A DNA stretch of 64,000 nt, taken from contig OY997592.1 of the NCBI GenBank assembly GCA_963921825.1, positions 26,949,730 through 27,013,729 of the forward strand, written 5' to 3'. Below the pieces are notes generated by a model. That model was not told where the DNA came from. It made no database searches and worked only from the letters and a program-made list of their open reading frames with translations. Position numbers and translations under genes: made by a program. Shown one piece after another: positions 1 through 64,000 of the stretch (position 1 is its first letter; every line of letters begins with the position of its first letter). This stretch comes from Erodium maritimum (taxonomy: Eukaryota > Streptophyta > Magnoliopsida > Geraniales > Geraniaceae).

Positions 1-19
1 CCTCAGATGCACAAGAGAA

Positions 20-720
20 ATGGGTAAAAAGGGGCAGCCCTCCGGGTCACACATTGATGCGGATCTGCAGAACACGCGGGTCAGAGAGAAGCATAAGAAG
101 CGGGTCGATGATGGGTCAGAAACGTGCAACCACACGGGTCAGAAACGGGCAACCACACGGGTTGAAAAACGTGCAGCGGATCTCCATGCAGGTCGGATGC
201 GGGCCGCGGTTCCTATAGCAAGCCCGAGCGCAGATCCTTTTGCTGGGTCAGCCCAATCAGCCCAACCCGTGGACTTCTCTTTGGAAGCTTTATTGGGCCA
301 ACTTTCTGAAGCCCAAAAGGCATATTTTTTTGGATATTTTCAGCATATCGATGTCTATGAATTATTTTGCTGGTACCCGACTACCCATCAAAATTATGAT
401 GATAGCTCTCCGACAAGAATAATTGACTATAACGTAACTAATCATATTTCTTGCGATGCTACGCTCTTATTTAATATTTGGGATAAAAATCAATTCATGC
501 CCGTAGAAATGCCTAATGGAGAAAGTGCTCCTGTGACCATCGTAGCACAAGTGGCCCTTGATCCTCTGTTGACTCTTGATCGAGTGCTCGCAGTGCCACA
601 TTTTTGTTTCAATTAACTACATGTCAGTCAGATTACTCGTGATCTCAATTGTTCACTAATATTTACTCGGGATGTTGTGTGATACATGACGTACTCTCGA
701 GAAAGCTGATTGGAACGGGT
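20..720 (+). pseudogene. Copia-D gag end and aspartic protease remnant
   Basis: One frame is open to 616. Its first half is a basic, low-complexity linker rich in R, K and H. The second half (about residues 130-198) resembles a copia protease: IIDYNVTNHISCD stands where the family has an IIDSG-type active site, followed by MPNGESAPVT and a VPHFCFN block. The active-site triplet D-S-G is replaced by D-Y-N, so the protease should be inactive. After the stop near 616 similarity continues in another frame to about 720 (a LLSVSQIT-like segment), showing a frameshift. Confidence 0.75.
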
Positions 721-769
721 AAGGTGCAATTGGGAACCAACGGTGGCATGCAGAGCATTATTGATTTGT

Positions 770-1350
770 GGGAATGATGACACTCTGTTATGGCATCGAC
801 GTTTAGGGCACATGTCGGCATCTCTGTTATCTCTAATTCCAGGTTTATCTCCAAACTTTTCTAAGCATGGATTTGGTGTATGTGATGTTTTTTGTAAGTC
901 TAAACAGACACGATTGGCCTTTCCCATACACACCCATAAGACTACTCGGATATTCATTGCGACATTTGAGGATCTTACCACACGCCCTCACTCTTAGGGT
1001 GATATTTCTTCCTCTCTATTGTTGATGACTACATCAGGGCTACTTGGGTGTACTTAATGAACCAGAAGTCTGAAGTGAAAACGAAGCTTTTCCATTTCTT
1101 TAATTGGGTGACAAGACAATTTGATGTTCGGGTCAAGTGCCTTCATACCGATGGAGGCAAAGAATTCCAACACCACGAACTAGTAGCTTACTACCATGAC
1201 ACTGATATGGAGTTTTAAACCAGTTGTGTAGGTACGCCTCAGCAAAATGGTGTCGTAGAGAGGAAGCATCGTCATATTTTTCAGGTTGCATGAGCCTTGC
1301 GTTTTCAATCAAGAATTTCATTACGTTTTGGGGAGAATGTGTACTTACAA
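770..1350 (+). pseudogene. Copia-D GAG-pre-integrase and integrase remnant
   Basis: LLWHRRLGHMS near 786-820 is the GAG-pre-integrase histidine motif, followed by a C..C pair near 880-897 (VCDVFC). The integrase core continues in broken frames: VDDYIRATWVYL from about 1021, HTDGGKEF near 1144-1167 (second catalytic Asp) and PQQNGVVERKHRH near 1236-1275 (catalytic Glu). The first catalytic Asp region, near 1000, is corrupted by frameshifts, and an in-frame TAA follows DTDMEF at about 1216. Confidence 0.8.
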
Positions 1351-1919
1351 CAACCTATTTGATTAATTAAATGCCGCTTGTAGTAATTTGGTTGTTTTTG
1401 CTATGTTTACCAACAAACGCACGACAAATTTTCCCAAGATCTCGCCCTGGATTATTTGTGTGATACCTAGGGGACATATAGGTTATCGTATTTATGACCT
1501 AAAAATCACAAGAAGTCGTCGTATCACGAGATGTACAGGTTTGGGAGAACATCTTCTCGGGAGACTATTGTGCAGACATCGGACCACCCTCTGATGATTC
1601 CAATGTTCCACCTCTGGTGCCAGTTGACACCACATTTTTGCATGAGATTCACACTCCACCACCAAAAGCGCCACCTCCAATTCCAACTAAGAATGCGGCC
1701 CATGAGATTGTGGGAACACCAACTCTTCTCGCCAAACGTTTCTGTAGGCCCTCTACAAGCTTGAGTGGGTATGATTACACCCGGCCACCTTCTATCTTGC
1801 CTCCAGCTTCCACACCACACAAGATCGTTCCTTTAGCAAACTCGATAGTACATCCCCTTTCCCATCCCATTTCATATGATCAACTATCACTTGCTCACTC
1901 TACTTTTTTAGCGGCCATC

Positions 1920-2765
1920 CCTTCTATGGATGAGCCACGTACCTTTCAAAATGCAGTAAAATATGAGTATTGACGTGATGCTATGACACAAGAAATTTTA
2001 GCTCTTGAAGGGAATTACACTTGGACCTTAACGGAGCTTCCCCCGGGAAAACGTGCCATCGACTCTAAGTGGGTGTACAAAGTGAGTTATAAAGCTCTAC
2101 TTGTTGTAAGAGGTTACACCCAAGTTGAAGGCGTTGATTACACTGATACCTTCGCCCAGTGGTAAAAATGGTCACTGTTAGATGTCTCCTTGCGGTTGTT
2201 GCTAATCGCGGTTGACCACTATACCAGCTTGATGTCAACAACGCATTTTTGCATGGGGACTTACGAGAAGAGGTTTATATGAAATTTCCACAAAGTTTTT
2301 CCAGACAGGGGGAGCAACGGGTTTGTCGCCTACACAAATCTCTTTATGGTCTCAAGCAAGCGTCTCATAACTGGTACCAAAAGTTCGCAGAGTCTATTAT
2401 TAGCCTTGGTTAAAGCTCTCAACCGCAGACCACTCTCTTTTCACATTTGTTGCTCCTAGATCATTTGTTGCTATTCTTATTTATGTGGATGATGGTGTTA
2501 TAACCTGAACGGATTCCATTCGTATTCAACAACTTAAAGAATACTTAGACCAACAGTTCAAAATCAAGGATTTGGGAAAACTGAATTACTTTCTTGGCCT
2601 TGATGTAGCATGCTCTCCGTTAGGAATTATCCTCTCCCAGAGAAAATACACTCTCGACATCTTGACTGATAGTGGATTTACTAGTTGTAAGCCAACGTCC
2701 TTCCCCCTCACACTTTATCATCGTCTCTCAATGGATGAAAGGCCTCTTTACGAGGATAGCGGCTA
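1920..2765 (+). pseudogene. Copia-D reverse transcriptase remnant
   Basis: Copia RT blocks appear in order across several frames: SKWVYKV and the VRGYTQVEGVDYTDTF block (about 2068-2160), [14 protein letters not shown] (about 2222-2265), [16 protein letters not shown] (about 2332-2376), an intact YVDD catalytic box at 2482-2493, then GKLNYFLGLDV and the thumb region to 2765. Stops occur at about 2163, 2412, 2506 and 2764. The catalytic box itself is intact, unlike in the A-family copies. Confidence 0.85.
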
Positions 2766-3450
2766 ATATCGTCATTTGGTAGGAAGATCGATGTACTTGA
2801 CCATCACTCGACCAAATATTTGTTATGCAGTACACATTTTGAGCCAATTTTTGCAAGCCCCGCGTCAACCTCATCTGGTTGTGACCTTACATGTTCTCCG
2901 TTACGTCAAAAGCAATCATGTGAAAGGGTTGCTCTTCTCGGCTGATAACACACTCACTCCGCGAGCATATTGTGATGCTGATTGGGAAGGATGCCTTAGT
3001 TCTCAGAAGTCGACCACTGGTTACATTATGTTTCTTGGGCCGTCTCTTGTTGTTTGGCGATCTAAGAAGAAAACATTGGTATCTTGTTCATCGGCGGAAG
3101 CCCAATATAGAGCGATGGCAGCCGCTAGCCGAGATATAGTACGAAAGTACTATATCTCGGCTAGCGACAACTTCTCATTAACTTACATATCACTCAAAGT
3201 ACGAAAGTCCCACTTTTTTGTGATAACCATGCGGCCATACATATTGCTTCCAATCTAGTCTTCCATGAACGAACAAAGCACATAGAAATTGACTGTCACT
3301 TTGTTCGTCAACAGCTTCAAGCATGAGTGCTTCGACCTCAACCCATCCCTAGTCGCCAGTAGTTTGCAGACATCTTCACCAAAAGTTTGGGATGTGACCA
3401 TTTTCAGAGCTCCTTGGCAAGTTGGGCATTATTAACCTCCATGCTCTAAC
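2766..3450 (+). pseudogene. Copia-D RNase H remnant, broken by a perfect palindrome
   Basis: YCDADWEGC (about 2969-2995), the STTGYIMFLG and SWRSKKK-like blocks and SSAEAQYRAMAAAS (to about 3128) are copia RNase H. Immediately after this the expected helix is replaced by a 44-bp fold-back (3123-3166). Family sequence resumes at about 3190 and runs on in another frame: [18 protein letters not shown] (about 3263-3315), then FADIFTKSL (about 3366-3392) just before the polypurine tract. Confidence 0.85.
3123..3166. repeat. Perfect 20-bp inverted repeat with a 4-nt GAAA loop
   Basis: Left arm 3123-3142 and right arm 3147-3166 are exact reverse complements around GAAA. The 11-mer AGTACGAAAGT at the hairpin centre occurs again at about 3198-3208, where normal coding sequence resumes. 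This looks like a template-switch or fold-back product inside the RNase H coding region. Confidence 0.95.
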
Positions 3451-3464
3451 TTGAGGGGGAGTAT
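3451..3464 (+). promoter_or_regulatory. Copia-D polypurine tract
   Basis: TTGAGGGGGAG followed by TAT lies directly before the TG that opens the 3' LTR. This is the usual position and composition of the plus-strand primer in copia elements. Confidence 0.8.
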
Positions 3465-3635
3465 TGACGATGATTTTGTAATCTTAATCACACGATCTTC
3501 TCCCCTAATTTATTTGTTTCTTTATATGTAAATATGTTCATTATTAGATAGATTTTGTATTTCCTTATTTGGTTTATGCCCTTTATATAAGTTTGCAGTT
3601 CTTTGATCAATGAAACACAAGACATGGATACAACA
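3465..3635 (+). repeat. Copia-D 3' LTR
   Basis: Begins TGACGATG after the polypurine tract and probably ends in CAACA near 3635. It contains a TTTATATAAGTTTGCAG promoter-like block near 3590. No second copy is in the window, so the right end is approximate (up to about 6 bp further) and no target duplication can be tested. Confidence 0.6.
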
Positions 3636-4138
3636 TCCTAACTATTTTACATTTTAAAAGTGAGCTTGAGCTCTTGAGAGTACTGTTTTATAGATTCATG
3701 ACTTCTCTTTCAACCAAGAATAAGTTCTCTTCTCAAAATTTCAATCTTTCTTTCCAGCTTATCAAAAAAAAATTGAATCGTTCTCTTTCTAAACATGGAA
3801 ATCAAACCCCTGGACTTGTGCTAGAATCAAAAGAAAACATCATTCTTTATGGTTGGTAGTTCTTGCCTGAGCAGGTTACTCTTCATTAGGGCTCATTGGG
3901 AACTTGCTTTTGGATTTGGGTTATTTGCTGACATGTTTGGCAGCTTCTTCCTTTGGTTGTGTTCTTTACAATTGATTATTTATGCATTATGGTGATTTCT
4001 TATTTTTATTGTGTCCATTGTTGTTATCCTTTGGGATCAGATTGGTTTGGCTAGTGCTATTTTATTTTGTATCTTTGTTTAGGAGGAGTGTTGTGTTGGT
4101 TTTGTGCCCTAGGAAGATCCACATTGACATATTTAAAT
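3636..4138. other. Unassigned DNA between Copia-D and the MULE
   Basis: AT-rich sequence with no recognised domain. A 61-codon frame at 3674-3859 has an acceptor-like TTTCTTTCCAG near 3749-3759, but nothing around it supports a gene. This is the best candidate in the window for ordinary host intergenic DNA. Confidence 0.4.
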
Positions 4139-4148
4139 GTATTTGTGA
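4139..4148. repeat. MULE target-site duplication, left
   Basis: GTATTTGTGA is repeated exactly at 5812-5821. Mutator-like elements usually duplicate 9 bp, with 8-11 bp reported. Confidence 0.85.
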
Positions 4149-5811
4149 GAGGAGAAATCTGCTAGAAACTCCTCTTATCCTAAAAACTGTGTGAACCAAT
4201 CCAAGCCACACACACCTAAGATCTAACATTCACCATGATGCCACATCATCACCCCAATTCCACCCAAATGCACGCCACTTTCATCATTTCTCACACAAGC
4301 AAGGGCATAATTGTAATAACATGGTGCCATGTGGACAAGTGTCCATTTTTTTCTTAACCAATTCACTAATTTAATATTTCCCAATTCGTTTGAACTCCGA
4401 TTATCTTCAAACTTTGCCATTATTTTTCTTTTTCCAAGGGCTTTAAATCAAGATGAGTCATGAATATATTTTGAAGCACGAAAATAAAAAGTTATATTGG
4501 GGTGATAAAAACAATGTTGAGTGTTGATAAATCTTCACTAATAAATTTTTTATATCGGGGTATCAAACTAGTGCTAAATGTTGATAAAAAACATGTACTA
4601 GGGTGATAAAAAACAGATAATGAGGTGATAAAAATCATGTTCTATTAAAAATAAGGGTGATAAACTAGATTTTAGTGTTGATAAAAAAACATGTGATGGG
4701 ATGATAAAAACACATGTAATTTAATGATAAACATATTGTTTAGTGTTCATAAAAAAACATGTGATGATGTGATAAAAACATGTTCGATTTTGGAAAATGA
4801 GGTGATAAAACTAATGTTCAGTTTTGATAAACACAGTGTATAGTGTTGATAAACCCAGTGTATAATGTTGATAAACCCAGTGTATAGTGTTGATAAAAAT
4901 TACCTAGACTTAACCTTTTTTTTAAATCAGTCTCGAAATAAGGGTGATAAACTAGAGTTTAGTGTTGATAAAAAAAAACATGTGATGGGATGATAAAAAC
5001 ACATGCAACATAATGTTTAGTGTTGATAAAACTAGTGCTTAGTGTTCATAAAAAAAAGTGATGATGTGATAAAAAAACATGTTCGATTTTGGAAAATGAG
5101 GTGATAAAACTAATGTTCAGTGTTGATAAACCCAGTGTATAGTGTTGATAAACCTAGTGTATAGTGTTGATAAAAATTACCCAGACTTAACTTTTTTTTT
5201 AAATCAGCCCCGAAATAAGGGTGACAAACTAGAGTTTAGTGTTGATAAAAAAACATGAGATGGGATGATAAAAACACATGCAATTTAATAATAAACATAG
5301 TGTTTAGTGTTGATAAAACTAGTGCTTAGTGTTCATAAAAAAAACATGTGATGATGTGATAAAAATCATGTTCGATTTTGGAAAATGAGGTGATAAAACT
5401 AGTGTTCAGTGTTGATAAACCCAGTGTATAGTGTTGATAAACTCAGTGTATAGTGTTGATAAAAATTACCAGACTTCACTTTTTTTAAAGAAATCAGCCC
5501 GAAATAATTTTTTTTTCGTGCTGCAAAATATATTCATGACTAATCTTGATAGAAAGCCCTTGAAAAAAAAAACTGATGGCTCAAGTTTGAAGTCAATCGG
5601 AGTTCAAACGAAGCGGGAAAAATTAAATTAGTGAATTAATAAAAAACAAATATGATGGTTTTACTAAAAAGCCATTACCACTTACTAAAAAGTGCTGTAT
5701 TTTTGCAGTTAACAACTCAATTGCATCTCATCCATCCATTCTTAAAATGAATGGTTTGGATTGGTTCACACGATTTTACGTTAAGGAGTGTTTTCTATTT
5801 GATTTTTCCTC
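4149..5811. mobile_element. Non-autonomous Mutator-like element (TIR-MULE)
   Basis: A 1663-bp unit whose ends are long inverted repeats. Left about 4149-4505 starts GAGGAGAAATC; the reverse complement of right about 5506-5811 starts GAGGAAAAATC. The best-conserved blocks are the TGTGAACCAATCCAA segment near 4190 and near 5764, and about 130 bp at 4360-4495 against 5510-5640. The middle of each arm has diverged. A perfect 10-bp duplication flanks it. No transposase is present; the interior is a tandem array. Long TIRs, TSD length and structure fit a MULE, though the family name cannot be confirmed by eye. Confidence 0.85.
4490..5503. repeat. Internal tandem array of the MULE (about 280-290 bp higher-order units)
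   Basis: Short units of about 20-30 bp built on GTGTTGATAAA are arranged into larger units that begin ATAAGGGTGA at 4651, 4938 and 5215. The third unit ends near 5503. Periods are 287, 277 and 289 bp, and 4490-4650 is a partial unit. Each larger unit ends in a T-rich AAATCAGCCC block. The array is very AT-rich and has no coding potential. Confidence 0.9.
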
Positions 5812-5821
5812 GTATTTGTGA
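5812..5821. repeat. MULE target-site duplication, right
   Basis: GTATTTGTGA, identical to 4139-4148. Confidence 0.85.
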
Positions 5822-5907
5822 TTAATAATAATTGGCAAACGTTTACTATCACTAAGTTGTAGTGTTAATGAAACCGTGAATATACTATATCCTATAAGGT
5901 ATTAGGG

Positions 5908-5924
5908 AATATTTCCTTAATAGT
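5908..5924. repeat. LINE target-site duplication, left
   Basis: AATATTTCCTTAATAGT; the partner at 6545-6561 differs at two adjacent bases. It sits directly against the T-rich end (the LINE tail read on the minus strand). Confidence 0.75.
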
Positions 5925-6544
5925 TTTTCTTGATAAATGAAAATTTTATTAGAGATCCCGTCTTCCAAGGTGGAAAACCAGGATAGAATGATACTACCGT
6001 GACGAGGATCAAAATAAGACCTTCTCAAAATAACACTCAAACAAGAGAAAGAAAGAAAAAAGTAAAAACAGTCCCTGCAATACAACAAAAAATCACCCTC
6101 CGGGTCTGCGCACCTTACTCCCCGTCATCAATAGCCAAACCTAAGACAGGTTCCACGAAGTTCCTACGCATCTGTCTAGAGAAGAACACCACTTCTAGTC
6201 CTTGCAATCCGAGACCAAATCCCCCGCCAGACGTAGGACACTAAAATAATGAGCCTGCAGCTTCCTCATTACTTCATCAAGGGTGTCCAGTCGGCCATTG
6301 AACACTGCTCCATTCCCTTGTAAACAGATATGCCAACAGGTTAAAAAGCCCAATGTAAGCCACACCTTATTACATCCAAAACACCAATATCATTCCAAAC
6401 CACCACATCATAAAAAAAGTCTGCCATCATAACCCAAGTCAAAGACCACCTACCATGAAGTCTGTTCCATATCCTGATAGCATATTTATAATGCAATAAC
6501 AGATGCACGGTATCCTCAAAAACCTATTTGCATAACTTGCACAT
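5925..6544 (-). mobile_element. 5'-truncated LINE (L1-type) insertion
   Basis: Read on the minus strand it begins inside a zinc-binding domain typical of the ORF2 C-terminus (CKLCK near 6541-6527, then FEDTVHLLLHY and IRIWNRLHG). It runs through a degenerate C-terminal tail and ends in AATAAAATTTTCATTTATCAAGAAAAA at about 5951-5925. 5' truncation, an A-rich 3' end and a 17-bp flanking duplication fit target-primed reverse transcription. Several stops show it is inactive. Confidence 0.85.
6250..6544 (-). pseudogene. LINE ORF2 C-terminal zinc-binding (zf-RVT-like) remnant
   Basis: The minus-strand reading gives CKLCK, a stop, then FEDTVHLLLHYKYAIRIW followed by HGRWSLTWVMMADFFYDVVVW. This is the C..C...H...C-type finger found downstream of reverse transcriptase in plant L1 elements. 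The reverse transcriptase itself is absent because truncation falls exactly in this finger. The more proximal part (about 5999-6245) reads as a P/G-rich tail in another frame. Confidence 0.7.
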
Positions 6545-6561
6545 AATATTTCCCCAATAGT
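6545..6561. repeat. LINE target-site duplication, right
   Basis: AATATTTCCCCAATAGT, matching 5908-5924 at 15 of 17 positions. Confidence 0.75.
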
Positions 6562-6800
6562 AATACACTTATAGATAAAGTAGTGAATCTATTTACTCGT
6601 CCCTAGCCTAAATATATAGTTAGAGCTAGTGTGACTTTTGACGACAGACTCATGTTTTACTAATCATGCATATAGAGATATGACTCAAAATCACAAACGC
6701 CAAATAGTTCCACATTGGAAGACCCACCTTGGGAATACTCCATAGATTAGAGACAAGAGTATATATTAACTACCTAAGTAGTTCTTAGCCGTACAACCAT
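6562..6800. other. Unassigned DNA before the nested copia stack
   Basis: AT-rich, no coding signal. A GTTCCACATTGGAAGACC block near 6707 followed by AGTATATATTAAC near 6759 resembles promoter regions found in some plant LTRs and small RNA genes, but nothing flanking it supports either identity. Confidence 0.35.
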
Positions 6801-6805
6801 GACAT

Positions 6806-6846
6806 TGTTTGTCTTAGTACCCGTAGCTCAATTGTAAATCTCTAAA
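6806..6846 (+). repeat. A0 relic copia 5' LTR, segment 1 (first 41 bp)
   Basis: TGTTTGTCTTAGTACCCG matches the start of the A-family LTRs. Preceded by GACAT. The sequence breaks off at 6846, where T1 is inserted, and resumes after 26682 with exactly the next LTR bases. Confidence 0.85.
6842..6846. repeat. T1 target-site duplication, left (CTAAA)
   Basis: CTAAA here and at 26683-26687, directly outside the T1 LTR ends. The 5-bp length is as expected for LTR-retrotransposon integrase. Confidence 0.95.
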
Positions 6847-7352
6847 TGTAAGAACCACTCCAGGTCAATGCCAGTCAAATCGGCGAAAAACAAGAAAAAT
6901 TAAAATTTTGGGACAGACACTTAAATGAACCTAAATTTGACCCCGAGGGTCATACCGGGCTTAAGTTGACCCCGATATCGATCAAAGTGAGTTCTGGGGG
7001 ACTTAGAGCAACTTTCTGACCAATTTAGGAAAGGTTGACTTTTTGTCGGAAAAGTCAACCGAGCGACGTTTAGGTCCGTTCGAGGTCCCTTTTGGATCCA
7101 AAAAGCTTAGCCGTCATTACAGCGGTCTTAGTTGGGCCATTTCCTAGTAGCCCGTGAAGTTTCGTAATTTCTTGGAAAATGGGCCCATTCGGGGCCCGAG
7201 ACGGCCGAATTTCGCGAATCTGATAGAAAAATGACTACAGAGATATTCTAATAAGGATGGGACACACTTGCCACTTGTCACATGAGTGGTGGAGTTAGGT
7301 AATGTTGAACAAAACAAAAGGAAGACCCATGACGGTGTTCGGCCACACTTCA

Positions 7353-7432
7353 AAAAAAAGAGAAAAAAAAGAGAAAAGAAGAGAGAGAAAGAAGAGAGAA
7401 GAAGGAGAAGAAAAAGGAAAAGGAAGAAGAAA
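7353..7432 (+). repeat. GA-rich purine tract in the T1 LTR
   Basis: About 80 bases that are almost purely A/G, followed by TTAGGGTTTAGGG. The equivalent in the 3' LTR is about 24227-24308. The position and composition resemble a 5' untranslated leader, so transcription could start just upstream; that is inference. Confidence 0.7.
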
Positions 7433-8352
7433 GTGTTAGGGTTTAGGGTTTTCCCGATGATCCAACCGACGGATCGTCTCAACGATTGAAGAATCGAGCT
7501 CCCGTCATCATTCCCTACGGTGAGAACCTATTCGATTTTCATTTTGATACGTTTGAAAGTTAGGGTTTGGGCTTAAACGGGTTAAATATGGATGAGTCGA
7601 GGTGTAGGGTTCGTTGGGAACGTTTTGGAGCGAAAAGGATCGGTTTCCGGTGACTGGAGGCTCGGGGCAGCTCTAGTCACCGTGGGTGGTGGCTGGCCGG
7701 AGCTAGGACCGGCCACCACTGTGGTGAACCGGTCCAAAACCGGTCCAGCCACCCACGGGTCTTGATGGCCGGGTGGGGCCCACGTGTTCGGGTCTCGGAT
7801 TTTCGTGTTCGTGTGGTTTTGGACGAACCCCAAGTCGTTAATTCACACCCGGAACGAATTTTGAAATTAAATTGTGAAAGTTGGGAAGTTCAGGTTTAGA
7901 AACTTTAAACGCGAATTAAATCGTTCGGAAGTCGGAAATTGATTACGTCGATTGCATTGGAACCCTTGAGTTATTCTAAGATCGAAGAAACGAAAACGGG
8001 AATTTTCGGAGCGCCGGAAGGGCGTTTTCCAATCCCGGCTAGATTCGCCGAGCCGGGCGAAACGGGCCTTTCTGGGCCCATTATTGACAATGTCGAGTAA
8101 TTGGGAAGGTTGGGAGTGATCGACATTGTCGGGGTTGAGTTTGGGCGTCAAATTCATTAAAATTCAGCTTTGTCTGCAAACTTAAAAAGTGTTTTAATTG
8201 TGATCTTGATTAGATCGTGCCGAGGACCACGACAAGGGAAAGCTAAGCGAGTGATCGCGAGCACGCCGGAGCTTGGGCGTGGACTTTTGGGAAAGCATTA
8301 CGAGGTAGGGAAAAGTAGCCGGATCTCGGCCTTGACTAGGGAAAGTTTACAG

Positions 8353-8520
8353 TAGAAATGCATGAGACACTTAGTAGTGTCGTAGGATAAGTAAGTTTAT
8401 CGAACACTAGAAATGCAGGCGACACTTAGGGGTGTCGTATGATACGAGAACGTATCGAACAATATAAAGGCATTTGACACTTAGTAGTGTCGTAGGATGA
8501 GTGAACTTATCGAACAATAG
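8353..8520 (+). repeat. Three hairpin-bearing repeats in the T1 LTR
   Basis: Three units of about 55-57 bp, each with GAAATGCA- or AAGGCA-like starts, a GACACTTAGTAGTGTC hairpin (the second unit varies) and a TATCGAACA end. Also present in the 3' LTR at about 25216-25384, and in shorter form in T2 (about 38470-38600). Confidence 0.8.
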
Positions 8521-8570
8521 AGATACCGGTGGCATTTGGTTGTGCCCGGAGGTTGATTGAATTGTTTGTC

Positions 8571-8969
8571 TATGTGGGTGGCCATGAGTGCCCGTGGGGT
8601 GTTGAACTCGTGTATTACTGTTGGTGTGTCGTTGGTGGCCATGAGTGCCTTTGGGGAGTTGAACCCGTATGTTACTGTTGGTGTGTCGTGGGTGGCCATG
8701 AGTGCCTTTGGGGTGTTGAACCCGTGTATTACTGTTGGCATGTCGTGGGTGGCCATGAGTGCCTTTGGGGTGTTGGACCCGTGTTTTTACCGTTTGTGTG
8801 TCGTGGGTGGTCAGGTGTGCCGTTGGGGTATTGGACCCGTGTGTTTACTGTTTTTGTGTCGTGGGTGCCGTTGGGGTGTTGAACCCGTGTGTTACTGTTT
8901 CGTGTGTCGTGGGTGGCCATGTGTGTCGGTGGGGTGTTAAACCTGTGTTGTTGCTATTTGTTGAACCTT
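8571..8969 (+). repeat. Minisatellite in the T1 5' LTR, seven units of about 57 bp
   Basis: Units contain GGTGGCCATGAGTGCC, then GGGGTGTTGAACCCGTGT, then TTACTGTT. Seven can be delimited; the sixth is shortened to about 48 bp. Long reading frames across the array reflect its period being close to a multiple of three and are not genes. Confidence 0.9.
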
Positions 8970-9816
8970 GGGTGTTCATTGTGATTGCCTGAGGTTGGGG
9001 GCCCGCCTGGCAATAAAGGGGTCCTGTGGTCGCGCGCGTGGGGGTTGGCTAGCCTTCTGACTAACCACCAGTAAAGTTATGCACTCTTCTGCGATGAAGG
9101 GCGGCTCCCCTTCCGACTACGTATCGGAAAAGTATTGCGGTATATGTTGCTAACAGGTCGACCGCCTGACCCGACTGCATTCGGGGAAAGTTGCGTGGGG
9201 CAGGTTCGAGCCCAGTCGGTTAGCAACCGGCATTGAGCAGCTGGAGTGCGATCATTTGTGATCTTGTTTGTCGTGTGCGATCCTTTGTGATCTTGGGTGT
9301 TGCGTGGTTATTATTCGTGTTTTGGGTTGAGGTCGTAACCGTTGTGTCGGGTCTACATTACGCGTCCGGGTTTGAATTGGTTGGGGAAAGTAACAGTTTT
9401 CGTGTGACAGTCGGGTTACTTGAGTTTGGGGATAGTAGTCCCCGGTGTTTGGTTTGTTGTTGGTGTTTCCGGCATTTTCTGCTAGTATGTCGTAGTCAGT
9501 CTGGTATCCGTGGTGGTGAGCGAACGCTCACCCCTAGCTGCTTTTCCTACAGGTATTGGTCGCGAGACGGACTAGGGGAACTCTCAAAGCTTGAAGAGCT
9601 GGGAGCGGGAGTCCGGGTTTCTTTTTGGGAGTGTAGCAACGTACGCTTTGGCTGCTTTTGTCCGCTTGTTTTGGACGTACTTTCAGTTGTAAAATGTTAT
9701 TTAGATTAACTCAGGGTGGTGTTTTTAAGCGGTTTATTTAAAATATTTGAAAATTGTTTTATTGTTCTTCGTTCGCGTTCCGGGCTCAGTTCTACCGAAT
9801 TCGGGGCGTGACCGTT

Positions 9817-9829
9817 TGGTATTAGAGCT
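9817..9829 (+). promoter_or_regulatory. T1 primer-binding site
   Basis: TTGGTATTAGAGC lies four bases after the LTR end. It matches the TGGTATCAGAGC site complementary to initiator tRNA-Met except for one C-to-T change. Confidence 0.8.
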
Positions 9830-10568
9830 CGAGGTTTCATACCTCGGTATGTACGTCAATTAGGTGGGGGGAGTTGACTTATTAAGAGTCCCGTCGTGCG
9901 TGGGTTGCGCAAGTCGGAAACCGTGTGTAGACCCGTAGTGACATGAGTCTTGTTTGTTGTTGTGTGTATGTGCAGTACCGTGGTTACTGGCATAATGTTT
10001 GTGTGTTGCTGCGTGAAACGTTTTTAAACTGTCGCGACTCGACTCAGGAGTTCTCCTGTAGTTGAACGTGACGGTGCTGATATCAAGTGGGTACAATGTA
10101 GTTCGAGGACGCCTGGACCGGGTTGTAACTACGTGATTTCAAAAATGAGGTTTTATAATGAAAAGGAGAAAGTTTTAAAATTGGTTGGCCCTATGGGCGT
10201 GCGTTTTGTAAGTTGGTTGGCCCTGTGGGCGTGTGTTTAAATTTGTTGGCCCGGTGGGCGTGTTTTGTAATTGGTTGGCCTTGTCTTCTTGTGATCGAGG
10301 TTGGGTGACTTGAATTTGTTTGTGAGTCGTGTGCAGTTTGTGTGTTGTTATTGAATGGCGTTGTTCACGATTGTGTCGGGTCATGTCGAGGTCTCCCTTA
10401 CGTGAGCGAGTAATTGAGCTGTTAATAGCTTGAGCAGTGTGGCGTTTTAGTAACGAGTACGCTAGAGTAGGCGTAGGCGATGTGAACGCTAGTATATTGA
10501 GCACGTCGTCGTTGTATAAGTTCGTAAACTAAGCGTTTGCTTGTGTCCATGCAGAGGATACCGGCTAC
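9830..10568 (+). other. T1 untranslated leader with GGCC-rich repeats
   Basis: No coding frame. 10179-10290 holds about four units of about 30 bp based on TTGGTTGGCCC..TGGGCGTG. The homologous stretch in T2 (40598-40795) has about six units. The leader runs to the gag ATG at 10569. Confidence 0.7.
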
Positions 10569-10748
10569 ATGGCACGTGGCAGAAGAGGACGATCAGTTGT
10601 GACACCGGGACGGGCACCCACACGTGGCAGGAGGGGACGGTCAGCTGGGGCACCGGGACGGATGCCCACCGTCGAACCCGCTGAGTCCATGGAAGCCCAG
10701 GGTACTCCCGTCGGGGAGGATAGGAGGAACGACGCAGGACCATCTGCG
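10569..10748 (+). pseudogene. gag: T1 gag, N-terminal part (interrupted by A1)
   Basis: The ATG at 10569 opens MARGRRGRSVV, matching the T2 gag start. The encoded 60 residues are an arginine/glycine-rich basic tail with three RGR-type repeats. The frame is cut at codon 60 by A1 at 10749 and resumes after 19183 with TPSVPPV. Gag would form the particle and bind RNA. Confidence 0.9.
10744..10748. repeat. A1 target-site duplication, left (CTGCG)
   Basis: CTGCG here and at 19179-19183, directly outside the A1 LTRs. Removing A1 and one copy restores the T1 gag frame. Confidence 0.97.
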
Positions 10749-12424
10749 TGTTAGTGTTAGTGCCCGTAGTTCAATCCTAAATGTCCAAATGTATATATCA
10801 TCGTTAGCAATAAAATTAAAGCGGCTTTATATTACTTATGTGTTGGAGTAATATATCGATGTGTGCTCTGATCTATGCCCACCATGCGAATAGAACCATA
10901 GATCGAGATAGATCATACTCGATGGGTCCCTAGTCAACAAAGCTTCACTAGAAGCGACTAGTATGAAAGATGGCTCTTTATGGCTTACGTTCTGTTAGTC
11001 ATTGGAATGGGATTCCGGAGTCTGATCATAGATATCATGTGGGACATGATATTGGACGACCCGCCCTGAATATGTGCCATAGATTAAGTCATGAACATAT
11101 TCAGTGTTGTAGCTTGTCATGTATCCTTAGACCAAGGAGTCTTTGTGATCGCTATGTAGTCAACAACTGAGTTTGACCTGAGCCTAACGTTGTCCGTAAC
11201 AGGGCTTCCATAACGGCCAGGATTGGCTTGGGGACGGGCTACATGAGTGACACGAAAGACGGCTAAGGGATTTATCCCTCATACTAAGGTATGGGAAAGA
11301 TATCGGTTCTCGGCCACTTGATCGAGAGTGACTGGAAGAATAGCATGGCCATGCACATGATACTGGGTATCATATCTTCAGTCATCTCACATATCAAGGA
11401 ACGGTGATTGAGAATAATAAGGATGACGGCTCTATGCCTTATCTCAATCAGGATATCGGAGATAAAAGGATAATGACAGGGACGACGGAAAGGTTAGAAT
11501 CGATTGGTTCGATTCGCTATGTAGTGTCAGGCAATACTAAAGTATCGTTAGTTGCCACTTATATAGGATAAAGTAAAATGGGATTTTACGTTGATCTATC
11601 GACATGCATAGACCTAAGGGTCACACCGAAGGATGAAACTCATTGACACATTTATGGAGAATGGCCAAAAGAGAGTTGTCTCGGGACATGACCAAAACTG
11701 GGTTTTGGGTCATGTGCCCGTAAGTGAATAGGACATTACGGATCAAGACAAGGCTTGGAGTCTAGGGATTGATCGCGTTGGATAATGTTGGACATTTCCG
11801 GTATGAAAGGCTTGGAGGCGATGAGCACGTCACGGGACCTCGTTGGGAATGGCCATGGGCCATGTTCCAAGAGGCCCATGAAAGGCCCATGCAACCAAGG
11901 CCCATGGAACTAATTAATCAAGTCTTGATTAATTAGTACTAAGTAAGCAAGACAAGGATTAAGGTGTTGGTGATTCACCACCTAACCCATCTTGTCTTGC
12001 CATACTTAGCACCATGCTTGTCTTACTTCACACCATGCTTCACACCTTACTTGTCCTTGATGGTTGTTGATGGTTTAAGTCATCTTTTTCCTACAACAAA
12101 TCACAAGACAAGAATAGAAACACAACTTCTCTCCCTCTCACACTACAATTTCGAGTTTGGCACTTTTCCCCCCTCTTGTTGTGTTCTTGAGTCATCTAAA
12201 GAAGAACTACGTGGCTTTGATTCCAATTGGATACGTAGGCGTCTTGGAGACTCAAGCCGATCATCGTTTCTTTGGTGTTCTCTTCCTTTTCTTGAACTAG
12301 TTGGTAAGGAAACATCCATATTGTTTATTCTCTTGTGTATCTAATATTTGGTAGTGTTCTATGACATGGTCTCGAGTTATTTCCGCTGCAAGTATGTGTT
12401 CATACCCTCCATCGAGACCCAACA
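10749..12424 (+). repeat. A1 5' LTR
   Basis: TGTTAGTGTTAG to GAGACCCAACA. It carries a hairpin at 11686-11715 (ACATGACCAAAAC, loop TGG, GTTTTGGGTCATGT) and a near-perfect palindrome at 11910-11936 (CTAATTAATCAAG, one T, and the reverse complement). Reading frames of 66 and 126 codons in the LTR recur only because the LTR is repeated. Confidence 0.97.
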
Positions 12425-12425
12425 G

Positions 12426-12438
12426 TGGTATCAGAGCC
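12426..12438 (+). promoter_or_regulatory. A1 primer-binding site
   Basis: TGGTATCAGAGCC one base after the LTR, complementary to the 3' end of plant initiator tRNA-Met. Fully conserved here, in contrast to the damaged genes. Confidence 0.9.
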
Positions 12439-13970
12439 GTGCTACCTTCGGGATTCACAAGAGAACTTTCGGTTTTGCTTGCTAGTTTCGGTTTTGCATG
12501 TTAATTTGCTAAATTGTTTGATAACATGTTTTAAATTCTTGTTTATGGGTTTAATGCATGAAAAATGAATTTTTGAAAAGTTTATCAAATCTGGAATTTT
12601 TGAAAAAAATTTGATTTTTCGGGTCTCGGGAGCGGGACTCTCGAGGAGCCGAAACCGGGACCGAACGGGGCTCCGTTGGACGGAGCTAGGCCAAGCATGA
12701 CCATTGGATGGTCAATATGCCGAGCTAAACCGTTTTGTTAGTCATGACGAGTTTGGAACCGTCTTGATGAACTCAAAAATCAAATGTTCAAAAGTTTCAA
12801 TTTTGAACGGTTTCGATAAACCGAGTATCAAAAAATTTCGAAACTTGGCAATTAATTAAAACCGGAAAATCACATGATGTTTGATAACATGCTTGTTTGA
12901 TAACACGATGTGTGATGTGATGTTAGCATGGTGTACATAATAGCCCCGAGCTCAATTTAATTATTTATCGCTTTTCACGGCCTGCGAGCCGTTAGTGTTA
13001 GCGTGTAATTGTTCTTTCAAGGTGTGGTCATCGAACCACTTGTTTGTAATATTTATTTATTCCCGACCTGCGAGTCGTGTATTAAATTGTAATATTTTAC
13101 TCAAGATGAAGAAAGGGCGAAAAGGTCATTTGGTGGCTTTTCGGGTGTTGGCATCGGCTTGGAGTCGATGGAGCTCAAGAAGCTAGTGGGAGTTAGTTTA
13201 GGGGGCTATTATGTGCATATTTATCGCTTTATGCTTGGTTTAGTTTATGCATGATTAATTCTATGTGTTTTAGAATTGCATGCTTAACTTTATTTACCGA
13301 GCATATCATCTCACATGCAAAGATAAAATTGGAATTTTAATCCTTGTGTGTGAGCCCTTAGAATCGTCATTACATTGGATGTAGTTGACGGGTTCGAAGG
13401 AAGAATTACATTGGATGTAATTTGAGGCATCATTGCATTTGGAATGTAGTTGATGTGCTCATCGCATCTAGGATGTGTCAAAGTTTTAAACACAACCGGA
13501 CAAGTAAAAACGGGTCATGTCTGATACCTCCCAATTATCAACACCTTACTACCTCCCCGTCCTATGGGTGTCGTGCGCATTAGCGGAGCATCCATGGGAA
13601 AGCGGGGTAGTAGGTTTGGACGACATATGTGGGTGTCGTGCGCATTAGCGGAGCACCTACATAGTGACGGGCCATAGTTGAAAATTGGTGGACCCGACTA
13701 CGATTCTCAGCCTGAGGTTGAGCTAGGGTAACAGATAGGGTAAGCCGTGTACATAAGTGCATACCCTAGCCAAGAGTCACATTGGATGTGATTGGATGGA
13801 GTCCTACCTACATAGCTCGATTAAGTGGTGAGCATTAGTTCAGCTTAATCGAGTGAATCAAGGATCTTGGTTTCAGATTCTAAAGGTTTAGAATCGATTG
13901 TTGGTGTTTAAGCTTGATCTTCATAAAATTTATTCAGTTTACTGATTGAATTTTATCTGTTGTAGATCAA
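12439..13970 (+). other. A1 untranslated leader with repeated TTGGA-loop hairpins
   Basis: 1.5 kb without a credible ORF, between the primer site and the gag ATG. At 13369-13475 and 13777-13791 it has several small hairpins, two perfect: ATTACATTGGATGTAAT (13405-13421) and TCACATTGGATGTGA (13777-13791), sharing the loop TTGGA. Related hairpins are near 13369 and 13433. Retrotransposon packaging and dimerisation signals usually sit in this interval. Confidence 0.7.
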
Positions 13971-14485
13971 ATGGCAAATTCAGCGAACATTAATAGTTTG
14001 TCATTAAAAACCATTCTTGACAGGGTCAAGCTAAATGGGACAAACTATTTGGACTGGTACAGAATTTTGAGGATAGTCCTCAAGTCTGAACGCAAATAAT
14101 ATGTCCTTGACAAGGCTGTCTCTAAGACCATATCAGAGTTACATGAAGTGTCATTAACTGCTGAGAAGAATATCTCAAGGATCTGGGATCCAAGGATATT
14201 CTGATCGTCAACAAGGGAATTGGAAGTGGCATGGGCTGGGCCCATGCGCACTTGGCAGGAAAGATGAGACACCTGAGAATGTCTGCTTCTACTGCCAACA
14301 GCCTGGTCATTGGAACCGGGATTACAGGAAGTTCACGGCTGATCTGAAGAAGGGCAGTGGGACTGCGCCTTCATCAAATAGCCTGGATGATCTGAAGAAG
14401 GGCAGTAAGACTGCGCCTTCATCAGGAAACCTGGATGATCTAAGGAAGGGCGGTGGGACCGTGCCTTCAATCGGTATTAACTCTA
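13971..14485 (+). pseudogene. gag: A1 gag with the core domain deleted
   Basis: The ATG at 13971 gives MANSANINSLSLKTIL, then LNGTNYLDWYRILRIV, a normal copia gag N-terminus, with a TAA at 14097-14099. YVLDKAV is joined almost directly to SKTISELHEV, whereas relic A0 retains about 380 bp of gag core here. A frame change leads to the zinc knuckle at 14284-14325, where the last cysteine of CX2CX4HX4C is Tyr. Three 16-residue repeats follow. The core deletion, the Tyr and the frame change are shared with A2 and A3. Confidence 0.88.
14341..14484 (+). repeat. Three 48-bp in-frame repeats in A1 gag
   Basis: Units 14341-14388, 14389-14436 and 14437-14484 each encode a DLKKGSGTAPSS-like 16-residue module. 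Equivalent triplets are in A2 (31160-31303) and A3 (about 58836-58965, minus). Confidence 0.92.
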
Positions 14486-14499
14486 TAGAGCTACATCTC

Positions 14500-15830
14500 T
14501 CTACTTCCAAAGATTCATGGGTATTAGATACCATGATTGAATCTCACACATGCACTAATATATGGTGGCTGAAAGTAGGAGAGATTTGGAAAGCACGATA
14601 TGGACCTCAGAGTTGTGGCAACTGCTGTAGGATCCATGAGTCTTGCTTTGCCAAGAGGCCTTGTCTTAGTATTGTATAATGTATATTGCATACCTACTTT
14701 TAGTAGGAATATTATATCTGTATCCGTGTTTGACAAGGAAGGATATAATGTTAATATTGGAAATGGAGTTTTCAATGTTCTATGCAATGATATGTTTTAT
14801 ATACCAGTACTGACATGGTTGGAGGATTGTACATATTAGATATGGGTAACAATGCCTCAAGTTCTATATATTCCGTTAATACCAAGAGGTCTAAATCCAA
14901 CGATTTAAACCTAACTCTGTTATGGCACTGTCATTTGGGTCGCATAAACAAGAAGCGCCTATCAGCACTTCAGAAGTGCAGGCTTTCAGGTTCATTCGAA
15001 TTCCATTCGATCGATAGGTGCAAGGTTTGTTTGATGGGAAAAATGACTAAAGTGCCCTTTATCGATCGCGATGAAAGGGCGGGTGAATTATTGGGGCTGA
15101 TACACTCGAATGTGTTTAGACCAATAAGTTCACTTTCCAGGAGGGGTTTTAGCTACTTTATCACATTTACTGATGATTACAGTAAATATGGTTATGTCTA
15201 TTCGGTGAGACATAAGTCTGAAGCTTTTGATAAATTCAAAGAGTTTAAGACTATAGTAGAAAACCAGCTCGACAAAGGTATTAAGGCACTTCGATTGGAT
15301 CGAGGTGGAAAATACTTGACCACAGAGTTATTAGATCATCTAAGACAGAATGAGATCCTTTTGGAATGGACTCCTCCTAGGTCACTGTAGTTGAAAGGTG
15401 TAGCCAAACGGAGAAATCGGACATTGTTAGACAATGGTCTGTTCCATGATTAGTTGGACTGATCTCCCAATCTCTTTTAGGGGTTTTGCTCTAGAGACGA
15501 CCGCATTCATAGTGAATCGGGCTTCGACGAATGGTGTGGAAGGGACACCATTTTAAAAAATGGTACGGGATGATGCCCGCTTTGTCCTTCCTAAAGATTT
15601 GTGGTTGCGAGGCTTATGTGAAACATTTGGTTTCGACTAAGCTCGAACCAAGATCTGAGATATGCACCTTCGTGTGGTATCCCAAAGCAACAAGGGGATA
15701 CTATTTCTACAATCCTAGTGAGAACATGGTGTTCGTCGCTTGGGGTGGGGTCTTTATGGAAAAGAAGTTTTGTTTCCAAAGACGTCATTAGGAGGACTGT
15801 GCATCTCGAAGAAATTCAGGATAGTACAGA
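14500..15830 (+). pseudogene. pol: A1 protease and integrase remnant
   Basis: Protease: SWVLDTMIESH at about 14515-14550, with the catalytic D-T-G glycine replaced. GAG-pre-integrase: LLWHCHLGRINKKRLSAL (about 14917-14970) with a C..C pair near 15022. Integrase core: the first Asp is Asn (IHSNV, about 15101), then DDYSKYGY and LRLDRGGKYL; the catalytic Glu position is Lys (GVAKRRNRTL, about 15397). A TAG at about 15388 and a frameshift near 15435 follow. A connection region reads to 15789 (ICGCEAYVKHL, WGGVFMEKKFC). Confidence 0.88.
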
Positions 15831-15919
15831 TCTGTCTAAACCAATTGACAACCCAGTAGAAAGGAGCCAGAGATTGTCGTAGAGTGAGAACCAATTCCTG
15901 TTACAATTCCGGAAGGTCC

Positions 15920-17480
15920 AAGGCGATTTGAAAGGGTCAATCTTCCACCTCCAAGATATGGTATCCGGAGGTGACAATGAAGTCATGGTGGATCACGATG
16001 ATCCAGCCACCTTTCAAGAAGTCGTGGATGGGCCCGACTCCGAGTTATGGCTGGGAGCCATGAGGGAGGAAATGCAATCCATGTCGGACAACCGAGTCTG
16101 GGAACCGGTTGATCCCATCAATGGTGTGAGGTCCATAGGATGCAAATGGATCTTCAAGGTGAAGATGGACATGGACGGCAACCCTCTGACCTACAAAGCT
16201 CAACTGGTGGCGAAAGGTTATAGGCAGATCCAATGGATTGACTATGAGGAAACCTTCTCCTTAGTGGCTATGGTCAAAATCGATCCAAATTCTTCTTGAC
16301 ATAACTGCGTATCATAATTACGAGATATGGCAAGTGGATGTCAAAACCGCTTTCCTAAATGGAAATTTGACTGAGTACGTTTGTATGTCTCGGCCCAAAG
16401 GTTTTGACGATCCGAAGAATAAAGGAAAGATTTATAAGTTGTTGAAATCCATTTATGGATTGAAACGAACTTCTCGGAGTTGGATCCTTCGTTTTGATGA
16501 AGCTGTAATTGGATTTGGCTTAATCAAGAATGAGGATGAATCTTGCGTTTATAAGAAGGCTAGTGGGAGCAATATTACCTTTCTGGTTCTCATTGAAAAC
16601 GACATCCCAACCTTGCACGAGACTAAAGCTTGGTTGAGGAAGTGTTTTTCAATAAAGGACTTAGGTGATGCTTCTCATATCTTAAGGATTAAGATATGTA
16701 GAGATCGCACCAAGAGGGTCTTGGATTTAAGTCAGGGAACCTATGTGAACAAGGCATTGAGTAGGTTCTTAATGCTCGATTCAAAGAAAGGACTCTTACC
16801 CACTAGTCATGGCATTCATCTCAGCAAGACTCAGTGTCCTAAGACACCTGATGAGCTAAAAAGGATGATGAGAATCCTATGCGCCTGGGGGCAGGATCGA
16901 TCATATATGCCATGACATGTATGAGACCAGACGTCTCGTAAGCCTTATGTTGTACCAGTAGACATCATTCTAACCCGGGGGAAAGATGATGCTGAACTAG
17001 TCGTCGAAGGATGAGTAGACGCTAGTTTTCCAAGACAAATCCAGATGACTTTAGAAGTCAATCAGGATATGTGTTTACGCTGAATGACAGAGCTTTAGCT
17101 GGGAGAGCGTAAAGCAAGATATCATTGCCGAATCTACGACAGAGGCCAAGTACATGGATGCTGCAGAGGCAGCTAAGGAGGCTATGTGGATTTGGAAATT
17201 CATGGCAGGGCTGGGTGTAATTAAAAACCCATCCAGCCCGGTGAATCCATCTTGCGACAACACAAGGGTCATTGCGCAGGCTAAAAGCCTAGATCGTATA
17301 ACAAATCCGAACATGTACTGCGGCGTATCCACCTCATCAGATAAATACTGAACTGAGGTGAAGTGAAGATAACCGATATTGCAACAGATGATAACATAGC
17401 CAACCCTTTGACTAAGGCAGTGTCACTGCCTGAACATGTTAGACATGTAAAGTCGATGGGGACATATTGGAGTTTAGATT
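15920..17480 (+). pseudogene. pol: A1 reverse transcriptase (YVDD deleted) and RNase H remnant
   Basis: RT starts with TFQEVVDGPDSELWLGAM and CKWIFKVKMDMDG (to 16299), then MDVKTAFLNGNL from 16334 and LLKSIYGLKR. At about 16580-16600 the reading is TFLVLIENDIPT; relic A0 has TFLVLYVDGILVIGNDIPT, so seven residues including the catalytic YVDD box are missing in frame. The thumb runs to 16915, then broken RNase H (GYVFTLNDRA, STTEAKYMDAAEAAKEAMWIW-like) to about 17460. Confidence 0.9.
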
Positions 17481-17491
17481 GGAACTAGGGC

Positions 17492-17502
17492 AAGTGGGAG
17501 AT
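17492..17502 (+). promoter_or_regulatory. A1 polypurine tract
   Basis: AAGTGGGAGAT directly before the 3' LTR. Identical in A2 and A3 despite decayed coding sequence. Confidence 0.88.
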
Positions 17503-19178
17503 TGTTAGTCTTAGTGCCCGTAGTTCAATCCTAAATGTCCAAATGTATATATCATCGTTAGCAATAAAATTAAAGCGGCTTTATATTACTTATGTGTTGG
17601 AGTAATATATCGATGTGTGCTCTGATCTATGCCCACCATGCGAATAGAACCATAGATCGAGATAGATCACACTCGATGGGTCCCTAGTCAACAAAGCTTC
17701 ACTAGAAGCGACTAGTATGAAAGATGGCTCTTTATGGCTTACGTTCTGTTAGTCATTGGAATGGGATTCCGGAGTCTGATCATAGATATCATGTGGGACA
17801 TGATATTGGACGACCCGCCCTGAATATGTGCCATAGATTAAGTCATGAACATATTCAGTGTTGTAGCTTGTCATGTATCCTTAGACCAAGGAGTCTTTGT
17901 GATCGCTATGTAGTCAACAACTGAGTTTGACCTGAGCCTAACGTTGTCCGTAACATGGCTTCCATAACGGGCAGGATTGGCTTGGGGACGGGCTACATGA
18001 GTGACACGAAAGACGGCTAAGGGATTTATCCCTCATACTAAGGTATGGGAAAGATATCGGTTCTCGGCCACTTGATCGAGAGTGACTGGAAGAATAGCAT
18101 GGCCATGCACATGATACTGGGTATCATATCTTCAGTCATCTCACATATCAAGGAACGGTGATTGAGAATAATAAGGATGACGGCTCTATGCCTTATCTCA
18201 ATCAGGATATCGGAGATAAAAGGATAATGACAGGGACGACGGAAAGGTTAGAATCGATTGGTTCGAATCGCTATGTAGTGTCAGGCAATACTAAAGTCTC
18301 GTTAGTTGCCACTTATATAGGATAAAGTAAAATGGGATTTTACGTTGATCTATCGACATGCATAGACCTAAGGGTCACACCGAAGGATGAAACTCATTGA
18401 CACATTTATGGAGAATGGCCAAAAGAGAGTTGTCTCGGGACATGACCAAAACTGGGTTTTGGGTCATGTGCCCGTAAGTGAATAGGACATTACGGATCAA
18501 GACAAGGCTTGGAGTCTTGGGATTGATCGCGTTGGATAATGTTGGACATTTCCGGTATGGAAGGCTTGGAGGCGATGAGCACGTCACGGGACCTCATTGG
18601 GAATGGCCATGGGCCATGTTCCAAGAGGCCCATGAAAGGCCCATGCAACCAAGGCCCATGGAACTAATTAATCAAGTCTTGATTAATTAGTACTAAGTAA
18701 GCAAGACAAGGATTAAGGTGTTGGTGATTCACCACCTAACCCATCTTGTCTTGCCATACTTAGTACCATGCTTGTCTTACTTCACACCATGCTTCACACC
18801 TTACTTGTCCTTGATGGTTGTTGATGGTTTAAGTCATCTTTTTCCTACAACAAATCACAAGACAAGAATAGAAACACAACTTCTCTCCCTCTCACACTAC
18901 AATTTCGAGTTTGGCACTTTTCCCCCCTCTTGTTGTGTTCTTGAGTCATCTAAAGAAGAACTACGTGGCTTTGATTCCAATTGGATACGTAGGCGTCTTA
19001 GAGACTCAAGCCGATCATCGTTTCTTTGGTGTTCTCTTCCTTTTCTTGAACTAGTTGGTAAGGAAACATCTATATTGTTTATTCTCTTGTGTATCTAATA
19101 TTTGGTAGTGTTCTATGACATGGTCTCGAGTTATTTCCGCTGCAAGTATGTGTTCATACCCTCCATCGAGACCCAACA
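17503..19178 (+). repeat. A1 3' LTR
   Basis: 1676 bp, the same length as the 5' LTR. Carries the same internal hairpin and the 27-bp palindrome (18664-18690). Confidence 0.97.
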
Positions 19179-19183
19179 CTGCG

Positions 19184-20250
19184 GGCACGCCCAGCGTCCC
19201 ACCGGTCGTAGACCTGCCCACTGCGACCGCTCTAGACGAGCTGACCCGGATCGTGCAGAGCTTGGTGGCGATCATCGCCCGTAGGGAGTCTGCATCGCCA
19301 GCTCCGGAGACAGCAACCGTTCTAGCGAGGCCCGTTCAGGCCGAAGGCCATACAGCCCGGACACTGCTGGATTTCCTGAAGCTGGGTATACCTACGTTCG
19401 TCGGGGAATCGAACCCCGACATAGCTGAGAGATGGCTGGAGCAGGTCACTCGGGACCTGGACACGTCAGGCATCGAGGACGGTCACACAAGGTGTCCTTT
19501 GCAGCTCATCAGCTGAGGGACAGCGCCTACCACTGGTGGGGGCGCGTACGGGACAGAGTCGGGGATGACTGTAGTATCTTCGTGACGGTCTTTCTGGAGC
19601 ATTATTTCCCCGAGTCGGCCAGGGTGGACCGACATCAGCAGTTCCTGGAACTGCAACAGGACAGGGCGTCAGTGGCAGAGTATGAGGCCAGATTCACGGC
19701 CCTAACCCGATTTGCACCATAAATGGTGGCGACAGAGCGGAACCGTTGCCAGCGGTTCGAGGCGGGGCTGAGGCTGATGATTCGGGATCGAGTCCTCGCC
19801 CTGAGGTTGCGGGTTTACCCAGAGCTCGTAGACACTGCAGCGACAGTGGAGTAGGGTCTCCGAGAGGCAGCGAGGACCCGTGAGGTTCGGCAGCGACCGA
19901 ACAGTGTTGCGGGACCGTCTGAGTCCCGAGATCCGAGGAGGCAGAGGACTCCAAGGTTCTTTCGGCCACAGGCTCAGCAGGGCGGAGCGAGACAGATGGA
20001 GTTGGTGGCGTCAGTAGGGCCAATCGCTTCAGAGAGGGGGCCGGTATGTTATATCTGCAGACAGCCACGCCACATGTGGCGAGAGTTTCCGATAGGAGGA
20101 GGGCCCACGTCACCACCAGTGGTCAGACAGACGGACCAGGAAGGGGACTGAGGTGCGATGGTGCCAGGTGCCACCAGTGCGGCCGGTTTGGACACCTAGT
20201 TAGGGCGTGCCCTGAGCGGGGCAGGGAGACGTCGGTGCATCGATTGTAGT
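19184..20250 (+). pseudogene. gag: T1 gag, C-terminal part
   Basis: Continues the frame from 10748: TPSVPPV, DELTRIVQSLVAII, then the retrotransposon gag domain (LLDFLKLGIPTFVGE, WLEQVTRDL). A frameshift near 19485-19495 changes to HQLRDSAYHWWGRV. Stops follow at 19720-19722 and 19852-19854. The first zinc knuckle has lost its last cysteine (CYICRQPRHMWREF). The second is intact, CHQCGRFGHLVRAC at about 20169-20210, but in another frame. T2 is the better-preserved relative. Confidence 0.88.
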
Positions 20251-20379
20251 TTTCGAACATAGTGCAGTTACCCCGGGCTCGCCAGCATCAGAGTTAGCCG
20301 TCGAGGTTCTCGTAGCCGTCCACGAGCGCGCCAGTTCCGAGACAGCAGTAGAGGTCTGGATAGCCAGCAGTCAGTGCGT

Positions 20380-20918
20380 CAGGTCAGATGCAGCAGGCGT
20401 CATAGGGTAGAGTGTACGCAGTTACCGACTCCCGGGCCACAGGATCCACTACCTATCGTGAGACCATTCAGGGTACGTGTTTACTGTATCATTTGTGGGC
20501 GTTATTTTTATTTGATACTGGGGCGTCGCGCTCGTTTATTTCGTCGAGTTGTGCTGAGAGGTTGGGGCAGGGTTTAGAGCCGTTGAGTCCACCCCTGTGT
20601 CTGGACACCCCAGTTGGGGGTGATGTGATGTTGACTAGGGTCTGTCGTGCCTGCGAAATTAGAGTCGCAGACTGTCCTTGCCCTAGTGACCTTCTCGTGC
20701 TGGGAATGACGACCTTTGACGTAATCCTGGGAATGGATTGGCTGGCGAAGTACCGAGCCAATATCGACTACTATAGGCGACGAGTGACAGTGTCAGCAGG
20801 CAACACGAAGGTTTCGTGTATTCGGGGTAGTAAGAGCGGGGTTCTCCTGTCGGCGTTGTCCGCAGTGGAGGAAGTATCGGTCGTGCAGAGCCGAGAGTTA
20901 CCACGAGTGGTATGCTAG
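20380..20918 (+). pseudogene. pol: T1 aspartic protease region
   Basis: Open from about 20412. LFDTGASRSFIS (about 20508-20545) is an intact retroviral-type DTG active site, and TTFDVILGMDWL (about 20710-20745) is the downstream hydrophobic block. The frame ends at TAG 20916-20918, and the same frame then continues as [14 protein letters not shown], so this is one premature stop in the pol polyprotein. The protease would cut Gag-Pol into mature proteins. Confidence 0.88.
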
Positions 20919-22240
20919 TTCCCCGAGGTCTTCCTTGAGGAGTTGAGCGGGTTACCACCAGTTCGTGAGGTGGAGTTCGGGATTGACCTGACGCTGGGAA
21001 CGGCCGCGATATCGATGGCGCCTTACATGTTCGTGCCAGCAGAGTTGAACGACCTGAAGCGTCAGCTCGAGGAGCTTCAGAAGAAGGGGTTTATTCGTCC
21101 GAGCGTATCGCCGTGGGGAGCACCAGCACTCTTCGTGAAGAAGAAGAGTGGAGAGCTTCGGATGTGTAAAGACTACCGGAAGCTGAACCGGGTTACGGTG
21201 AAGAACCGATACCCGATGCCGAGGATTGACGACTTGTTCGATCAGTTGAGAGGGTCGACATTCTTCTCGAAGATCGATCTGCGATCCGGATATTACCAGT
21301 TGCGAGTTCGGGAGGGGGACGTTGCAAAGGCTGCATTCCTGACACGCTATGGGCATTACGAGTTCTTGGTGATGCCATTTGGACTGACGAACGCACCTGC
21401 AGCGTTCATGGATCTGATGAACAATATATTCCGTCCGTTGTTAGATCAATATGTGGTGGTGTTTGTAGACGACATCTTGATCTACTCGCAGAACCAGGCG
21501 GCACATGAAGAGCATCTAAGGACTGTTCTGACCATACTGCGCACACATCAGCTATATGCCAACCTGGTGAAGTGCGAGTTTTGGCTCGCTGAGGTGAAAT
21601 TCCTCGGTCACATTGTATCCCTTGACGGTATACTGATCGACGCGGTTTTGAAGTGGGCACAGCCCACGAGTGTCTTCGAGATCCGCAACTTTCTGGGGTT
21701 GGCAGGATATTATCGGCGGTTCGTCCAGGAATTTGCGCGGCTAGCCGCGCCTATGACTCTTTTGACGCGCAAGGGAGTCGGGTTTGTGTGGACAGAGGAT
21801 TGTGAACGTGCGTTCGCGAAGCTGAAGACTCATCTGACCACCGCTCCAGTGTTGATAGTTCCAGAGCGAGGGGTCGGGTATGAGGTCTACTGTGACGCGT
21901 CCGGGGAAGGACTGGGCTGTGTACTGATGCAGTTGGGTAAAGCTGTTGCTTACGGCTCCAGGCAGCTGAAGACGCACGAGCGCAACTATCCTACCCATGA
22001 CTTGTAATTAGCGGCAGTCGTGTTCGCACTAAAGGGCTGGAGGTATTATCTGTACGGCGAGCGATTTCAGGTGTTCTCGGATCACAAGAGCCTCAAGTAC
22101 ATCTTTTCGCAATGAGACCTGAACATGCGCCAGCGGTGATGGATGGAGCTACTTGAGGAGTACGACTTTGAGCTACCCTACCATCCCGGTAAGGCAAACG
22201 TAGTTGCCGACGCCCTGAGTCGAAAGTCGGTTCCGAGTCT
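20919..22240 (+). pseudogene. pol: T1 reverse transcriptase and RNase H
   Basis: A 354-codon open stretch (20943-22007). RT motifs: [47 protein letters not shown], the catalytic FVDD at 21462-21473, then KFLGHIVS. RNase H starts at [16 protein letters not shown] (about 21886) and continues past TAA 22005-22007 in the same frame with [12 protein letters not shown] and PYHPGKANVVADALSR (to about 22230). Two more TGA stops lie near 22113 and 22137. RT converts the RNA to DNA; RNase H removes the template. Confidence 0.93.
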
Positions 22241-23640
22241 TGCCAGCATATCAGTCCGAGAGTGGGACATGATGGGGGAGCTGGGCACGTTCAAGCTTGA
22301 GCTAGAGGAGGTTACTGGTGGCGTAGCCATGTGCTCATTGGTGTCTCAGCCCTCACTACTTGCCCGAGTGCTGGAGGCGCAATCGGAGGATGTCGAGACG
22401 TCAGAGACCCGAGAGAGGGTCGACAGCGGTGATGAGGCGAAAGGCTGGGAACTCAGTGCAGATTGGGGGTTACGGTATCGAGGAGGATTATTCGTGTCGG
22501 GCAACTGTAGAGACGACGTGTTGCGAGAGTCACATCATTCGCGTCTTACAGTGCACCCGTGTAGCACCAAGATGTACTGCGACATCAGGCGGCACTTCTG
22601 GTGCAGCGGGATGTGGAGAGCGGTCGCGGAATTTGTATCGAGATGTCTCACCTGTCAGCAGGTGAAGGCCGAACATCAGCGACCTGCCAGATTATTGCAG
22701 CCACTGCCGATTGCCCAGTGAAGTGGGAGCAGGTCACGATGGACTTCGTGAGTGGATTGCCGAGATCGTCGAGGTGACATGATGCGGTATGGGTGGTAGT
22801 CGATCGGTTGACCAAGTCGGCCCATTTCCTGGCCATGAGGATGACGGATCCGGTCGACAAGTTGAGCAACCTGTACATTCAGGAGATAGTGCGTCTCCAT
22901 GGAGTCCCTATGTCGATAGTGTCTGACAGGGATCCTCGTTTCACGTCCAAGTTTTGGCCGAGTCTGCAGACCGCGTTGGGGACCGAGGTTCTACTCAGTA
23001 CAGCACACCTTCCCCAGACAGACGGCCAGTCCGAGCGCACGATTCAGATTTTGGAGGACATGCTGCGGGCATGTGTGCTAGACTTTAGGGGGTCGTGGGA
23101 AACCCACCTACCGTTAGCCGATTTCGCCTACAACAACAACTTCCAGGCCAGTATCGGGATGGAACCGATCGAAGCGTTATATGGTAGGTCGTGTCGATCA
23201 CCAGTGTGCTGGGCAGAGGTGGGAGACAAGAGCCTGCTGGGGCCAGAGCTCGTCCAACAGACGACAGAAAAGGTCGCGCTGATACACGAGCGGTTGAAGA
23301 CCGCACAGAGTTGGCAGAAGAGCTACGCCGACAGACGACGCCGGCCTCTCGAGTTCGCAGTCGGTGATCACGTGTTCCTAAAGGCGAGCCCGAGGATGGG
23401 ACTGGTACGGTTTAGCCGCGGCGGAGGCAAATTAGTCCCGCGGTACATTGGCCCTTTCGAGATCTTGAGCAGAGTGGAAGCAGTGGCATATCGTCTGGCA
23501 TTACCACCGCAACTTGGGAGGATTCATAACGTCTTCCACGTATCCCAGTTGTGGAAGTACAATGCGGACCCCTCCCACGTCATTGAGTGGGCAGATATCG
23601 AGGTGGTTGACGATGTCTCTTATGAGGAGCAGTCGGTTCG
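22241..23640 (+). pseudogene. pol: T1 integrase
   Basis: HHCC zinc domain: HHSRLTVHPCSTKMY to CLTCQQVKAEH (about 22534-22675). The catalytic core begins VTMDFVSGLP (Asp, about 22735-22765); a frameshift and TGA lie between 22719 and 22793. The 329-codon open frame 22793-23782 holds SDRDPRFTSKFW (second Asp, about 22922) and PQTDGQSERTIQILED (Glu, about 23014-23060). GPFEILSRVEAVAYRLALPP and HNVFHVSQL mark the C-terminal DNA-binding part. Integrase joins the DNA copy to the chromosome. Confidence 0.92.
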
Positions 23641-23782
23641 AATCATGGACACACAGGAGCAGGTCCTACGTGGCAAGGTTATCCGCCTGGTACGGGTAGA
23701 GTGGCGACAACACGGGGCTGAGTCGACTTGGGAGCGCGAGGACGAGGTTCGCGCGAAGTACCCCGATCTGTTCGACTCCTAA
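23641..23782 (+). pseudogene. pol: T1 chromodomain at the end of pol
   Basis: VLRGKVIRLVRVEW, QHGAESTWEREDEV and RAKYPDLF form the C-terminal chromodomain of chromoviruses, which in this group guides integration toward marked chromatin. The local frame is open to the natural TAA at 23780-23782. T2 has lost this part. Confidence 0.85.
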
Positions 23783-23820
23783 GGTACGTCTTTTTTAAAT
23801 TTTGCGGACGAAATTCCTTT

Positions 23821-23833
23821 AAGGGGGGTAGAT
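23821..23833 (+). promoter_or_regulatory. T1 polypurine tract
   Basis: AAGGGGGGTAGAT, preceded by TCCTTT, directly before the 3' LTR. Also present in T2. Confidence 0.88.
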
Positions 23834-26682
23834 TGTAAGAACCACTACCGGTCAACGCCAGTCAAATCGGCGAAAACAGGAAAATTTAAAATTTTGGGAC
23901 AAACACTTAAATGAACCTAAATTTGACCCCGAGGGTCATACCGGACTTAAGTTGAACCCGATATCGTTCAAAGTGAGTTCTGGGGGACTCAGGGCAACAT
24001 TTGACCAATTTGGGAAAGGTTGACTTTTGCTGGAAAAGTCAACCGAGCGACGTTTTGGTCCGTTCGAGGTCCGAGACGGCCGAATTTCGCGAATCTGACA
24101 CAAAAGTATCTACAAAGATATTTTTAAAAGAGGTGGGAGCCACTTTCCACTTGTCACACAAGTGGTGGAGTTAGGTAATATTGAACAAAACAAAAGGAAG
24201 ACTCATGAGGGTGTTAAGCCTCACTTCAAAGAAAAGAAAAAAAAGAGAAAACAAGAGAGAGAAAGAAGAGAGAAGAAGGAGAGAAGAAAAAGGAAAAGGA
24301 AGAAGAAAGTGTTAGGGTTTAGTGTTTTCCCGACGATCCAACCGACGGATCGTCTCAACGATTGAAGAATCGAGCTCCCGTCAACATTCCCTACGGTGAG
24401 AACCTATTCGATTTTCGTTTTGATACGTTTGAAAGTTAGGGTTTGGGCTTAAACGGGTTAAATATGGATGAGTCGAGGTGTAGGGTTAGTTGGGAACGTT
24501 TTGGAGCGAAAAGGATTGGTTTCCGGTGACCGGAGGCTCGGGGGAGCTCCGGCCACCGTGGGTGGTGGCTGGCAGGAGCTAGGACCGGCCACCACTGTGT
24601 GAACCGATCCAGCCACCCACGGGTCTTGATGGCCGGGTGGGGCCCACGTGTTCGGGTCTCGGGTTTTTGTGTTCGGGTGGTTTTGGACGAACCCCAAGTC
24701 GTTAATTCACACCCGGAACGAATTTTGGAATTAAATTGTGAAAGTTGGGAAGTTCGGGTTTAGAAACTTTAAACGCGAATTAAATCGCTCGGAAGTCGGA
24801 AATTGATTCTGTCGATTGCATTGGAACCCTTGAATTATTCTACGATCGTAGAAACAAAAACGGGAATTTTCGGAGCCCCGGAAGGGCGTTTTCCAATACA
24901 GGGCAAATTCGCCGAGTAGGGCGAAACGGGCATTTTCGGGCCCATTATGGACAATGTCGAGTAATTGTGAAGATTGGGAGTGATCGACATTGTCGGGGTT
25001 GAGTTTGGGCGTCAAATTCATTAAAATTCAGCTTTGTCTGCAACCTTAAAAAGTGTTTTAATTGTGATCTTGATTAGATCGTGCCGAGGACCGCGGCAAG
25101 GGAAAGCTAGGCGAGTGATTGCAAGCACGCCGGAGGTTGGGCGTGGACTTTTGGTAAAGCATTACGAGGTAGGGAAAAGTAGCCGGATCTCGGCCTTGAC
25201 TAGGGAAAGTTAATAGTAGAAATGCATGAGACACTTAGTAGTGTCGTAGGATAATTAAGTTTATCGAACACTAGAAATGCAGGCGACACTTAGTGGTCTC
25301 GTATGATACGAGTACGTATCGAACAATAGAAAGGCATGTGACACTTAGTAGTGTCGTAGGATGAGTGAACTTATCGAACAATAGAGATACTGGTGGCATT
25401 TGGTTGTGCTCGGAGGTTGATTGAATTGTTTGTGTTTGTGGGTGGCCATGAGTGCCCGTGGGGTGTTGAACTCGTGTATTACTGTTGGTGTGTCGTGGGT
25501 GGCCATGAGTGCCTTTGGGGAGTTGAACTCGTATGTTACTGTTGGTGTGTCGTGGGTGGCCATGAGTGCCTTTGGGGAGTTGAACTCGTATGTTACTGTT
25601 GGTGTGTCGTGGGTGGCCATGAGTGCCTTTGGGGTGTTGAACCCGTGTATTACTGTTGGTGTGTCGTGGGTGGCCATGAGTGCCTTTGGGGTCCTGGACC
25701 CGTGTTTTTACCGTTTGTGTGTCTTGGGTGGTCAGGTGTGCCGTTGGGGTGTTGGACCCGTGTGTTTACTGTTTGTGTGTCGTGGGTGCCGTTAGGGTGT
25801 TGAACCCGTGTGTTACTGTTTCGTGTGTCGTGGGTGGCCATGTGTGCCGGTGGGGTGTTAAACTTGTGTTGTTGCTGTTTGTTGAACCTTGGGTGTGGGG
25901 TCTTGTGGTCGCGCGCGTGGGGGTTGGCTAGCCTTCCGACTAACCACCGGTAAAGTTGCATTCTTCTGCGATGAAGGGCGGCTCCCCTTCCGACTAGCTA
26001 TCGGAAAAGTATTGCGGTATATGTCGCTAACAGGTCGACCGCCTAGCCCGACTGCGTTCGGGGAAAGTTGCGTGGGGCAGGCTCGAGCCCAGCCGGTTAG
26101 CAACCGGCATTGAGCAGCTGGAGTGCGATCATTTGTGATCTTGTTTGTCGTGTGCGATCCTTTGTGATCTTGGGTGTTGAGTGGTTATTATTCGTGTTTT
26201 GGGTTGAGGTCGTAACCGTTGTGTCGGGTCTACATTACGCGTCCGGGTTTGAATTGGTTAGGGAAAGTAACAGTTTTCGTGTGACAGTCGGGTTACTTGA
26301 GTTTGGGGATAGTAGTCCCCGGTGTTTAGTTTGTTGTTGGTGTTTCAAGCATTTTATGCTAGTATGCCGTAGTCAGTCTGGTATCCGTGGTGGTGAGCGA
26401 CCCTAGCTGCTTTTCCTACAGGTACTGGTCGCGAGACGGACTAGTGGAACTCTCGAAGCTTGAAGAGCTAGGAGCGGGAGTCCGGGTTTCTTTTTGGGAG
26501 TTTTGCGACGTACGCTTTGGTTGCTTTTGTCCGCTTGTTTTGGACGTACTTTCAGCTGTAAAATATTATTTTGATTAACTCAGGGTGGTGTTTTTAAGCG
26601 GTTTATTTAAAATATTTGAAATTTTTTTTATTGTTCTTCGTTCACGTTCCGGTCTCGGTTCTACCGAATTCGGGGCGTGACA
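23834..26682 (+). repeat. T1 3' LTR
   Basis: 2849 bp, TGTAAGAACC to GGGGCGTGACA. Lacks about 110 bp near 24070 that the 5' LTR has, and about 30 bp near 25898. Its minisatellite has one more unit than the 5' LTR. Confidence 0.93.
25436..25890 (+). repeat. Minisatellite in the T1 3' LTR, eight units of about 57 bp
   Basis: Same unit as 8571-8969. The GGGGAGTTGAACTCG unit occurs twice in tandem here but once in the 5' LTR, so the arrays differ by one unit. Confidence 0.88.
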
Positions 26683-27580
26683 CTAAATGTATAAATTATT
26701 GTTTGCAATAAAAGTACAGCGGCTTTATATTACTTATGTGTTGGAGTAATATATCAAAGTGTGTTATGATCTATGTCCACCATGCGAAGTTAAACCACAG
26801 ATTGGGATGGATCACACTCGAAGGGTCCTTAGTAAACAAAACTCACTAGAACCAACTAGTATGAAAGATGGTTTTTTATGGCTCAGTTCTATTAGTCATT
26901 AAAATGAGAACCGGAGTCTGATAATAGATATCATGTGGGACATGATATTAGACGATCTGACCTGAATATGTACCATATAGCAAGTCATGAGCATATTCAG
27001 TGTCGTAGCTTGTCATGTATCCTTAGACTAAGGAGTCTTTGTGATTTCTATGCAGTAAACAACTGAGTTTGACCTGAGCCCAATATTGCTTGTGATAGGG
27101 TTTCAATACCGGCCGAGATTGGCTTGTGGACGGACTGCATGAGTGACACGAAAGACGGGTAAGGGATTTATCCCTCATACTAATGTATGAGAATGATATC
27201 CATTCCGACCACTCGATGGAGAGTGACTGAAAAAATGGCATGGCCATGCACATGATACTAGGTATCGTATATTCAATGATCTCACAAGTTGAGGAACAGT
27301 GATTGAGAATAATAAGGATGACGACTCTATGCCTTATCTCAATGAGGATATCTAGAGATAAAAGGATAGTGACATAGACGACAGAAAGATTAAAATCCAC
27401 AAAAGTTGATTCGTTATGCAGTGTCAGGAAATCCTAAAGTCTCGTTAGTTGCCACTTATGTAGTGTCAAGTAAAACGGGATTTTACGTTGATCTACTAAC
27501 ATGCATAAGCCCAAGGGTTACATCGGATGATAAACTCAATTACACACTTATAGAGAATGGCCAAGCAAGAACGTTGACAT
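26683..27580 (+). repeat. A0 relic copia 5' LTR, segment 2
   Basis: Starts with the right copy of the T1 duplication (CTAAA) and continues the LTR exactly where 6846 stopped. It aligns with A1 LTR positions of about 40-940 with many substitutions, so it is older. It breaks off at 27580 where A2 begins. Confidence 0.9.
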
Positions 27581-29283
27581 TGTTAGTCTTAGTGCCCGTA
27601 GTTCAATCCAAAATGTCCAAATGTATATATCATCGTTAGCGATAAAATTAAAGCGGCTTTATATTACTTATGTGTTGGAGTAATATATGGATGTGTGATC
27701 TGATCTATGCCCACAATGCAAATAGAACCATAGATCGAGATAGATCACACTTGATGGGTCCATAGTCAACAAAGCTTCACTAAAAGCGACTAGTATGAAA
27801 GATGGCTCTTTATGGCTTACGTTCTGTTAGTCATTGGAATGGGATTCCGGAGTCTGATCATAGATATCATGTGGGACATGATATTGGACGACCCGACATG
27901 AATATGTGCCATAGATCAAGTCATGAACATATTCATTGTCGTCGTAGCTTGTCATGTACCCTTAGACCAAGGAGTCTTTGAGATCGCAATGCGGTAAACA
28001 ACTGAATTTGACCTGAGCCTAACGTTGTCCGTAACAGGGCTTCCATAACGGCCAGGATTGGCTTGGGGATGGACTGCATGAGTGACACGAAAGATGGCTA
28101 AGGGATTTATCCCTCATACTACGGTATGGGAAACATATCGGTTCTCGGCCGCTTGATCAAGAGTGACTGAAAGAATAGCATGATCATGCACATGATACTG
28201 GGTATCATATATTCAGTCATCTCACATATCAAGGAACAGTGATTGAGAATAATAAGGATGACGGCTATATGCCTTATCTCAATAAGGATATCGGAGATAA
28301 AAGGATAATGACAGGGACGACGGAAATGTTAGAATCGACAGGGTCGATTCGTTATGCAGTGTCAGGCAATACTAAAGTCTCGTTAGTTGCCACTTAAATA
28401 GGATCAAGTAAAATGGGATTTTACGTTGATCTATTGACATGCATAAACCTAAGGGTCAGACCGGAGGATGAAACTCATTGACACATTTATGGAGAATGAC
28501 CAAAAGGGAGTTGTCTCGGGACATGACCAAAACTGGGTTTTGGGTCATGTGCCTGTAAGTGAATAGGACATTACGGATCAAGACAATGTTTGGAGTCTTG
28601 GGATTGATCGCGTCGGATAATGTTGGACATTTCCGGTATGGAAGGCATGGAGGCGATGAGTGCATCACAGGACCTCGTTGGGAATGGCCACGGGCCATGT
28701 TCCAAGAGGCCCATGCAACCAAGGCCCATGCAACCAAGGCCCATGGAACTAATTAATCAAGTCTTGATTAATTAGTACTAAGTAAGCAAGACAAGGATTA
28801 AGGTGTTGGTGATTCACCACCTAACCCCATCTTGTCTAGCCATACTTCCATACTTTGTCCTATTTACACCTTACTTGACACCATACTTGTCCCATGCCTT
28901 TAGTTGGACAAGTGTGGGGTTTGTTATGTTTAAGTCATCTTTTTTCAACATAACAAACATAAGACAAGAAGAGGAAACACAACTTCTCCCTCCTCTCCAT
29001 GGCAATTTCCGGTTTGGCTAGTTCCCACCTCCATTTTTGTGTTCTTGAGTCCTCAAAGAGAAGAACTACGTGGCTTTGATTCCCATGTGGATACGTAGGT
29101 GTCTTGGAGACTCAAGCCAATCATTCGTTAACCGGTGTTCTTGTTTTGGTAAGAAATAGTGCTGAATTTTTCTCTTGTGAATCCATTCTTTGTTAGTTGT
29201 TTCATGGTTTTAATCGTCTCTTGGTTTTCATTGATTTTCCGCCGTGATTTGGTTCATCTCCAACCCTACCTCGAGACCCAACA
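27581..29283 (+). repeat. A2 5' LTR
   Basis: TGTTAGTCTTAG to GAGACCCAACA. Contains the family hairpin near 28523-28552 and the palindrome at 28749-28775. The last third (from about 28828) differs markedly from A1, suggesting a separate LTR subtype. Confidence 0.93.
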
Positions 29284-29284
29284 G

Positions 29285-29297
29285 TGGTATCATAGCA
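29285..29297 (+). promoter_or_regulatory. A2 primer-binding site (one mismatch)
   Basis: TGGTATCATAGCA one base after the LTR. It matches the A1 site with G-to-T inside the tRNA-complementary stretch. Confidence 0.75.
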
Positions 29298-30819
29298 ATG
29301 CTACCTTTGGGATTCACAAGACGGTGTTGAAAGTTTCGGCTTTGAAATATTAATTTGCCAAATTGTGTGATAACAGGGTTTAAATTCTTGTTTATTGGTT
29401 TAAAGCATGAAAAATGAATTGTTGAAAAGTTTTTAAAATCTGGATATTTTGAAATTTTTTTGATTTTTCGGGTCTCGAGAGCGGGACTCTCGGGGAGCCG
29501 AAACCGGGACCGAACTGGGCTCCGTTGGACGGAGCTAGGCCAAGCATGACCATTGGATGGTTGATATGACAAGGCTAAAATGTTTTGTTAGTTATGACGA
29601 GTTTGGAACCGTCATGACGAAATCGTAGATCAAATGTTCAAAAGTTTCATTTTTGAACGGGTTCGATAAACCGAGCATCAAAATTTTCGAAACCTTGCTA
29701 TTAATTAAAACCGGAAAATCAAAAGATGTTTGATAACATGATTTTTTGATAACACGATGTGTGATGTGATGTTGGCATGGTGCACATTATAGCCCCGAGC
29801 TCGTTTTAATTATTTATCGCTTTTCACGGCCTGCGAACCGTTAAAGTTAGCGTGTAATTATTCTTTCAAAGTGTGGTCGTCGAACCACTTGTTGTAATAT
29901 TTATTTATTCCCGACCTGCGAGTCGTGTATTAAATTGTAATATTTTGCTCAAGACGAAGAAAGGGCGAAAAGGTCATTTGGTGACTTTTCGGGTGTTGGC
30001 ATCGGCTTGGAGTCGATGGAGCTCAAGAAGCTAGTGGGAGTTAGTTTAGGGGGCTATTATGTGCACATTAATCACTTTATTCTTGGTTTAGTTTATGCAT
30101 GATTTATATAGTGTTAGATTAGAATTGCATTCTTAACTTTATTTACCGAGCATATCACCTCACATGCAAAGATAAAATTGGAATTTTAATCATTTTTTGT
30201 GAGCCCTTAGAACCGTCATTACATTAGATGTAGTTGACGGGTTCGAAGGAAGAATTACATTGGATGTAATTGGAGGCATCATTACATTTGGAACATAGTT
30301 GATGTGCTCATCGCATCTAGGATGTGCCAAAAGTGTTAAACACAACCGGACAAGTAAAAACGAGTCATGTCCGATACCTCCCACTTATCAACACCTTACT
30401 ACCTCCCCGTTCTATGGGTGTCGTGTGCCTTAGCGGAGCATTCATGGGAAATCGGGGTAGTAGGTTTGGACGACTTATGTGGGTGTCGTGCGCCTTAGCG
30501 GAGCACCTACATAGTGGCGGGCCATAGTTGAAAGTTGGTGGACCCGACTACGATTCTCAGCTAGGGTTGAGCTAGAGTATCAGATAGGGTAAGCCGTGTA
30601 CTTAAGTACATACCCTAGCCAAGAGTCACATTGGATGTGATTGGACGGGGTCCTACCTACATAGCTCAATTGAGTGGTGAGCCTTTGTTCAGCTTGATCG
30701 AGTGAATCAAGGATCTTGGTTTTAGATTCTAAAGGTATAGAATCGATTGATGGTGTTTAAGCTTGATCTTCATAAAATTTATTCAGTTTACTGATTGAAT
30801 TTTATCTATTGTAGATCAA
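29298..30819 (+). other. A2 untranslated leader
   Basis: Colinear with the A1 leader and non-coding. Retains the TTGGA-loop hairpins near 30253-30269 and 30626-30640. Confidence 0.7.
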
Positions 30820-31390
30820 ATGGAAAATTCAGCGAACATTAATAGTTTGTCATTAAAAACCATTCTTGGCAGGGTCAAACTAAATGGGACAAACTATTTG
30901 GACTGGTACAGAATTTTGAGGATAGTCCTTGACAGGCTGTCTCTAAGACCATATTAGAGTTACATGAAGTGTCATTAACTGCTGAGAAGAATATCAGGGA
31001 TCTGGGATCCAAGGATATTCTGATGGTCAACAAGGGAATTGGAAGTAGCAAGGGCGGGGCCCATGCGCACTTGGCGGGAAAGATGAGGCACTTGAGAATG
31101 TCTTCTTCTACTGCCAACAACCTGGTCATTGGAACCGGGATTATAGGAAGTTCACGACTGATCTGAAGAAGGGCAGTGGGACTGCGCCTTCATTAAATAG
31201 CATGAATGATCTGAAGAAGAGCAGTAGGAATGCGCCTTCATCAGGATACCTGTATGATCTAAGGAAGGGCGGTGGGGCTGTGCCTTCATCCGGTATTCAC
31301 TCTATAGAGCTACATGTCTCTACTTCCAAAGATTCATGGGTATTAGATACCAGGACTGAATCTCACACATGCACTAACGTATAGTGGATG
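30820..31390 (+). pseudogene. gag: A2 gag with the core domain deleted
   Basis: The ATG at 30820 gives MENSANINSLSLKTIL then LNGTNYLDWYRIL. Besides the family core deletion it has a private deletion of about 28 bp at LRIVL (30930), which shifts the frame. The zinc knuckle near 31107-31150 has lost its first and last cysteines (FFYC..H..Y). Three 48-bp repeats follow at 31160-31303, then a protease start (WVLDTRTESH at about 31338) with the DTG glycine replaced by Arg. Confidence 0.85.
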
Positions 31391-31399
31391 AAAGTAGGA

Positions 31400-32680
31400 G
31401 AGGTTTGGAAAGCACGAAGTGGACCTCAGAGTTGTGGCAACTGTTGTAGGATCCATGAGTCTTGCTTTTCCAAGTGTCATTGTCTTCGTATTGTATAATG
31501 TATGTTTCATATCTACTTTTAGTAGGAATATTATATATGTATCCGTGTTTGACAAGGAAGGATATAATGTTAATATTAGAAATGAGTTTTCAATGTTCTA
31601 TGCAATGATATATCTACTTGGTTGGAGGATTGTACATATTAGATATGGGTAACAATGCCTCAAGTTCTACATATTATGTTAATACCAAGAGGTTTAAATC
31701 CAACGATTTAAACCTAACTTTGTTATGGCACTGTCATTTAGGCCGCATAAATAAGAAGCGCCTATCAGCACTTCAGAAATGTGGGCTTTCTGGTCCATTT
31801 GAATTCCTTTCGATCTATAGGTGAAAGGCTTATTTGATGGGCAACATGACTAAAGCGCCATTTATCAGTTGCGGTGAAAGGGCGGGTGGATTATTGGAGC
31901 TGATACACTCTGATGTGTGTCGACCAATAGGTTCGCTGGCCAAGAGGGGTTTTAGCTACCTCATCACATTTACTGTTGATTACAGTAAATATGGTTATGT
32001 CTATTCGATGAGACATAAGTCTGAAACTTATGATGAATTCAAAGAGTTTAAGACTGAAGAAGAAAATCAGCTCGGGAAAAGTATTAAGGTACTTCGATTG
32101 GACCGAGGTGGAAAATACTTGACCACAGATTTATTAGATCATCTAAAAGAGAATGGGATCCTTTTGGAATGGACTCCTCCTGGGACACTATAATTGGAAG
32201 GTGTAGCCAAACGGAGAAATCAGTTATTGTTAGATAATGGTCTGTTCCATGATCCGTTGGACTGATCTCCTGATATCTTTATGGGGTTATGCTCTAGAGA
32301 CGGCCGCGTTCATGGTGAATAGGTATTCGACGAAGGGTGTGGAAGGGACACCATTTTAGAAATAGTACGGGATGATGCCCGCTTTGTCCTTCCTAAAGAT
32401 CTATGGTTGCGAGGCTTATGTGAAACATTTGTTTTCGACTAAGCTCGAACCAAGATCTGAGATATGCACCTTCGTGTGGTATCCCAAAGCAACAAGGGGA
32501 TACTACTTCTATAAACCCAGTGAGAACATGGTGTTCGTCGCTTGGGGTGGGGTCTTTATGGAAAAATAGTTTTGTTTCCAAAGACGCCATTGGGAGGAAT
32601 GTGCATCTCGAAGAAATTCAGGATGGTACAGACCCGTCTAAACATATTGACAAACTAGTAGAAAGGGAGCTAGAGATGGT
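31400..32680 (+). pseudogene. pol: A2 protease end and integrase remnant
   Basis: LLWHCHLGRINKKRL from about 31721, stop at about 31824, then the core: IHSDVCRPIG (first Asp kept), VDYSKYGYVY, LRLDRGGKYLTT and ILLEWTPPGT to TAA 32191-32193. After the stop the same frame reads a Lys at the catalytic Glu position (GVAKRRNQ, about 32202), then a frameshift as in A1. The connection region is open at 32372-32569. Confidence 0.87.
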
Positions 32681-32799
32681 CGTAGAGTAAGAACCAAATC
32701 ATGTTACAATTCTAAAAGGTCCAAGGCGATCTGAGAGGATAAGTCGTCCACCTCAAAGATATGGTGTCCGGAGGTAAGAATGAACTCATGGTGGATCAC

Positions 32800-34200
32800 G
32801 ATAATCCAGCCACCTTTCAAGAAGTCGTGGATGGGCCCGACTCCGATTTATGGCTGGGAGCCATGAGGGAGGAAATGCAATTCATGTCGGACAACCGAGT
32901 CTGAGAACTGGTTGATCCCATCAATGGTGTGACGACCATCAGATGAAAATGGATCTTTAAGGTGAAGATGGACATAAACAGCAACCCTCTGACCTACAAA
33001 GCTCGAATGGTGGCGAAAGGTTATAGGTAGATCCACTGGATTGACTATGAGGAAACCTTCTCCCTAGCGGCTATGGTCAAAATCGATCCAAATTCTTCTT
33101 GACATAACTGCATATCATAGTTACGAGATATGGCAAGTGGATGTCAAAACCACTTTCCTAAATGGAAATTTGATTGAGTATGTTTGTACGTCTCGGTCCA
33201 AAGGTTTTTACGATCCGAAGAATAAGGGAAAGATTTATAAGTTGTTGAAATCCATTTATGGATTGAAACGAACTTCTAGGAGTTGGATCCTTCGTTTTGA
33301 TGAAGCTGTAATTGGATTTGGCTTAATCAAGAACGAGGATGAATTTTGCGTTTATAAGAAGGCTAGTGGGAGCAAGATTACCTTTCTGGTTCTCATTGAA
33401 AACGACATCCCAACCTTGCACGAGACTAAAGCTTGGTTGAGGAAGTGTTTTTCAATAAAGGACTTAGGCGATGCTTCTTATATATTAGGGATTAAGATAT
33501 GTAGAGATCGCACCAAGAGGGTTTTGGATATAAGTCAGGGAACCTATGTGAACAAGGCATTGAGTAGGTTCTCAATGCTCGATTCAAAGAAAGGACTCTT
33601 ACCCACTAGTCATGGCATTTCTCTCAGCAATACTCAGTGTCGTAAGACATCTGATGAGCTGGAAAGGATGATGCGAATCTCATGCGCCTGGGGGCAGGAT
33701 CGATCATATATGCCATGACATGTACAAGACCGGACGTCTCGTAAGCCTTATGTTGTACCAGTAGACATCAGTCTAACCCGGAGGAAAGATGATGTTGAAC
33801 TAGTCGTCGGAGGATGAGTACACGCTAGTTTTCCAAGACAAATCCAGGCGACTTTAGAAGTCAGTCAGGATATGTGTTTACGCTGAATGACGGAGCTTTA
33901 GCTGGGAAAGCGTAAAGCAAGATACCTTCACTAAATCTACGATAAAGGCCAAGTACATGGATGTTGTAGAAGCAGCTAAGGAGGCTATGTGGATTTGGAA
34001 ATTCACGGCAGGGTTGGGTGTAATTAAGAAACCATACAGCCCGATGAATCTATTTTGCGACAACACAAGGTCCATTGCGCAAGCTAAAAGCTCAGATCGT
34101 ATAACAAATCCAAACATGTACTACGACGTATCCACCTCATCAGAGAAATACAAAAATGAGGTGAAGTGAAGATAAACTATATTGCAACAGATGGTAACAT
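32800..34200 (+). pseudogene. pol: A2 reverse transcriptase (YVDD deleted) and RNase H remnant
   Basis: RT reads TFQEVVDGPDSDLWLGAM, with stops near 32904, 32946 and 33030, then an open frame 33137-33718 from MDVKTTFLNGNL. TFLVLIENDIPT at about 33383-33418 shows the same seven-residue deletion of the catalytic box as in A1. RNase H traces (VEAAKEAMWIWKF, LFCDNTRSIAQAK) run to about 34160 in broken frames. Confidence 0.9.
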
Positions 34201-34295
34201 AGCCAACCATTTGACTAAGGCTCTATCGCTGCCTAAACATGTTAGACATGTAAAGTCGATGGGGGACATATTGGAGTTTAGATTGGAACTAGGGA

Positions 34296-34306
34296 AAGTG
34301 GGAGAT
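34296..34306 (+). promoter_or_regulatory. A2 polypurine tract
   Basis: AAGTGGGAGAT before the 3' LTR. Confidence 0.85.
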
Positions 34307-35976
34307 TGTTAGTCTTAGTGGCCGTAGTTCAATCCAAAATGTCCAAATATATATATCATTGTTATCAATAAATTTAAAGTTGTTTTATATTACTTATGTG
34401 TTGGAGTAATATATCGATGTGTGATCTGATCTATGCCCACAATGCGAATAGAATCATAGATCGAGATAGATCACACTTGATGGGTCCCTAGTCAACAAAG
34501 CTTCACTAAAAGCGACTAGTATAAAAGATGGCTCTTTATGGCTTACGTTCTGTTAGTCATTGGAATGGGATTCTGGAGTCTGATCATAGATATCATGTGG
34601 GACATGATATTGGACGACCCGACATGAATATGCGCCATAGATCAAGTCATGAACATATTCATTTTCGAAGCTTGTCATGTATCCTTAGACCAAGGAGTCT
34701 TTGTGATCGCTATGCGGTAAAGAACTGATTTTGACCTGAGCCTAACGTTGTCCGTAACAGGGCTTCCATAATGGTCAGGATTGGCTTGGGGATGGACTGC
34801 ATGAGTGACACGAAAGATGACTAAGGGATTTATCCCTCATACTATGGTATGGGAAAGATATCGGTTCTCGGCCGCTTGATAGAGAATGACTGAAAGAATA
34901 GCATGGCCATGCACATGATATTGGGTATCATATATTCAGTCATCTCACATATCAAGGAACAGTGATTGAGAATAATAAGGATGATGGCTATATGCCTTAT
35001 CTCAATAAGGATATCGGATATAAAAGGATAATGATAGGGATGACGCAAAGGTTAGAATCGACAGGGTCGATTCGTTATGCAGTGTCAGGCAAAACTAAGG
35101 TCTCGTTAGTTGCCACTTAAATAGGATCAAGTAAAATGGGATTTTACGTTGATATATTGACATGCATAAACATAAGGGTTGCACCGGAGGATGAAACTCA
35201 TTGACACATTTATGGAGAATGACCAAAAGGGAGTTGTCTCGGGACATGACCAAAACTGGGTTTTGGGTCATGTGCCCGTAAGTGAATAGGACATTACGGA
35301 TCAAGATAAGGCTTGGAGTCTTGGGATTGATCGCGTCGGATAATGTTGGACATTTCCACTATGGAAGGCATGGAGGCGATGAGCGCATCACGGGACCTCG
35401 TTGGGAATGGCCACGGGCCATGTTCCAAGAGGCCCATGAGAGGCCATGCAACCAAGGCCCATGGAACTAATTAATCAAGTCTTGATTAATTAGTACTAAG
35501 TAAGCAAGAAAAGGATTAAGGTGTTGGTGATTCACCACCTAACCCCATCTTGTCTAGCCATACTTTGTCCAATTTACACCTTACTTGACACCATACTTGT
35601 CCCATGCCTTTAGTTGGACAAGTATGGGGTTTGCTATGTTTAAGTCAACTTTTTTCAACATAACAAACATAAGACAAGAAGGGGAAACACAACTTCTCCC
35701 TCCTCTCCATGGCAATTTCGGGTTTGGCTAGGTCTCACCTCCATTTTTGTGTTCTTGAGTCCTCAAAGAGAAGAACTACGTGGCTTTGATTCCCATGTGG
35801 ATACGTAGGCGTCTTGGAGACTCATGCCAATCATTCGTTAACCGGTGTTCTTGTTTTGGTAAGAAATAGTGCTAAATTTTTCTCTTGAGAATCCATTATT
35901 TGTTAGTTGTTTCTTGGTTTTCATTGATTTTCCGCTGCGAGTTGGTTCATCTCCAACCCTACCTCGAGACCCAACA
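34307..35976 (+). repeat. A2 3' LTR
   Basis: 1670 bp, TGTTAGTCTTAG to GAGACCCAACA. Carries the palindrome at 35467-35493. The final third is the same subtype as the A2 5' LTR. Confidence 0.93.
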
Positions 35977-36651
35977 ACGGGACATGACCAAAACGGGGTT
36001 TTGGTTCATGTGCCCGTAAGTAATTAGGATCTTACGGATCAAGACAAGACTTGGAGTCTTGGAAACGATCTCGTCGGATAATGTTTGACGTATCTGTTGT
36101 GCAAGGCATTGGAGACGATGAGCCCATCACGAGACCTAAATGGGAGTAGGCCATGGGCACCACACATTAGGCCCATGTCACCAACGACCCTCATAACCAA
36201 CAAATTGAGTCTTGACTAAATGGTTCGAAATAGATTTTTTAACTTAATTAGTTAGTAACAAGGTGCGACCTAACTTCGACTAACTAACTAATTAACTAAT
36301 ACTACTTTATCTTCCACTATCCTAATTTACTAATTAATTAAGGAGTTTATGGGAGATATATGTGGTGATAGACACCACTTATCTCAACATGAAGCACATA
36401 TTTTGTCTCAACACATGCAAAAGAGAGGTTGAAGCTTCTTCTTCTCTTCATCCTCCTTGGAGGATACATAGGCGTCCTGGAGACTCAATCCCGATCATCT
36501 CTTACTCGATGTTCATCACTTAGTAAGGAACTTGTGAATTTGTTTTCGTCTTGTGTTTCTAATCGTGGTAGTTTTCCATGGCTTGAATGAGGTCTCTGGT
36601 TTTTTTTCCGTTGCTATTTTTTTTCATCTACTCTCATTCGAGACCCGGCAA
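35977..36651 (+). repeat. A0 relic copia 5' LTR, segment 3 (end of LTR)
   Basis: Resumes at GGGACATGACCAAAAC, the LTR position where segment 2 stopped, and ends GAGACCCGGCA at 36651. The three segments sum to about 1.61 kb, the family LTR length. Diverged from A1 and A2 over most of its length. Confidence 0.85.
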
Positions 36652-36972
36652 TGGTATCATACCCGTTTTACCTTCGGGATTCACATAACTTGGATTCGAA
36701 GCTTCGGTTTTTCTTGTTTAATTTTCGGTGTTTGATTGTTCTTATGCATACTTTTTTTGATAACATGTTTTAAGTTCTTTCATGTGGGTTAATTTCTTTA
36801 AAAATGTAACATTGAAAATTTTTTCCAATATGAAAATTTTGAATTAAATTGAGTTTTTCTCGTCACGAGAACATGACTCTCGGGGAGCCGATCTAGTGAC
36901 TGGACGGGGCTCCGTTGGATGGATCTATTTAGTTAATCATGACGTGTTTAGAACCGTTTTGATGAACTCAAT
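36652..36972 (+). other. A0 primer site and start of leader
   Basis: TGGTATCATACCC at 36653-36665 is a degraded primer site. The following leader aligns with that of A1 and breaks at 36972, where T2 is inserted. Confidence 0.8.
36968..36972. repeat. T2 target-site duplication, left (TCAAT)
   Basis: TCAAT here and at 47071-47075, immediately outside the T2 LTRs. Confidence 0.95.
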
Positions 36973-38754
36973 TGTAATAACCACTCCCGGTTAACACCAG
37001 TCAAACCTGCGAAAAACAGGAAAATTTAAAAAATTTAAGACACACTCAATTGAACCTAAATTGACCCCGAGGGTCATACCGGACTTAAGTTGACCCCGAT
37101 ATCGACCAAAGTGAGTTCCGGGGGACTCAAGGCAACTTTATGATCAATTTGGGAAATGTTGACTTTTCGCTGGAAAAGTCAACCGAGCGACGTTTTGGTC
37201 CATTCGAAGACCGTTTTGGATCCAAAAAGCTTATCCGTCGTCGCAGCGGTCTTAGTTGAGCCGTTTCCTTATAGCCCGTCAAGTTTCGTAATTTCTTGGA
37301 AAAAGTGCCCGTTCGGGGCTCGAAACAGCCAAATTTTGCGAATCTGACAGAAAATATCTATGAGATATTTTCCCAAAAAGGTGTGGGACCCACATGACAA
37401 ATGTCATGAATGTGGTGGAAGGAAAAAGGGAGGACAACTTTACCCTTGACTTTAAAGAAAAGGCAAAATGAAAAGGGGGGTATTTTGGTCTTTTTGATGT
37501 GTGGTTAGTGTTTTTGAACAAAACAAAAGATGAGAGACATGTGATGGTCGGTCATAGTGTAGAAAATAGGACTTTTTAGAGAGAGAAATAAGTTAGAAGG
37601 AAGAGAGAAGGAGGAGAGAAAAAGAGAAGAGGCTTGGGGGATTTGTGACGTCTCTCGTTCATCCGACCGGTGGATCGTCTCAACGATAGAAGAATCGAGT
37701 TCACACCGTCATTCTCTACGGTGAACACCTAACCGATTTTCGTTTTGTTAAATTCGAATTTTAGGGTTTGAGTTTAAACGATTCAAATATGGTTGGGTTT
37801 TGTTTAGAATTGGTTTAAAGATGAATGGTTGAGGTTTAGGGTTCGTTAGGAACGTTTTGGGGAAAAAAAGGGAATTTTGCCATTGTGGCCATGTGGGGCC
37901 CACGTGCTCGGGTGCTCAGGTTTAGTGTTCGGGTGGTTTAGAACGTTCCCCGGGTCATTAATCCACAACCGAATCGAAATTTGGAATTAAATTGTGAAAG
38001 TTGTAATTGACGGTTTTAGAAAGTTTAAAGTTAATTAAATGACTCGGAAGTCGAAATTCGATTCCGTAAAGTGCCTAGGAACCCTCGAATTATTCTAAGA
38101 CCGTAGAAACGAAAACGGTAATTTTCGGATCCCCGGAAGGGCGTTTCCAAAACCAGGGCAGATTCACCATGTCGGGCGAATCGGGCTTTTCCGAGTCCAA
38201 TATCGACAATGTCGAGTAATTGGGGAGTTTTGGAGTGATCAACATTGTCGGGGTTACTTTTGGGCGTTAAGTTTGTTAAATTCCATTTTATGTCTGCGAA
38301 CTTAAGAGTACTTAAAATTCTGTTCTTTTAGATCGTGCTGCAGACAGAGGGAAAGGAAAGCTAGGCGGGTGACTGAGATCACGCCGGAGCTTGTTGGTTG
38401 GCTTCAGGAGAACACGCACGAGGTAGGGAAAAGTAGCCGGATCTCGGCCCTGATTAGGGAAAGTTAACAGTAGAAATGCATGTGACACTGGGGTGTCGTG
38501 GGTTAAGTGGGTTATTGAATATTAGAAAGGCATGATACGGGAACATAGCGATTATTAGAAAAGCATGTGACACTTAGTAGTGTCGTAGGAACAGAGAACT
38601 TATCGATGTTAGAATTACTGGAGGCATATGACCATGCCCGGAGGTTGATTGCGAACTTATCGAGATTAGGAGTACTGGAGGCATATGACCATGCCCGGAG
38701 GTTGATTGTGAAACTGTTGATATTAGGACTGTTGGAGGCATTGGTTATGTCGGA

Positions 38755-39240
38755 GGTTGATTGTGTATGTTGTGTCTTGGGTGTCCATGAGAGCCCGTAC
38801 TTTACTGTTGTGTCTTGGGTGGCCATGAGAGCCTGTACTTTACTGTTGTGTCTTGGGTGGCCATGAGTGCCCGTGGGGTTGTCGAACCCGTGTCTTTATT
38901 GTTGGTGTGTCTTGGGAGGCCTTGAGTGCCCGTGGGGTTGTTGAACCCGTGTCGTTACTGTCGATGTATCTTGGGTGGCCATGAGTGCCCGTGGGGTTGT
39001 TGAGCCCGTGAGTTATGGTTGGTGTGTCTTGGGAGGCCATGAGTGCCCGTCTGACTGTTGAGCCCGTGAGTTATGGTTGGTGTGTCTTGGGAGGCCGTGA
39101 GTGCCCGTGGGGTTGTTGAGCCCGTGAGTTATGGTTGGTGTGTCTTGGGAGGCCGTGAGTGCCCGTGGGGTTGCTGAGTCCGTGTTTTACCGTTGGTGTC
39201 TTGGGTGGCCATGAGTGCCTGTGGAGTTTTGAACCGGTCT
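38755..39240 (+). repeat. Minisatellite in the T2 5' LTR
   Basis: About eight units of GTGTCTTGGGAGGCC, ATGAGTGCCCGTGGGG, TTGTTGAGCCCGTG and TTATGGTTG type. Homologous to the T1 array but with independent unit amplification. The 3' LTR copy is at about 45570-46080. Confidence 0.85.
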
Positions 39241-39354
39241 TGTTGATGTTTGTTGAACCTTTCTTGTGATTGTGATTGTGTTTTCCCGAGGTTAGTGACC
39301 CGACTTCGTGTCGGGAAGTGTTGTGGAATTTGGCTGGCTTACCTGACAGGGATC

Positions 39355-39508
39355 GGTAAGTTGCGAGCGTTCCTTGGCTGGCCTGACCGAGTTCGAGTCT
39401 CGGGAGGTTGCGAGCGTTCTTTGGCTAGCTTGACCGAGTTCGAGTCTCGGGAAGTTGCGAGCGTTCTTTGGCTAGCCTGACCGAGTTCGAGTCTTGGGAG
39501 GTTGTGAG
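39355..39508 (+). repeat. Second tandem array in the T2 5' LTR, about 46-bp units
   Basis: Three units of TTGCGAGCGTTC, TTTGGCTAGCC, TGACCGAGTTCGAGTC. Repeated in the 3' LTR at about 46194-46346. Not seen in the T1 LTRs. Confidence 0.85.
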
Positions 39509-40238
39509 CGTTTTTAGGCGATGAGAGGGCAGCTCCCCTTCCGACTAGCTATCAGAAAAGTAGCGTTGTATATATCGCCAACAGGTCGACCGCCTGGAGC
39601 CTGACAGGGATTGGCAAAGCGCGTGGGGCAGGCTCGAGCCCAGCCGGTTAGCAACCGGTACTGAGCAGCTGACAGGAGTGCGATCCTTTGTGATCTTGTT
39701 TGGTGTGCGATCCTCTGTGTTCTTGGGTGTTGCGTGGTGGTCTGTCGTGTCTTTGGAGGATGTCGTCGATCGTTGTGTCGGGTCTACCTTACGTGTCTGA
39801 GTGTTGAGTCGGCTGAGGAATGTATCAGTGTGTGGGTGTCGGTCGGGTTACTTGAGTTTGGGGATAGTGATCCCCGGGGTTGAGTTGGTTGTTGGTGTTA
39901 CCGGCATTGTCTGCTAATTATGCCAGAGTCAGTCTGTTATCCGTGGTGGTGAGCGAACGCTCACCCCTAACTGCTTTTCCTACAGGTACCGGTCGCAGGT
40001 AGGACTAGGTGAGTTTCTGAAGCTTGAAGAGCTAGGAGCGGGATTCTGGGTTTATTTGATTCTAGCGACGGATACCATACTTTTGTCTACTTGTTGGGAC
40101 GTGTTTTAAGTTGTAAATATTATTTTGTTAAACAAATGGTGTTTTTAAAGTGTTTATTCAAAACAAGTTTCAATTGTTTTATTATTTTAAACGTTCGCGT
40201 CCCGAGTTTGGTTTTACTGAAATTGGGGCGTGACAGCT

Positions 40239-40250
40239 TGGTATCAGAGC
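40239..40250 (+). promoter_or_regulatory. T2 primer-binding site
   Basis: TGGTATCAGAGC three bases after the LTR end; unmutated initiator tRNA-Met-type site. Confidence 0.88.
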
Positions 40251-41672
40251 TCGAGGTTTCACACCTCAGACTGTACGTCAATTAGGTGGGGAGGGTCGAG
40301 TCAGTAAAGTCCCGTCGTGCGTTGGGTACACAGGTCGGAACCGTGTGTAGACCCATCGTGTGGTGAGTCCTGTTTGTGTTTGTGTGTATGTGCAGTACGG
40401 GGTTACTAGCATACTGTTTGTGCGTTGCTGCGTGAAATATTTTTAGACTGTCGCGACTCGACTCGGGGGCGCCCCTGTAGTCAAGCGTGACGGTGTTGAC
40501 GTCAAGTGAGTACAATGTAGTTCGGGGATTCCTGTACCGGGTTGTAACTAGCTGATGTCAAGAAATGAGGTTTTCAATGAACTGGAGAAAGTTTTAAAAT
40601 TGGTTGACCCTGTGGACGCGTTTTAAAATTTGATTGGCCCTGAGGGCGTGTTTGATATTGATTGGCCCTGAGGGCGTGTTTGATTTTGATTGGCCCTGTG
40701 GGCGGGTTTTGATTTTGGTTGGCCCGGTGGGCGTGGATCGGTGTTGGTTGGCCCGGTGGGCGAGTGTTGTTGTGTTGTGGTTTGGCCGTTTCGGCTTGTG
40801 TTTTGGTTGAGGGTTGAATGACTGGTTTTGTCTGTGAGTCGTGGCGCGTGTGTTTGCTAAATTAGTGGTCAAGCGTGTGTGTCGTTTGAGGCTAATTTTA
40901 GGGTTAAAACGGGTTAAGGTTCGAGTTAGAACCGAGTTTGGAAAACAGGTATGCGCGAGTGTCACGGATCTGTCACGGATCCGTGACGGACCAGAGAGTT
41001 CTGGAAAATTTTAGATCTTCGTCACGGCTCCGTGACCCCAACCGCGACGGGGTCTTTCACGGGTCCGTGACCCCTGTCCTTCTCACCGTCTTGATTGTGC
41101 AATTTGAGTGTTGGCTTTGCGTGGCGGTGTTCACGGTTGTGTTGCGGTATTGAGGTTGTAAGCGATAGTAGTTGTTGAATTGAGAACATAATCCCCATTT
41201 CGAGGTTTCCATTACATAAGAGAGTAATTGAGGTGTTAATGACTTGAGCAGTGTGACGTGTTGGTAGTAGGTTTGGGATGGTGGTTTGCCCTGACTAGAG
41301 TGGTAAGTCTTTGGTGCTTTACTAGTATGTCATAATCGAACGGGTGTCCGTGAAGGTGAGCATAACGCTCATCCCCCTTACTACTTTTCCCGTAAGGGAC
41401 GAGTAGCGAACACTGGTTTGGTTGCGGAAAGTTATAAGTAAGTGCATAAAGGACCGGGTGAGGGCTTGGTGTACGTTTGTGTGGTTAGATTTGAGGTTTC
41501 GCTTACGTGTTGTTATAATTAAAGTGTAAATAGCGTGGGCGGTGTGACGCTTAGTAACAAGTACGTTAGAGTAGACGTAGACCGTGGGGACGCTAGTTTA
41601 TTTGAGCATGTTGTCAGTATATGAGTTCGCAAACTGAACGTTTGCGTGTATCCGTGCAGAGGATACTAACAC
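40251..41672 (+). other. T2 untranslated leader with repeats and palindromes
   Basis: 40598-40795 carries about six GGCC-rich units of 28-30 bp. 40961-41072 carries three GTCACGG..CCGTGAC hairpins, one of them a perfect 16-bp palindrome. A block at 41270-41410 resembles part of the LTR (GTGAGCATAACGCTCATCCCC). No coding frame before the gag ATG. Confidence 0.7.
40961..41072. repeat. Cluster of GTCACGG palindromes in the T2 leader
   Basis: GTCACGGATCCGTGAC (40972-40987) is a perfect 16-bp palindrome. GTCACGGCTCCGTGAC (41021-41036) and TTCACGGGTCCGTGAC (about 41056-41071) are close variants, and half-site copies flank them. Not seen in the T1 leader. Confidence 0.85.
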
Positions 41673-42914
41673 ATGGCTCGCGACAGACGAGGACGAGCAG
41701 CGGTAACACGAGGACGGGCGCCCACGCGGGGACGGTCAGCGGGGACACTAGGACGGGTGCCAACCGTTGAGCCCGCCGAGTACGAGGAGGCGCAGGGCAC
41801 TCTTGTCGGAGAAGACAGAAGAAGCGACGCGGGACCGTCTACATGCACACCCAGTGTTCCGCCGGTCGCAGACCCTCCCGTTATGACTGCCCTGGATGAG
41901 CTGACCAGGACAATCCAGAGTTTGGTGGCGGTCATCGCCAGTCGAGAGTCGGCTTCACCAGCTCCGGAGGCAGCAGCGGTCCCAGTGAGGCCCGGTCAGG
42001 CAGGGGACCATACAGCCCGAACCCTACTAGACTTCCTGAAGCTAGGGATACCCATCTTCGTCGGGGAGCCGAACCCCGACCTAGCCGAGAGGTGGCTAGA
42101 GCAGGTCACACGGGACCTGGATACATCAGGTATCGAAGATGGCCGCCGTAGAGTGTCCTTCGAAGCTCACCAGCTGAGGGACAGCGCCTACCACTGGTTG
42201 GGGCATGTGAAGGACAGTGTCGGGCACGACTACGACATCTTTCAGGAGTTGTTTCTGGCACAGTACTTTCCCGAGTCGGCTCGGCTGGAGCGACATCGGC
42301 AGTTTCTGGACCTGCAGCAGGAGGGGATGACAGTGGCAGAATACGAGGCCAGGTTCACGGCCTTGACCAGATTCGCGCAGGAGATGGTGATGAACGAGCA
42401 GAACCGTTGCCTATGGTTCGAGGGGGGACTGAGACCGGTGATTCGGGATAAGGTCCTTGCCTTGAGGTTGCGGAAGTATACAGATCTCGTGGACACCGCA
42501 GCGACGGTGGAGCAGGGTATCCGGGATGCGGCCAGGACCCATGAGGTCCGACAGCGGCCGACCAGCCTTGCAGGGCCATCTAACTCACGAGACCTGAGGA
42601 GACAGAGGACCACAGGGTTCTTCCAACCACAGGCTCATCAGGGTGGAGCAAGACAGATGGGGTCGGTGGCGTCCGTTGGGCCGGTCTCGTTAGAGAGGGG
42701 GCCGACATGCCATCTCTACGGGCAGCCAGACCACTTTCAGCGAGAGTGTCCGATGAGAGGAGGGCCCGCGGCGCTGCCAGCGACTAGCCGGATAGGCCAG
42801 GGCACGGAGTCGAGGGCCGATGATTTCAGGTGTTTCCGGTGCAACCGGGTTGGGCACACTATTGCAAGGTGCCCTGATCCGATTATGGCAGTGTCAGCGC
42901 GGCTGCCGCAGTAA
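41673..42914 (+). CDS. gag: T2 Gag, complete 413-aa ORF
   Basis: The ATG at 41673 matches the T1 gag start. Residues 1-30 are an R/G-rich basic tail. The retrotransposon gag (capsid-like) domain lies at about 110-260 (LLDFLKLGIPIFVGE, WLEQVTRDL, AHQLRDSAYHWL, VAEYEARFTALTRF). Two zinc knuckles follow: at about residue 346, CHLYGQPDHFQREC, where the second Cys is Tyr, and at about residue 387, CFRCNRVGHTIARC, intact. The ORF ends at TAA 42912-42914 with no pol continuing in frame. Gag would assemble particles around RNA; whether it is expressed is unknown. Confidence 0.88.
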   Translation: MARDRRGRAAVTRGRAPTRGRSAGTLGRVPTVEPAEYEEAQGTLVGEDRRSDAGPSTCTPSVPPVADPPVMTALDELTRTIQSLVAVIASRESASPAPEAAAVPVRPGQAGDHTARTLLDFLKLGIPIFVGEPNPDLAERWLEQVTRDLDTSGIEDGRRRVSFEAHQLRDSAYHWLGHVKDSVGHDYDIFQELFLAQYFPESARLERHRQFLDLQQEGMTVAEYEARFTALTRFAQEMVMNEQNRCLWFEGGLRPVIRDKVLALRLRKYTDLVDTAATVEQGIRDAARTHEVRQRPTSLAGPSNSRDLRRQRTTGFFQPQAHQGGARQMGSVASVGPVSLERGPTCHLYGQPDHFQRECPMRGGPAALPATSRIGQGTESRADDFRCFRCNRVGHTIARCPDPIMAVSARLPQ

Positions 42915-43462
42915 TCGTCTACAGTGCAGCCGCCTAGAGGTCACCTGCGTCAAGGGCAGCAGTCGAGGTTCTCACATCTGTGTACGAGCGCGCCGGATCC
43001 GAGACAGCAGCAGAGCTATGGGTATCCAGCAGTCAGTGCGCCGGGTCGGTGGCAACAGGCTTCAGAGGGAGGAGTGTACGCAGTTACCGACTCCCGGGCC
43101 CCAGGATCCCCTGCCTACCGCGAGACCTCTCAGGGTACGTGTTTATTGTATCAATTTTAGGCGTTATTCTTATTTGATACCGGGGTGTTGCACTAGTTAT
43201 CTCGTTGAGTTGTGCGGAGAGGTTGGGGCTGAGTTTAGAGTGGTTGAGTCCACCCCCGTGCCTGGACACCCAGTTGGGGCGTGACGGGTGATGTGTTGTT
43301 GACTAGGGTCTATCGTACCCGCGAAATTAGAGTCGCAGACTGTCCTTGCCCTCGTGACCTTTTCGTGCGGGAAATGTTGACCTTTGACGCGATCTTGGGA
43401 ACAGATTGGCTGATGAAGAACCGAGCCAATATCGACGTTGTGGGTTGCACAGTGGAAATCGG
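42915..43462 (+). pseudogene. pol: T2 protease remnant
   Basis: Homologous to 20260-20790 of T1: VYAVTDSRAPGSPAYRET near 43071, a damaged active site (LFDTGVLH near 43170), then RVADCPCPRDLF and LTFDAILGTDWLMKNRANID to about 43440. Several stops and frame changes. After CTVEI the homology stops: reverse transcriptase and RNase H are missing. Confidence 0.82.
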
Positions 43463-43754
43463 GGGCACGTCACGATGGTTTTCGTGAGCGGTCAGCCGAG
43501 TTCGCCTACAACAACAGCTTCCAGGCTAGTATCATGATGGCACCGTTCGAAGCGTTGTGTGGTAGGTCGTGTCGATCGTCGTGTGCTGGGCAGAAGTGAG
43601 AACTGAGGGTTTATTGGGTCTAGAACTGGATCGAGAGACAGCAGGGTCGGTAGGAGCTATGCTGACAGACGGCGCCGACCTCTCGAGTCAGCAGCCGGTG
43701 ACCACGTATCCTTGGAGGCGAGTCTGTCTTAAATTTCGTGGACGCAATTCCTTT
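43463..43754 (+). pseudogene. pol: T2 integrase scraps joined across two deletions
   Basis: About 43470-43495 matches the start of the T1 integrase core (VTMVFVSGQP against VTMDFVSGLP) and jumps to FAYNNSFQASI..APFEAL and GRSCRS (about 43500-43580). It then runs through degraded C-terminal sequence to the polypurine tract. The chromodomain is absent. Compared with T1 at least two deletions remove more than 2 kb of pol. Confidence 0.82.
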
Positions 43755-43767
43755 AAGGGGGGTAGAC
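43755..43767 (+). promoter_or_regulatory. T2 polypurine tract
   Basis: AAGGGGGGTAGAC directly before the 3' LTR, one base different from T1. Confidence 0.87.
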
Positions 43768-46700
43768 TGTAATAACCACTCCGGGTCAACACCAGTCAAA
43801 CCTGCGAAAAACAGAAAAATTTAAAAAATTTAAGACAGACACTCAATTGAACCTAAATTGACCCCGAAGGTCATACCGGACTTAAGTTGACCCCGATATC
43901 GACCAAAGTGAGTTCCGGGGGACTCAGGGCAACTTTCTGATAATTTTGGGAAATGTTGGCTTTTCGCTGGAAAAGTCAACCGAGCGACGTTTTGGTCCAT
44001 TCGAGGACCGTTTTGGATCCAAAAAGCTTAGCCATCGTCGCAGCGGTCTTAGTTGAGCCGTTTCCTTATAGCCCGTCAAGTTTCGTAATTTCTTGGAAAA
44101 AGTGCCCGTTCGGGGCCCGAAACAGCCGAATTTTGCGAATCTGACAGAAAATATATAGGAGACATTTTCCCAAAAAGGTGCGGGACCCACATGACACATG
44201 TCATGAATGTGGTGGAAGGAAAAAGGGACGACAACTTTACCCTTGACTTTAAAGAGAAGACAAAATGATAAGGGGTTTTTTTTTTGGTCTTTTTGATGTG
44301 TGGTTAGTGTTTTTGAACAAAACAAAAGATGAGAGACATGTGATGGTCGGCCATAGTGTAGAAAATAGGACTTTTTAGAGAGAGAAATAAGTTAGAAGGA
44401 AGAGAGAAGGAGGAGAGAAAAAGAGAAGAGGCTTGGGGGATTTGTGACGTTTCTCGTTCATCCGACCGGTGGATCGTCTCAACGATAGAAGAATCGAGTT
44501 CACACCGTCATTCTCTACGGTGAGCACCTAACCGATTTTCGTTTTGTTACGTTTGAATTTTAGGGTTTGAGTTTAAACGATTCAAATATGGTTGGGTTTT
44601 GGTTAGAATTGGTTTAAAGATGAATGGTTGAGGTTTGGGGTTCGTTAGGAAAGTTTTGGGGAAAAAAGGGAATTTTTCCATTGTGGCCATGTGGGGCCCA
44701 CATGCTCGGGTGCTCAGGTTTAGTGTTCGGGTGGTTTAGAACGTTCCCCGGGTCATTAATCCACAACCGGATCGAAATTTGGAATTAAATTGTGAAAGTT
44801 GTAATTGACAGTTTTAGAAACTTTAAACGTTAATTAAATGACTCGAAAGTCGGAGTTTCATTCCGTCAAGTGCATAGGAACCCTCGAATTATTTTACGAC
44901 CGTAGAAACGAAAATGGGAATTTTCGGAGCCCCGGAAGGGCGTTTCCAAAACCCGGGCAGATTCGCCATGTCGGGCGAATCGGGCCTTTCAGAGTCCAAT
45001 ATCGACAATGTCGAGTAATTGGGGAGTTTTGGAGTGATCGACATTGTCGGGGTTACTTTTGGGCGTTAAGTTTGTTAAATTCCAGTTTATGTCTGCGAAC
45101 TTAAGAGTACTTAAAATTGTATTCTTTTAAATCGTGTTGTAGACAGAGGGAAAGGAAAGCTAGGCGAGTGACTGAGATCACGTCGGAGCTTGTTGGTTGG
45201 CTTTTGGAGAACACGCACGAGGTAGGGAAAAGTAGCCGGATCACGGCCCTGACTATGGAAAGTTAACAGTAGAATTGCATGTGACACTAAGGTGTCGTGG
45301 GTTAAGTGGGTTATTGAATATTAGAAAGGCATGATACAGGAACATAGCGATTATTAGAAAAGCATGTGACACTTAGTAGTGTAGTAGGAACAGAGAACTT
45401 ATCGATGTTAGAATTACTGGAGGCATATGACCATGCCCGGAGGTTGATTGCGAACTTATCGAGATTAGGAGTACTGGAGGCATATGACCATGCTCGGAGG
45501 TTGATTGTGAAACTGTTGATATTAGGACTGTTGGAGGCATTGGTTATGCCGGAGGTTGATTGTGTATGTTGTGTCTTGGGTGGCCATGAGAGCCCGTACT
45601 TTACTGTTGTGTCTTGGGTGGCCATGAGAGCCCGTACTTTACTGTTGTGTCTTGGGTGGCCATGAGAGCCCGTACTTTACTGTTGTGTCTTGTGTGGCCA
45701 TGAGTGCCTGTGGGGTTTTCGAACCCGTGTCTTTATTGTTGGTGTGTCTTGGGAGGCCATGAGTGCCCGTGGGGTTGTTGAACCCGTGTCGTTACTATCG
45801 ATGTATCTTGGGTGGCCATGAGTGCCCGTGGGGTTGTTGAGCCCGTGAGTTATGGTTGGTGTGTCTTGGGAGGCCGTGAGTGCCCGTGGGGTTGTTGAGT
45901 CCGTGTTTTACCGTTGGTGTCTTGGGAGGCCGTGAGTGCCCGTGGGGTTGTTGAGCCCGTGAGTTATGGTTGGTGTGTCTTGGGAGGCCGTGAGTGCCCG
46001 TGGGGTTGTTGAGTCCGTGTTTTACCGTTGGTGTCTTGGGTGGCCATGAGTGCATGTGGAGTGTTGAACCGGTCTTGTTGCTGTTTGTTGAACCTTGCTT
46101 GTGATTGTGATTGTGTTTGCCCGAGGTTAGTGACCCGACTTCGTGTCGGGAAGTGGTGTGGAATTTGGCTGGCTTACCTGACAGGGATCCGTAAGTTGCG
46201 AGCGTTCCTTGGCTGGCATGAACGAGTTCGAGTCTCGGGAGGTTGCGAGCGTTCTTTGGCTGGCTTGACCGAGTTCGAGTCTCGGGAAGTTGCGAGCGTT
46301 CTTTGGCTAGCCTGACCGAGTTCGAGTCTCGGGAGGTTGTGAGCGTTTTTAGGCGATGAGAGGGCAGCTCCCCTTCCGACTAGCTATCGGAAAAGCAGCG
46401 TTGTATATATCGCCAACAGGTCGACCGCCTGGAGCCTGACAGGGATCGGCAAAGCGCGTGGGGCAGGCTCGAGCCCAGCCGGTTAGCAACTGGTACTGAG
46501 CAGCTGACAGGAGTGCGATCCTTTGTGATCTTTTTTGGTGTGCGATCCTTTGTGATCTTGGGTGTTGCGTGGTGGTGTGTCGTGTCTTTGGAGGAGGTCG
46601 TCGATCGTTGTGTCGGGTCTACCTTACGTGTCTGAGTGTTGAGTCGGCTGAGGAAAGTATCAGTGTGTGGGTGTCGGTCGGGTTACTTGAGTTTGGGGAT

Positions 46701-47070
46701 AGTGATCCCCGGGGTTGAGTTGGTTGTTGGTGTTACCGGCATTGTCTGCTAATTATGCCAGAGTCAGTCTGTTGTCCATGGTGGTGAGCGAACGCTCACC
46801 CCTAGCTGTTTTTCCTACAGGTACCGGTCGCAGGTTGGACTAGGTGATCTTCTGAAGCTTGAAGAGCTAGGAGCGGGATTCTGGGTTTATTTGAGTCTAG
46901 CGACGGATACCATACTTTTGTCCACTTGTTGGGACGTGTTTTAAGTTGTAAATATTATTTTGTTGAACAAATGGTGTTTTTAAAGTGTTTATTCAAAACA
47001 GGTTTCAATTGTTTTATTATTTTAAACGTTCGCGTCCCGAGTTCGGTTTTACTGAAATTGGGGCGTGACA
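43768..47070 (+). repeat. T2 3' LTR
   Basis: 3303 bp, TGTAATAACC to GGGGCGTGACA. Highly similar to the 5' LTR; the main differences are unit numbers in the minisatellite (about 45570-46080). Confidence 0.93.
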
Positions 47071-48139
47071 TCAATAATCACATGTTTGTAAGTTTCAATT
47101 TTGAACGGTTTCGATAAATCGACATTAATTTTTTTTGAAACTTTGAAATTAACTAAACAAAAAATTCACATGTTGTGTGATAACATGCATGATTGATAAC
47201 AGATTTTGTGATGTGATGTTGGCATGGTGCATATAATATCCCGGGCTTTTTCCACGGTCTATGTACTGTTAGTGATAGCGTGTAACTATTTTTTTGAGGT
47301 GTGGTCGTCGTATCACTAAATTGTTATATTATTCTTTCCTGCACACAAGTCGTCTATTTTATTGTAACCGTTTGTCCGAGGTGAAAAGACGGAAAGAAGG
47401 ATTGTTGGTGGCTTTTGACGTTGGCATCGGCTTGGAGTTGATGGAGATCAAGAAATGAGTGGGAGACTAGTTTAGGTGGCGATTATATGCACATTTTTTT
47501 TTGTAATTCTTGGTTTAGTTTTTTGCATGAGTAATTCTACTCGTTTAGAATGTGCGGAGCATATCACCTCACATGCAAAGATAAAATTGGTTTTTAATCC
47601 TTGTTTGTGAGGCCTTAGAACCCTCTTTGTATTGGATGTAGTCGACTAGTTCAAAGGAAGAATTTCATTGGATTCAATCAGAGACATCATTACATTGGAT
47701 GCAATTGATGTGCTTATCGTATCTAGGATGTGCCTATAGGTGTTGTGCGCCTTAGTGGAGCAAACATGAGAAGTAAGGATAATAATTTTGGATGACATAT
47801 ATGGTGTCGTGCATCTTAACCGAGCACTTATAGTATCGGACTATCGTTGAAAATTGCTGGACCCGGCTACGATACTCAGCCAGGGTTGAGCTAGGGTATC
47901 AAATAGGGTAAGACGTGTACATAAGTACATACCCTAACCAAGAGTGACATTGGATGTGATTGGATGGAGTCCAACCTACATACCTTGATTGAGTGGTGAG
48001 CCTTCGTTCAGTTTCATCGAGTGAATCAAGCATCTTTGTTTTAGATTCTATATTTTTAGAATTGATTGGTTGATGTTTAACCTTGATCTTCATAAAATTT
48101 ATTTAGTTACTAATTAAATTTCTTTGTCGTCTAGATCAA
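47071..48139 (+). other. A0 leader, continued after T2
   Basis: Begins with the right TCAAT copy and continues the A-family leader (GATAACATGCATGATTGATAAC, TTGGATGTAGTCGAC-type repeats near 47631, CACATTGGATGT-like near 47946). Ends at the gag ATG 48140. More diverged than the A1 and A2 leaders. Confidence 0.8.
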
Positions 48140-48690
48140 ATGGAAAGTTCTTCAGGTAACAGTAGTTTGTCGTTGAAAACCTTGGTTGAAGAGGTCAGGC
48201 TTAATGGGACAAACTATCTGGACTGGGACATCAATTTGAGGATAATCTTTAAATATGAATGCAAAGAGTATGTCCTAGACAAGGCTATCCCTGAGGAGCT
48301 AGCTAATAACTTTGCTAGGACCAACAACACCTTAGCGATTTTATTGATGTGGCATGTATTATGTTGGGCTGCATAAGAGTGGGCTACAGGAGAAGTTCAT
48401 GGAGCATTCTTATGACCCTTATATCATGATAGGCATGATAAAGGGTATGTTCAAAGAAAGGCCATGTATCGTAAAGTACAATTTACTTAATAAATTACTG
48501 TCTTGTAAGATGTCAGCGGGAAGCTCCATGGGTCCTCATGTCCTAACAATGAAGGGGCATCTTGAACATCTTAATCGACTGGGTCTTCAGATAGAACACG
48601 AGATGGATGCAAATGTGATTCTGCACTCCCTTCCTCGTATATATGATGGGTTCGTCATGAACTGTCGTATGCACGATATGGACTGAGAAG
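48140..48690 (+). pseudogene. gag: A0 gag (core domain retained)
   Basis: MESSSGNSSLSLKTL, then VRLNGTNYLDWDINLRII and YVLDKAIPEEL. It keeps the copia gag core that A1-A3 lack (LQEKFMEHSYDP, LNKLLSCKM, GPHVLTMKGHLEHL, DANVILHSLP). A frameshift between about 48355 and 48376 separates two open pieces (48140-48376 and 48354-48686). It therefore shows which segment was deleted from A1-A3. Confidence 0.85.
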
Positions 48691-50140
48691 AATATCAAGG
48701 ATCAGGGATCCAAGGATAATCTAGTGGTCAGAAAAGGAACCAGTGTCAAGAAGGGGTGGACCTCAAAGTGGTGGTTGGAATATATAAGATTCTTGAAGAA
48801 GATTGGGGTGGACCTCAAAGTGGGCAACAATATCAGAGTTGTGGCGAATGCTATAAGATCCATTAGTCTTCCTTTGCCAAGTGGCCTAGTTTTTATTTTG
48901 AACAATGTATATTGCATACCTACTTTTAGTAGGAATATTATACCTATATATGTGTTGGAAAAGAAGGATATAATTTTGATGTTAGAAATGAGATTTTCAA
49001 TATCCTATGCAATGATATGTTTTATGCTAGTACTAACATGGTTAGAGGATTGTACATATTAGATATGGGTAACAATGCCTCGAGCTCTATTTATAATCCA
49101 AGAGGTCTAAATCCGACGATTTAAACTAAACTATGATATGGCACAGTCGTTTGGTCCACATAAACGAAAAACGCATATCAACACTTCAAATTTCAAGTCC
49201 ATTCGATTTATAGATGCGAGGCTTTTTTATGGGAAAAATGACTGAAGCTCCCTTAATCAGTCACAGTGATAGGGCGGATGACTTATTAGGCTGATACACT
49301 CGGATGTGAATGGACCAAAGAGTACGCTTTCTAGGAGTGGTTTTAGCAACTTTATCACATTATTAAAGACTACACTAGATATGGTTTTTTTTTTCTATTT
49401 GATGATACCTATGTCATAACCATTTGATACATTCAAAGAGTTTAAGACTGAAGTAGAAAACCAACTCGTGAAAAGTATTAAGGCACTTCGATCGGATCGA
49501 TTTGGAGAGTACTTAACCAAAGAATTTTTAGATCATCTAGTAGATATTGAGATCTATTCGGAATGGACTCCTCCCAGGACACCGTAGTTAAACGATGTAT
49601 CCGAACGAAGAAATCGGACTTTATTATATATGGTTTGATCCATGGTCAGTTGTTTAATCTCTCGTTCTCTTTCTGGGGTTATGCTCTAGAGATGGCCATA
49701 TTCATAGTGAATCGGGCTTGGACGAAGGCAATAGAAGGGACACTATGTGATCAATGGCACGGGAAGAAGCCCGTTTTGTCCTTCCTAAAGATTTTGGGTT
49801 GCAATGCTTATGTAAAGAGATTAGATATGAATAAGATCGAACCAATATCTAAGAAATGCACCTTCGTAGGGTATCCCAAAGAAACAAGGGGTCTTTAGAT
49901 ATGCTCATGGTGGGGTCTTTATGGAACATGAATTTGTTTCCGAAGATGTTAGTAGGAGGATTGTCCATCTTGAAAAAATTCAGGATAGTACAGATCCATC
50001 TGAACCACTTGATAACCCAGTAGAAAGGGAGGAGCTAGAGATGGTCATAGAGCTTGGACCAATTCCTATAACAATTCTGGAAGGTCCAAGGCGATTTGGA
50101 AGGGTTAGTTGTACAAATTCAAGATATGGTTAGTTTGTGT
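48691..50140 (+). pseudogene. pol: A0 protease-integrase remnant
   Basis: After a deletion removing the zinc knuckle and protease active site, the protease C-terminal block reads VVANAIRSISLPLPSG and YCIPTFSRNII (48830-48950). A local duplication of GGGGTGGACCTCAAAGTGG occurs at about 48753 and 48805. Integrase is badly broken: IHSDV near 49290, FKEFKTEVENQL near 49437, FGEYLTKEF near 49503. DVSERRNRTL near 49595 keeps the catalytic Glu that is Lys in A1-A3. Connection-region blocks run to 50130. Confidence 0.8.
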
Positions 50141-50149
50141 CTGGAGGTG

Positions 50150-51600
50150 ACGATGAGATTATGGTGGATCACAAGGATCCAACCACTTTTCAAGAAGCCG
50201 TGGATGAATCCGACTCTGAGTAGTGGCTGAGAGCCATGAGGGAGGAAATGTAGTCCATGTCGGACAACCATGTCTTGAAACTAGTTGATCCAATTGATGG
50301 TGTGCGGACCATCAAATGCAAGTGCATCTTCAAGGTAAAGACAGACCTGGACGACAATCCTCAAACCTAGGAAGCTTGACTGGTGGCGAAAGGTTACAAA
50401 CATATCTAAGGGATTGACTATGAGGAAACCTTCTAACCAGTGGCTATGGGTATGTCAAAACCTCTTTCCTAAACAGAAATTTGACTAAGGACGTTTATAT
50501 GTCTCAGCCGAAAGGTTACATCAATCCGAAGAATAAGGAAAAGATTTGTAAGTTGTTGAAATCCATTTATGGATTGAAACAAGGTTCTCAGAGTTGGAAG
50601 ATTCATTTTGATGAATCTATAATTGGATTTGGCTTTATCAAGAATGTGGATGAACCTTGCGTTTATAAGAAGGCAAACAGGAGTAATATTACCTTTCTGG
50701 TGTTGTATGTCGATGGCATTCTGGTCATTGGAAACGACATCCCAACCCTGCATGAAACTAAAGCTTGGTTATGGAAGTTTTTCTCAATGAAAGACTTAGG
50801 CGATGCTGCTTATATCTTAGGGATTAAGATATATAGAGATCGCACGAAGAGGTTCTTGGTTTTAAGTCAGAGCACATATGTGAACAAAGTTTTGAGTAGG
50901 TTATCAATGCTCGATTCCAAGAAAGGAATCTTACCCGCTCGTCATGACATTCATCTCAGCAAGACTCAGTGTCCTAAGACACCTGATGAGCTAAAAAGGA
51001 TGATGCAAATTCCATACACTTTAGCGGGAAGGTCGATCATTTATTCCATGATATGCACGAGACCGGCCGTCTCGTATGCTTTCAGTTGTACCAGTAGATA
51101 TCAGAGTAACCCCGATGAGAAACACTAGATTGCGGTCAAAGCAATTCTCAAGTATTTGAGAAGAATTAAGGACACGTTTCTTGTGTGTGGGGGAAAGAAG
51201 ATGTTGAAATAGTCGTAAATGGATATGTAGAAGCTAGTTTCCAGATAGATACAGATCACTTTAGAAGTTAGTCAAGATATGTGTTTACGCTGAATGACGA
51301 AGCTTTTATCTAGAAGAGCGTGAAGTAAGACACCGTCACTGGCTCCACGATAGAGGCTGAGTACATAGCACCTATAGAGCCGGCCAAGGAGGCTATATGG
51401 ATTAGGAAGTTCACGGTAAGGTTGAGCATAATTAAAAACACGTCCAGCTCGGTGAATATATTTTGCGAAAATAGGGGCCATTGCGCAAGCTAAAGAGCCA
51501 AGATTGCATAAATCCAAACATATTGTACGACTTTACCACCTCATCAAAGAAATACTGAACCAAGGCGATGTGAAGGTCACCTATATTGCAAATGTGGGCA
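50150..51600 (+). pseudogene. pol: A0 reverse transcriptase (YVDG box present) and RNase H remnant
   Basis: Early RT blocks with stops lie at 50160-50460. The open frame 50481-51128 has YGLKQGSQSWKIHFDE and FLVLYVDGILVIGNDIPT (about 50695-50750); the catalytic box is present but its second Asp is Gly. The thumb (KDLGDAAYILGIKIY) and AGRSIIYSMICTRP follow. RNase H traces run to about 51560 in mixed frames. The key comparison is that A1-A3 lack these seven residues. Confidence 0.88.
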
Positions 51601-51610
51601 AGTGGGAGAT

Positions 51611-51730
51611 TGCTAGTATTAGTGCCCGTAGCGCAATCATAAATATCCAAATGTATAAAATAGTCGCTTGCAATAAATGTAAAGAGGCTTTATATTAATT
51701 ATATGTTGGAGTCATATATCGAAGTGTGTT
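51611..51730 (+). repeat. A0 3' LTR, first 120 bp only
   Basis: TGCTAGTATTAGTGCCCGTAGC follows the polypurine tract AAGTGGGAGAT (51600-51610). It is cut near 51730, within TCGAAGTGTGTT, and joined to internal RT sequence of another copy (A4). Confidence 0.82.
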
Positions 51731-52688
51731 TTTCTCATTGGAAACAACATCCCAACCTTTCCTGAGAATAAAGCTTGGTTACAGAAGTGTTTCTAAATGA
51801 AGGACTTAGGCGATGCTGCCTATATATTAGGGATTAAGATATATAGAGATCGCACCAAGAGGGTCTTGGGTTTAAGTTAGAGCACCTATGTGAACAAAGT
51901 ATTGAGTAGGTTCTCGATGATCGAATCCAAGAAAGGAATCTTACTCGCTCGTGATGGCATTAAAATCAGCAAGACTCAATGTCCTTCAATACCTGATGAG
52001 CTGAAAAGGATGAAGTAAATCTCATACACTTCGGTAGTAGGGTCAATCATGTATTCCATGATATTAACGAGACCGGATGTCACATATGCCTTCAGTTGTA
52101 CCAGTAGACATCAGTCTAACCCCGATGAGGAACATTGTATTGCGGTCAAAAAAATTCTCAAGTATTTGAGAAGAACTAAGGACGTGTTTCTGATGTACGC
52201 GGGGAAAGATGATGTTGAACTAGTCGTCAATGAATATGTAAATGCTAGTTTCCAGATAGATCTAAATGACCTTCCAAGTCAGTTAGGATATGTGTTTACA
52301 CTGAATGGTGGGGCTTTTAGTTAGGATATGTAGATGTTTACACCATCGTTGACTCCACGATAGAGGCCGAGTACATAGAGGCTATAGAGGCGACTAAGGA
52401 GGCTCTATGGATTAGGAAGTTCATGGTAGGGTTTGGCATAACTAAAAACCTATCAAACCCGGTGAATCTATTTTGTGACAACACAGGGGTCATTGCGCGA
52501 TCTAAAGATCCCATATCGCATAAAAATCGAAATATTTACTACGGTGTTACCACCTCGTTAGAGAGATTATGAGAAGGGGTGATGTGAAGATCACCTTCAT
52601 TGCAACTGATGACAACATAGTCGATCCATTGACTAAGGAACTTTCCCTGCCTACACAGGAGAGACATGTAAAGGAAATGGGAATAGGT
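51731..52688 (+). pseudogene. pol: A4: truncated copia reverse transcriptase and RNase H
   Basis: Starts at TCTCATTGGAAACAACATCCC, just after the RT catalytic box, and runs through LGDAAYILGIKIYRD, SIMYSMILTRPDVTYAFSC (open 52049-52324) and LRRTKDVFLMYAGKDD. RNase H follows (TIEAEYIEAIEATKEALW, NLFCDNTGVIA, DVKITFIATDDNIVDPLTKEL) to about 52685. Several stops. It lies between two LTR fragments, so A0 and A4 look like a collapsed tandem LTR-internal-LTR-internal-LTR array. Confidence 0.82.
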
Positions 52689-54432
52689 TGTGTTATTACA
52701 TCTAAGTTAGTAATGTTTGTGTCAAGTAAGATGTTATCTAGGATGCCATCAGACATCATGTGCGTGCACAAAAACAAAGATAGAAAAGATATCAAGCTAG
52801 GTGTCTGTGTATCTAGTGCTGTAGATTTGTTTCCTAAACCAAAAGATATTCATGGGATAGAGATTTATTCTTTTAGGAAGTAAGTTATGTTTCCCAAACT
52901 TAATGATACTTATATAATATATATTTGATCTATTTAGGAAGTATTCTATCACGAGGAAACTTGAAGATACGTTTCCTAAGTGTTTTAAGATTTGTTTCTT
53001 AGATATGATATACTTCTGCGATTTGTTTCCATCTTTGAAGATACTATTATGATAGATTTCAGGTCTATCTAGGAAAGATTCTAACGCAAGGAAACAAAAA
53101 GATTTGGGTTCTTAGTTTAGATATACTTATGTGATTTGTTTCCTAAACTTGAAGATATTCATGTATAGAGTTCTACTAATTTTAGGAAATATTCTTGTGC
53201 AAGGAAACTTAATGATTCAGTAAGATCAAAACTCCAAGGATTAAGGGAACATAAGAGTGAACGTTTACAAGCTGTATGAGCTATATATCTTGTGAAGATA
53301 TTCAGAGCTCCGATTGATCGTTGTCTTATCAAAGATGTTAGACCATATGTCATTTGACATCTTGAGCGTGCATGTTTCCTAGTTTGAAGAAAAGTATCGC
53401 GTGTGTCCTAATTTGAAGATAAGTATCTTATGTTTCCCAGTTTGAAGATACTTCTATTCCAAACATCATATTTGTTTGAGTATTCTTTCCTAACTTAAAT
53501 ACTTCTATGTTAAAAGATCTATTTGTTTTGGAATTGTTCCAGGTTATGGAAACTTCAAGATTGAGTTAGATCGTGACTCTAATTTTTGAGAACCCTAGTG
53601 AGGCACGAATACAATAGAGGTAAACTTCCTCGATCTTTATAAGATCCTTCCCAATCTCTTTAGACTGAGATTGTACTCGTGGGAGGAAAGGTCCTAGCTT
53701 CTCAATAAGTCTATCATAAAAAGCCTAAGGGATTTCCAATAGCTGTTGGTCGTCATTGTTCTACCGATTTTTGTTACATGTCGACATCATCATCGCCATC
53801 TATCAAAGCCATTACTAGTACAAGCGTAACTACTGTAACTATATTTTGTTCGTTGTTCTTTGTTCATGACTTCAGAGCTCCTAAGCATGTTGGACTAGCG
53901 TGTTGGGAGGTTGGATGTTCTGAATAAAAATGGACGTGTTTGTGCTCAAACTCTATCCGTAATTGAATGAGTGATTGAGTTATTTTGGGTTGTAATCTAT
54001 GTTTGCTGGTTCACGAAGAACACCCTTGAAGAACAAGACCACAAGGCTAAAACGATACTAAAGGTCTCGAAGTAATCCAAGACTGAAGGGCTTGAAAATT
54101 AGGATCGAGTGAGGAGCTCGGATTCAGGGGAAGCCATAAGATAGGTTTTGCACTTTGTAATAGTAGCATAGGTTTGATCTGGAGGATCCAAACTTGTATG
54201 TTTTGAGTGATTAAGTGATAGTGAAAACTATTCCACTAGCAAAGTTACCCAGATGTAGGTGGTGATGCACTGAGCTGGGTAACAAACTTGCGTTTCTTTA
54301 TTGTATTTTTTATTATCGTTTATATCTCTATACCGTTCTTACGCAAGATGTCTATCCACATGTCCTAACATCTTGTAAGGCATCTTAGTGTCTGCCGACA
54401 AGTAACATCTTGGACGACATCTTGCTATTGCA
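52689..54432. repeat. Probable solo LTR of an unrelated (SIRE/Maximus-like) copia element
   Basis: About 1.74 kb of non-coding DNA interrupts A4 between RNase H and the polypurine tract. It begins TGTGTTATTACATC and ends near TATTGCA. CATCTTG-type motifs occur near the right end (54345-54425). ACCCAGATGTAGGTGG..CTGAGCTGGGTAACAAACTTG, followed by a T-rich tract, resembles the R-U5 part of SIRE-type LTRs. Many TTTCCTAA..TTGAAGATA repeats lie at 52820-53460. No clear 5-bp duplication, so both ends and identity are tentative. Confidence 0.4.
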
Positions 54433-54439
54433 CCTAACT

Positions 54440-54881
54440 AGAATTTTTAGATTGAAATTTAGATTGGAACTAAGGGAGAGTGGAAGATTGTTAGTCGTAG
54501 TGCCCACAGCTTAATCGTAAATCTCCAAATGTATAAATCATTGTTTTCAATAAATGTAAATCGGCTTAATATTACTTATATGTTGGAGTAGTATATCAAA
54601 GTGTGTTCTGATCTATTCCCACCACACGAAGTAGAACCATAGATTGAGATGGAACACACTCGATGGGTCCCTAGTCAATAAAGCTTCATTAGAAGAAATT
54701 AGTATGAAAGATGACTCTTTATGGATCGGTTCTATTAGTCATTGGAATGGGATTCTGGAGTATGATCATAGATCTCATGTTGGACATGATATTGGACAAC
54801 CCAACCTAAATATGTGCCATGGCGAAGGAAGAACGTTGACACGAGACATGCCAAAAACTGGGTTTTTGGTCATGTGCCCAT
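54440..54881 (+). repeat. A4 polypurine tract and internally deleted 3' LTR
   Basis: ATTTAGATTGGAACTAAGG then GAGAGTGGAAGAT lead into TGTTAGTCGTAGTGCCC at 54490. LTR bases of about 1-337 are followed near 54826 by bases of about 900-978 (a deletion of about 560 bp). The fragment stops within the LTR hairpin region and abuts A3 in the opposite orientation at about 54881/54882. Confidence 0.8.
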
Positions 54882-55841
54882 TACAAAACCAGTTTTGGCC
54901 ATGTCCCGAGACAACTCCCTTTTGGCCATTCTCCATAAATGTGTCAATGAGTTTTACCCTCCGGTGTGACCCTTAGGTTTATGCATGTCAATAGATCAAC
55001 GTAAAATCTCATTTTACTTGATCCTATTTAAGTGGCAACTAACGAGACTTTACTATTGTCTAACACTGCATAACGAATCGACCCTGTCGATTCTAACCTT
55101 TCCGTCGTCTATATCACTATCCGTTTATCTCCGATATCCTGATTGAGATAAGGCATAGAGCCGTCATCCTTATTATTCTCAATCACTGTTCCTTGATATG
55201 TGTGAAGACTGGATATATGATACCCAGTATCATGTGCATGGCCATGCTATTCTTTCAGTCACTCTCGATCAAGCGGCCGAGAACCGATATCTTTCCCATA
55301 CCTCAGTATGAGGGATAAATCCCTTAGCCGTCTTTCGTGTCACTCATGTAGCCCGTCCCCAAGCCAATCCTGGCCGTTATGGAAGCCCTGTTATGGACAA
55401 CGTTAGGCTGAGGTCAAACTCAGTTGTTGACTACATAGCGATCACAAATACTACTTGGTCTAAGGATATATGACAAGCTACGACACTGAATATGTTCATA
55501 ACTTAATCTATGGCACATATTCAGGGCGGGTCGTCCAATATCATGTCCCACATGATATCTATTATCAGACTCCGGAATCCCATTCCAATGACTAACAGAA
55601 CGTAAGCCATAAAGAGCCATCTTTCATACTAGTCGCTTTTAATGAAGCTTTGTTGACTGGGGACCCATCGAGTGTGATCTATCTCGATCTATAGTTCTAT
55701 TTACGTTGTGGACATAGATCAGATCACATATCGATATATTACTCCAACACATAAGTAATATAAAGCCGGTTTAATTTTATTGCTAACGATGATATATACA
55801 TTTGGGCATTTAGGATTGATCTACGGGCACTAAGACTAACA
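54882..55841 (-). repeat. A3 3' LTR, truncated
   Basis: The LTR start (reverse complement of CTAACA) is at 55836-55841. It extends leftward for about 960 bp to the LTR hairpin, where it is joined head-to-head to A4. The missing part is the LTR end. Confidence 0.9.
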
Positions 55842-55852
55842 ATCTCCCACTT
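55842..55852 (-). promoter_or_regulatory. A3 polypurine tract
   Basis: Minus-strand AAGTGGGAGAT directly before the 3' LTR, identical to A1 and A2. Confidence 0.87.
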
Positions 55853-55959
55853 GCCCTAATTCCAATCTAAACTCCAATATGTCCCCATCGACTTTACATG
55901 TCTAACATGTTTAGGCAGCGACATTTCCTTAGTCAAAGGGTTAGCTATGTTATCATATG

Positions 55960-57320
55960 TTGCAATATAGGTTAATCTTCACTTCACCTCGGTTTAGTAT
56001 TTCTCTGATGAGGTGGATATGTCGTAGTACATGTTTGGATTTGTTATGCGATTTGGGATTTTAGCTTGCGTAATGGCCCTTGTGTTGTCGCAAAATGGAT
56101 TCACCGGGCTGGATGGGTTTTTAATTACACCCAACCCTGCCGTGAAATTCCAAATAAACATAGCCTCCTTAGCTTCTTCTACAGCATCCATGTACTTGGC
56201 CTCTATCGTAGATTCAGCGACGGTATCTTGGTTTACGCTTTCCCAGCTAAAGCTATGTGATTCAGCTTAAACTCATATCATGACTGACTTCCAAAGTCAT
56301 CTGGATTTCCTTGGAAAACTAGCGTCTACTCATCCTTCGACGACTAGTTCAGCATCATCTTTCCCCCGGGTTAGACTGATGTCTACTGGTACAACGTAAG
56401 GCTTACGAGACGGCCGGTCTCGTACATGTCATGGCATATATGATCGATCCTGCCTCTAGGCGCATGAGATTCGCATCATCCTTTTCATCTCATCAGGTGT
56501 CTTAGGACACTGAGTCTTGTTGAGATGAATGTCATGACTAGTGGGTAAGAGTCCTTTCTTTGAATCGAGCATTGAGAACCTACTCAATGCCTTAAATCCA
56601 AGACCCTCTTGGTGCGATCTCTACATATCTTAATCCCTAAGATATAAGAGCGTCGCCTAAGTCCTTTATTGAGAAATACTTCCTCAACCAAGCTTGAGTC
56701 TCGTGCAAGGTTGTGATGTCGTTTTCAATGAGAACCAGAAAGGTAATCTTTCTCCCACTAGCCTTCTATAAACGCAAGATTCATCCTCGCTCTTGATTAA
56801 GCCAAATCCAATTACAACTTCATCAAAACGAAGGTTCCAACTTTGAGAAGCTTGTTTCCATCCATAAATGGATTTCAACAACTTACAAATCTTTCCTTAT
56901 TCTTCGGATCGACAAAACCTTCTGGCTGAGACATGAAACGTCCTCAGTCAAACTTCCATTCAGGATGGCGGTTTTGACATCCACTTGTCATATCTTGTAA
57001 TTATGATACGCAGTTATGTCAAGAAGAATTTGGATTGATTTTGACCATAGCCCCTAGGGAGAAGGTTTCCTCCTAGTCAATCCATTGGATCTGCCTATAA
57101 CCTTTCGCCACCAGTCAAGCTTTGTAGGTCAGAGGGTTGCCGTCCATGTCCATCTTCACCTTGAAGATCCATTTGCATCCGATGGTCCTCACACCATTTA
57201 TGGGATCAACCAGTTCCCAGACTTGGTTGTCCGACATGGATTGCATTTCCTCCCTCATGGCTCCCAGTCATAACTCGGAGTCGGGCCCATCCACGACTTC
57301 TTGAAAGGTGGCTGGATTAT
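55960..57320 (-). pseudogene. pol: A3 reverse transcriptase (YVDD deleted) and RNase H remnant
   Basis: The minus strand reads TFQEVVDGPDSEL from about 57310 and CKWIFKVKMDMDGN. After a frame break comes LKSIYGWKQASQSWNLRFDE (to 56684). Near 56745-56715 the sequence goes from FWF (out of frame) to ENDI, with the same 21-bp loss of the catalytic box as A1 and A2: GGTTCTCATTGAAAACGAC. Thumb and RNase H follow (VEEAKEAMFIWNF, PFCDNTRAITQAK, 56191-55994), with stops. Confidence 0.88.
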
Positions 57321-57468
57321 CGTGATCCACCATGACTTCATTGTCTCCTCCGGACACCATATCTTTGAGGTGGACGACTGATCCTTTCAGATCGCCTTGG
57401 ACCTTCCAGAATTGTAATAAGAATTGGTTCTTACTCTACGACCATCTCTTGCTCCCTTTCTAGTGTGT

Positions 57469-58420
57469 TTAGACGGATCTGTACCATCCTGAATTTATTT
57501 GCGATGCACAGTCCTCCCAATGACGTCTTTGGAAACAAAACTTCTTTTCCATAAAGACCCCACCCCAAGTGACGAACACCATGTTCTCACTGGGTTTGTA
57601 GAAGTGGTATCCCCTTGTTTCTTTGGGATACCCCACGAAGGTACTTATCTCATATCTTTGTTCGAGCTTAGTCGAAACCAAATGTTTCACATAATCCTCG
57701 CAACCACAAATATTTAGGAAGGACAAAGTGGGCATCCTCCCATGGCATTTCTAAATTGGTGTCCCTTCCACAACCTTCATCGGAGCCCAATTCACTATGA
57801 ATGCGGTCGTCTCTAGAGCATAACCCCAGAAAGAGATTGGGAGATCAGTCCAACTGATCATGGATCGGACCGTATCCAATAAAGTCTGATTTCTTCGCTT
57901 GGACACAACATTCAACTGCGGTGTTCCGGAAGGAGTCCATTCTAAAAAGATCCCGCTATCCACCAGATGATCTAAAACCTCCGTGGTTAAGTATTTTCCA
58001 CCTCGATCCAATCGAAATGTCTTAATACTTTTCCCGAGCGGGTTTTCTACTTCAGTCTTGAACTCTTTGAATTTATCAAAAGGCTTCAGACTTATGTCTT
58101 ATTGAACAGACATAACCATATCTACTATAATCGTTAGTAAATGTGATGAAGTAGCTAAAACCCCTCTTGGCTAGCGAATCTATTGGTCCACACACATCCG
58201 AGTGTATCAGCCCTAATAATTCACCCACCCTTTCACCGCGACCGATAAAGGGCGCTTTAGTCATTTTTCCCATCAAACAAGCCTTGCACCTATCGATCGA
58301 ATGAAATTCGAATGGACCTGAAAGCCCGCGCTTCTGAACTGCTGATAAGCGCTTCTTGTTTATGCGGCCCAAATGACAGTGCCATAACAGAGTTAGGTTT
58401 AAATCATACTATTTAGACCT
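57469..58420 (-). pseudogene. pol: A3 integrase remnant
   Basis: GRINKKRLSAVQKRGL and CKACLMGKMTKAPF (58372-58255). Core: IHSDVCGPID (first Asp), FTNDYSRYGY, then from 58011 DRGGKYLTTEVL and WTPSGTPQLNVVSKRRNQ. The catalytic Glu position is Lys. This is the longest continuous stretch of integrase among the A copies (IN frame 58011-57751, WTDLPISFWGYALETTAF). The connection region is open at 57735-57469. Confidence 0.88.
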
Positions 58421-58429
58421 CTTCGTATT

Positions 58430-59330
58430 AACCTAATATATAGAACTTGAGGCATTGTTACCCATATCTAATATGTACAATCCTCCAACCAAGTTAGTAG
58501 TAGCATAAAACATATCATTGCATAAAACATTGAAAACTCCATTTCCAATATTAACATTATATCCTTCCTTGTCAAACACAGATGCAGATATAATATTCCT
58601 ACTAAAAGTAGGTATGCAATATACATTATACAATACTAAGACAAGGCCACTTGGAAAAGAAAGACTCATGGATCCTACAGCAGTTGCCACAACTTTGAGG
58701 TCCACTTCGTGCTTTCCAAACCTCTCCAACTTTCAGCCACTATATGTTAGTGGATGTGTGAGATTCAGTCCTAGTATCTAATACTCATGAATCTTTGGAA
58801 GTAGAGAGATGTAGCTCTATATAGTTAATACCGGATGATGGCACGGTCCCATCGCCCTTCCTTAGATCATCCGGGTTTCCTGATAAAGGCGCAGTCCTAC
58901 TGTCCTTCTTCAGATCATCCAGGCTATCTAATGAAGACGCAGTCCCACTACCCTTCTTCAGATCAGTCGTGAACTTCGTATAATTCCGATTCCAATGACC
59001 AGGCTGTTGGCAGTAGGAGCAGACATTCTCAGGTGTCTCATCTTTCCCTCTAAGTACGCATGGGCCCCGCCCTTACCACTTCCAATTCCCTTGTTGACCA
59101 TCAGAATACCCTTGGGTCCCAAATCCCTGATATTCTTCTCAGCAGTTAATGACACTTCATGTAACTCTGATATGGTCTTAGACACAACCTTGTCATGAAC
59201 ATATTCTTTGCGATCAGACTTGAGGATTATCCTCAAAATTCTGTACCAGTCCAAATAGTTTATCCCATTTAGTTTGACCCTATTAAGAATGTTTTTAATG
59301 ACAAACTATTAATGTTCGCTGAATTTGCAA
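58430..59330 (-). pseudogene. gag: A3 gag (core deleted) and protease remnant
   Basis: The start codon has mutated (ATG to ATT at about 59330). NGTNYLDWYRILRII, YVHDKVVSKTISELHEV shows the family core deletion. The zinc knuckle CSYCQQPGHWNRNY (about 59027-58985) ends in Tyr instead of Cys. Then 48-bp repeats (about 58965-58836) and LDTRTESHT at about 58790-58755, with Arg for the DTG glycine and a stop replacing the preceding Trp. The protease C-terminal block is open at 58729-58433. Confidence 0.87.
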
Positions 59331-59500
59331 TTTGATCTACAACAGATAAAATTCAATCAGTAAACTGAACAAATTTTATGAAGATCAAGCTTAAACACCA
59401 ACAATCGATTCTATACCTTTAGAATCAAAAACCAAGATCCTTGATTCACTCGATCAAGCTGAACGAAGGCTCACCACTCAATCGAGCTATGTAGGTAGGA

Positions 59501-60970
59501 CCCCGTCTAATCACATCCAATGTGACTCTTGGCTAGGGTATGTACTTAAGTACACGGCTTACCGTTTCTGATACCCTAGCTCAAACCTAGCTGAGAATCA
59601 TAGTCGGATCCACCAATTTTCAACTATGACCCGCCACTATGTAGGTGCTCCGCTAAGGAGCACGACACCCACATATGTCGTCCAAACGTACTACCCCGCT
59701 TTCCCATGGATGCTCCGCTGAGGCGCACGATACCCATAGGACGAGGAGGTAGTAAGTTGTTGATAATTGGGAGGTATCGGACATGACCCGTTTTTAGTTG
59801 TCCGGTTGTGTTTAAAACTTTTGGCACATCCTAGATGCGATTAGCACATCAACTACATTCCAAATGTAATGATACCTCCAATTACATCCAATGTAATTCT
59901 TCCTTCGAACCCGTCAACTACATCTAATGTAATGACGGTTCTAAGGGCTCACAAACAAGGATTAAAATTCCAATTTTATCTTTGCATGTGAGGTGATATG
60001 CTTGGTAAATAAAGTTAAGCATGCAATTCTAATCCAACACATAGAATTAATCATGCATAAATTAAACCAAGCATAAAGCGATAAATGTGCACATAAAAGC
60101 CCCCTAAACTAACTCCCACTAGCTTCTTGAGCTCCATCGACTCCAAGCCGATGCCAACACCCGAAAAGCCACCAAATGACATTTTCTCCCTTTCTTCGTC
60201 TTGAGCAAAACATTACAATTTAATACACCAAATGACCCCGTCTAATCACATCCAATGTGAATCTTGGCTAGTTTATGTACTTAAGTACACGGCTTACCGT
60301 TTCTGATACCCTAGCTCAAACCTAGCTGAGAATCGTAGTCGGGTCCACCAATTTTCAAGTATGACCCGCCACTATGTAGGTGCTCCACTAAGGAGCACGA
60401 CACCCACATATGTCGTCCAAACCTACTACCCCGCTTTCCCATGGATGCTCCGCTGAGGCGCACGATACCCATAGGACGAGGAGGTAGGAAGTTGTTGATA
60501 ATTGGGAGGTATCGGACATGACCCATTTTTAGTTGTCCGGTTGTGTTTAAAACTTTTGGCACATCCTAGATGCGATTAGCACATCAACTACATTCCAAAT
60601 GTAATGATACCTCCAATTACATCCAATGTAATTCTTCCTTCGAACCCGTCAACTACATCTAATGTAATGACGATTCTAAGGGCTCACAAACAAGGATTAA
60701 AATTCCAATTTTATCTTTGCATGTGAGGTGATATGCTTGGTAAATAAAGTTAAGCATGCAATTCTAATCCAACACATAGAATTAATCATGCATCAATTAA
60801 ACCAAGCATAAAGCGATAAATGTGCACATAATAGCCCCCTAAACTAACTCCCACTAGCTTCTTGAGCTCCATCGACTCCAAGCCGATGCCAACACCCGAA
60901 AAGCCACCAAATGACATTTTCGCCCTTTCTTCGTCTTGAGCAAAATATTACAATTTAATACACGACTCGC
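59501..60970. repeat. 735-bp tandem duplication within the A3 leader
   Basis: Copy 1 is 59501-60235, copy 2 is 60236-about 60970. The two copies are nearly identical. At the junction, TTTAATACAC of copy 1 runs into CAAATGACCCCG, so unit ends are joined with a short filler, CAAATGA, that also occurs nearby (CCACCAAATGACATTTT). The duplicated stretch includes the TTGGA-loop hairpins. Confidence 0.92.
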
Positions 60971-61193
60971 AGGTCGGGAATGAATAAATATTACAAAACA
61001 GTGATTCGACGACCACACCTTGAAAGAATAATTACACGCTAACTTTAACGGCTCGTAGGCCGTGAAAAGCGATAAACAATTAAATCGAGCTCAGGGCTAT
61101 TATGTACACCATGCCAACATCACATCACATATCGTGTTATCAAACAAGCATGTTATCAAACATCATGTGATTTTCCGGTTTTAATTAATAGCC

Positions 61194-61209
61194 AAGTTTC
61201 GAAATTTTT
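61194..61209. repeat. Target-site duplication, left, of the LINE-derived insertion
   Basis: AAGTTTCGAAATTTTT, exactly repeated at 61815-61830. Confidence 0.92.
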
Positions 61210-61645
61210 GGGCCCTGTCGCTACGAAAAAACAGGACGCGCAACCCCAGGATGGAGACCAAATTAGGGAGTTCGGTTATCAGGGTAGTCCGTGGAGGGAA
61301 GCCTTAGAAAAACCGATCTCTAAAGTTGAGCCAAAGAAACGCGGACGTCCAAAGAAAGGTCAGCCGAAGGTGATCGCCCAGCCAGTGGTCGTGTATCAGA
61401 CAAGAGTCAGGGCTGCCGATAAATTTGGACGTTTCATTGTGAACGTTTCTAAAAAAGATAGCTCGGGTAATTGGAACCATAGCTCCAAGGTTTGTAGAAA
61501 GGCAGTCGACCTTTATTCTTTGAGGCTGGCTCAGTACAAGCAGGGCTCTGAGGATGGGAACGAGGAGCACTTGGACTCGAGTGTAGAACAAGCTTTAACA
61601 CCCGTTCCTGTTGCTAATCGGTTTTCTTGTTTTGAATCCGATTAG
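61210..61645 (+). pseudogene. ORF fragment with AT-hook, probably LINE ORF1 C-terminus
   Basis: Open from the insertion edge with no ATG at its start, so it is a 5'-truncated frame of about 144 residues ending at TAG 61643-61645. Visible: a KKRGRPKKGQPK AT-hook-like motif near residues 43-54, a basic middle part and an acidic tail ending NRFSCFESD. The NRFxxxE ending and position before an L1-like tail suggest LINE ORF1, but a retroposed host AT-hook gene is not excluded. No zinc knuckle or reverse-transcriptase motif is seen. Confidence 0.55.
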
Positions 61646-61814
61646 TTATGAGGCAAGGTGTTTTCTGTTCTGTTTTTTGTTTTTGTTTCCCGGTTTGTTT
61701 GTTGCTTTTTGTAGCTGTTCTGGTTTGACGAAAGGTCCTTACGGATCTGCTCTTGGTATGTGTCTACTCTTTATAGACCATATCCTTAATAAACTTTCGC
61801 TTATCAAAAAAACA
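61210..61814 (+). mobile_element. 605-bp LINE-derived retroposon carrying an AT-hook ORF fragment
   Basis: Bounded by perfect 16-bp duplications and ending in TTAATAAACTTTCGCTTATCAAAAAAACA, typical of target-primed reverse transcription by a plant L1. It has no reverse transcriptase: an ORF fragment is followed directly by a 3' UTR of about 165 bp. It inserted into the A3 leader after A3 itself had arrived. Confidence 0.88.
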
Positions 61815-61830
61815 AAGTTTCGAAATTTTT
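61815..61830. repeat. Target-site duplication, right, of the LINE-derived insertion
   Basis: AAGTTTCGAAATTTTT, identical to 61194-61209. Confidence 0.92.
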
Positions 61831-62213
61831 TGATGCTCGGTTTATCGAAACCGTTCAAAAATGAAACTTTTGAACATTTGATCTTCGAGTTCGTCAGGAC
61901 GGTTCCAAACTCGTCATAACTAAAAATGCGGTTTAGCCTTGGCATATCAACCATCCAATGGTCATGCTTGGCCTATCTCCGTCCAACGGAGCCCCATTCG
62001 GTCCCGATTTCGGCTCCCCGAGAGTCCCGCTCCCGAGACCCGAAAAATCAAAAAAAAATTCAAAATTTCCAGATTTGAAAAACTTTTCAAAAAATCATTT
62101 TTCATGCATTAAATCCATAAACAAGAATTTAAAACATGTTACAAACAATTTAACAAATTAACATGTCAAAACCGAAACTTTCAACACCGTCTTGTGAATC
62201 CTGAAGGTAGCAC

Positions 62214-62226
62214 GGCTCTGACACCA
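62214..62226 (-). promoter_or_regulatory. A3 primer-binding site
   Basis: Minus strand TGGTGTCAGAGCC one base after the LTR end; one change (A to G) from the A1 site. Confidence 0.82.
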
Positions 62227-62227
62227 C

Positions 62228-63888
62228 TATTGGGTCTCTTGGTAGGGTTGGAGATGAACCAACTCGCAGCGTAAAATCAATGAAAACCAAGAGACGATTA
62301 AAACCATGAAACAACTAACAAAGAATTGATTCACAAAAGAAAAATTCAGCACTATTTCTAACCAAAACAAGAACACCGGTTAACGAATGATTGGCTTGAG
62401 TCTCCAAGACGACTACGTATCCACATGGGAATCAAAGCCACGTAGTTCTTCTCTTTGAGGACTCAAGAACACAGAGATGGAGGTGGGAGCTTGCCAAACC
62501 CGAAATTGTAGGGAGAGAGGGAGAGAAGTTGTGTTTTCTATTCTTGTCTAGTGCTTGTTATGTTGAAAAAAGATGACTTAAACATAACAAACCTCATACT
62601 TGTCCAACTAAAGGCATGGGTCAAGCATGGTGAGAGTAAGGTGTAAATAGGATAAAGTATGGCTAGATAAGATGGGGTTAGGTGGTGAATCACCAACACC
62701 TTAATCCTTGTCATGCTTACTTAGTACTAATTAATCAAGACTTGACTAATTAGTTACATGGGCCTTGGTTGCATGGGCCTTTCATGGGCCTGTTGTAACA
62801 TGGCCCGTGGCCATTTCCAACGAGGTGCCGTGATTCGCTCATCGCCTCCAACATTATCTGATGCGATCAATCCCAAGACTCCAAGTCTTGTCTCGATCCG
62901 TAAAGTCCTATTCACTTATGAGAACATGACCCAAAACCCAGTTTTGGTCATTTCCAGAGACAACTCCCTTTTGGTCATTCTCAATAAATGTGTCAATGAG
63001 TTTCACCCTCCGGTGTGACCCTTAGGCTTATGCATGTCAATAGATCAACGTAAAATCTCATTTTACTTGATCCTATTTAAGTGGCAACTAACAAGACTTT
63101 AGTATTGCCTGACACTGCATAACGAATAGACCCTGTCGAATCTAACCTTTCCGTCGTCTATGTCACTATCCTTTTAGCTCTGATATCCTGATTGAGATGA
63201 GGAATAGAGCCGTCATCCTTATTATTCTCAATCACTGTTCCTTGATATGTGAGATGACTGAATATATGATACTCAGTATCATGTGCATGGCCATGCTATT
63301 CTTTCAGTCACCCTCTATCAAGCGGCCGAGAACCGATATCTTTCCCATACCTCAGTATGAGGGATAAATCCCTTATCCGTCTTTTGTGTCACTCATGTAG
63401 CCCGTCCCCAAGCCAATTCTGGCCGTTATGGAAGCCCTGTTACGGACAATGTTAGGCTCAGGTCAAACTCAGTTGTTGACTACATAGCAATCACAAAGAC
63501 TCCTTAGTCTAAGGATACATGACAACCTATGACACTGAATATGTTCATGACTTAATCTATGGCACATATTCAAGGCGGGTCGTCCAATATCATGTCCCAC
63601 ATGATATCTATGATCAGACTCCGGAATCCCATTCCAATGACTAATAGAACGTAAGCCATAAAGAGCCATCTTTCATACTACTCGCTTTTAATGAAGCTTT
63701 GTTGACTAGGGACCCATCGAGTGTGATATATCTCGATCTATGGTTCTATTCGCATTGCGGGCATAGATCAGATCACACATCGATATATTACTCCAACACA
63801 TAAGTAATATAAAGCCGCTTTAATTTTATTGCTAACGATGATTTACATTTGGACATTTAGGATTGAACTACGGGCACTAAGACTAACA
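62228..63888 (-). repeat. A3 5' LTR
   Basis: 1661 bp; LTR start at 63888 (TGTTAGTCTTAG on the minus strand), end CCCAATA at 62228. The 27-bp palindrome near 62725-62752 is partly degraded. The last third resembles the A2 LTR subtype. Confidence 0.92.
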
Positions 63889-64000
63889 ACACTCACCGGA
63901 CCCAACCCGTCCAGTACAAGACACAATCACACCCTATCCAACAGCCGCCTCCCCCGCTTCCTAGGCCGGATGCACCACCCAGGACGGCGCTGCCAATCAG
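63889..64000. other. GC-rich flank, possibly gypsy gag linker
   Basis: Base composition changes sharply after the A3 LTR. From 63891 on the plus strand a stop-free frame to the window end is rich in P, Q and R (QPPPPLPRPDAPP), similar in character to Gag linkers or leaders of gypsy elements. Too short to assign. ACACT at 63889-63893 would be the A3 target duplication. Confidence 0.3.

Follow-up and report, generated by a model that had tools for sequence, protein, structure and literature searches.

Three copia elements at one Erodium maritimum locus share disabling deletions and were very probably copied in trans

We analysed a 64,000-nt stretch of the Erodium maritimum genome (GCA_963921825.1, OY997592.1, 26,949,730-27,013,729), hereafter the window, and all copies compared lie within it. 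It holds three copia elements, an older relic of a related copia element and two gypsy elements, in the following arrangement.

10749..19178, + strand: A1, full-length and the youngest copy, nested within gypsy element B1
27581..35976, + strand: A2, full-length, inside the A0 5' LTR, with LTRs of 1703 and 1670 bp
54885..63888, - strand: A3, with a 3' LTR shortened to 957 bp and an internal tandem duplication at 59499-60963
6806..54850, + strand: A0, the older related-copia relic, interrupted by B1, A2 and B2, its end near the A3 junction
6847..26682, + strand: B1, a gypsy insertion within the A0 5' LTR that contains A1, TSD CTAAA
36973..47070, + strand: B2, a gypsy element inserted in A0, TSD TCAAT

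The domain order of A1 is gag_pre-integrs, rve (31.7 bits, slightly below the cutoff of 32.6), SH3_retrovirus and RVT_2, with integrase before reverse transcriptase (RT), as in Ty1/copia. A2 is flanked by A0 LTR on both sides and its TSD is not clean. A3 has lost its 3' flank, and the 112 bp of its 5' flank that lie in the window have no match elsewhere in the window (best other E 2.7). We conclude that A1, A2 and A3 belong to Ty1/copia and occupy different sites. A1 had no match among plasmid records, and the exact LTR-end motif had 0 matches among viral contigs. The B1 LTR stretches are 89.8% alike by self-BLAST and the element has Pfam matches to RVP_2, RVT_1 and SH3_Tf2-1; the B2 LTR pair is 94.8% alike, and B2 has a 414-aa gag ORF with RT and integrase apparently absent. 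A0 had been described as a relic that retains the gag core at about 48300-48686. The core is indeed kept (Retrotran_gag_2, E 1.8e-11, window 48348-48683), but the relic is more extensive than described, its 5' LTR starting at about 6806 as counted by eye. In the alignment, A0 has no recognisable counterpart of the zinc-knuckle/protease stretch kept in A1-A3.

A1 has the structure of a recent insertion, as the first-pass annotation claimed.

10749..12424, + strand: A1 5' LTR, 1676 bp
17503..19178, + strand: A1 3' LTR, 1676 bp
12425..12437, + strand: A1 primer binding site (PBS) region, GTGGTATCAGAGC, with one substitution each in A2 and A3
17483..17502, + strand: A1 polypurine tract (PPT), upstream of the 3' LTR, with one difference each in 20 nt in A2 and A3

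The two LTRs differ at 12 sites (6 transitions, 6 transversions, no indel; K2P 0.0072), and a perfect TSD, CTGCG, lies at 10744-10748 and 19179-19183. An uninterrupted site related to the A1 target is present in B2 at 41818-41870. The PBS is presumably of the initiator-Met tRNA type. Dating by LTR divergence, which had been proposed as a check, gave K2P values of 0.0464 for the A2 LTRs and 0.0624 for the A3 LTR stretch common to both LTRs (955 sites). From LTR identity, we conclude that A1 inserted recently. Only A1 is a textbook insertion, A2 being without a clean TSD and A3 without its 3' flank.

Three deletions recur in A1, A2 and A3 at matching junctions.

14118..14150, + strand: A1 gag-core deletion junction, at the same position in A2 (30939) and A3 (59185, - strand)
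16580..16603, + strand: A1 junction of a 21-bp in-frame RT deletion, with YVDD and three more residues lost
16969..16990, + strand: A1 junction of a 76-nt deletion in the RT/RNase H region, also in A2 (33772) and A3 (56375, - strand)

The gag core, which A0 keeps, was lost at one common junction position, around which A1, A2 and A3 differ by few substitutions. The shared in-frame loss of the YVDD box likewise stands: a 24-nt junction string, 21 nt shorter than A0, is letter-for-letter identical in A1 (16580), A2 (33383) and A3 (56741, - strand). The A0 box reads YVDG. Among RT relatives (best 120 of 610), the YVDD-box stretch is kept in 119; 110 match a YVDD-like pattern, 9 are full-length with a substituted box, and one, P0109, has no box, which a larger deletion, distinct from that in A1-A3, removed. 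The 76-nt deletion, absent from A0, is a further common lesion beyond those first listed. In the same 120 relatives the pattern used for this stretch found it in 5, and 4 of these 5 natural sequences have 23 residues there. The reading frame of A1-A3 is also broken by frame changes and in-frame stops.

Substitutions at conserved positions accompany the deletions.

14290..14330, + strand: A1 zinc knuckle, last Cys to Tyr
14521..14535, + strand: A1 protease, DTG to DTM; DTR in A2 (31340) and A3 (58784, - strand)
15400..15411, + strand: A1 integrase, catalytic Glu to Lys; Lys in A1-A3, Glu in A0
15342..15442, + strand (A1 coordinates): patch in which A3 is unlike A1 and A2, containing the Glu-to-Lys codon

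As first reported, the last Cys of the knuckle is Tyr in all three aligned copies (the A1 zf-CCHC match covers positions 1-15 of 18, with E 0.00049 and 20.5 bits, narrowly below the cutoff of 20.8), and the protease Gly is replaced by Met in A1 and by Arg in A2 and A3. Both are single substitutions and are unpolarised here because A0 is without that stretch. The integrase Lys had been counted as a lesion inherited from a common ancestor. Its distribution holds, but the site argues little for common descent, since it is a CpG within a mosaic patch. The codon and its neighbour read GCC-AAA in A1 and A2, TCC-AAG in A3 and TCC-GAA (the CpG) in A0. In the patch, A3 is the odd one out at 25/100 sites, against 261/6507 outside it (scan LLR 26.4; maximum of 500 shuffles, 10.2). 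Because the codon contexts differ and the site lies in the A3-divergent patch, the Glu-to-Lys change need not be one event and may be recurrent. Of the best 120 of 302 integrase relatives, 27 were readable at this site (26 Glu, 1 Lys), and the other 93 were without coverage there or unrecognised by the pattern.

An alternative is that three once-intact copies acquired their lesions independently after insertion. The CpG at the integrase site, the distinct Lys codon of A3, the single Lys among the 27 readable natural relatives and the separate box loss of P0109 all lean that way. Against this, each of the three deletions has a junction common to A1, A2 and A3, which contradicts independent origins for them, and A1 is too young for so many post-insertion changes. 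We consider independent lesions extremely improbable. Such an origin may still apply to single substitutions.

A second mosaic region involves the 5' part of A1.

12004..12472, + strand: A1 mosaic tract, comprising the LTR 3' part, the PBS and about 48 nt past the LTR, of a type unlike A2 and A3

The tract extends for about 470 bp, from within the last third of the LTR to beyond the PBS, and its LTR part is repeated in the A1 3' LTR at 18758-19178. A1 is the odd one out at 94/450 sites inside the tract and 191/6157 outside (scan LLR 92.7; maximum of 500 shuffles, 10.3). Within it, K2P is 0.331 for A1-A2, 0.317 for A1-A3 and 0.106 for A2-A3, compared with 0.055-0.092 outside both mosaic tracts. 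A1 is chimeric, which suggests recombination with another RNA once the lineage was already dead. Self-BLAST found no donor of the tract in the 64-kb window, and TATA and poly(A)-like motifs, sought to locate R, were found neither in nor near the tract. A0 was rejected as the donor, as it is about 30% different over A1 12229-12688 and matches both types about equally. At the A1-odd sites in 11980-12429, A0 agrees with A1 at 30 and with the A2/A3 pair at 26, leaving unpolarised which line, A1 or A2/A3, underwent the swap. Rapid divergence of this LTR part in the A1 line, with no recombination, would accord with the lack of a donor in the window and with the 30-33% difference of A0 from A1, A2 and A3 over A1 12229-12688, by which this LTR part can diverge. 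However, the A2-A3 distance in the tract is close to that elsewhere while A1 stands at 0.32-0.33, the tract has sharp edges, and none of the 500 shuffles reaches the scan value. We regard rapid divergence as improbable.

The mosaic patches show exchange between copies or relatives, a point in favour of the lesions having spread by segmental duplication or gene conversion rather than by retrotransposition of a defective RNA. However, A1 sits in the interior of a gypsy element and has a TSD of its own, A2 lies in the A0 LTR, the flanks are unrelated, and most of the length shows fairly uniform divergence, unlike patchwise conversion of individual lesions. The differing flanks exclude segmental duplication for A1 versus A2, and the duplication or conversion account, which they largely refute for this pair, is very improbable. 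The near-constant spacing of ~16.8 kb in a repeat scan had made a tandem or segmental duplication of A1 and A2 a candidate; it was rejected on self-BLAST, which shows nested insertions, and gypsy LTRs upstream of both elements account for part of the spacing.

Coding change was compared over 903 codons, including the A3 mosaic patch. Frame votes conflicted in 165 of 2972 columns, which were either decided by the majority or excluded. Private coding changes on the A1 branch numbered 45 nonsynonymous to 18 synonymous (p=0.38), falling 21/22/24 on the three codon positions. The nonsynonymous fraction on the three branches was 0.714, 0.714 and 0.725, slightly lower than the neutral 0.76, none significantly. 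A0 differed from the agreed A1-A3 state 113/83/124 times by codon position (p=0.014). Change on the A1 branch fits neutrality, with no constraint detected at the modest power of 63 changes. Internal K2P is 0.084 for A1-A2 and 0.079 for A1-A3, one copy of the tandem-duplicated part of A3 having entered the second alignment. The A1 LTR K2P is far below these values and, therefore, most of the A1 branch predates the A1 insertion. At an LTR rate of 1.3e-8 per site per year, K2P distances date the ancestor shared by the internal regions to about 3.3 million years ago and A1 to about 0.28 million.

Taken together, separate insertion sites, common junctions, neutral A1-branch change and retention of LTR ends, PBS and PPT support a trans-mobilised lineage. 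The claim of a common defective ancestor that was then copied is borne out by the three same-junction deletions at separate sites. We consider it highly probable that A1-A3 form a non-autonomous, protein-dead Ty1/copia lineage copied in trans. The first-pass annotation held that the family must have been moved by proteins supplied in trans; this is the best reading of the data, but with no helper seen, "must" is softened to a strong inference. An ancestor would have been stripped of its gag core, of the RT catalytic box and of some of the RT/RNase H region while retaining LTRs, PBS, PPT and probably a packaging signal. An intact relative would then have supplied the proteins for packaging, reverse transcription and integration of the defective RNA. 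New copies arose at separate sites, the last one recently, and no coding constraint is detectable in the drift of the lineage. At some point the 5' region of the RNA (LTR 3' part, PBS and first leader bases) would have been swapped for that of another LTR type, in the A1 or the A2/A3 line, with template switching between co-packaged RNAs as the simplest route. A1-A3 fall within a degenerate non-autonomous class: they are several copies with common disabling lesions at independent insertion sites, and their coding region lacked constraint while copies moved. A0 is related and has the gag core and the integrase Glu, yet is itself a relic. Several observations weigh against trans-copying of a dead lineage: the copies are few (three), A2 has no clean TSD and A3 no 3' flank, the nonsynonymous fractions are slightly low, and P0109 lost its box by another junction, so YVDD loss alone is not unique. 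LARDs and TRIMs are also non-autonomous and moved in trans, but have no pol at all, a LARD having no recognisable internal coding remains and a TRIM being short with short LTRs. As had been claimed, A1-A3 are neither: decayed pol persists, with gag-pre-integrase, integrase and RT pieces recognisable in A1, which is 8.4 kb long with 1.7-kb LTRs.

The helpers could instead have been intact sister copies, with A1-A3 ordinary defective elements that hitch-hiked occasionally and formed no separate long-lived lineage. This is a variant of trans-mobilisation and overlaps with the preferred explanation. Old members of Arabidopsis Onsen re-enter replication by recombination (PMC5668417), and three copies are too few to separate the two readings. 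However, the same three deletions in every copy and the neutral-looking A1 branch indicate that the lineage stayed dead while it was copied, and we regard occasional hitch-hiking as unlikely. This single 64-kb window presents a compact case of a protein-less LTR retrotransposon lineage staying mobile.

We tentatively raise the further possibility that this lineage changed helper, the new LTR 3' part, PBS and leader start bringing signals through which another autonomous family could serve its expression, priming or packaging; the swap would have fallen to the A1 line or to the A2/A3 line. If true, this would explain movement of A1 some 1.5-2 million years, at the LTR rate above, after A2 and A3 settled. 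The chimeric 5' region of the youngest copy makes the helper switching proposed for non-autonomous elements testable through the donor family.

Trans-mobilised, protein-dead elements have already been reported from plants, wheat and barley among them. In element and LTR size A1-A3 presumably resemble the Angela lineage, which we take as a lead only. Non-autonomous wheat Angela elements are copia elements near their autonomous partners in size; frameshifts and stops fill their coding region, and the partners are said to mobilise them. They are of the same kind as A1-A3. Their LTR and internal trees conflict, and changes of host through gene conversion or template switching were proposed (PMC9744471). 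That work covers genome-wide populations with named partners, whereas here there are three copies and no partner. Tomato TARE1 was rejected as the closest parallel, its named mutation being in the LTR end (PMC3701649). In Onsen, pairs of elements recombine, most likely as co-packaged RNAs, to give chimeric LTRs; its chimeras were observed directly in new insertions and ecDNA, whereas ours is deduced from one old chimera (PMC5668417). Rice Tos17 is an active copia element reported to be without gag, and A1-A3 additionally lack the RT catalytic box (PMC3977881). The barley copia subfamily BARE2 cannot make Gag, and particles of its relative BARE1 package its RNA (PMC3735527; PMC9744471). Its other genes are described as intact, whereas A1-A3 lack more than Gag: the RT catalytic box is deleted and there are frame changes and in-frame stops, so that every enzyme would have to be borrowed.

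Self-comparison of the window showed that it is filled by plant LTR retrotransposons nested in one another as a stack. We focused on three Ty1/copia copies with common inactivating lesions, A1, A2 and A3, and compared them with an older related relic, A0.

Nested elements of the window (forward strand unless stated)
~6806 to ~54.85 kb: A0, old copia relic
6847-26682: B1, gypsy element in the A0 5' LTR, TSD CTAAA
10749-19178: A1, copia copy within B1, TSD CTGCG
27581-35976: A2, copia copy in the same A0 5' LTR, farther along than B1
36973-47070: B2, gypsy element past the A0 5' LTR and ahead of the A0 gag, TSD TCAAT
54885-63888, minus strand: A3, copia copy with its 3' LTR shortened to 957 bp

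The first-pass annotation had proposed that A1, A2 and A3 lost the gag core alike, whereas A0 kept it, and that the three share an in-frame 21-bp loss of the reverse transcriptase (RT) YVDD box. Both proposals were borne out. The gag-core deletion has one common junction (14118 in A1, 30939 in A2 and 59185 on the minus strand in A3), and the core retained by A0 is recognised as Retrotran_gag_2. The junctions of the 21-bp deletion (16580, 33383 and 56741 minus) are identical letter for letter. In addition, 76 nt between RT and RNase H are deleted at the same junction in each copy (16969, 33772 and 56375 minus); A0 retains these 76 nt, and its RT box is present, reading YVDG. A search with the A1 RT piece gave 610 relatives, of which the best 120 listed show 50-71% identity and, where named, come from flowering plants. 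The box stretch is kept in 119 of these 120, and among the same best 120 of 610 scanned, 23 residues occupy the site of the 76-nt deletion in four of the five in which the pattern located the stretch. Natural proteins therefore support reading the RT-box and 76-nt differences as losses in A1-A3. P0109, a Tanacetum coccineum copia protein, lost the YVDD stretch via a larger deletion with another junction; this is a second, separate loss, which counts against a simple rarity argument for the box. Frame-assigned parts contain 5 in-frame stops in A1, 13 in A2, 12 in A3 and 16 in A0.

The last Cys of the zinc knuckle is Tyr and the protease Gly is replaced in A1-A3, as annotated, but A0 has no recognisable counterpart of this stretch. 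Lys also stands for the integrase catalytic Glu in all three copies, but we leave it out of the proven shared events, because the site is a CpG as judged by the A0 codon context, the A3 Lys codon and its neighbours differ from those of A1 and A2, A3 carries a mosaic patch here, and Lys occurs naturally in one of the 27 relatives with a readable site (best 120 of 302). The patch (15342-15442) is significant, with A3 odd at 25/100 sites vs 261/6507 elsewhere. Natural integrases matching at least three copies in this region (n = 66, from the best 120 of 302) match A3 best in 42 cases, A0 in 18 and A2 in 6. Named integrase relatives among those 120 are plants, nearly all Tanacetum, except P0193 and P0228, whose bacterial labels probably reflect contamination. 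By the named hits of both lists, a plant is the most likely source of the window.

Shared lesions could also arise by duplication of one locus. Gypsy interior surrounds A1, whereas A0 LTR lies on either side of A2; with such different flanks, A1 and A2 did not arise by duplication of a single locus. The B2 counterpart of the A1 target is a related site without interruption, and the uninterrupted form of the A2 site is present in A0's own 3' LTR; no clean TSD was found for A2. The A3 3' flank is gone. Its 5' flank, 112 bp inside the window, has no other match there (best other E 2.7), which places A3 outside the A1 and A2 targets as far as visible.

K2P divergence of the LTR pairs is 0.0072 for A1, 0.0464 for A2 and 0.0624 for A3 (over 955 sites), and internal K2P outside mosaic tracts is 0.084 (A1-A2), 0.079 (A1-A3) and 0.092 (A2-A3). 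Provided that rates did not change upon insertion, simple arithmetic puts about nine tenths of the A1 branch before the insertion of A1. Coding constraint would give a third-position excess. Changes on the A1 branch fall 21/22/24 by codon position, and single changes in 903 codons comprise 45 nonsynonymous and 18 synonymous (neutral expectation 0.761 nonsynonymous, p = 0.38). The other branches gave 65:26 (A2, p = 0.32) and 66:25 (A3, p = 0.46), and A0 against the agreed A1-A3 state showed a weak third-position excess (113/83/124, p = 0.014).

Taken together, the shared deletion junctions, the separate A1 and A2 targets and the neutral-looking A1-branch changes make movement by proteins supplied in trans, as first suggested, the best-supported reading of these sequences. 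A1-A3 are a further case of an already known way of life. Wheat Angela non-autonomous sub-families, for which host switches are proposed, are built alike and have had a similar history (PMC9744471); BARE2 RNA is packaged by its relative BARE1, a parallel for trans-mobilisation (PMC3735527); and Tos17 is without gag, as A1-A3 are without the gag core (PMC3977881).

The 5' region of A1 appears chimeric. Private change per copy outside mosaic tracts is ~3-4%, whereas across 12004-12472 (3' part of the LTR, PBS and leader start) A1 differs from agreeing A2 and A3 at 94/450 sites, vs 191/6157 elsewhere. The scan value of 92.7 lies above all 500 shuffles; A2 scanned likewise gave no mosaic patch, its best value being reached by 72/500 shuffles. 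K2P within the tract is 0.33 (A1-A2), 0.32 (A1-A3) and 0.106 (A2-A3). At A1-odd sites in 11980-12429, A0 agrees with A1 at 30, with the A2/A3 pair at 26, and with neither or a gap at 29. The 3' border lies ~48 nt beyond the LTR end, past the PBS, and the LTR part is found in the 5' as well as the 3' LTR of A1, a pair with just 12 differing sites. During reverse transcription, the RNA 5' end templates R-U5 of both LTRs, so this pattern would result if, by a template switch, one RNA acquired a new 5' end. Since the deletions are common to all three copies, the sequences suggest that the exchange took place in a lineage that was already dead. Onsen offers a parallel for the chimeric LTR, since recombinant LTRs form there (PMC5668417).

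The gypsy element B2 has 3.3-kb LTRs (94.8% alike), a 414-aa gag ORF and an interior of only ~3.5 kb, whose alignment to B1 ends at B1 20768, within the protease ORF and upstream of RT. By analogy with the TR-GAGs, for which movement in Arabidopsis is reported (PMC8704663), B2 is perhaps a non-autonomous element that carries gag. B1 is a possible partner type: despite A1 in its interior, 19183-23833 retains long pol ORFs (protease, RT with FVDD and integrase C-terminal region). The B-type LTRs contain 57-bp tandem repeats that vary from copy to copy (8517-8981, 25381-25905, ~38.6-39.3 kb and ~45.4-46.1 kb).

The A3 3' LTR adjoins the start of the A0 3' LTR at a junction that is hairpin-like by eye. 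This head-to-head joint (54780-54900), with the remainder of both LTRs missing, is likely an inverted-repeat deletion. Within A3, the halves of a ~730-bp tandem duplication (59499-60963) are 97.9% alike; the two A3 LTRs have diverged further from each other, so the duplication probably postdates the A3 insertion. The A0 RT/RNase H stretch is present in two copies (50725-52608; 81% alike, offset 1010 bp), and the ~1.8 kb that follow have no match of at least 200 bp within the window. Outside the named elements, AT-rich DNA at 4649-5507 carries a tandem repeat with a ~287-bp period.
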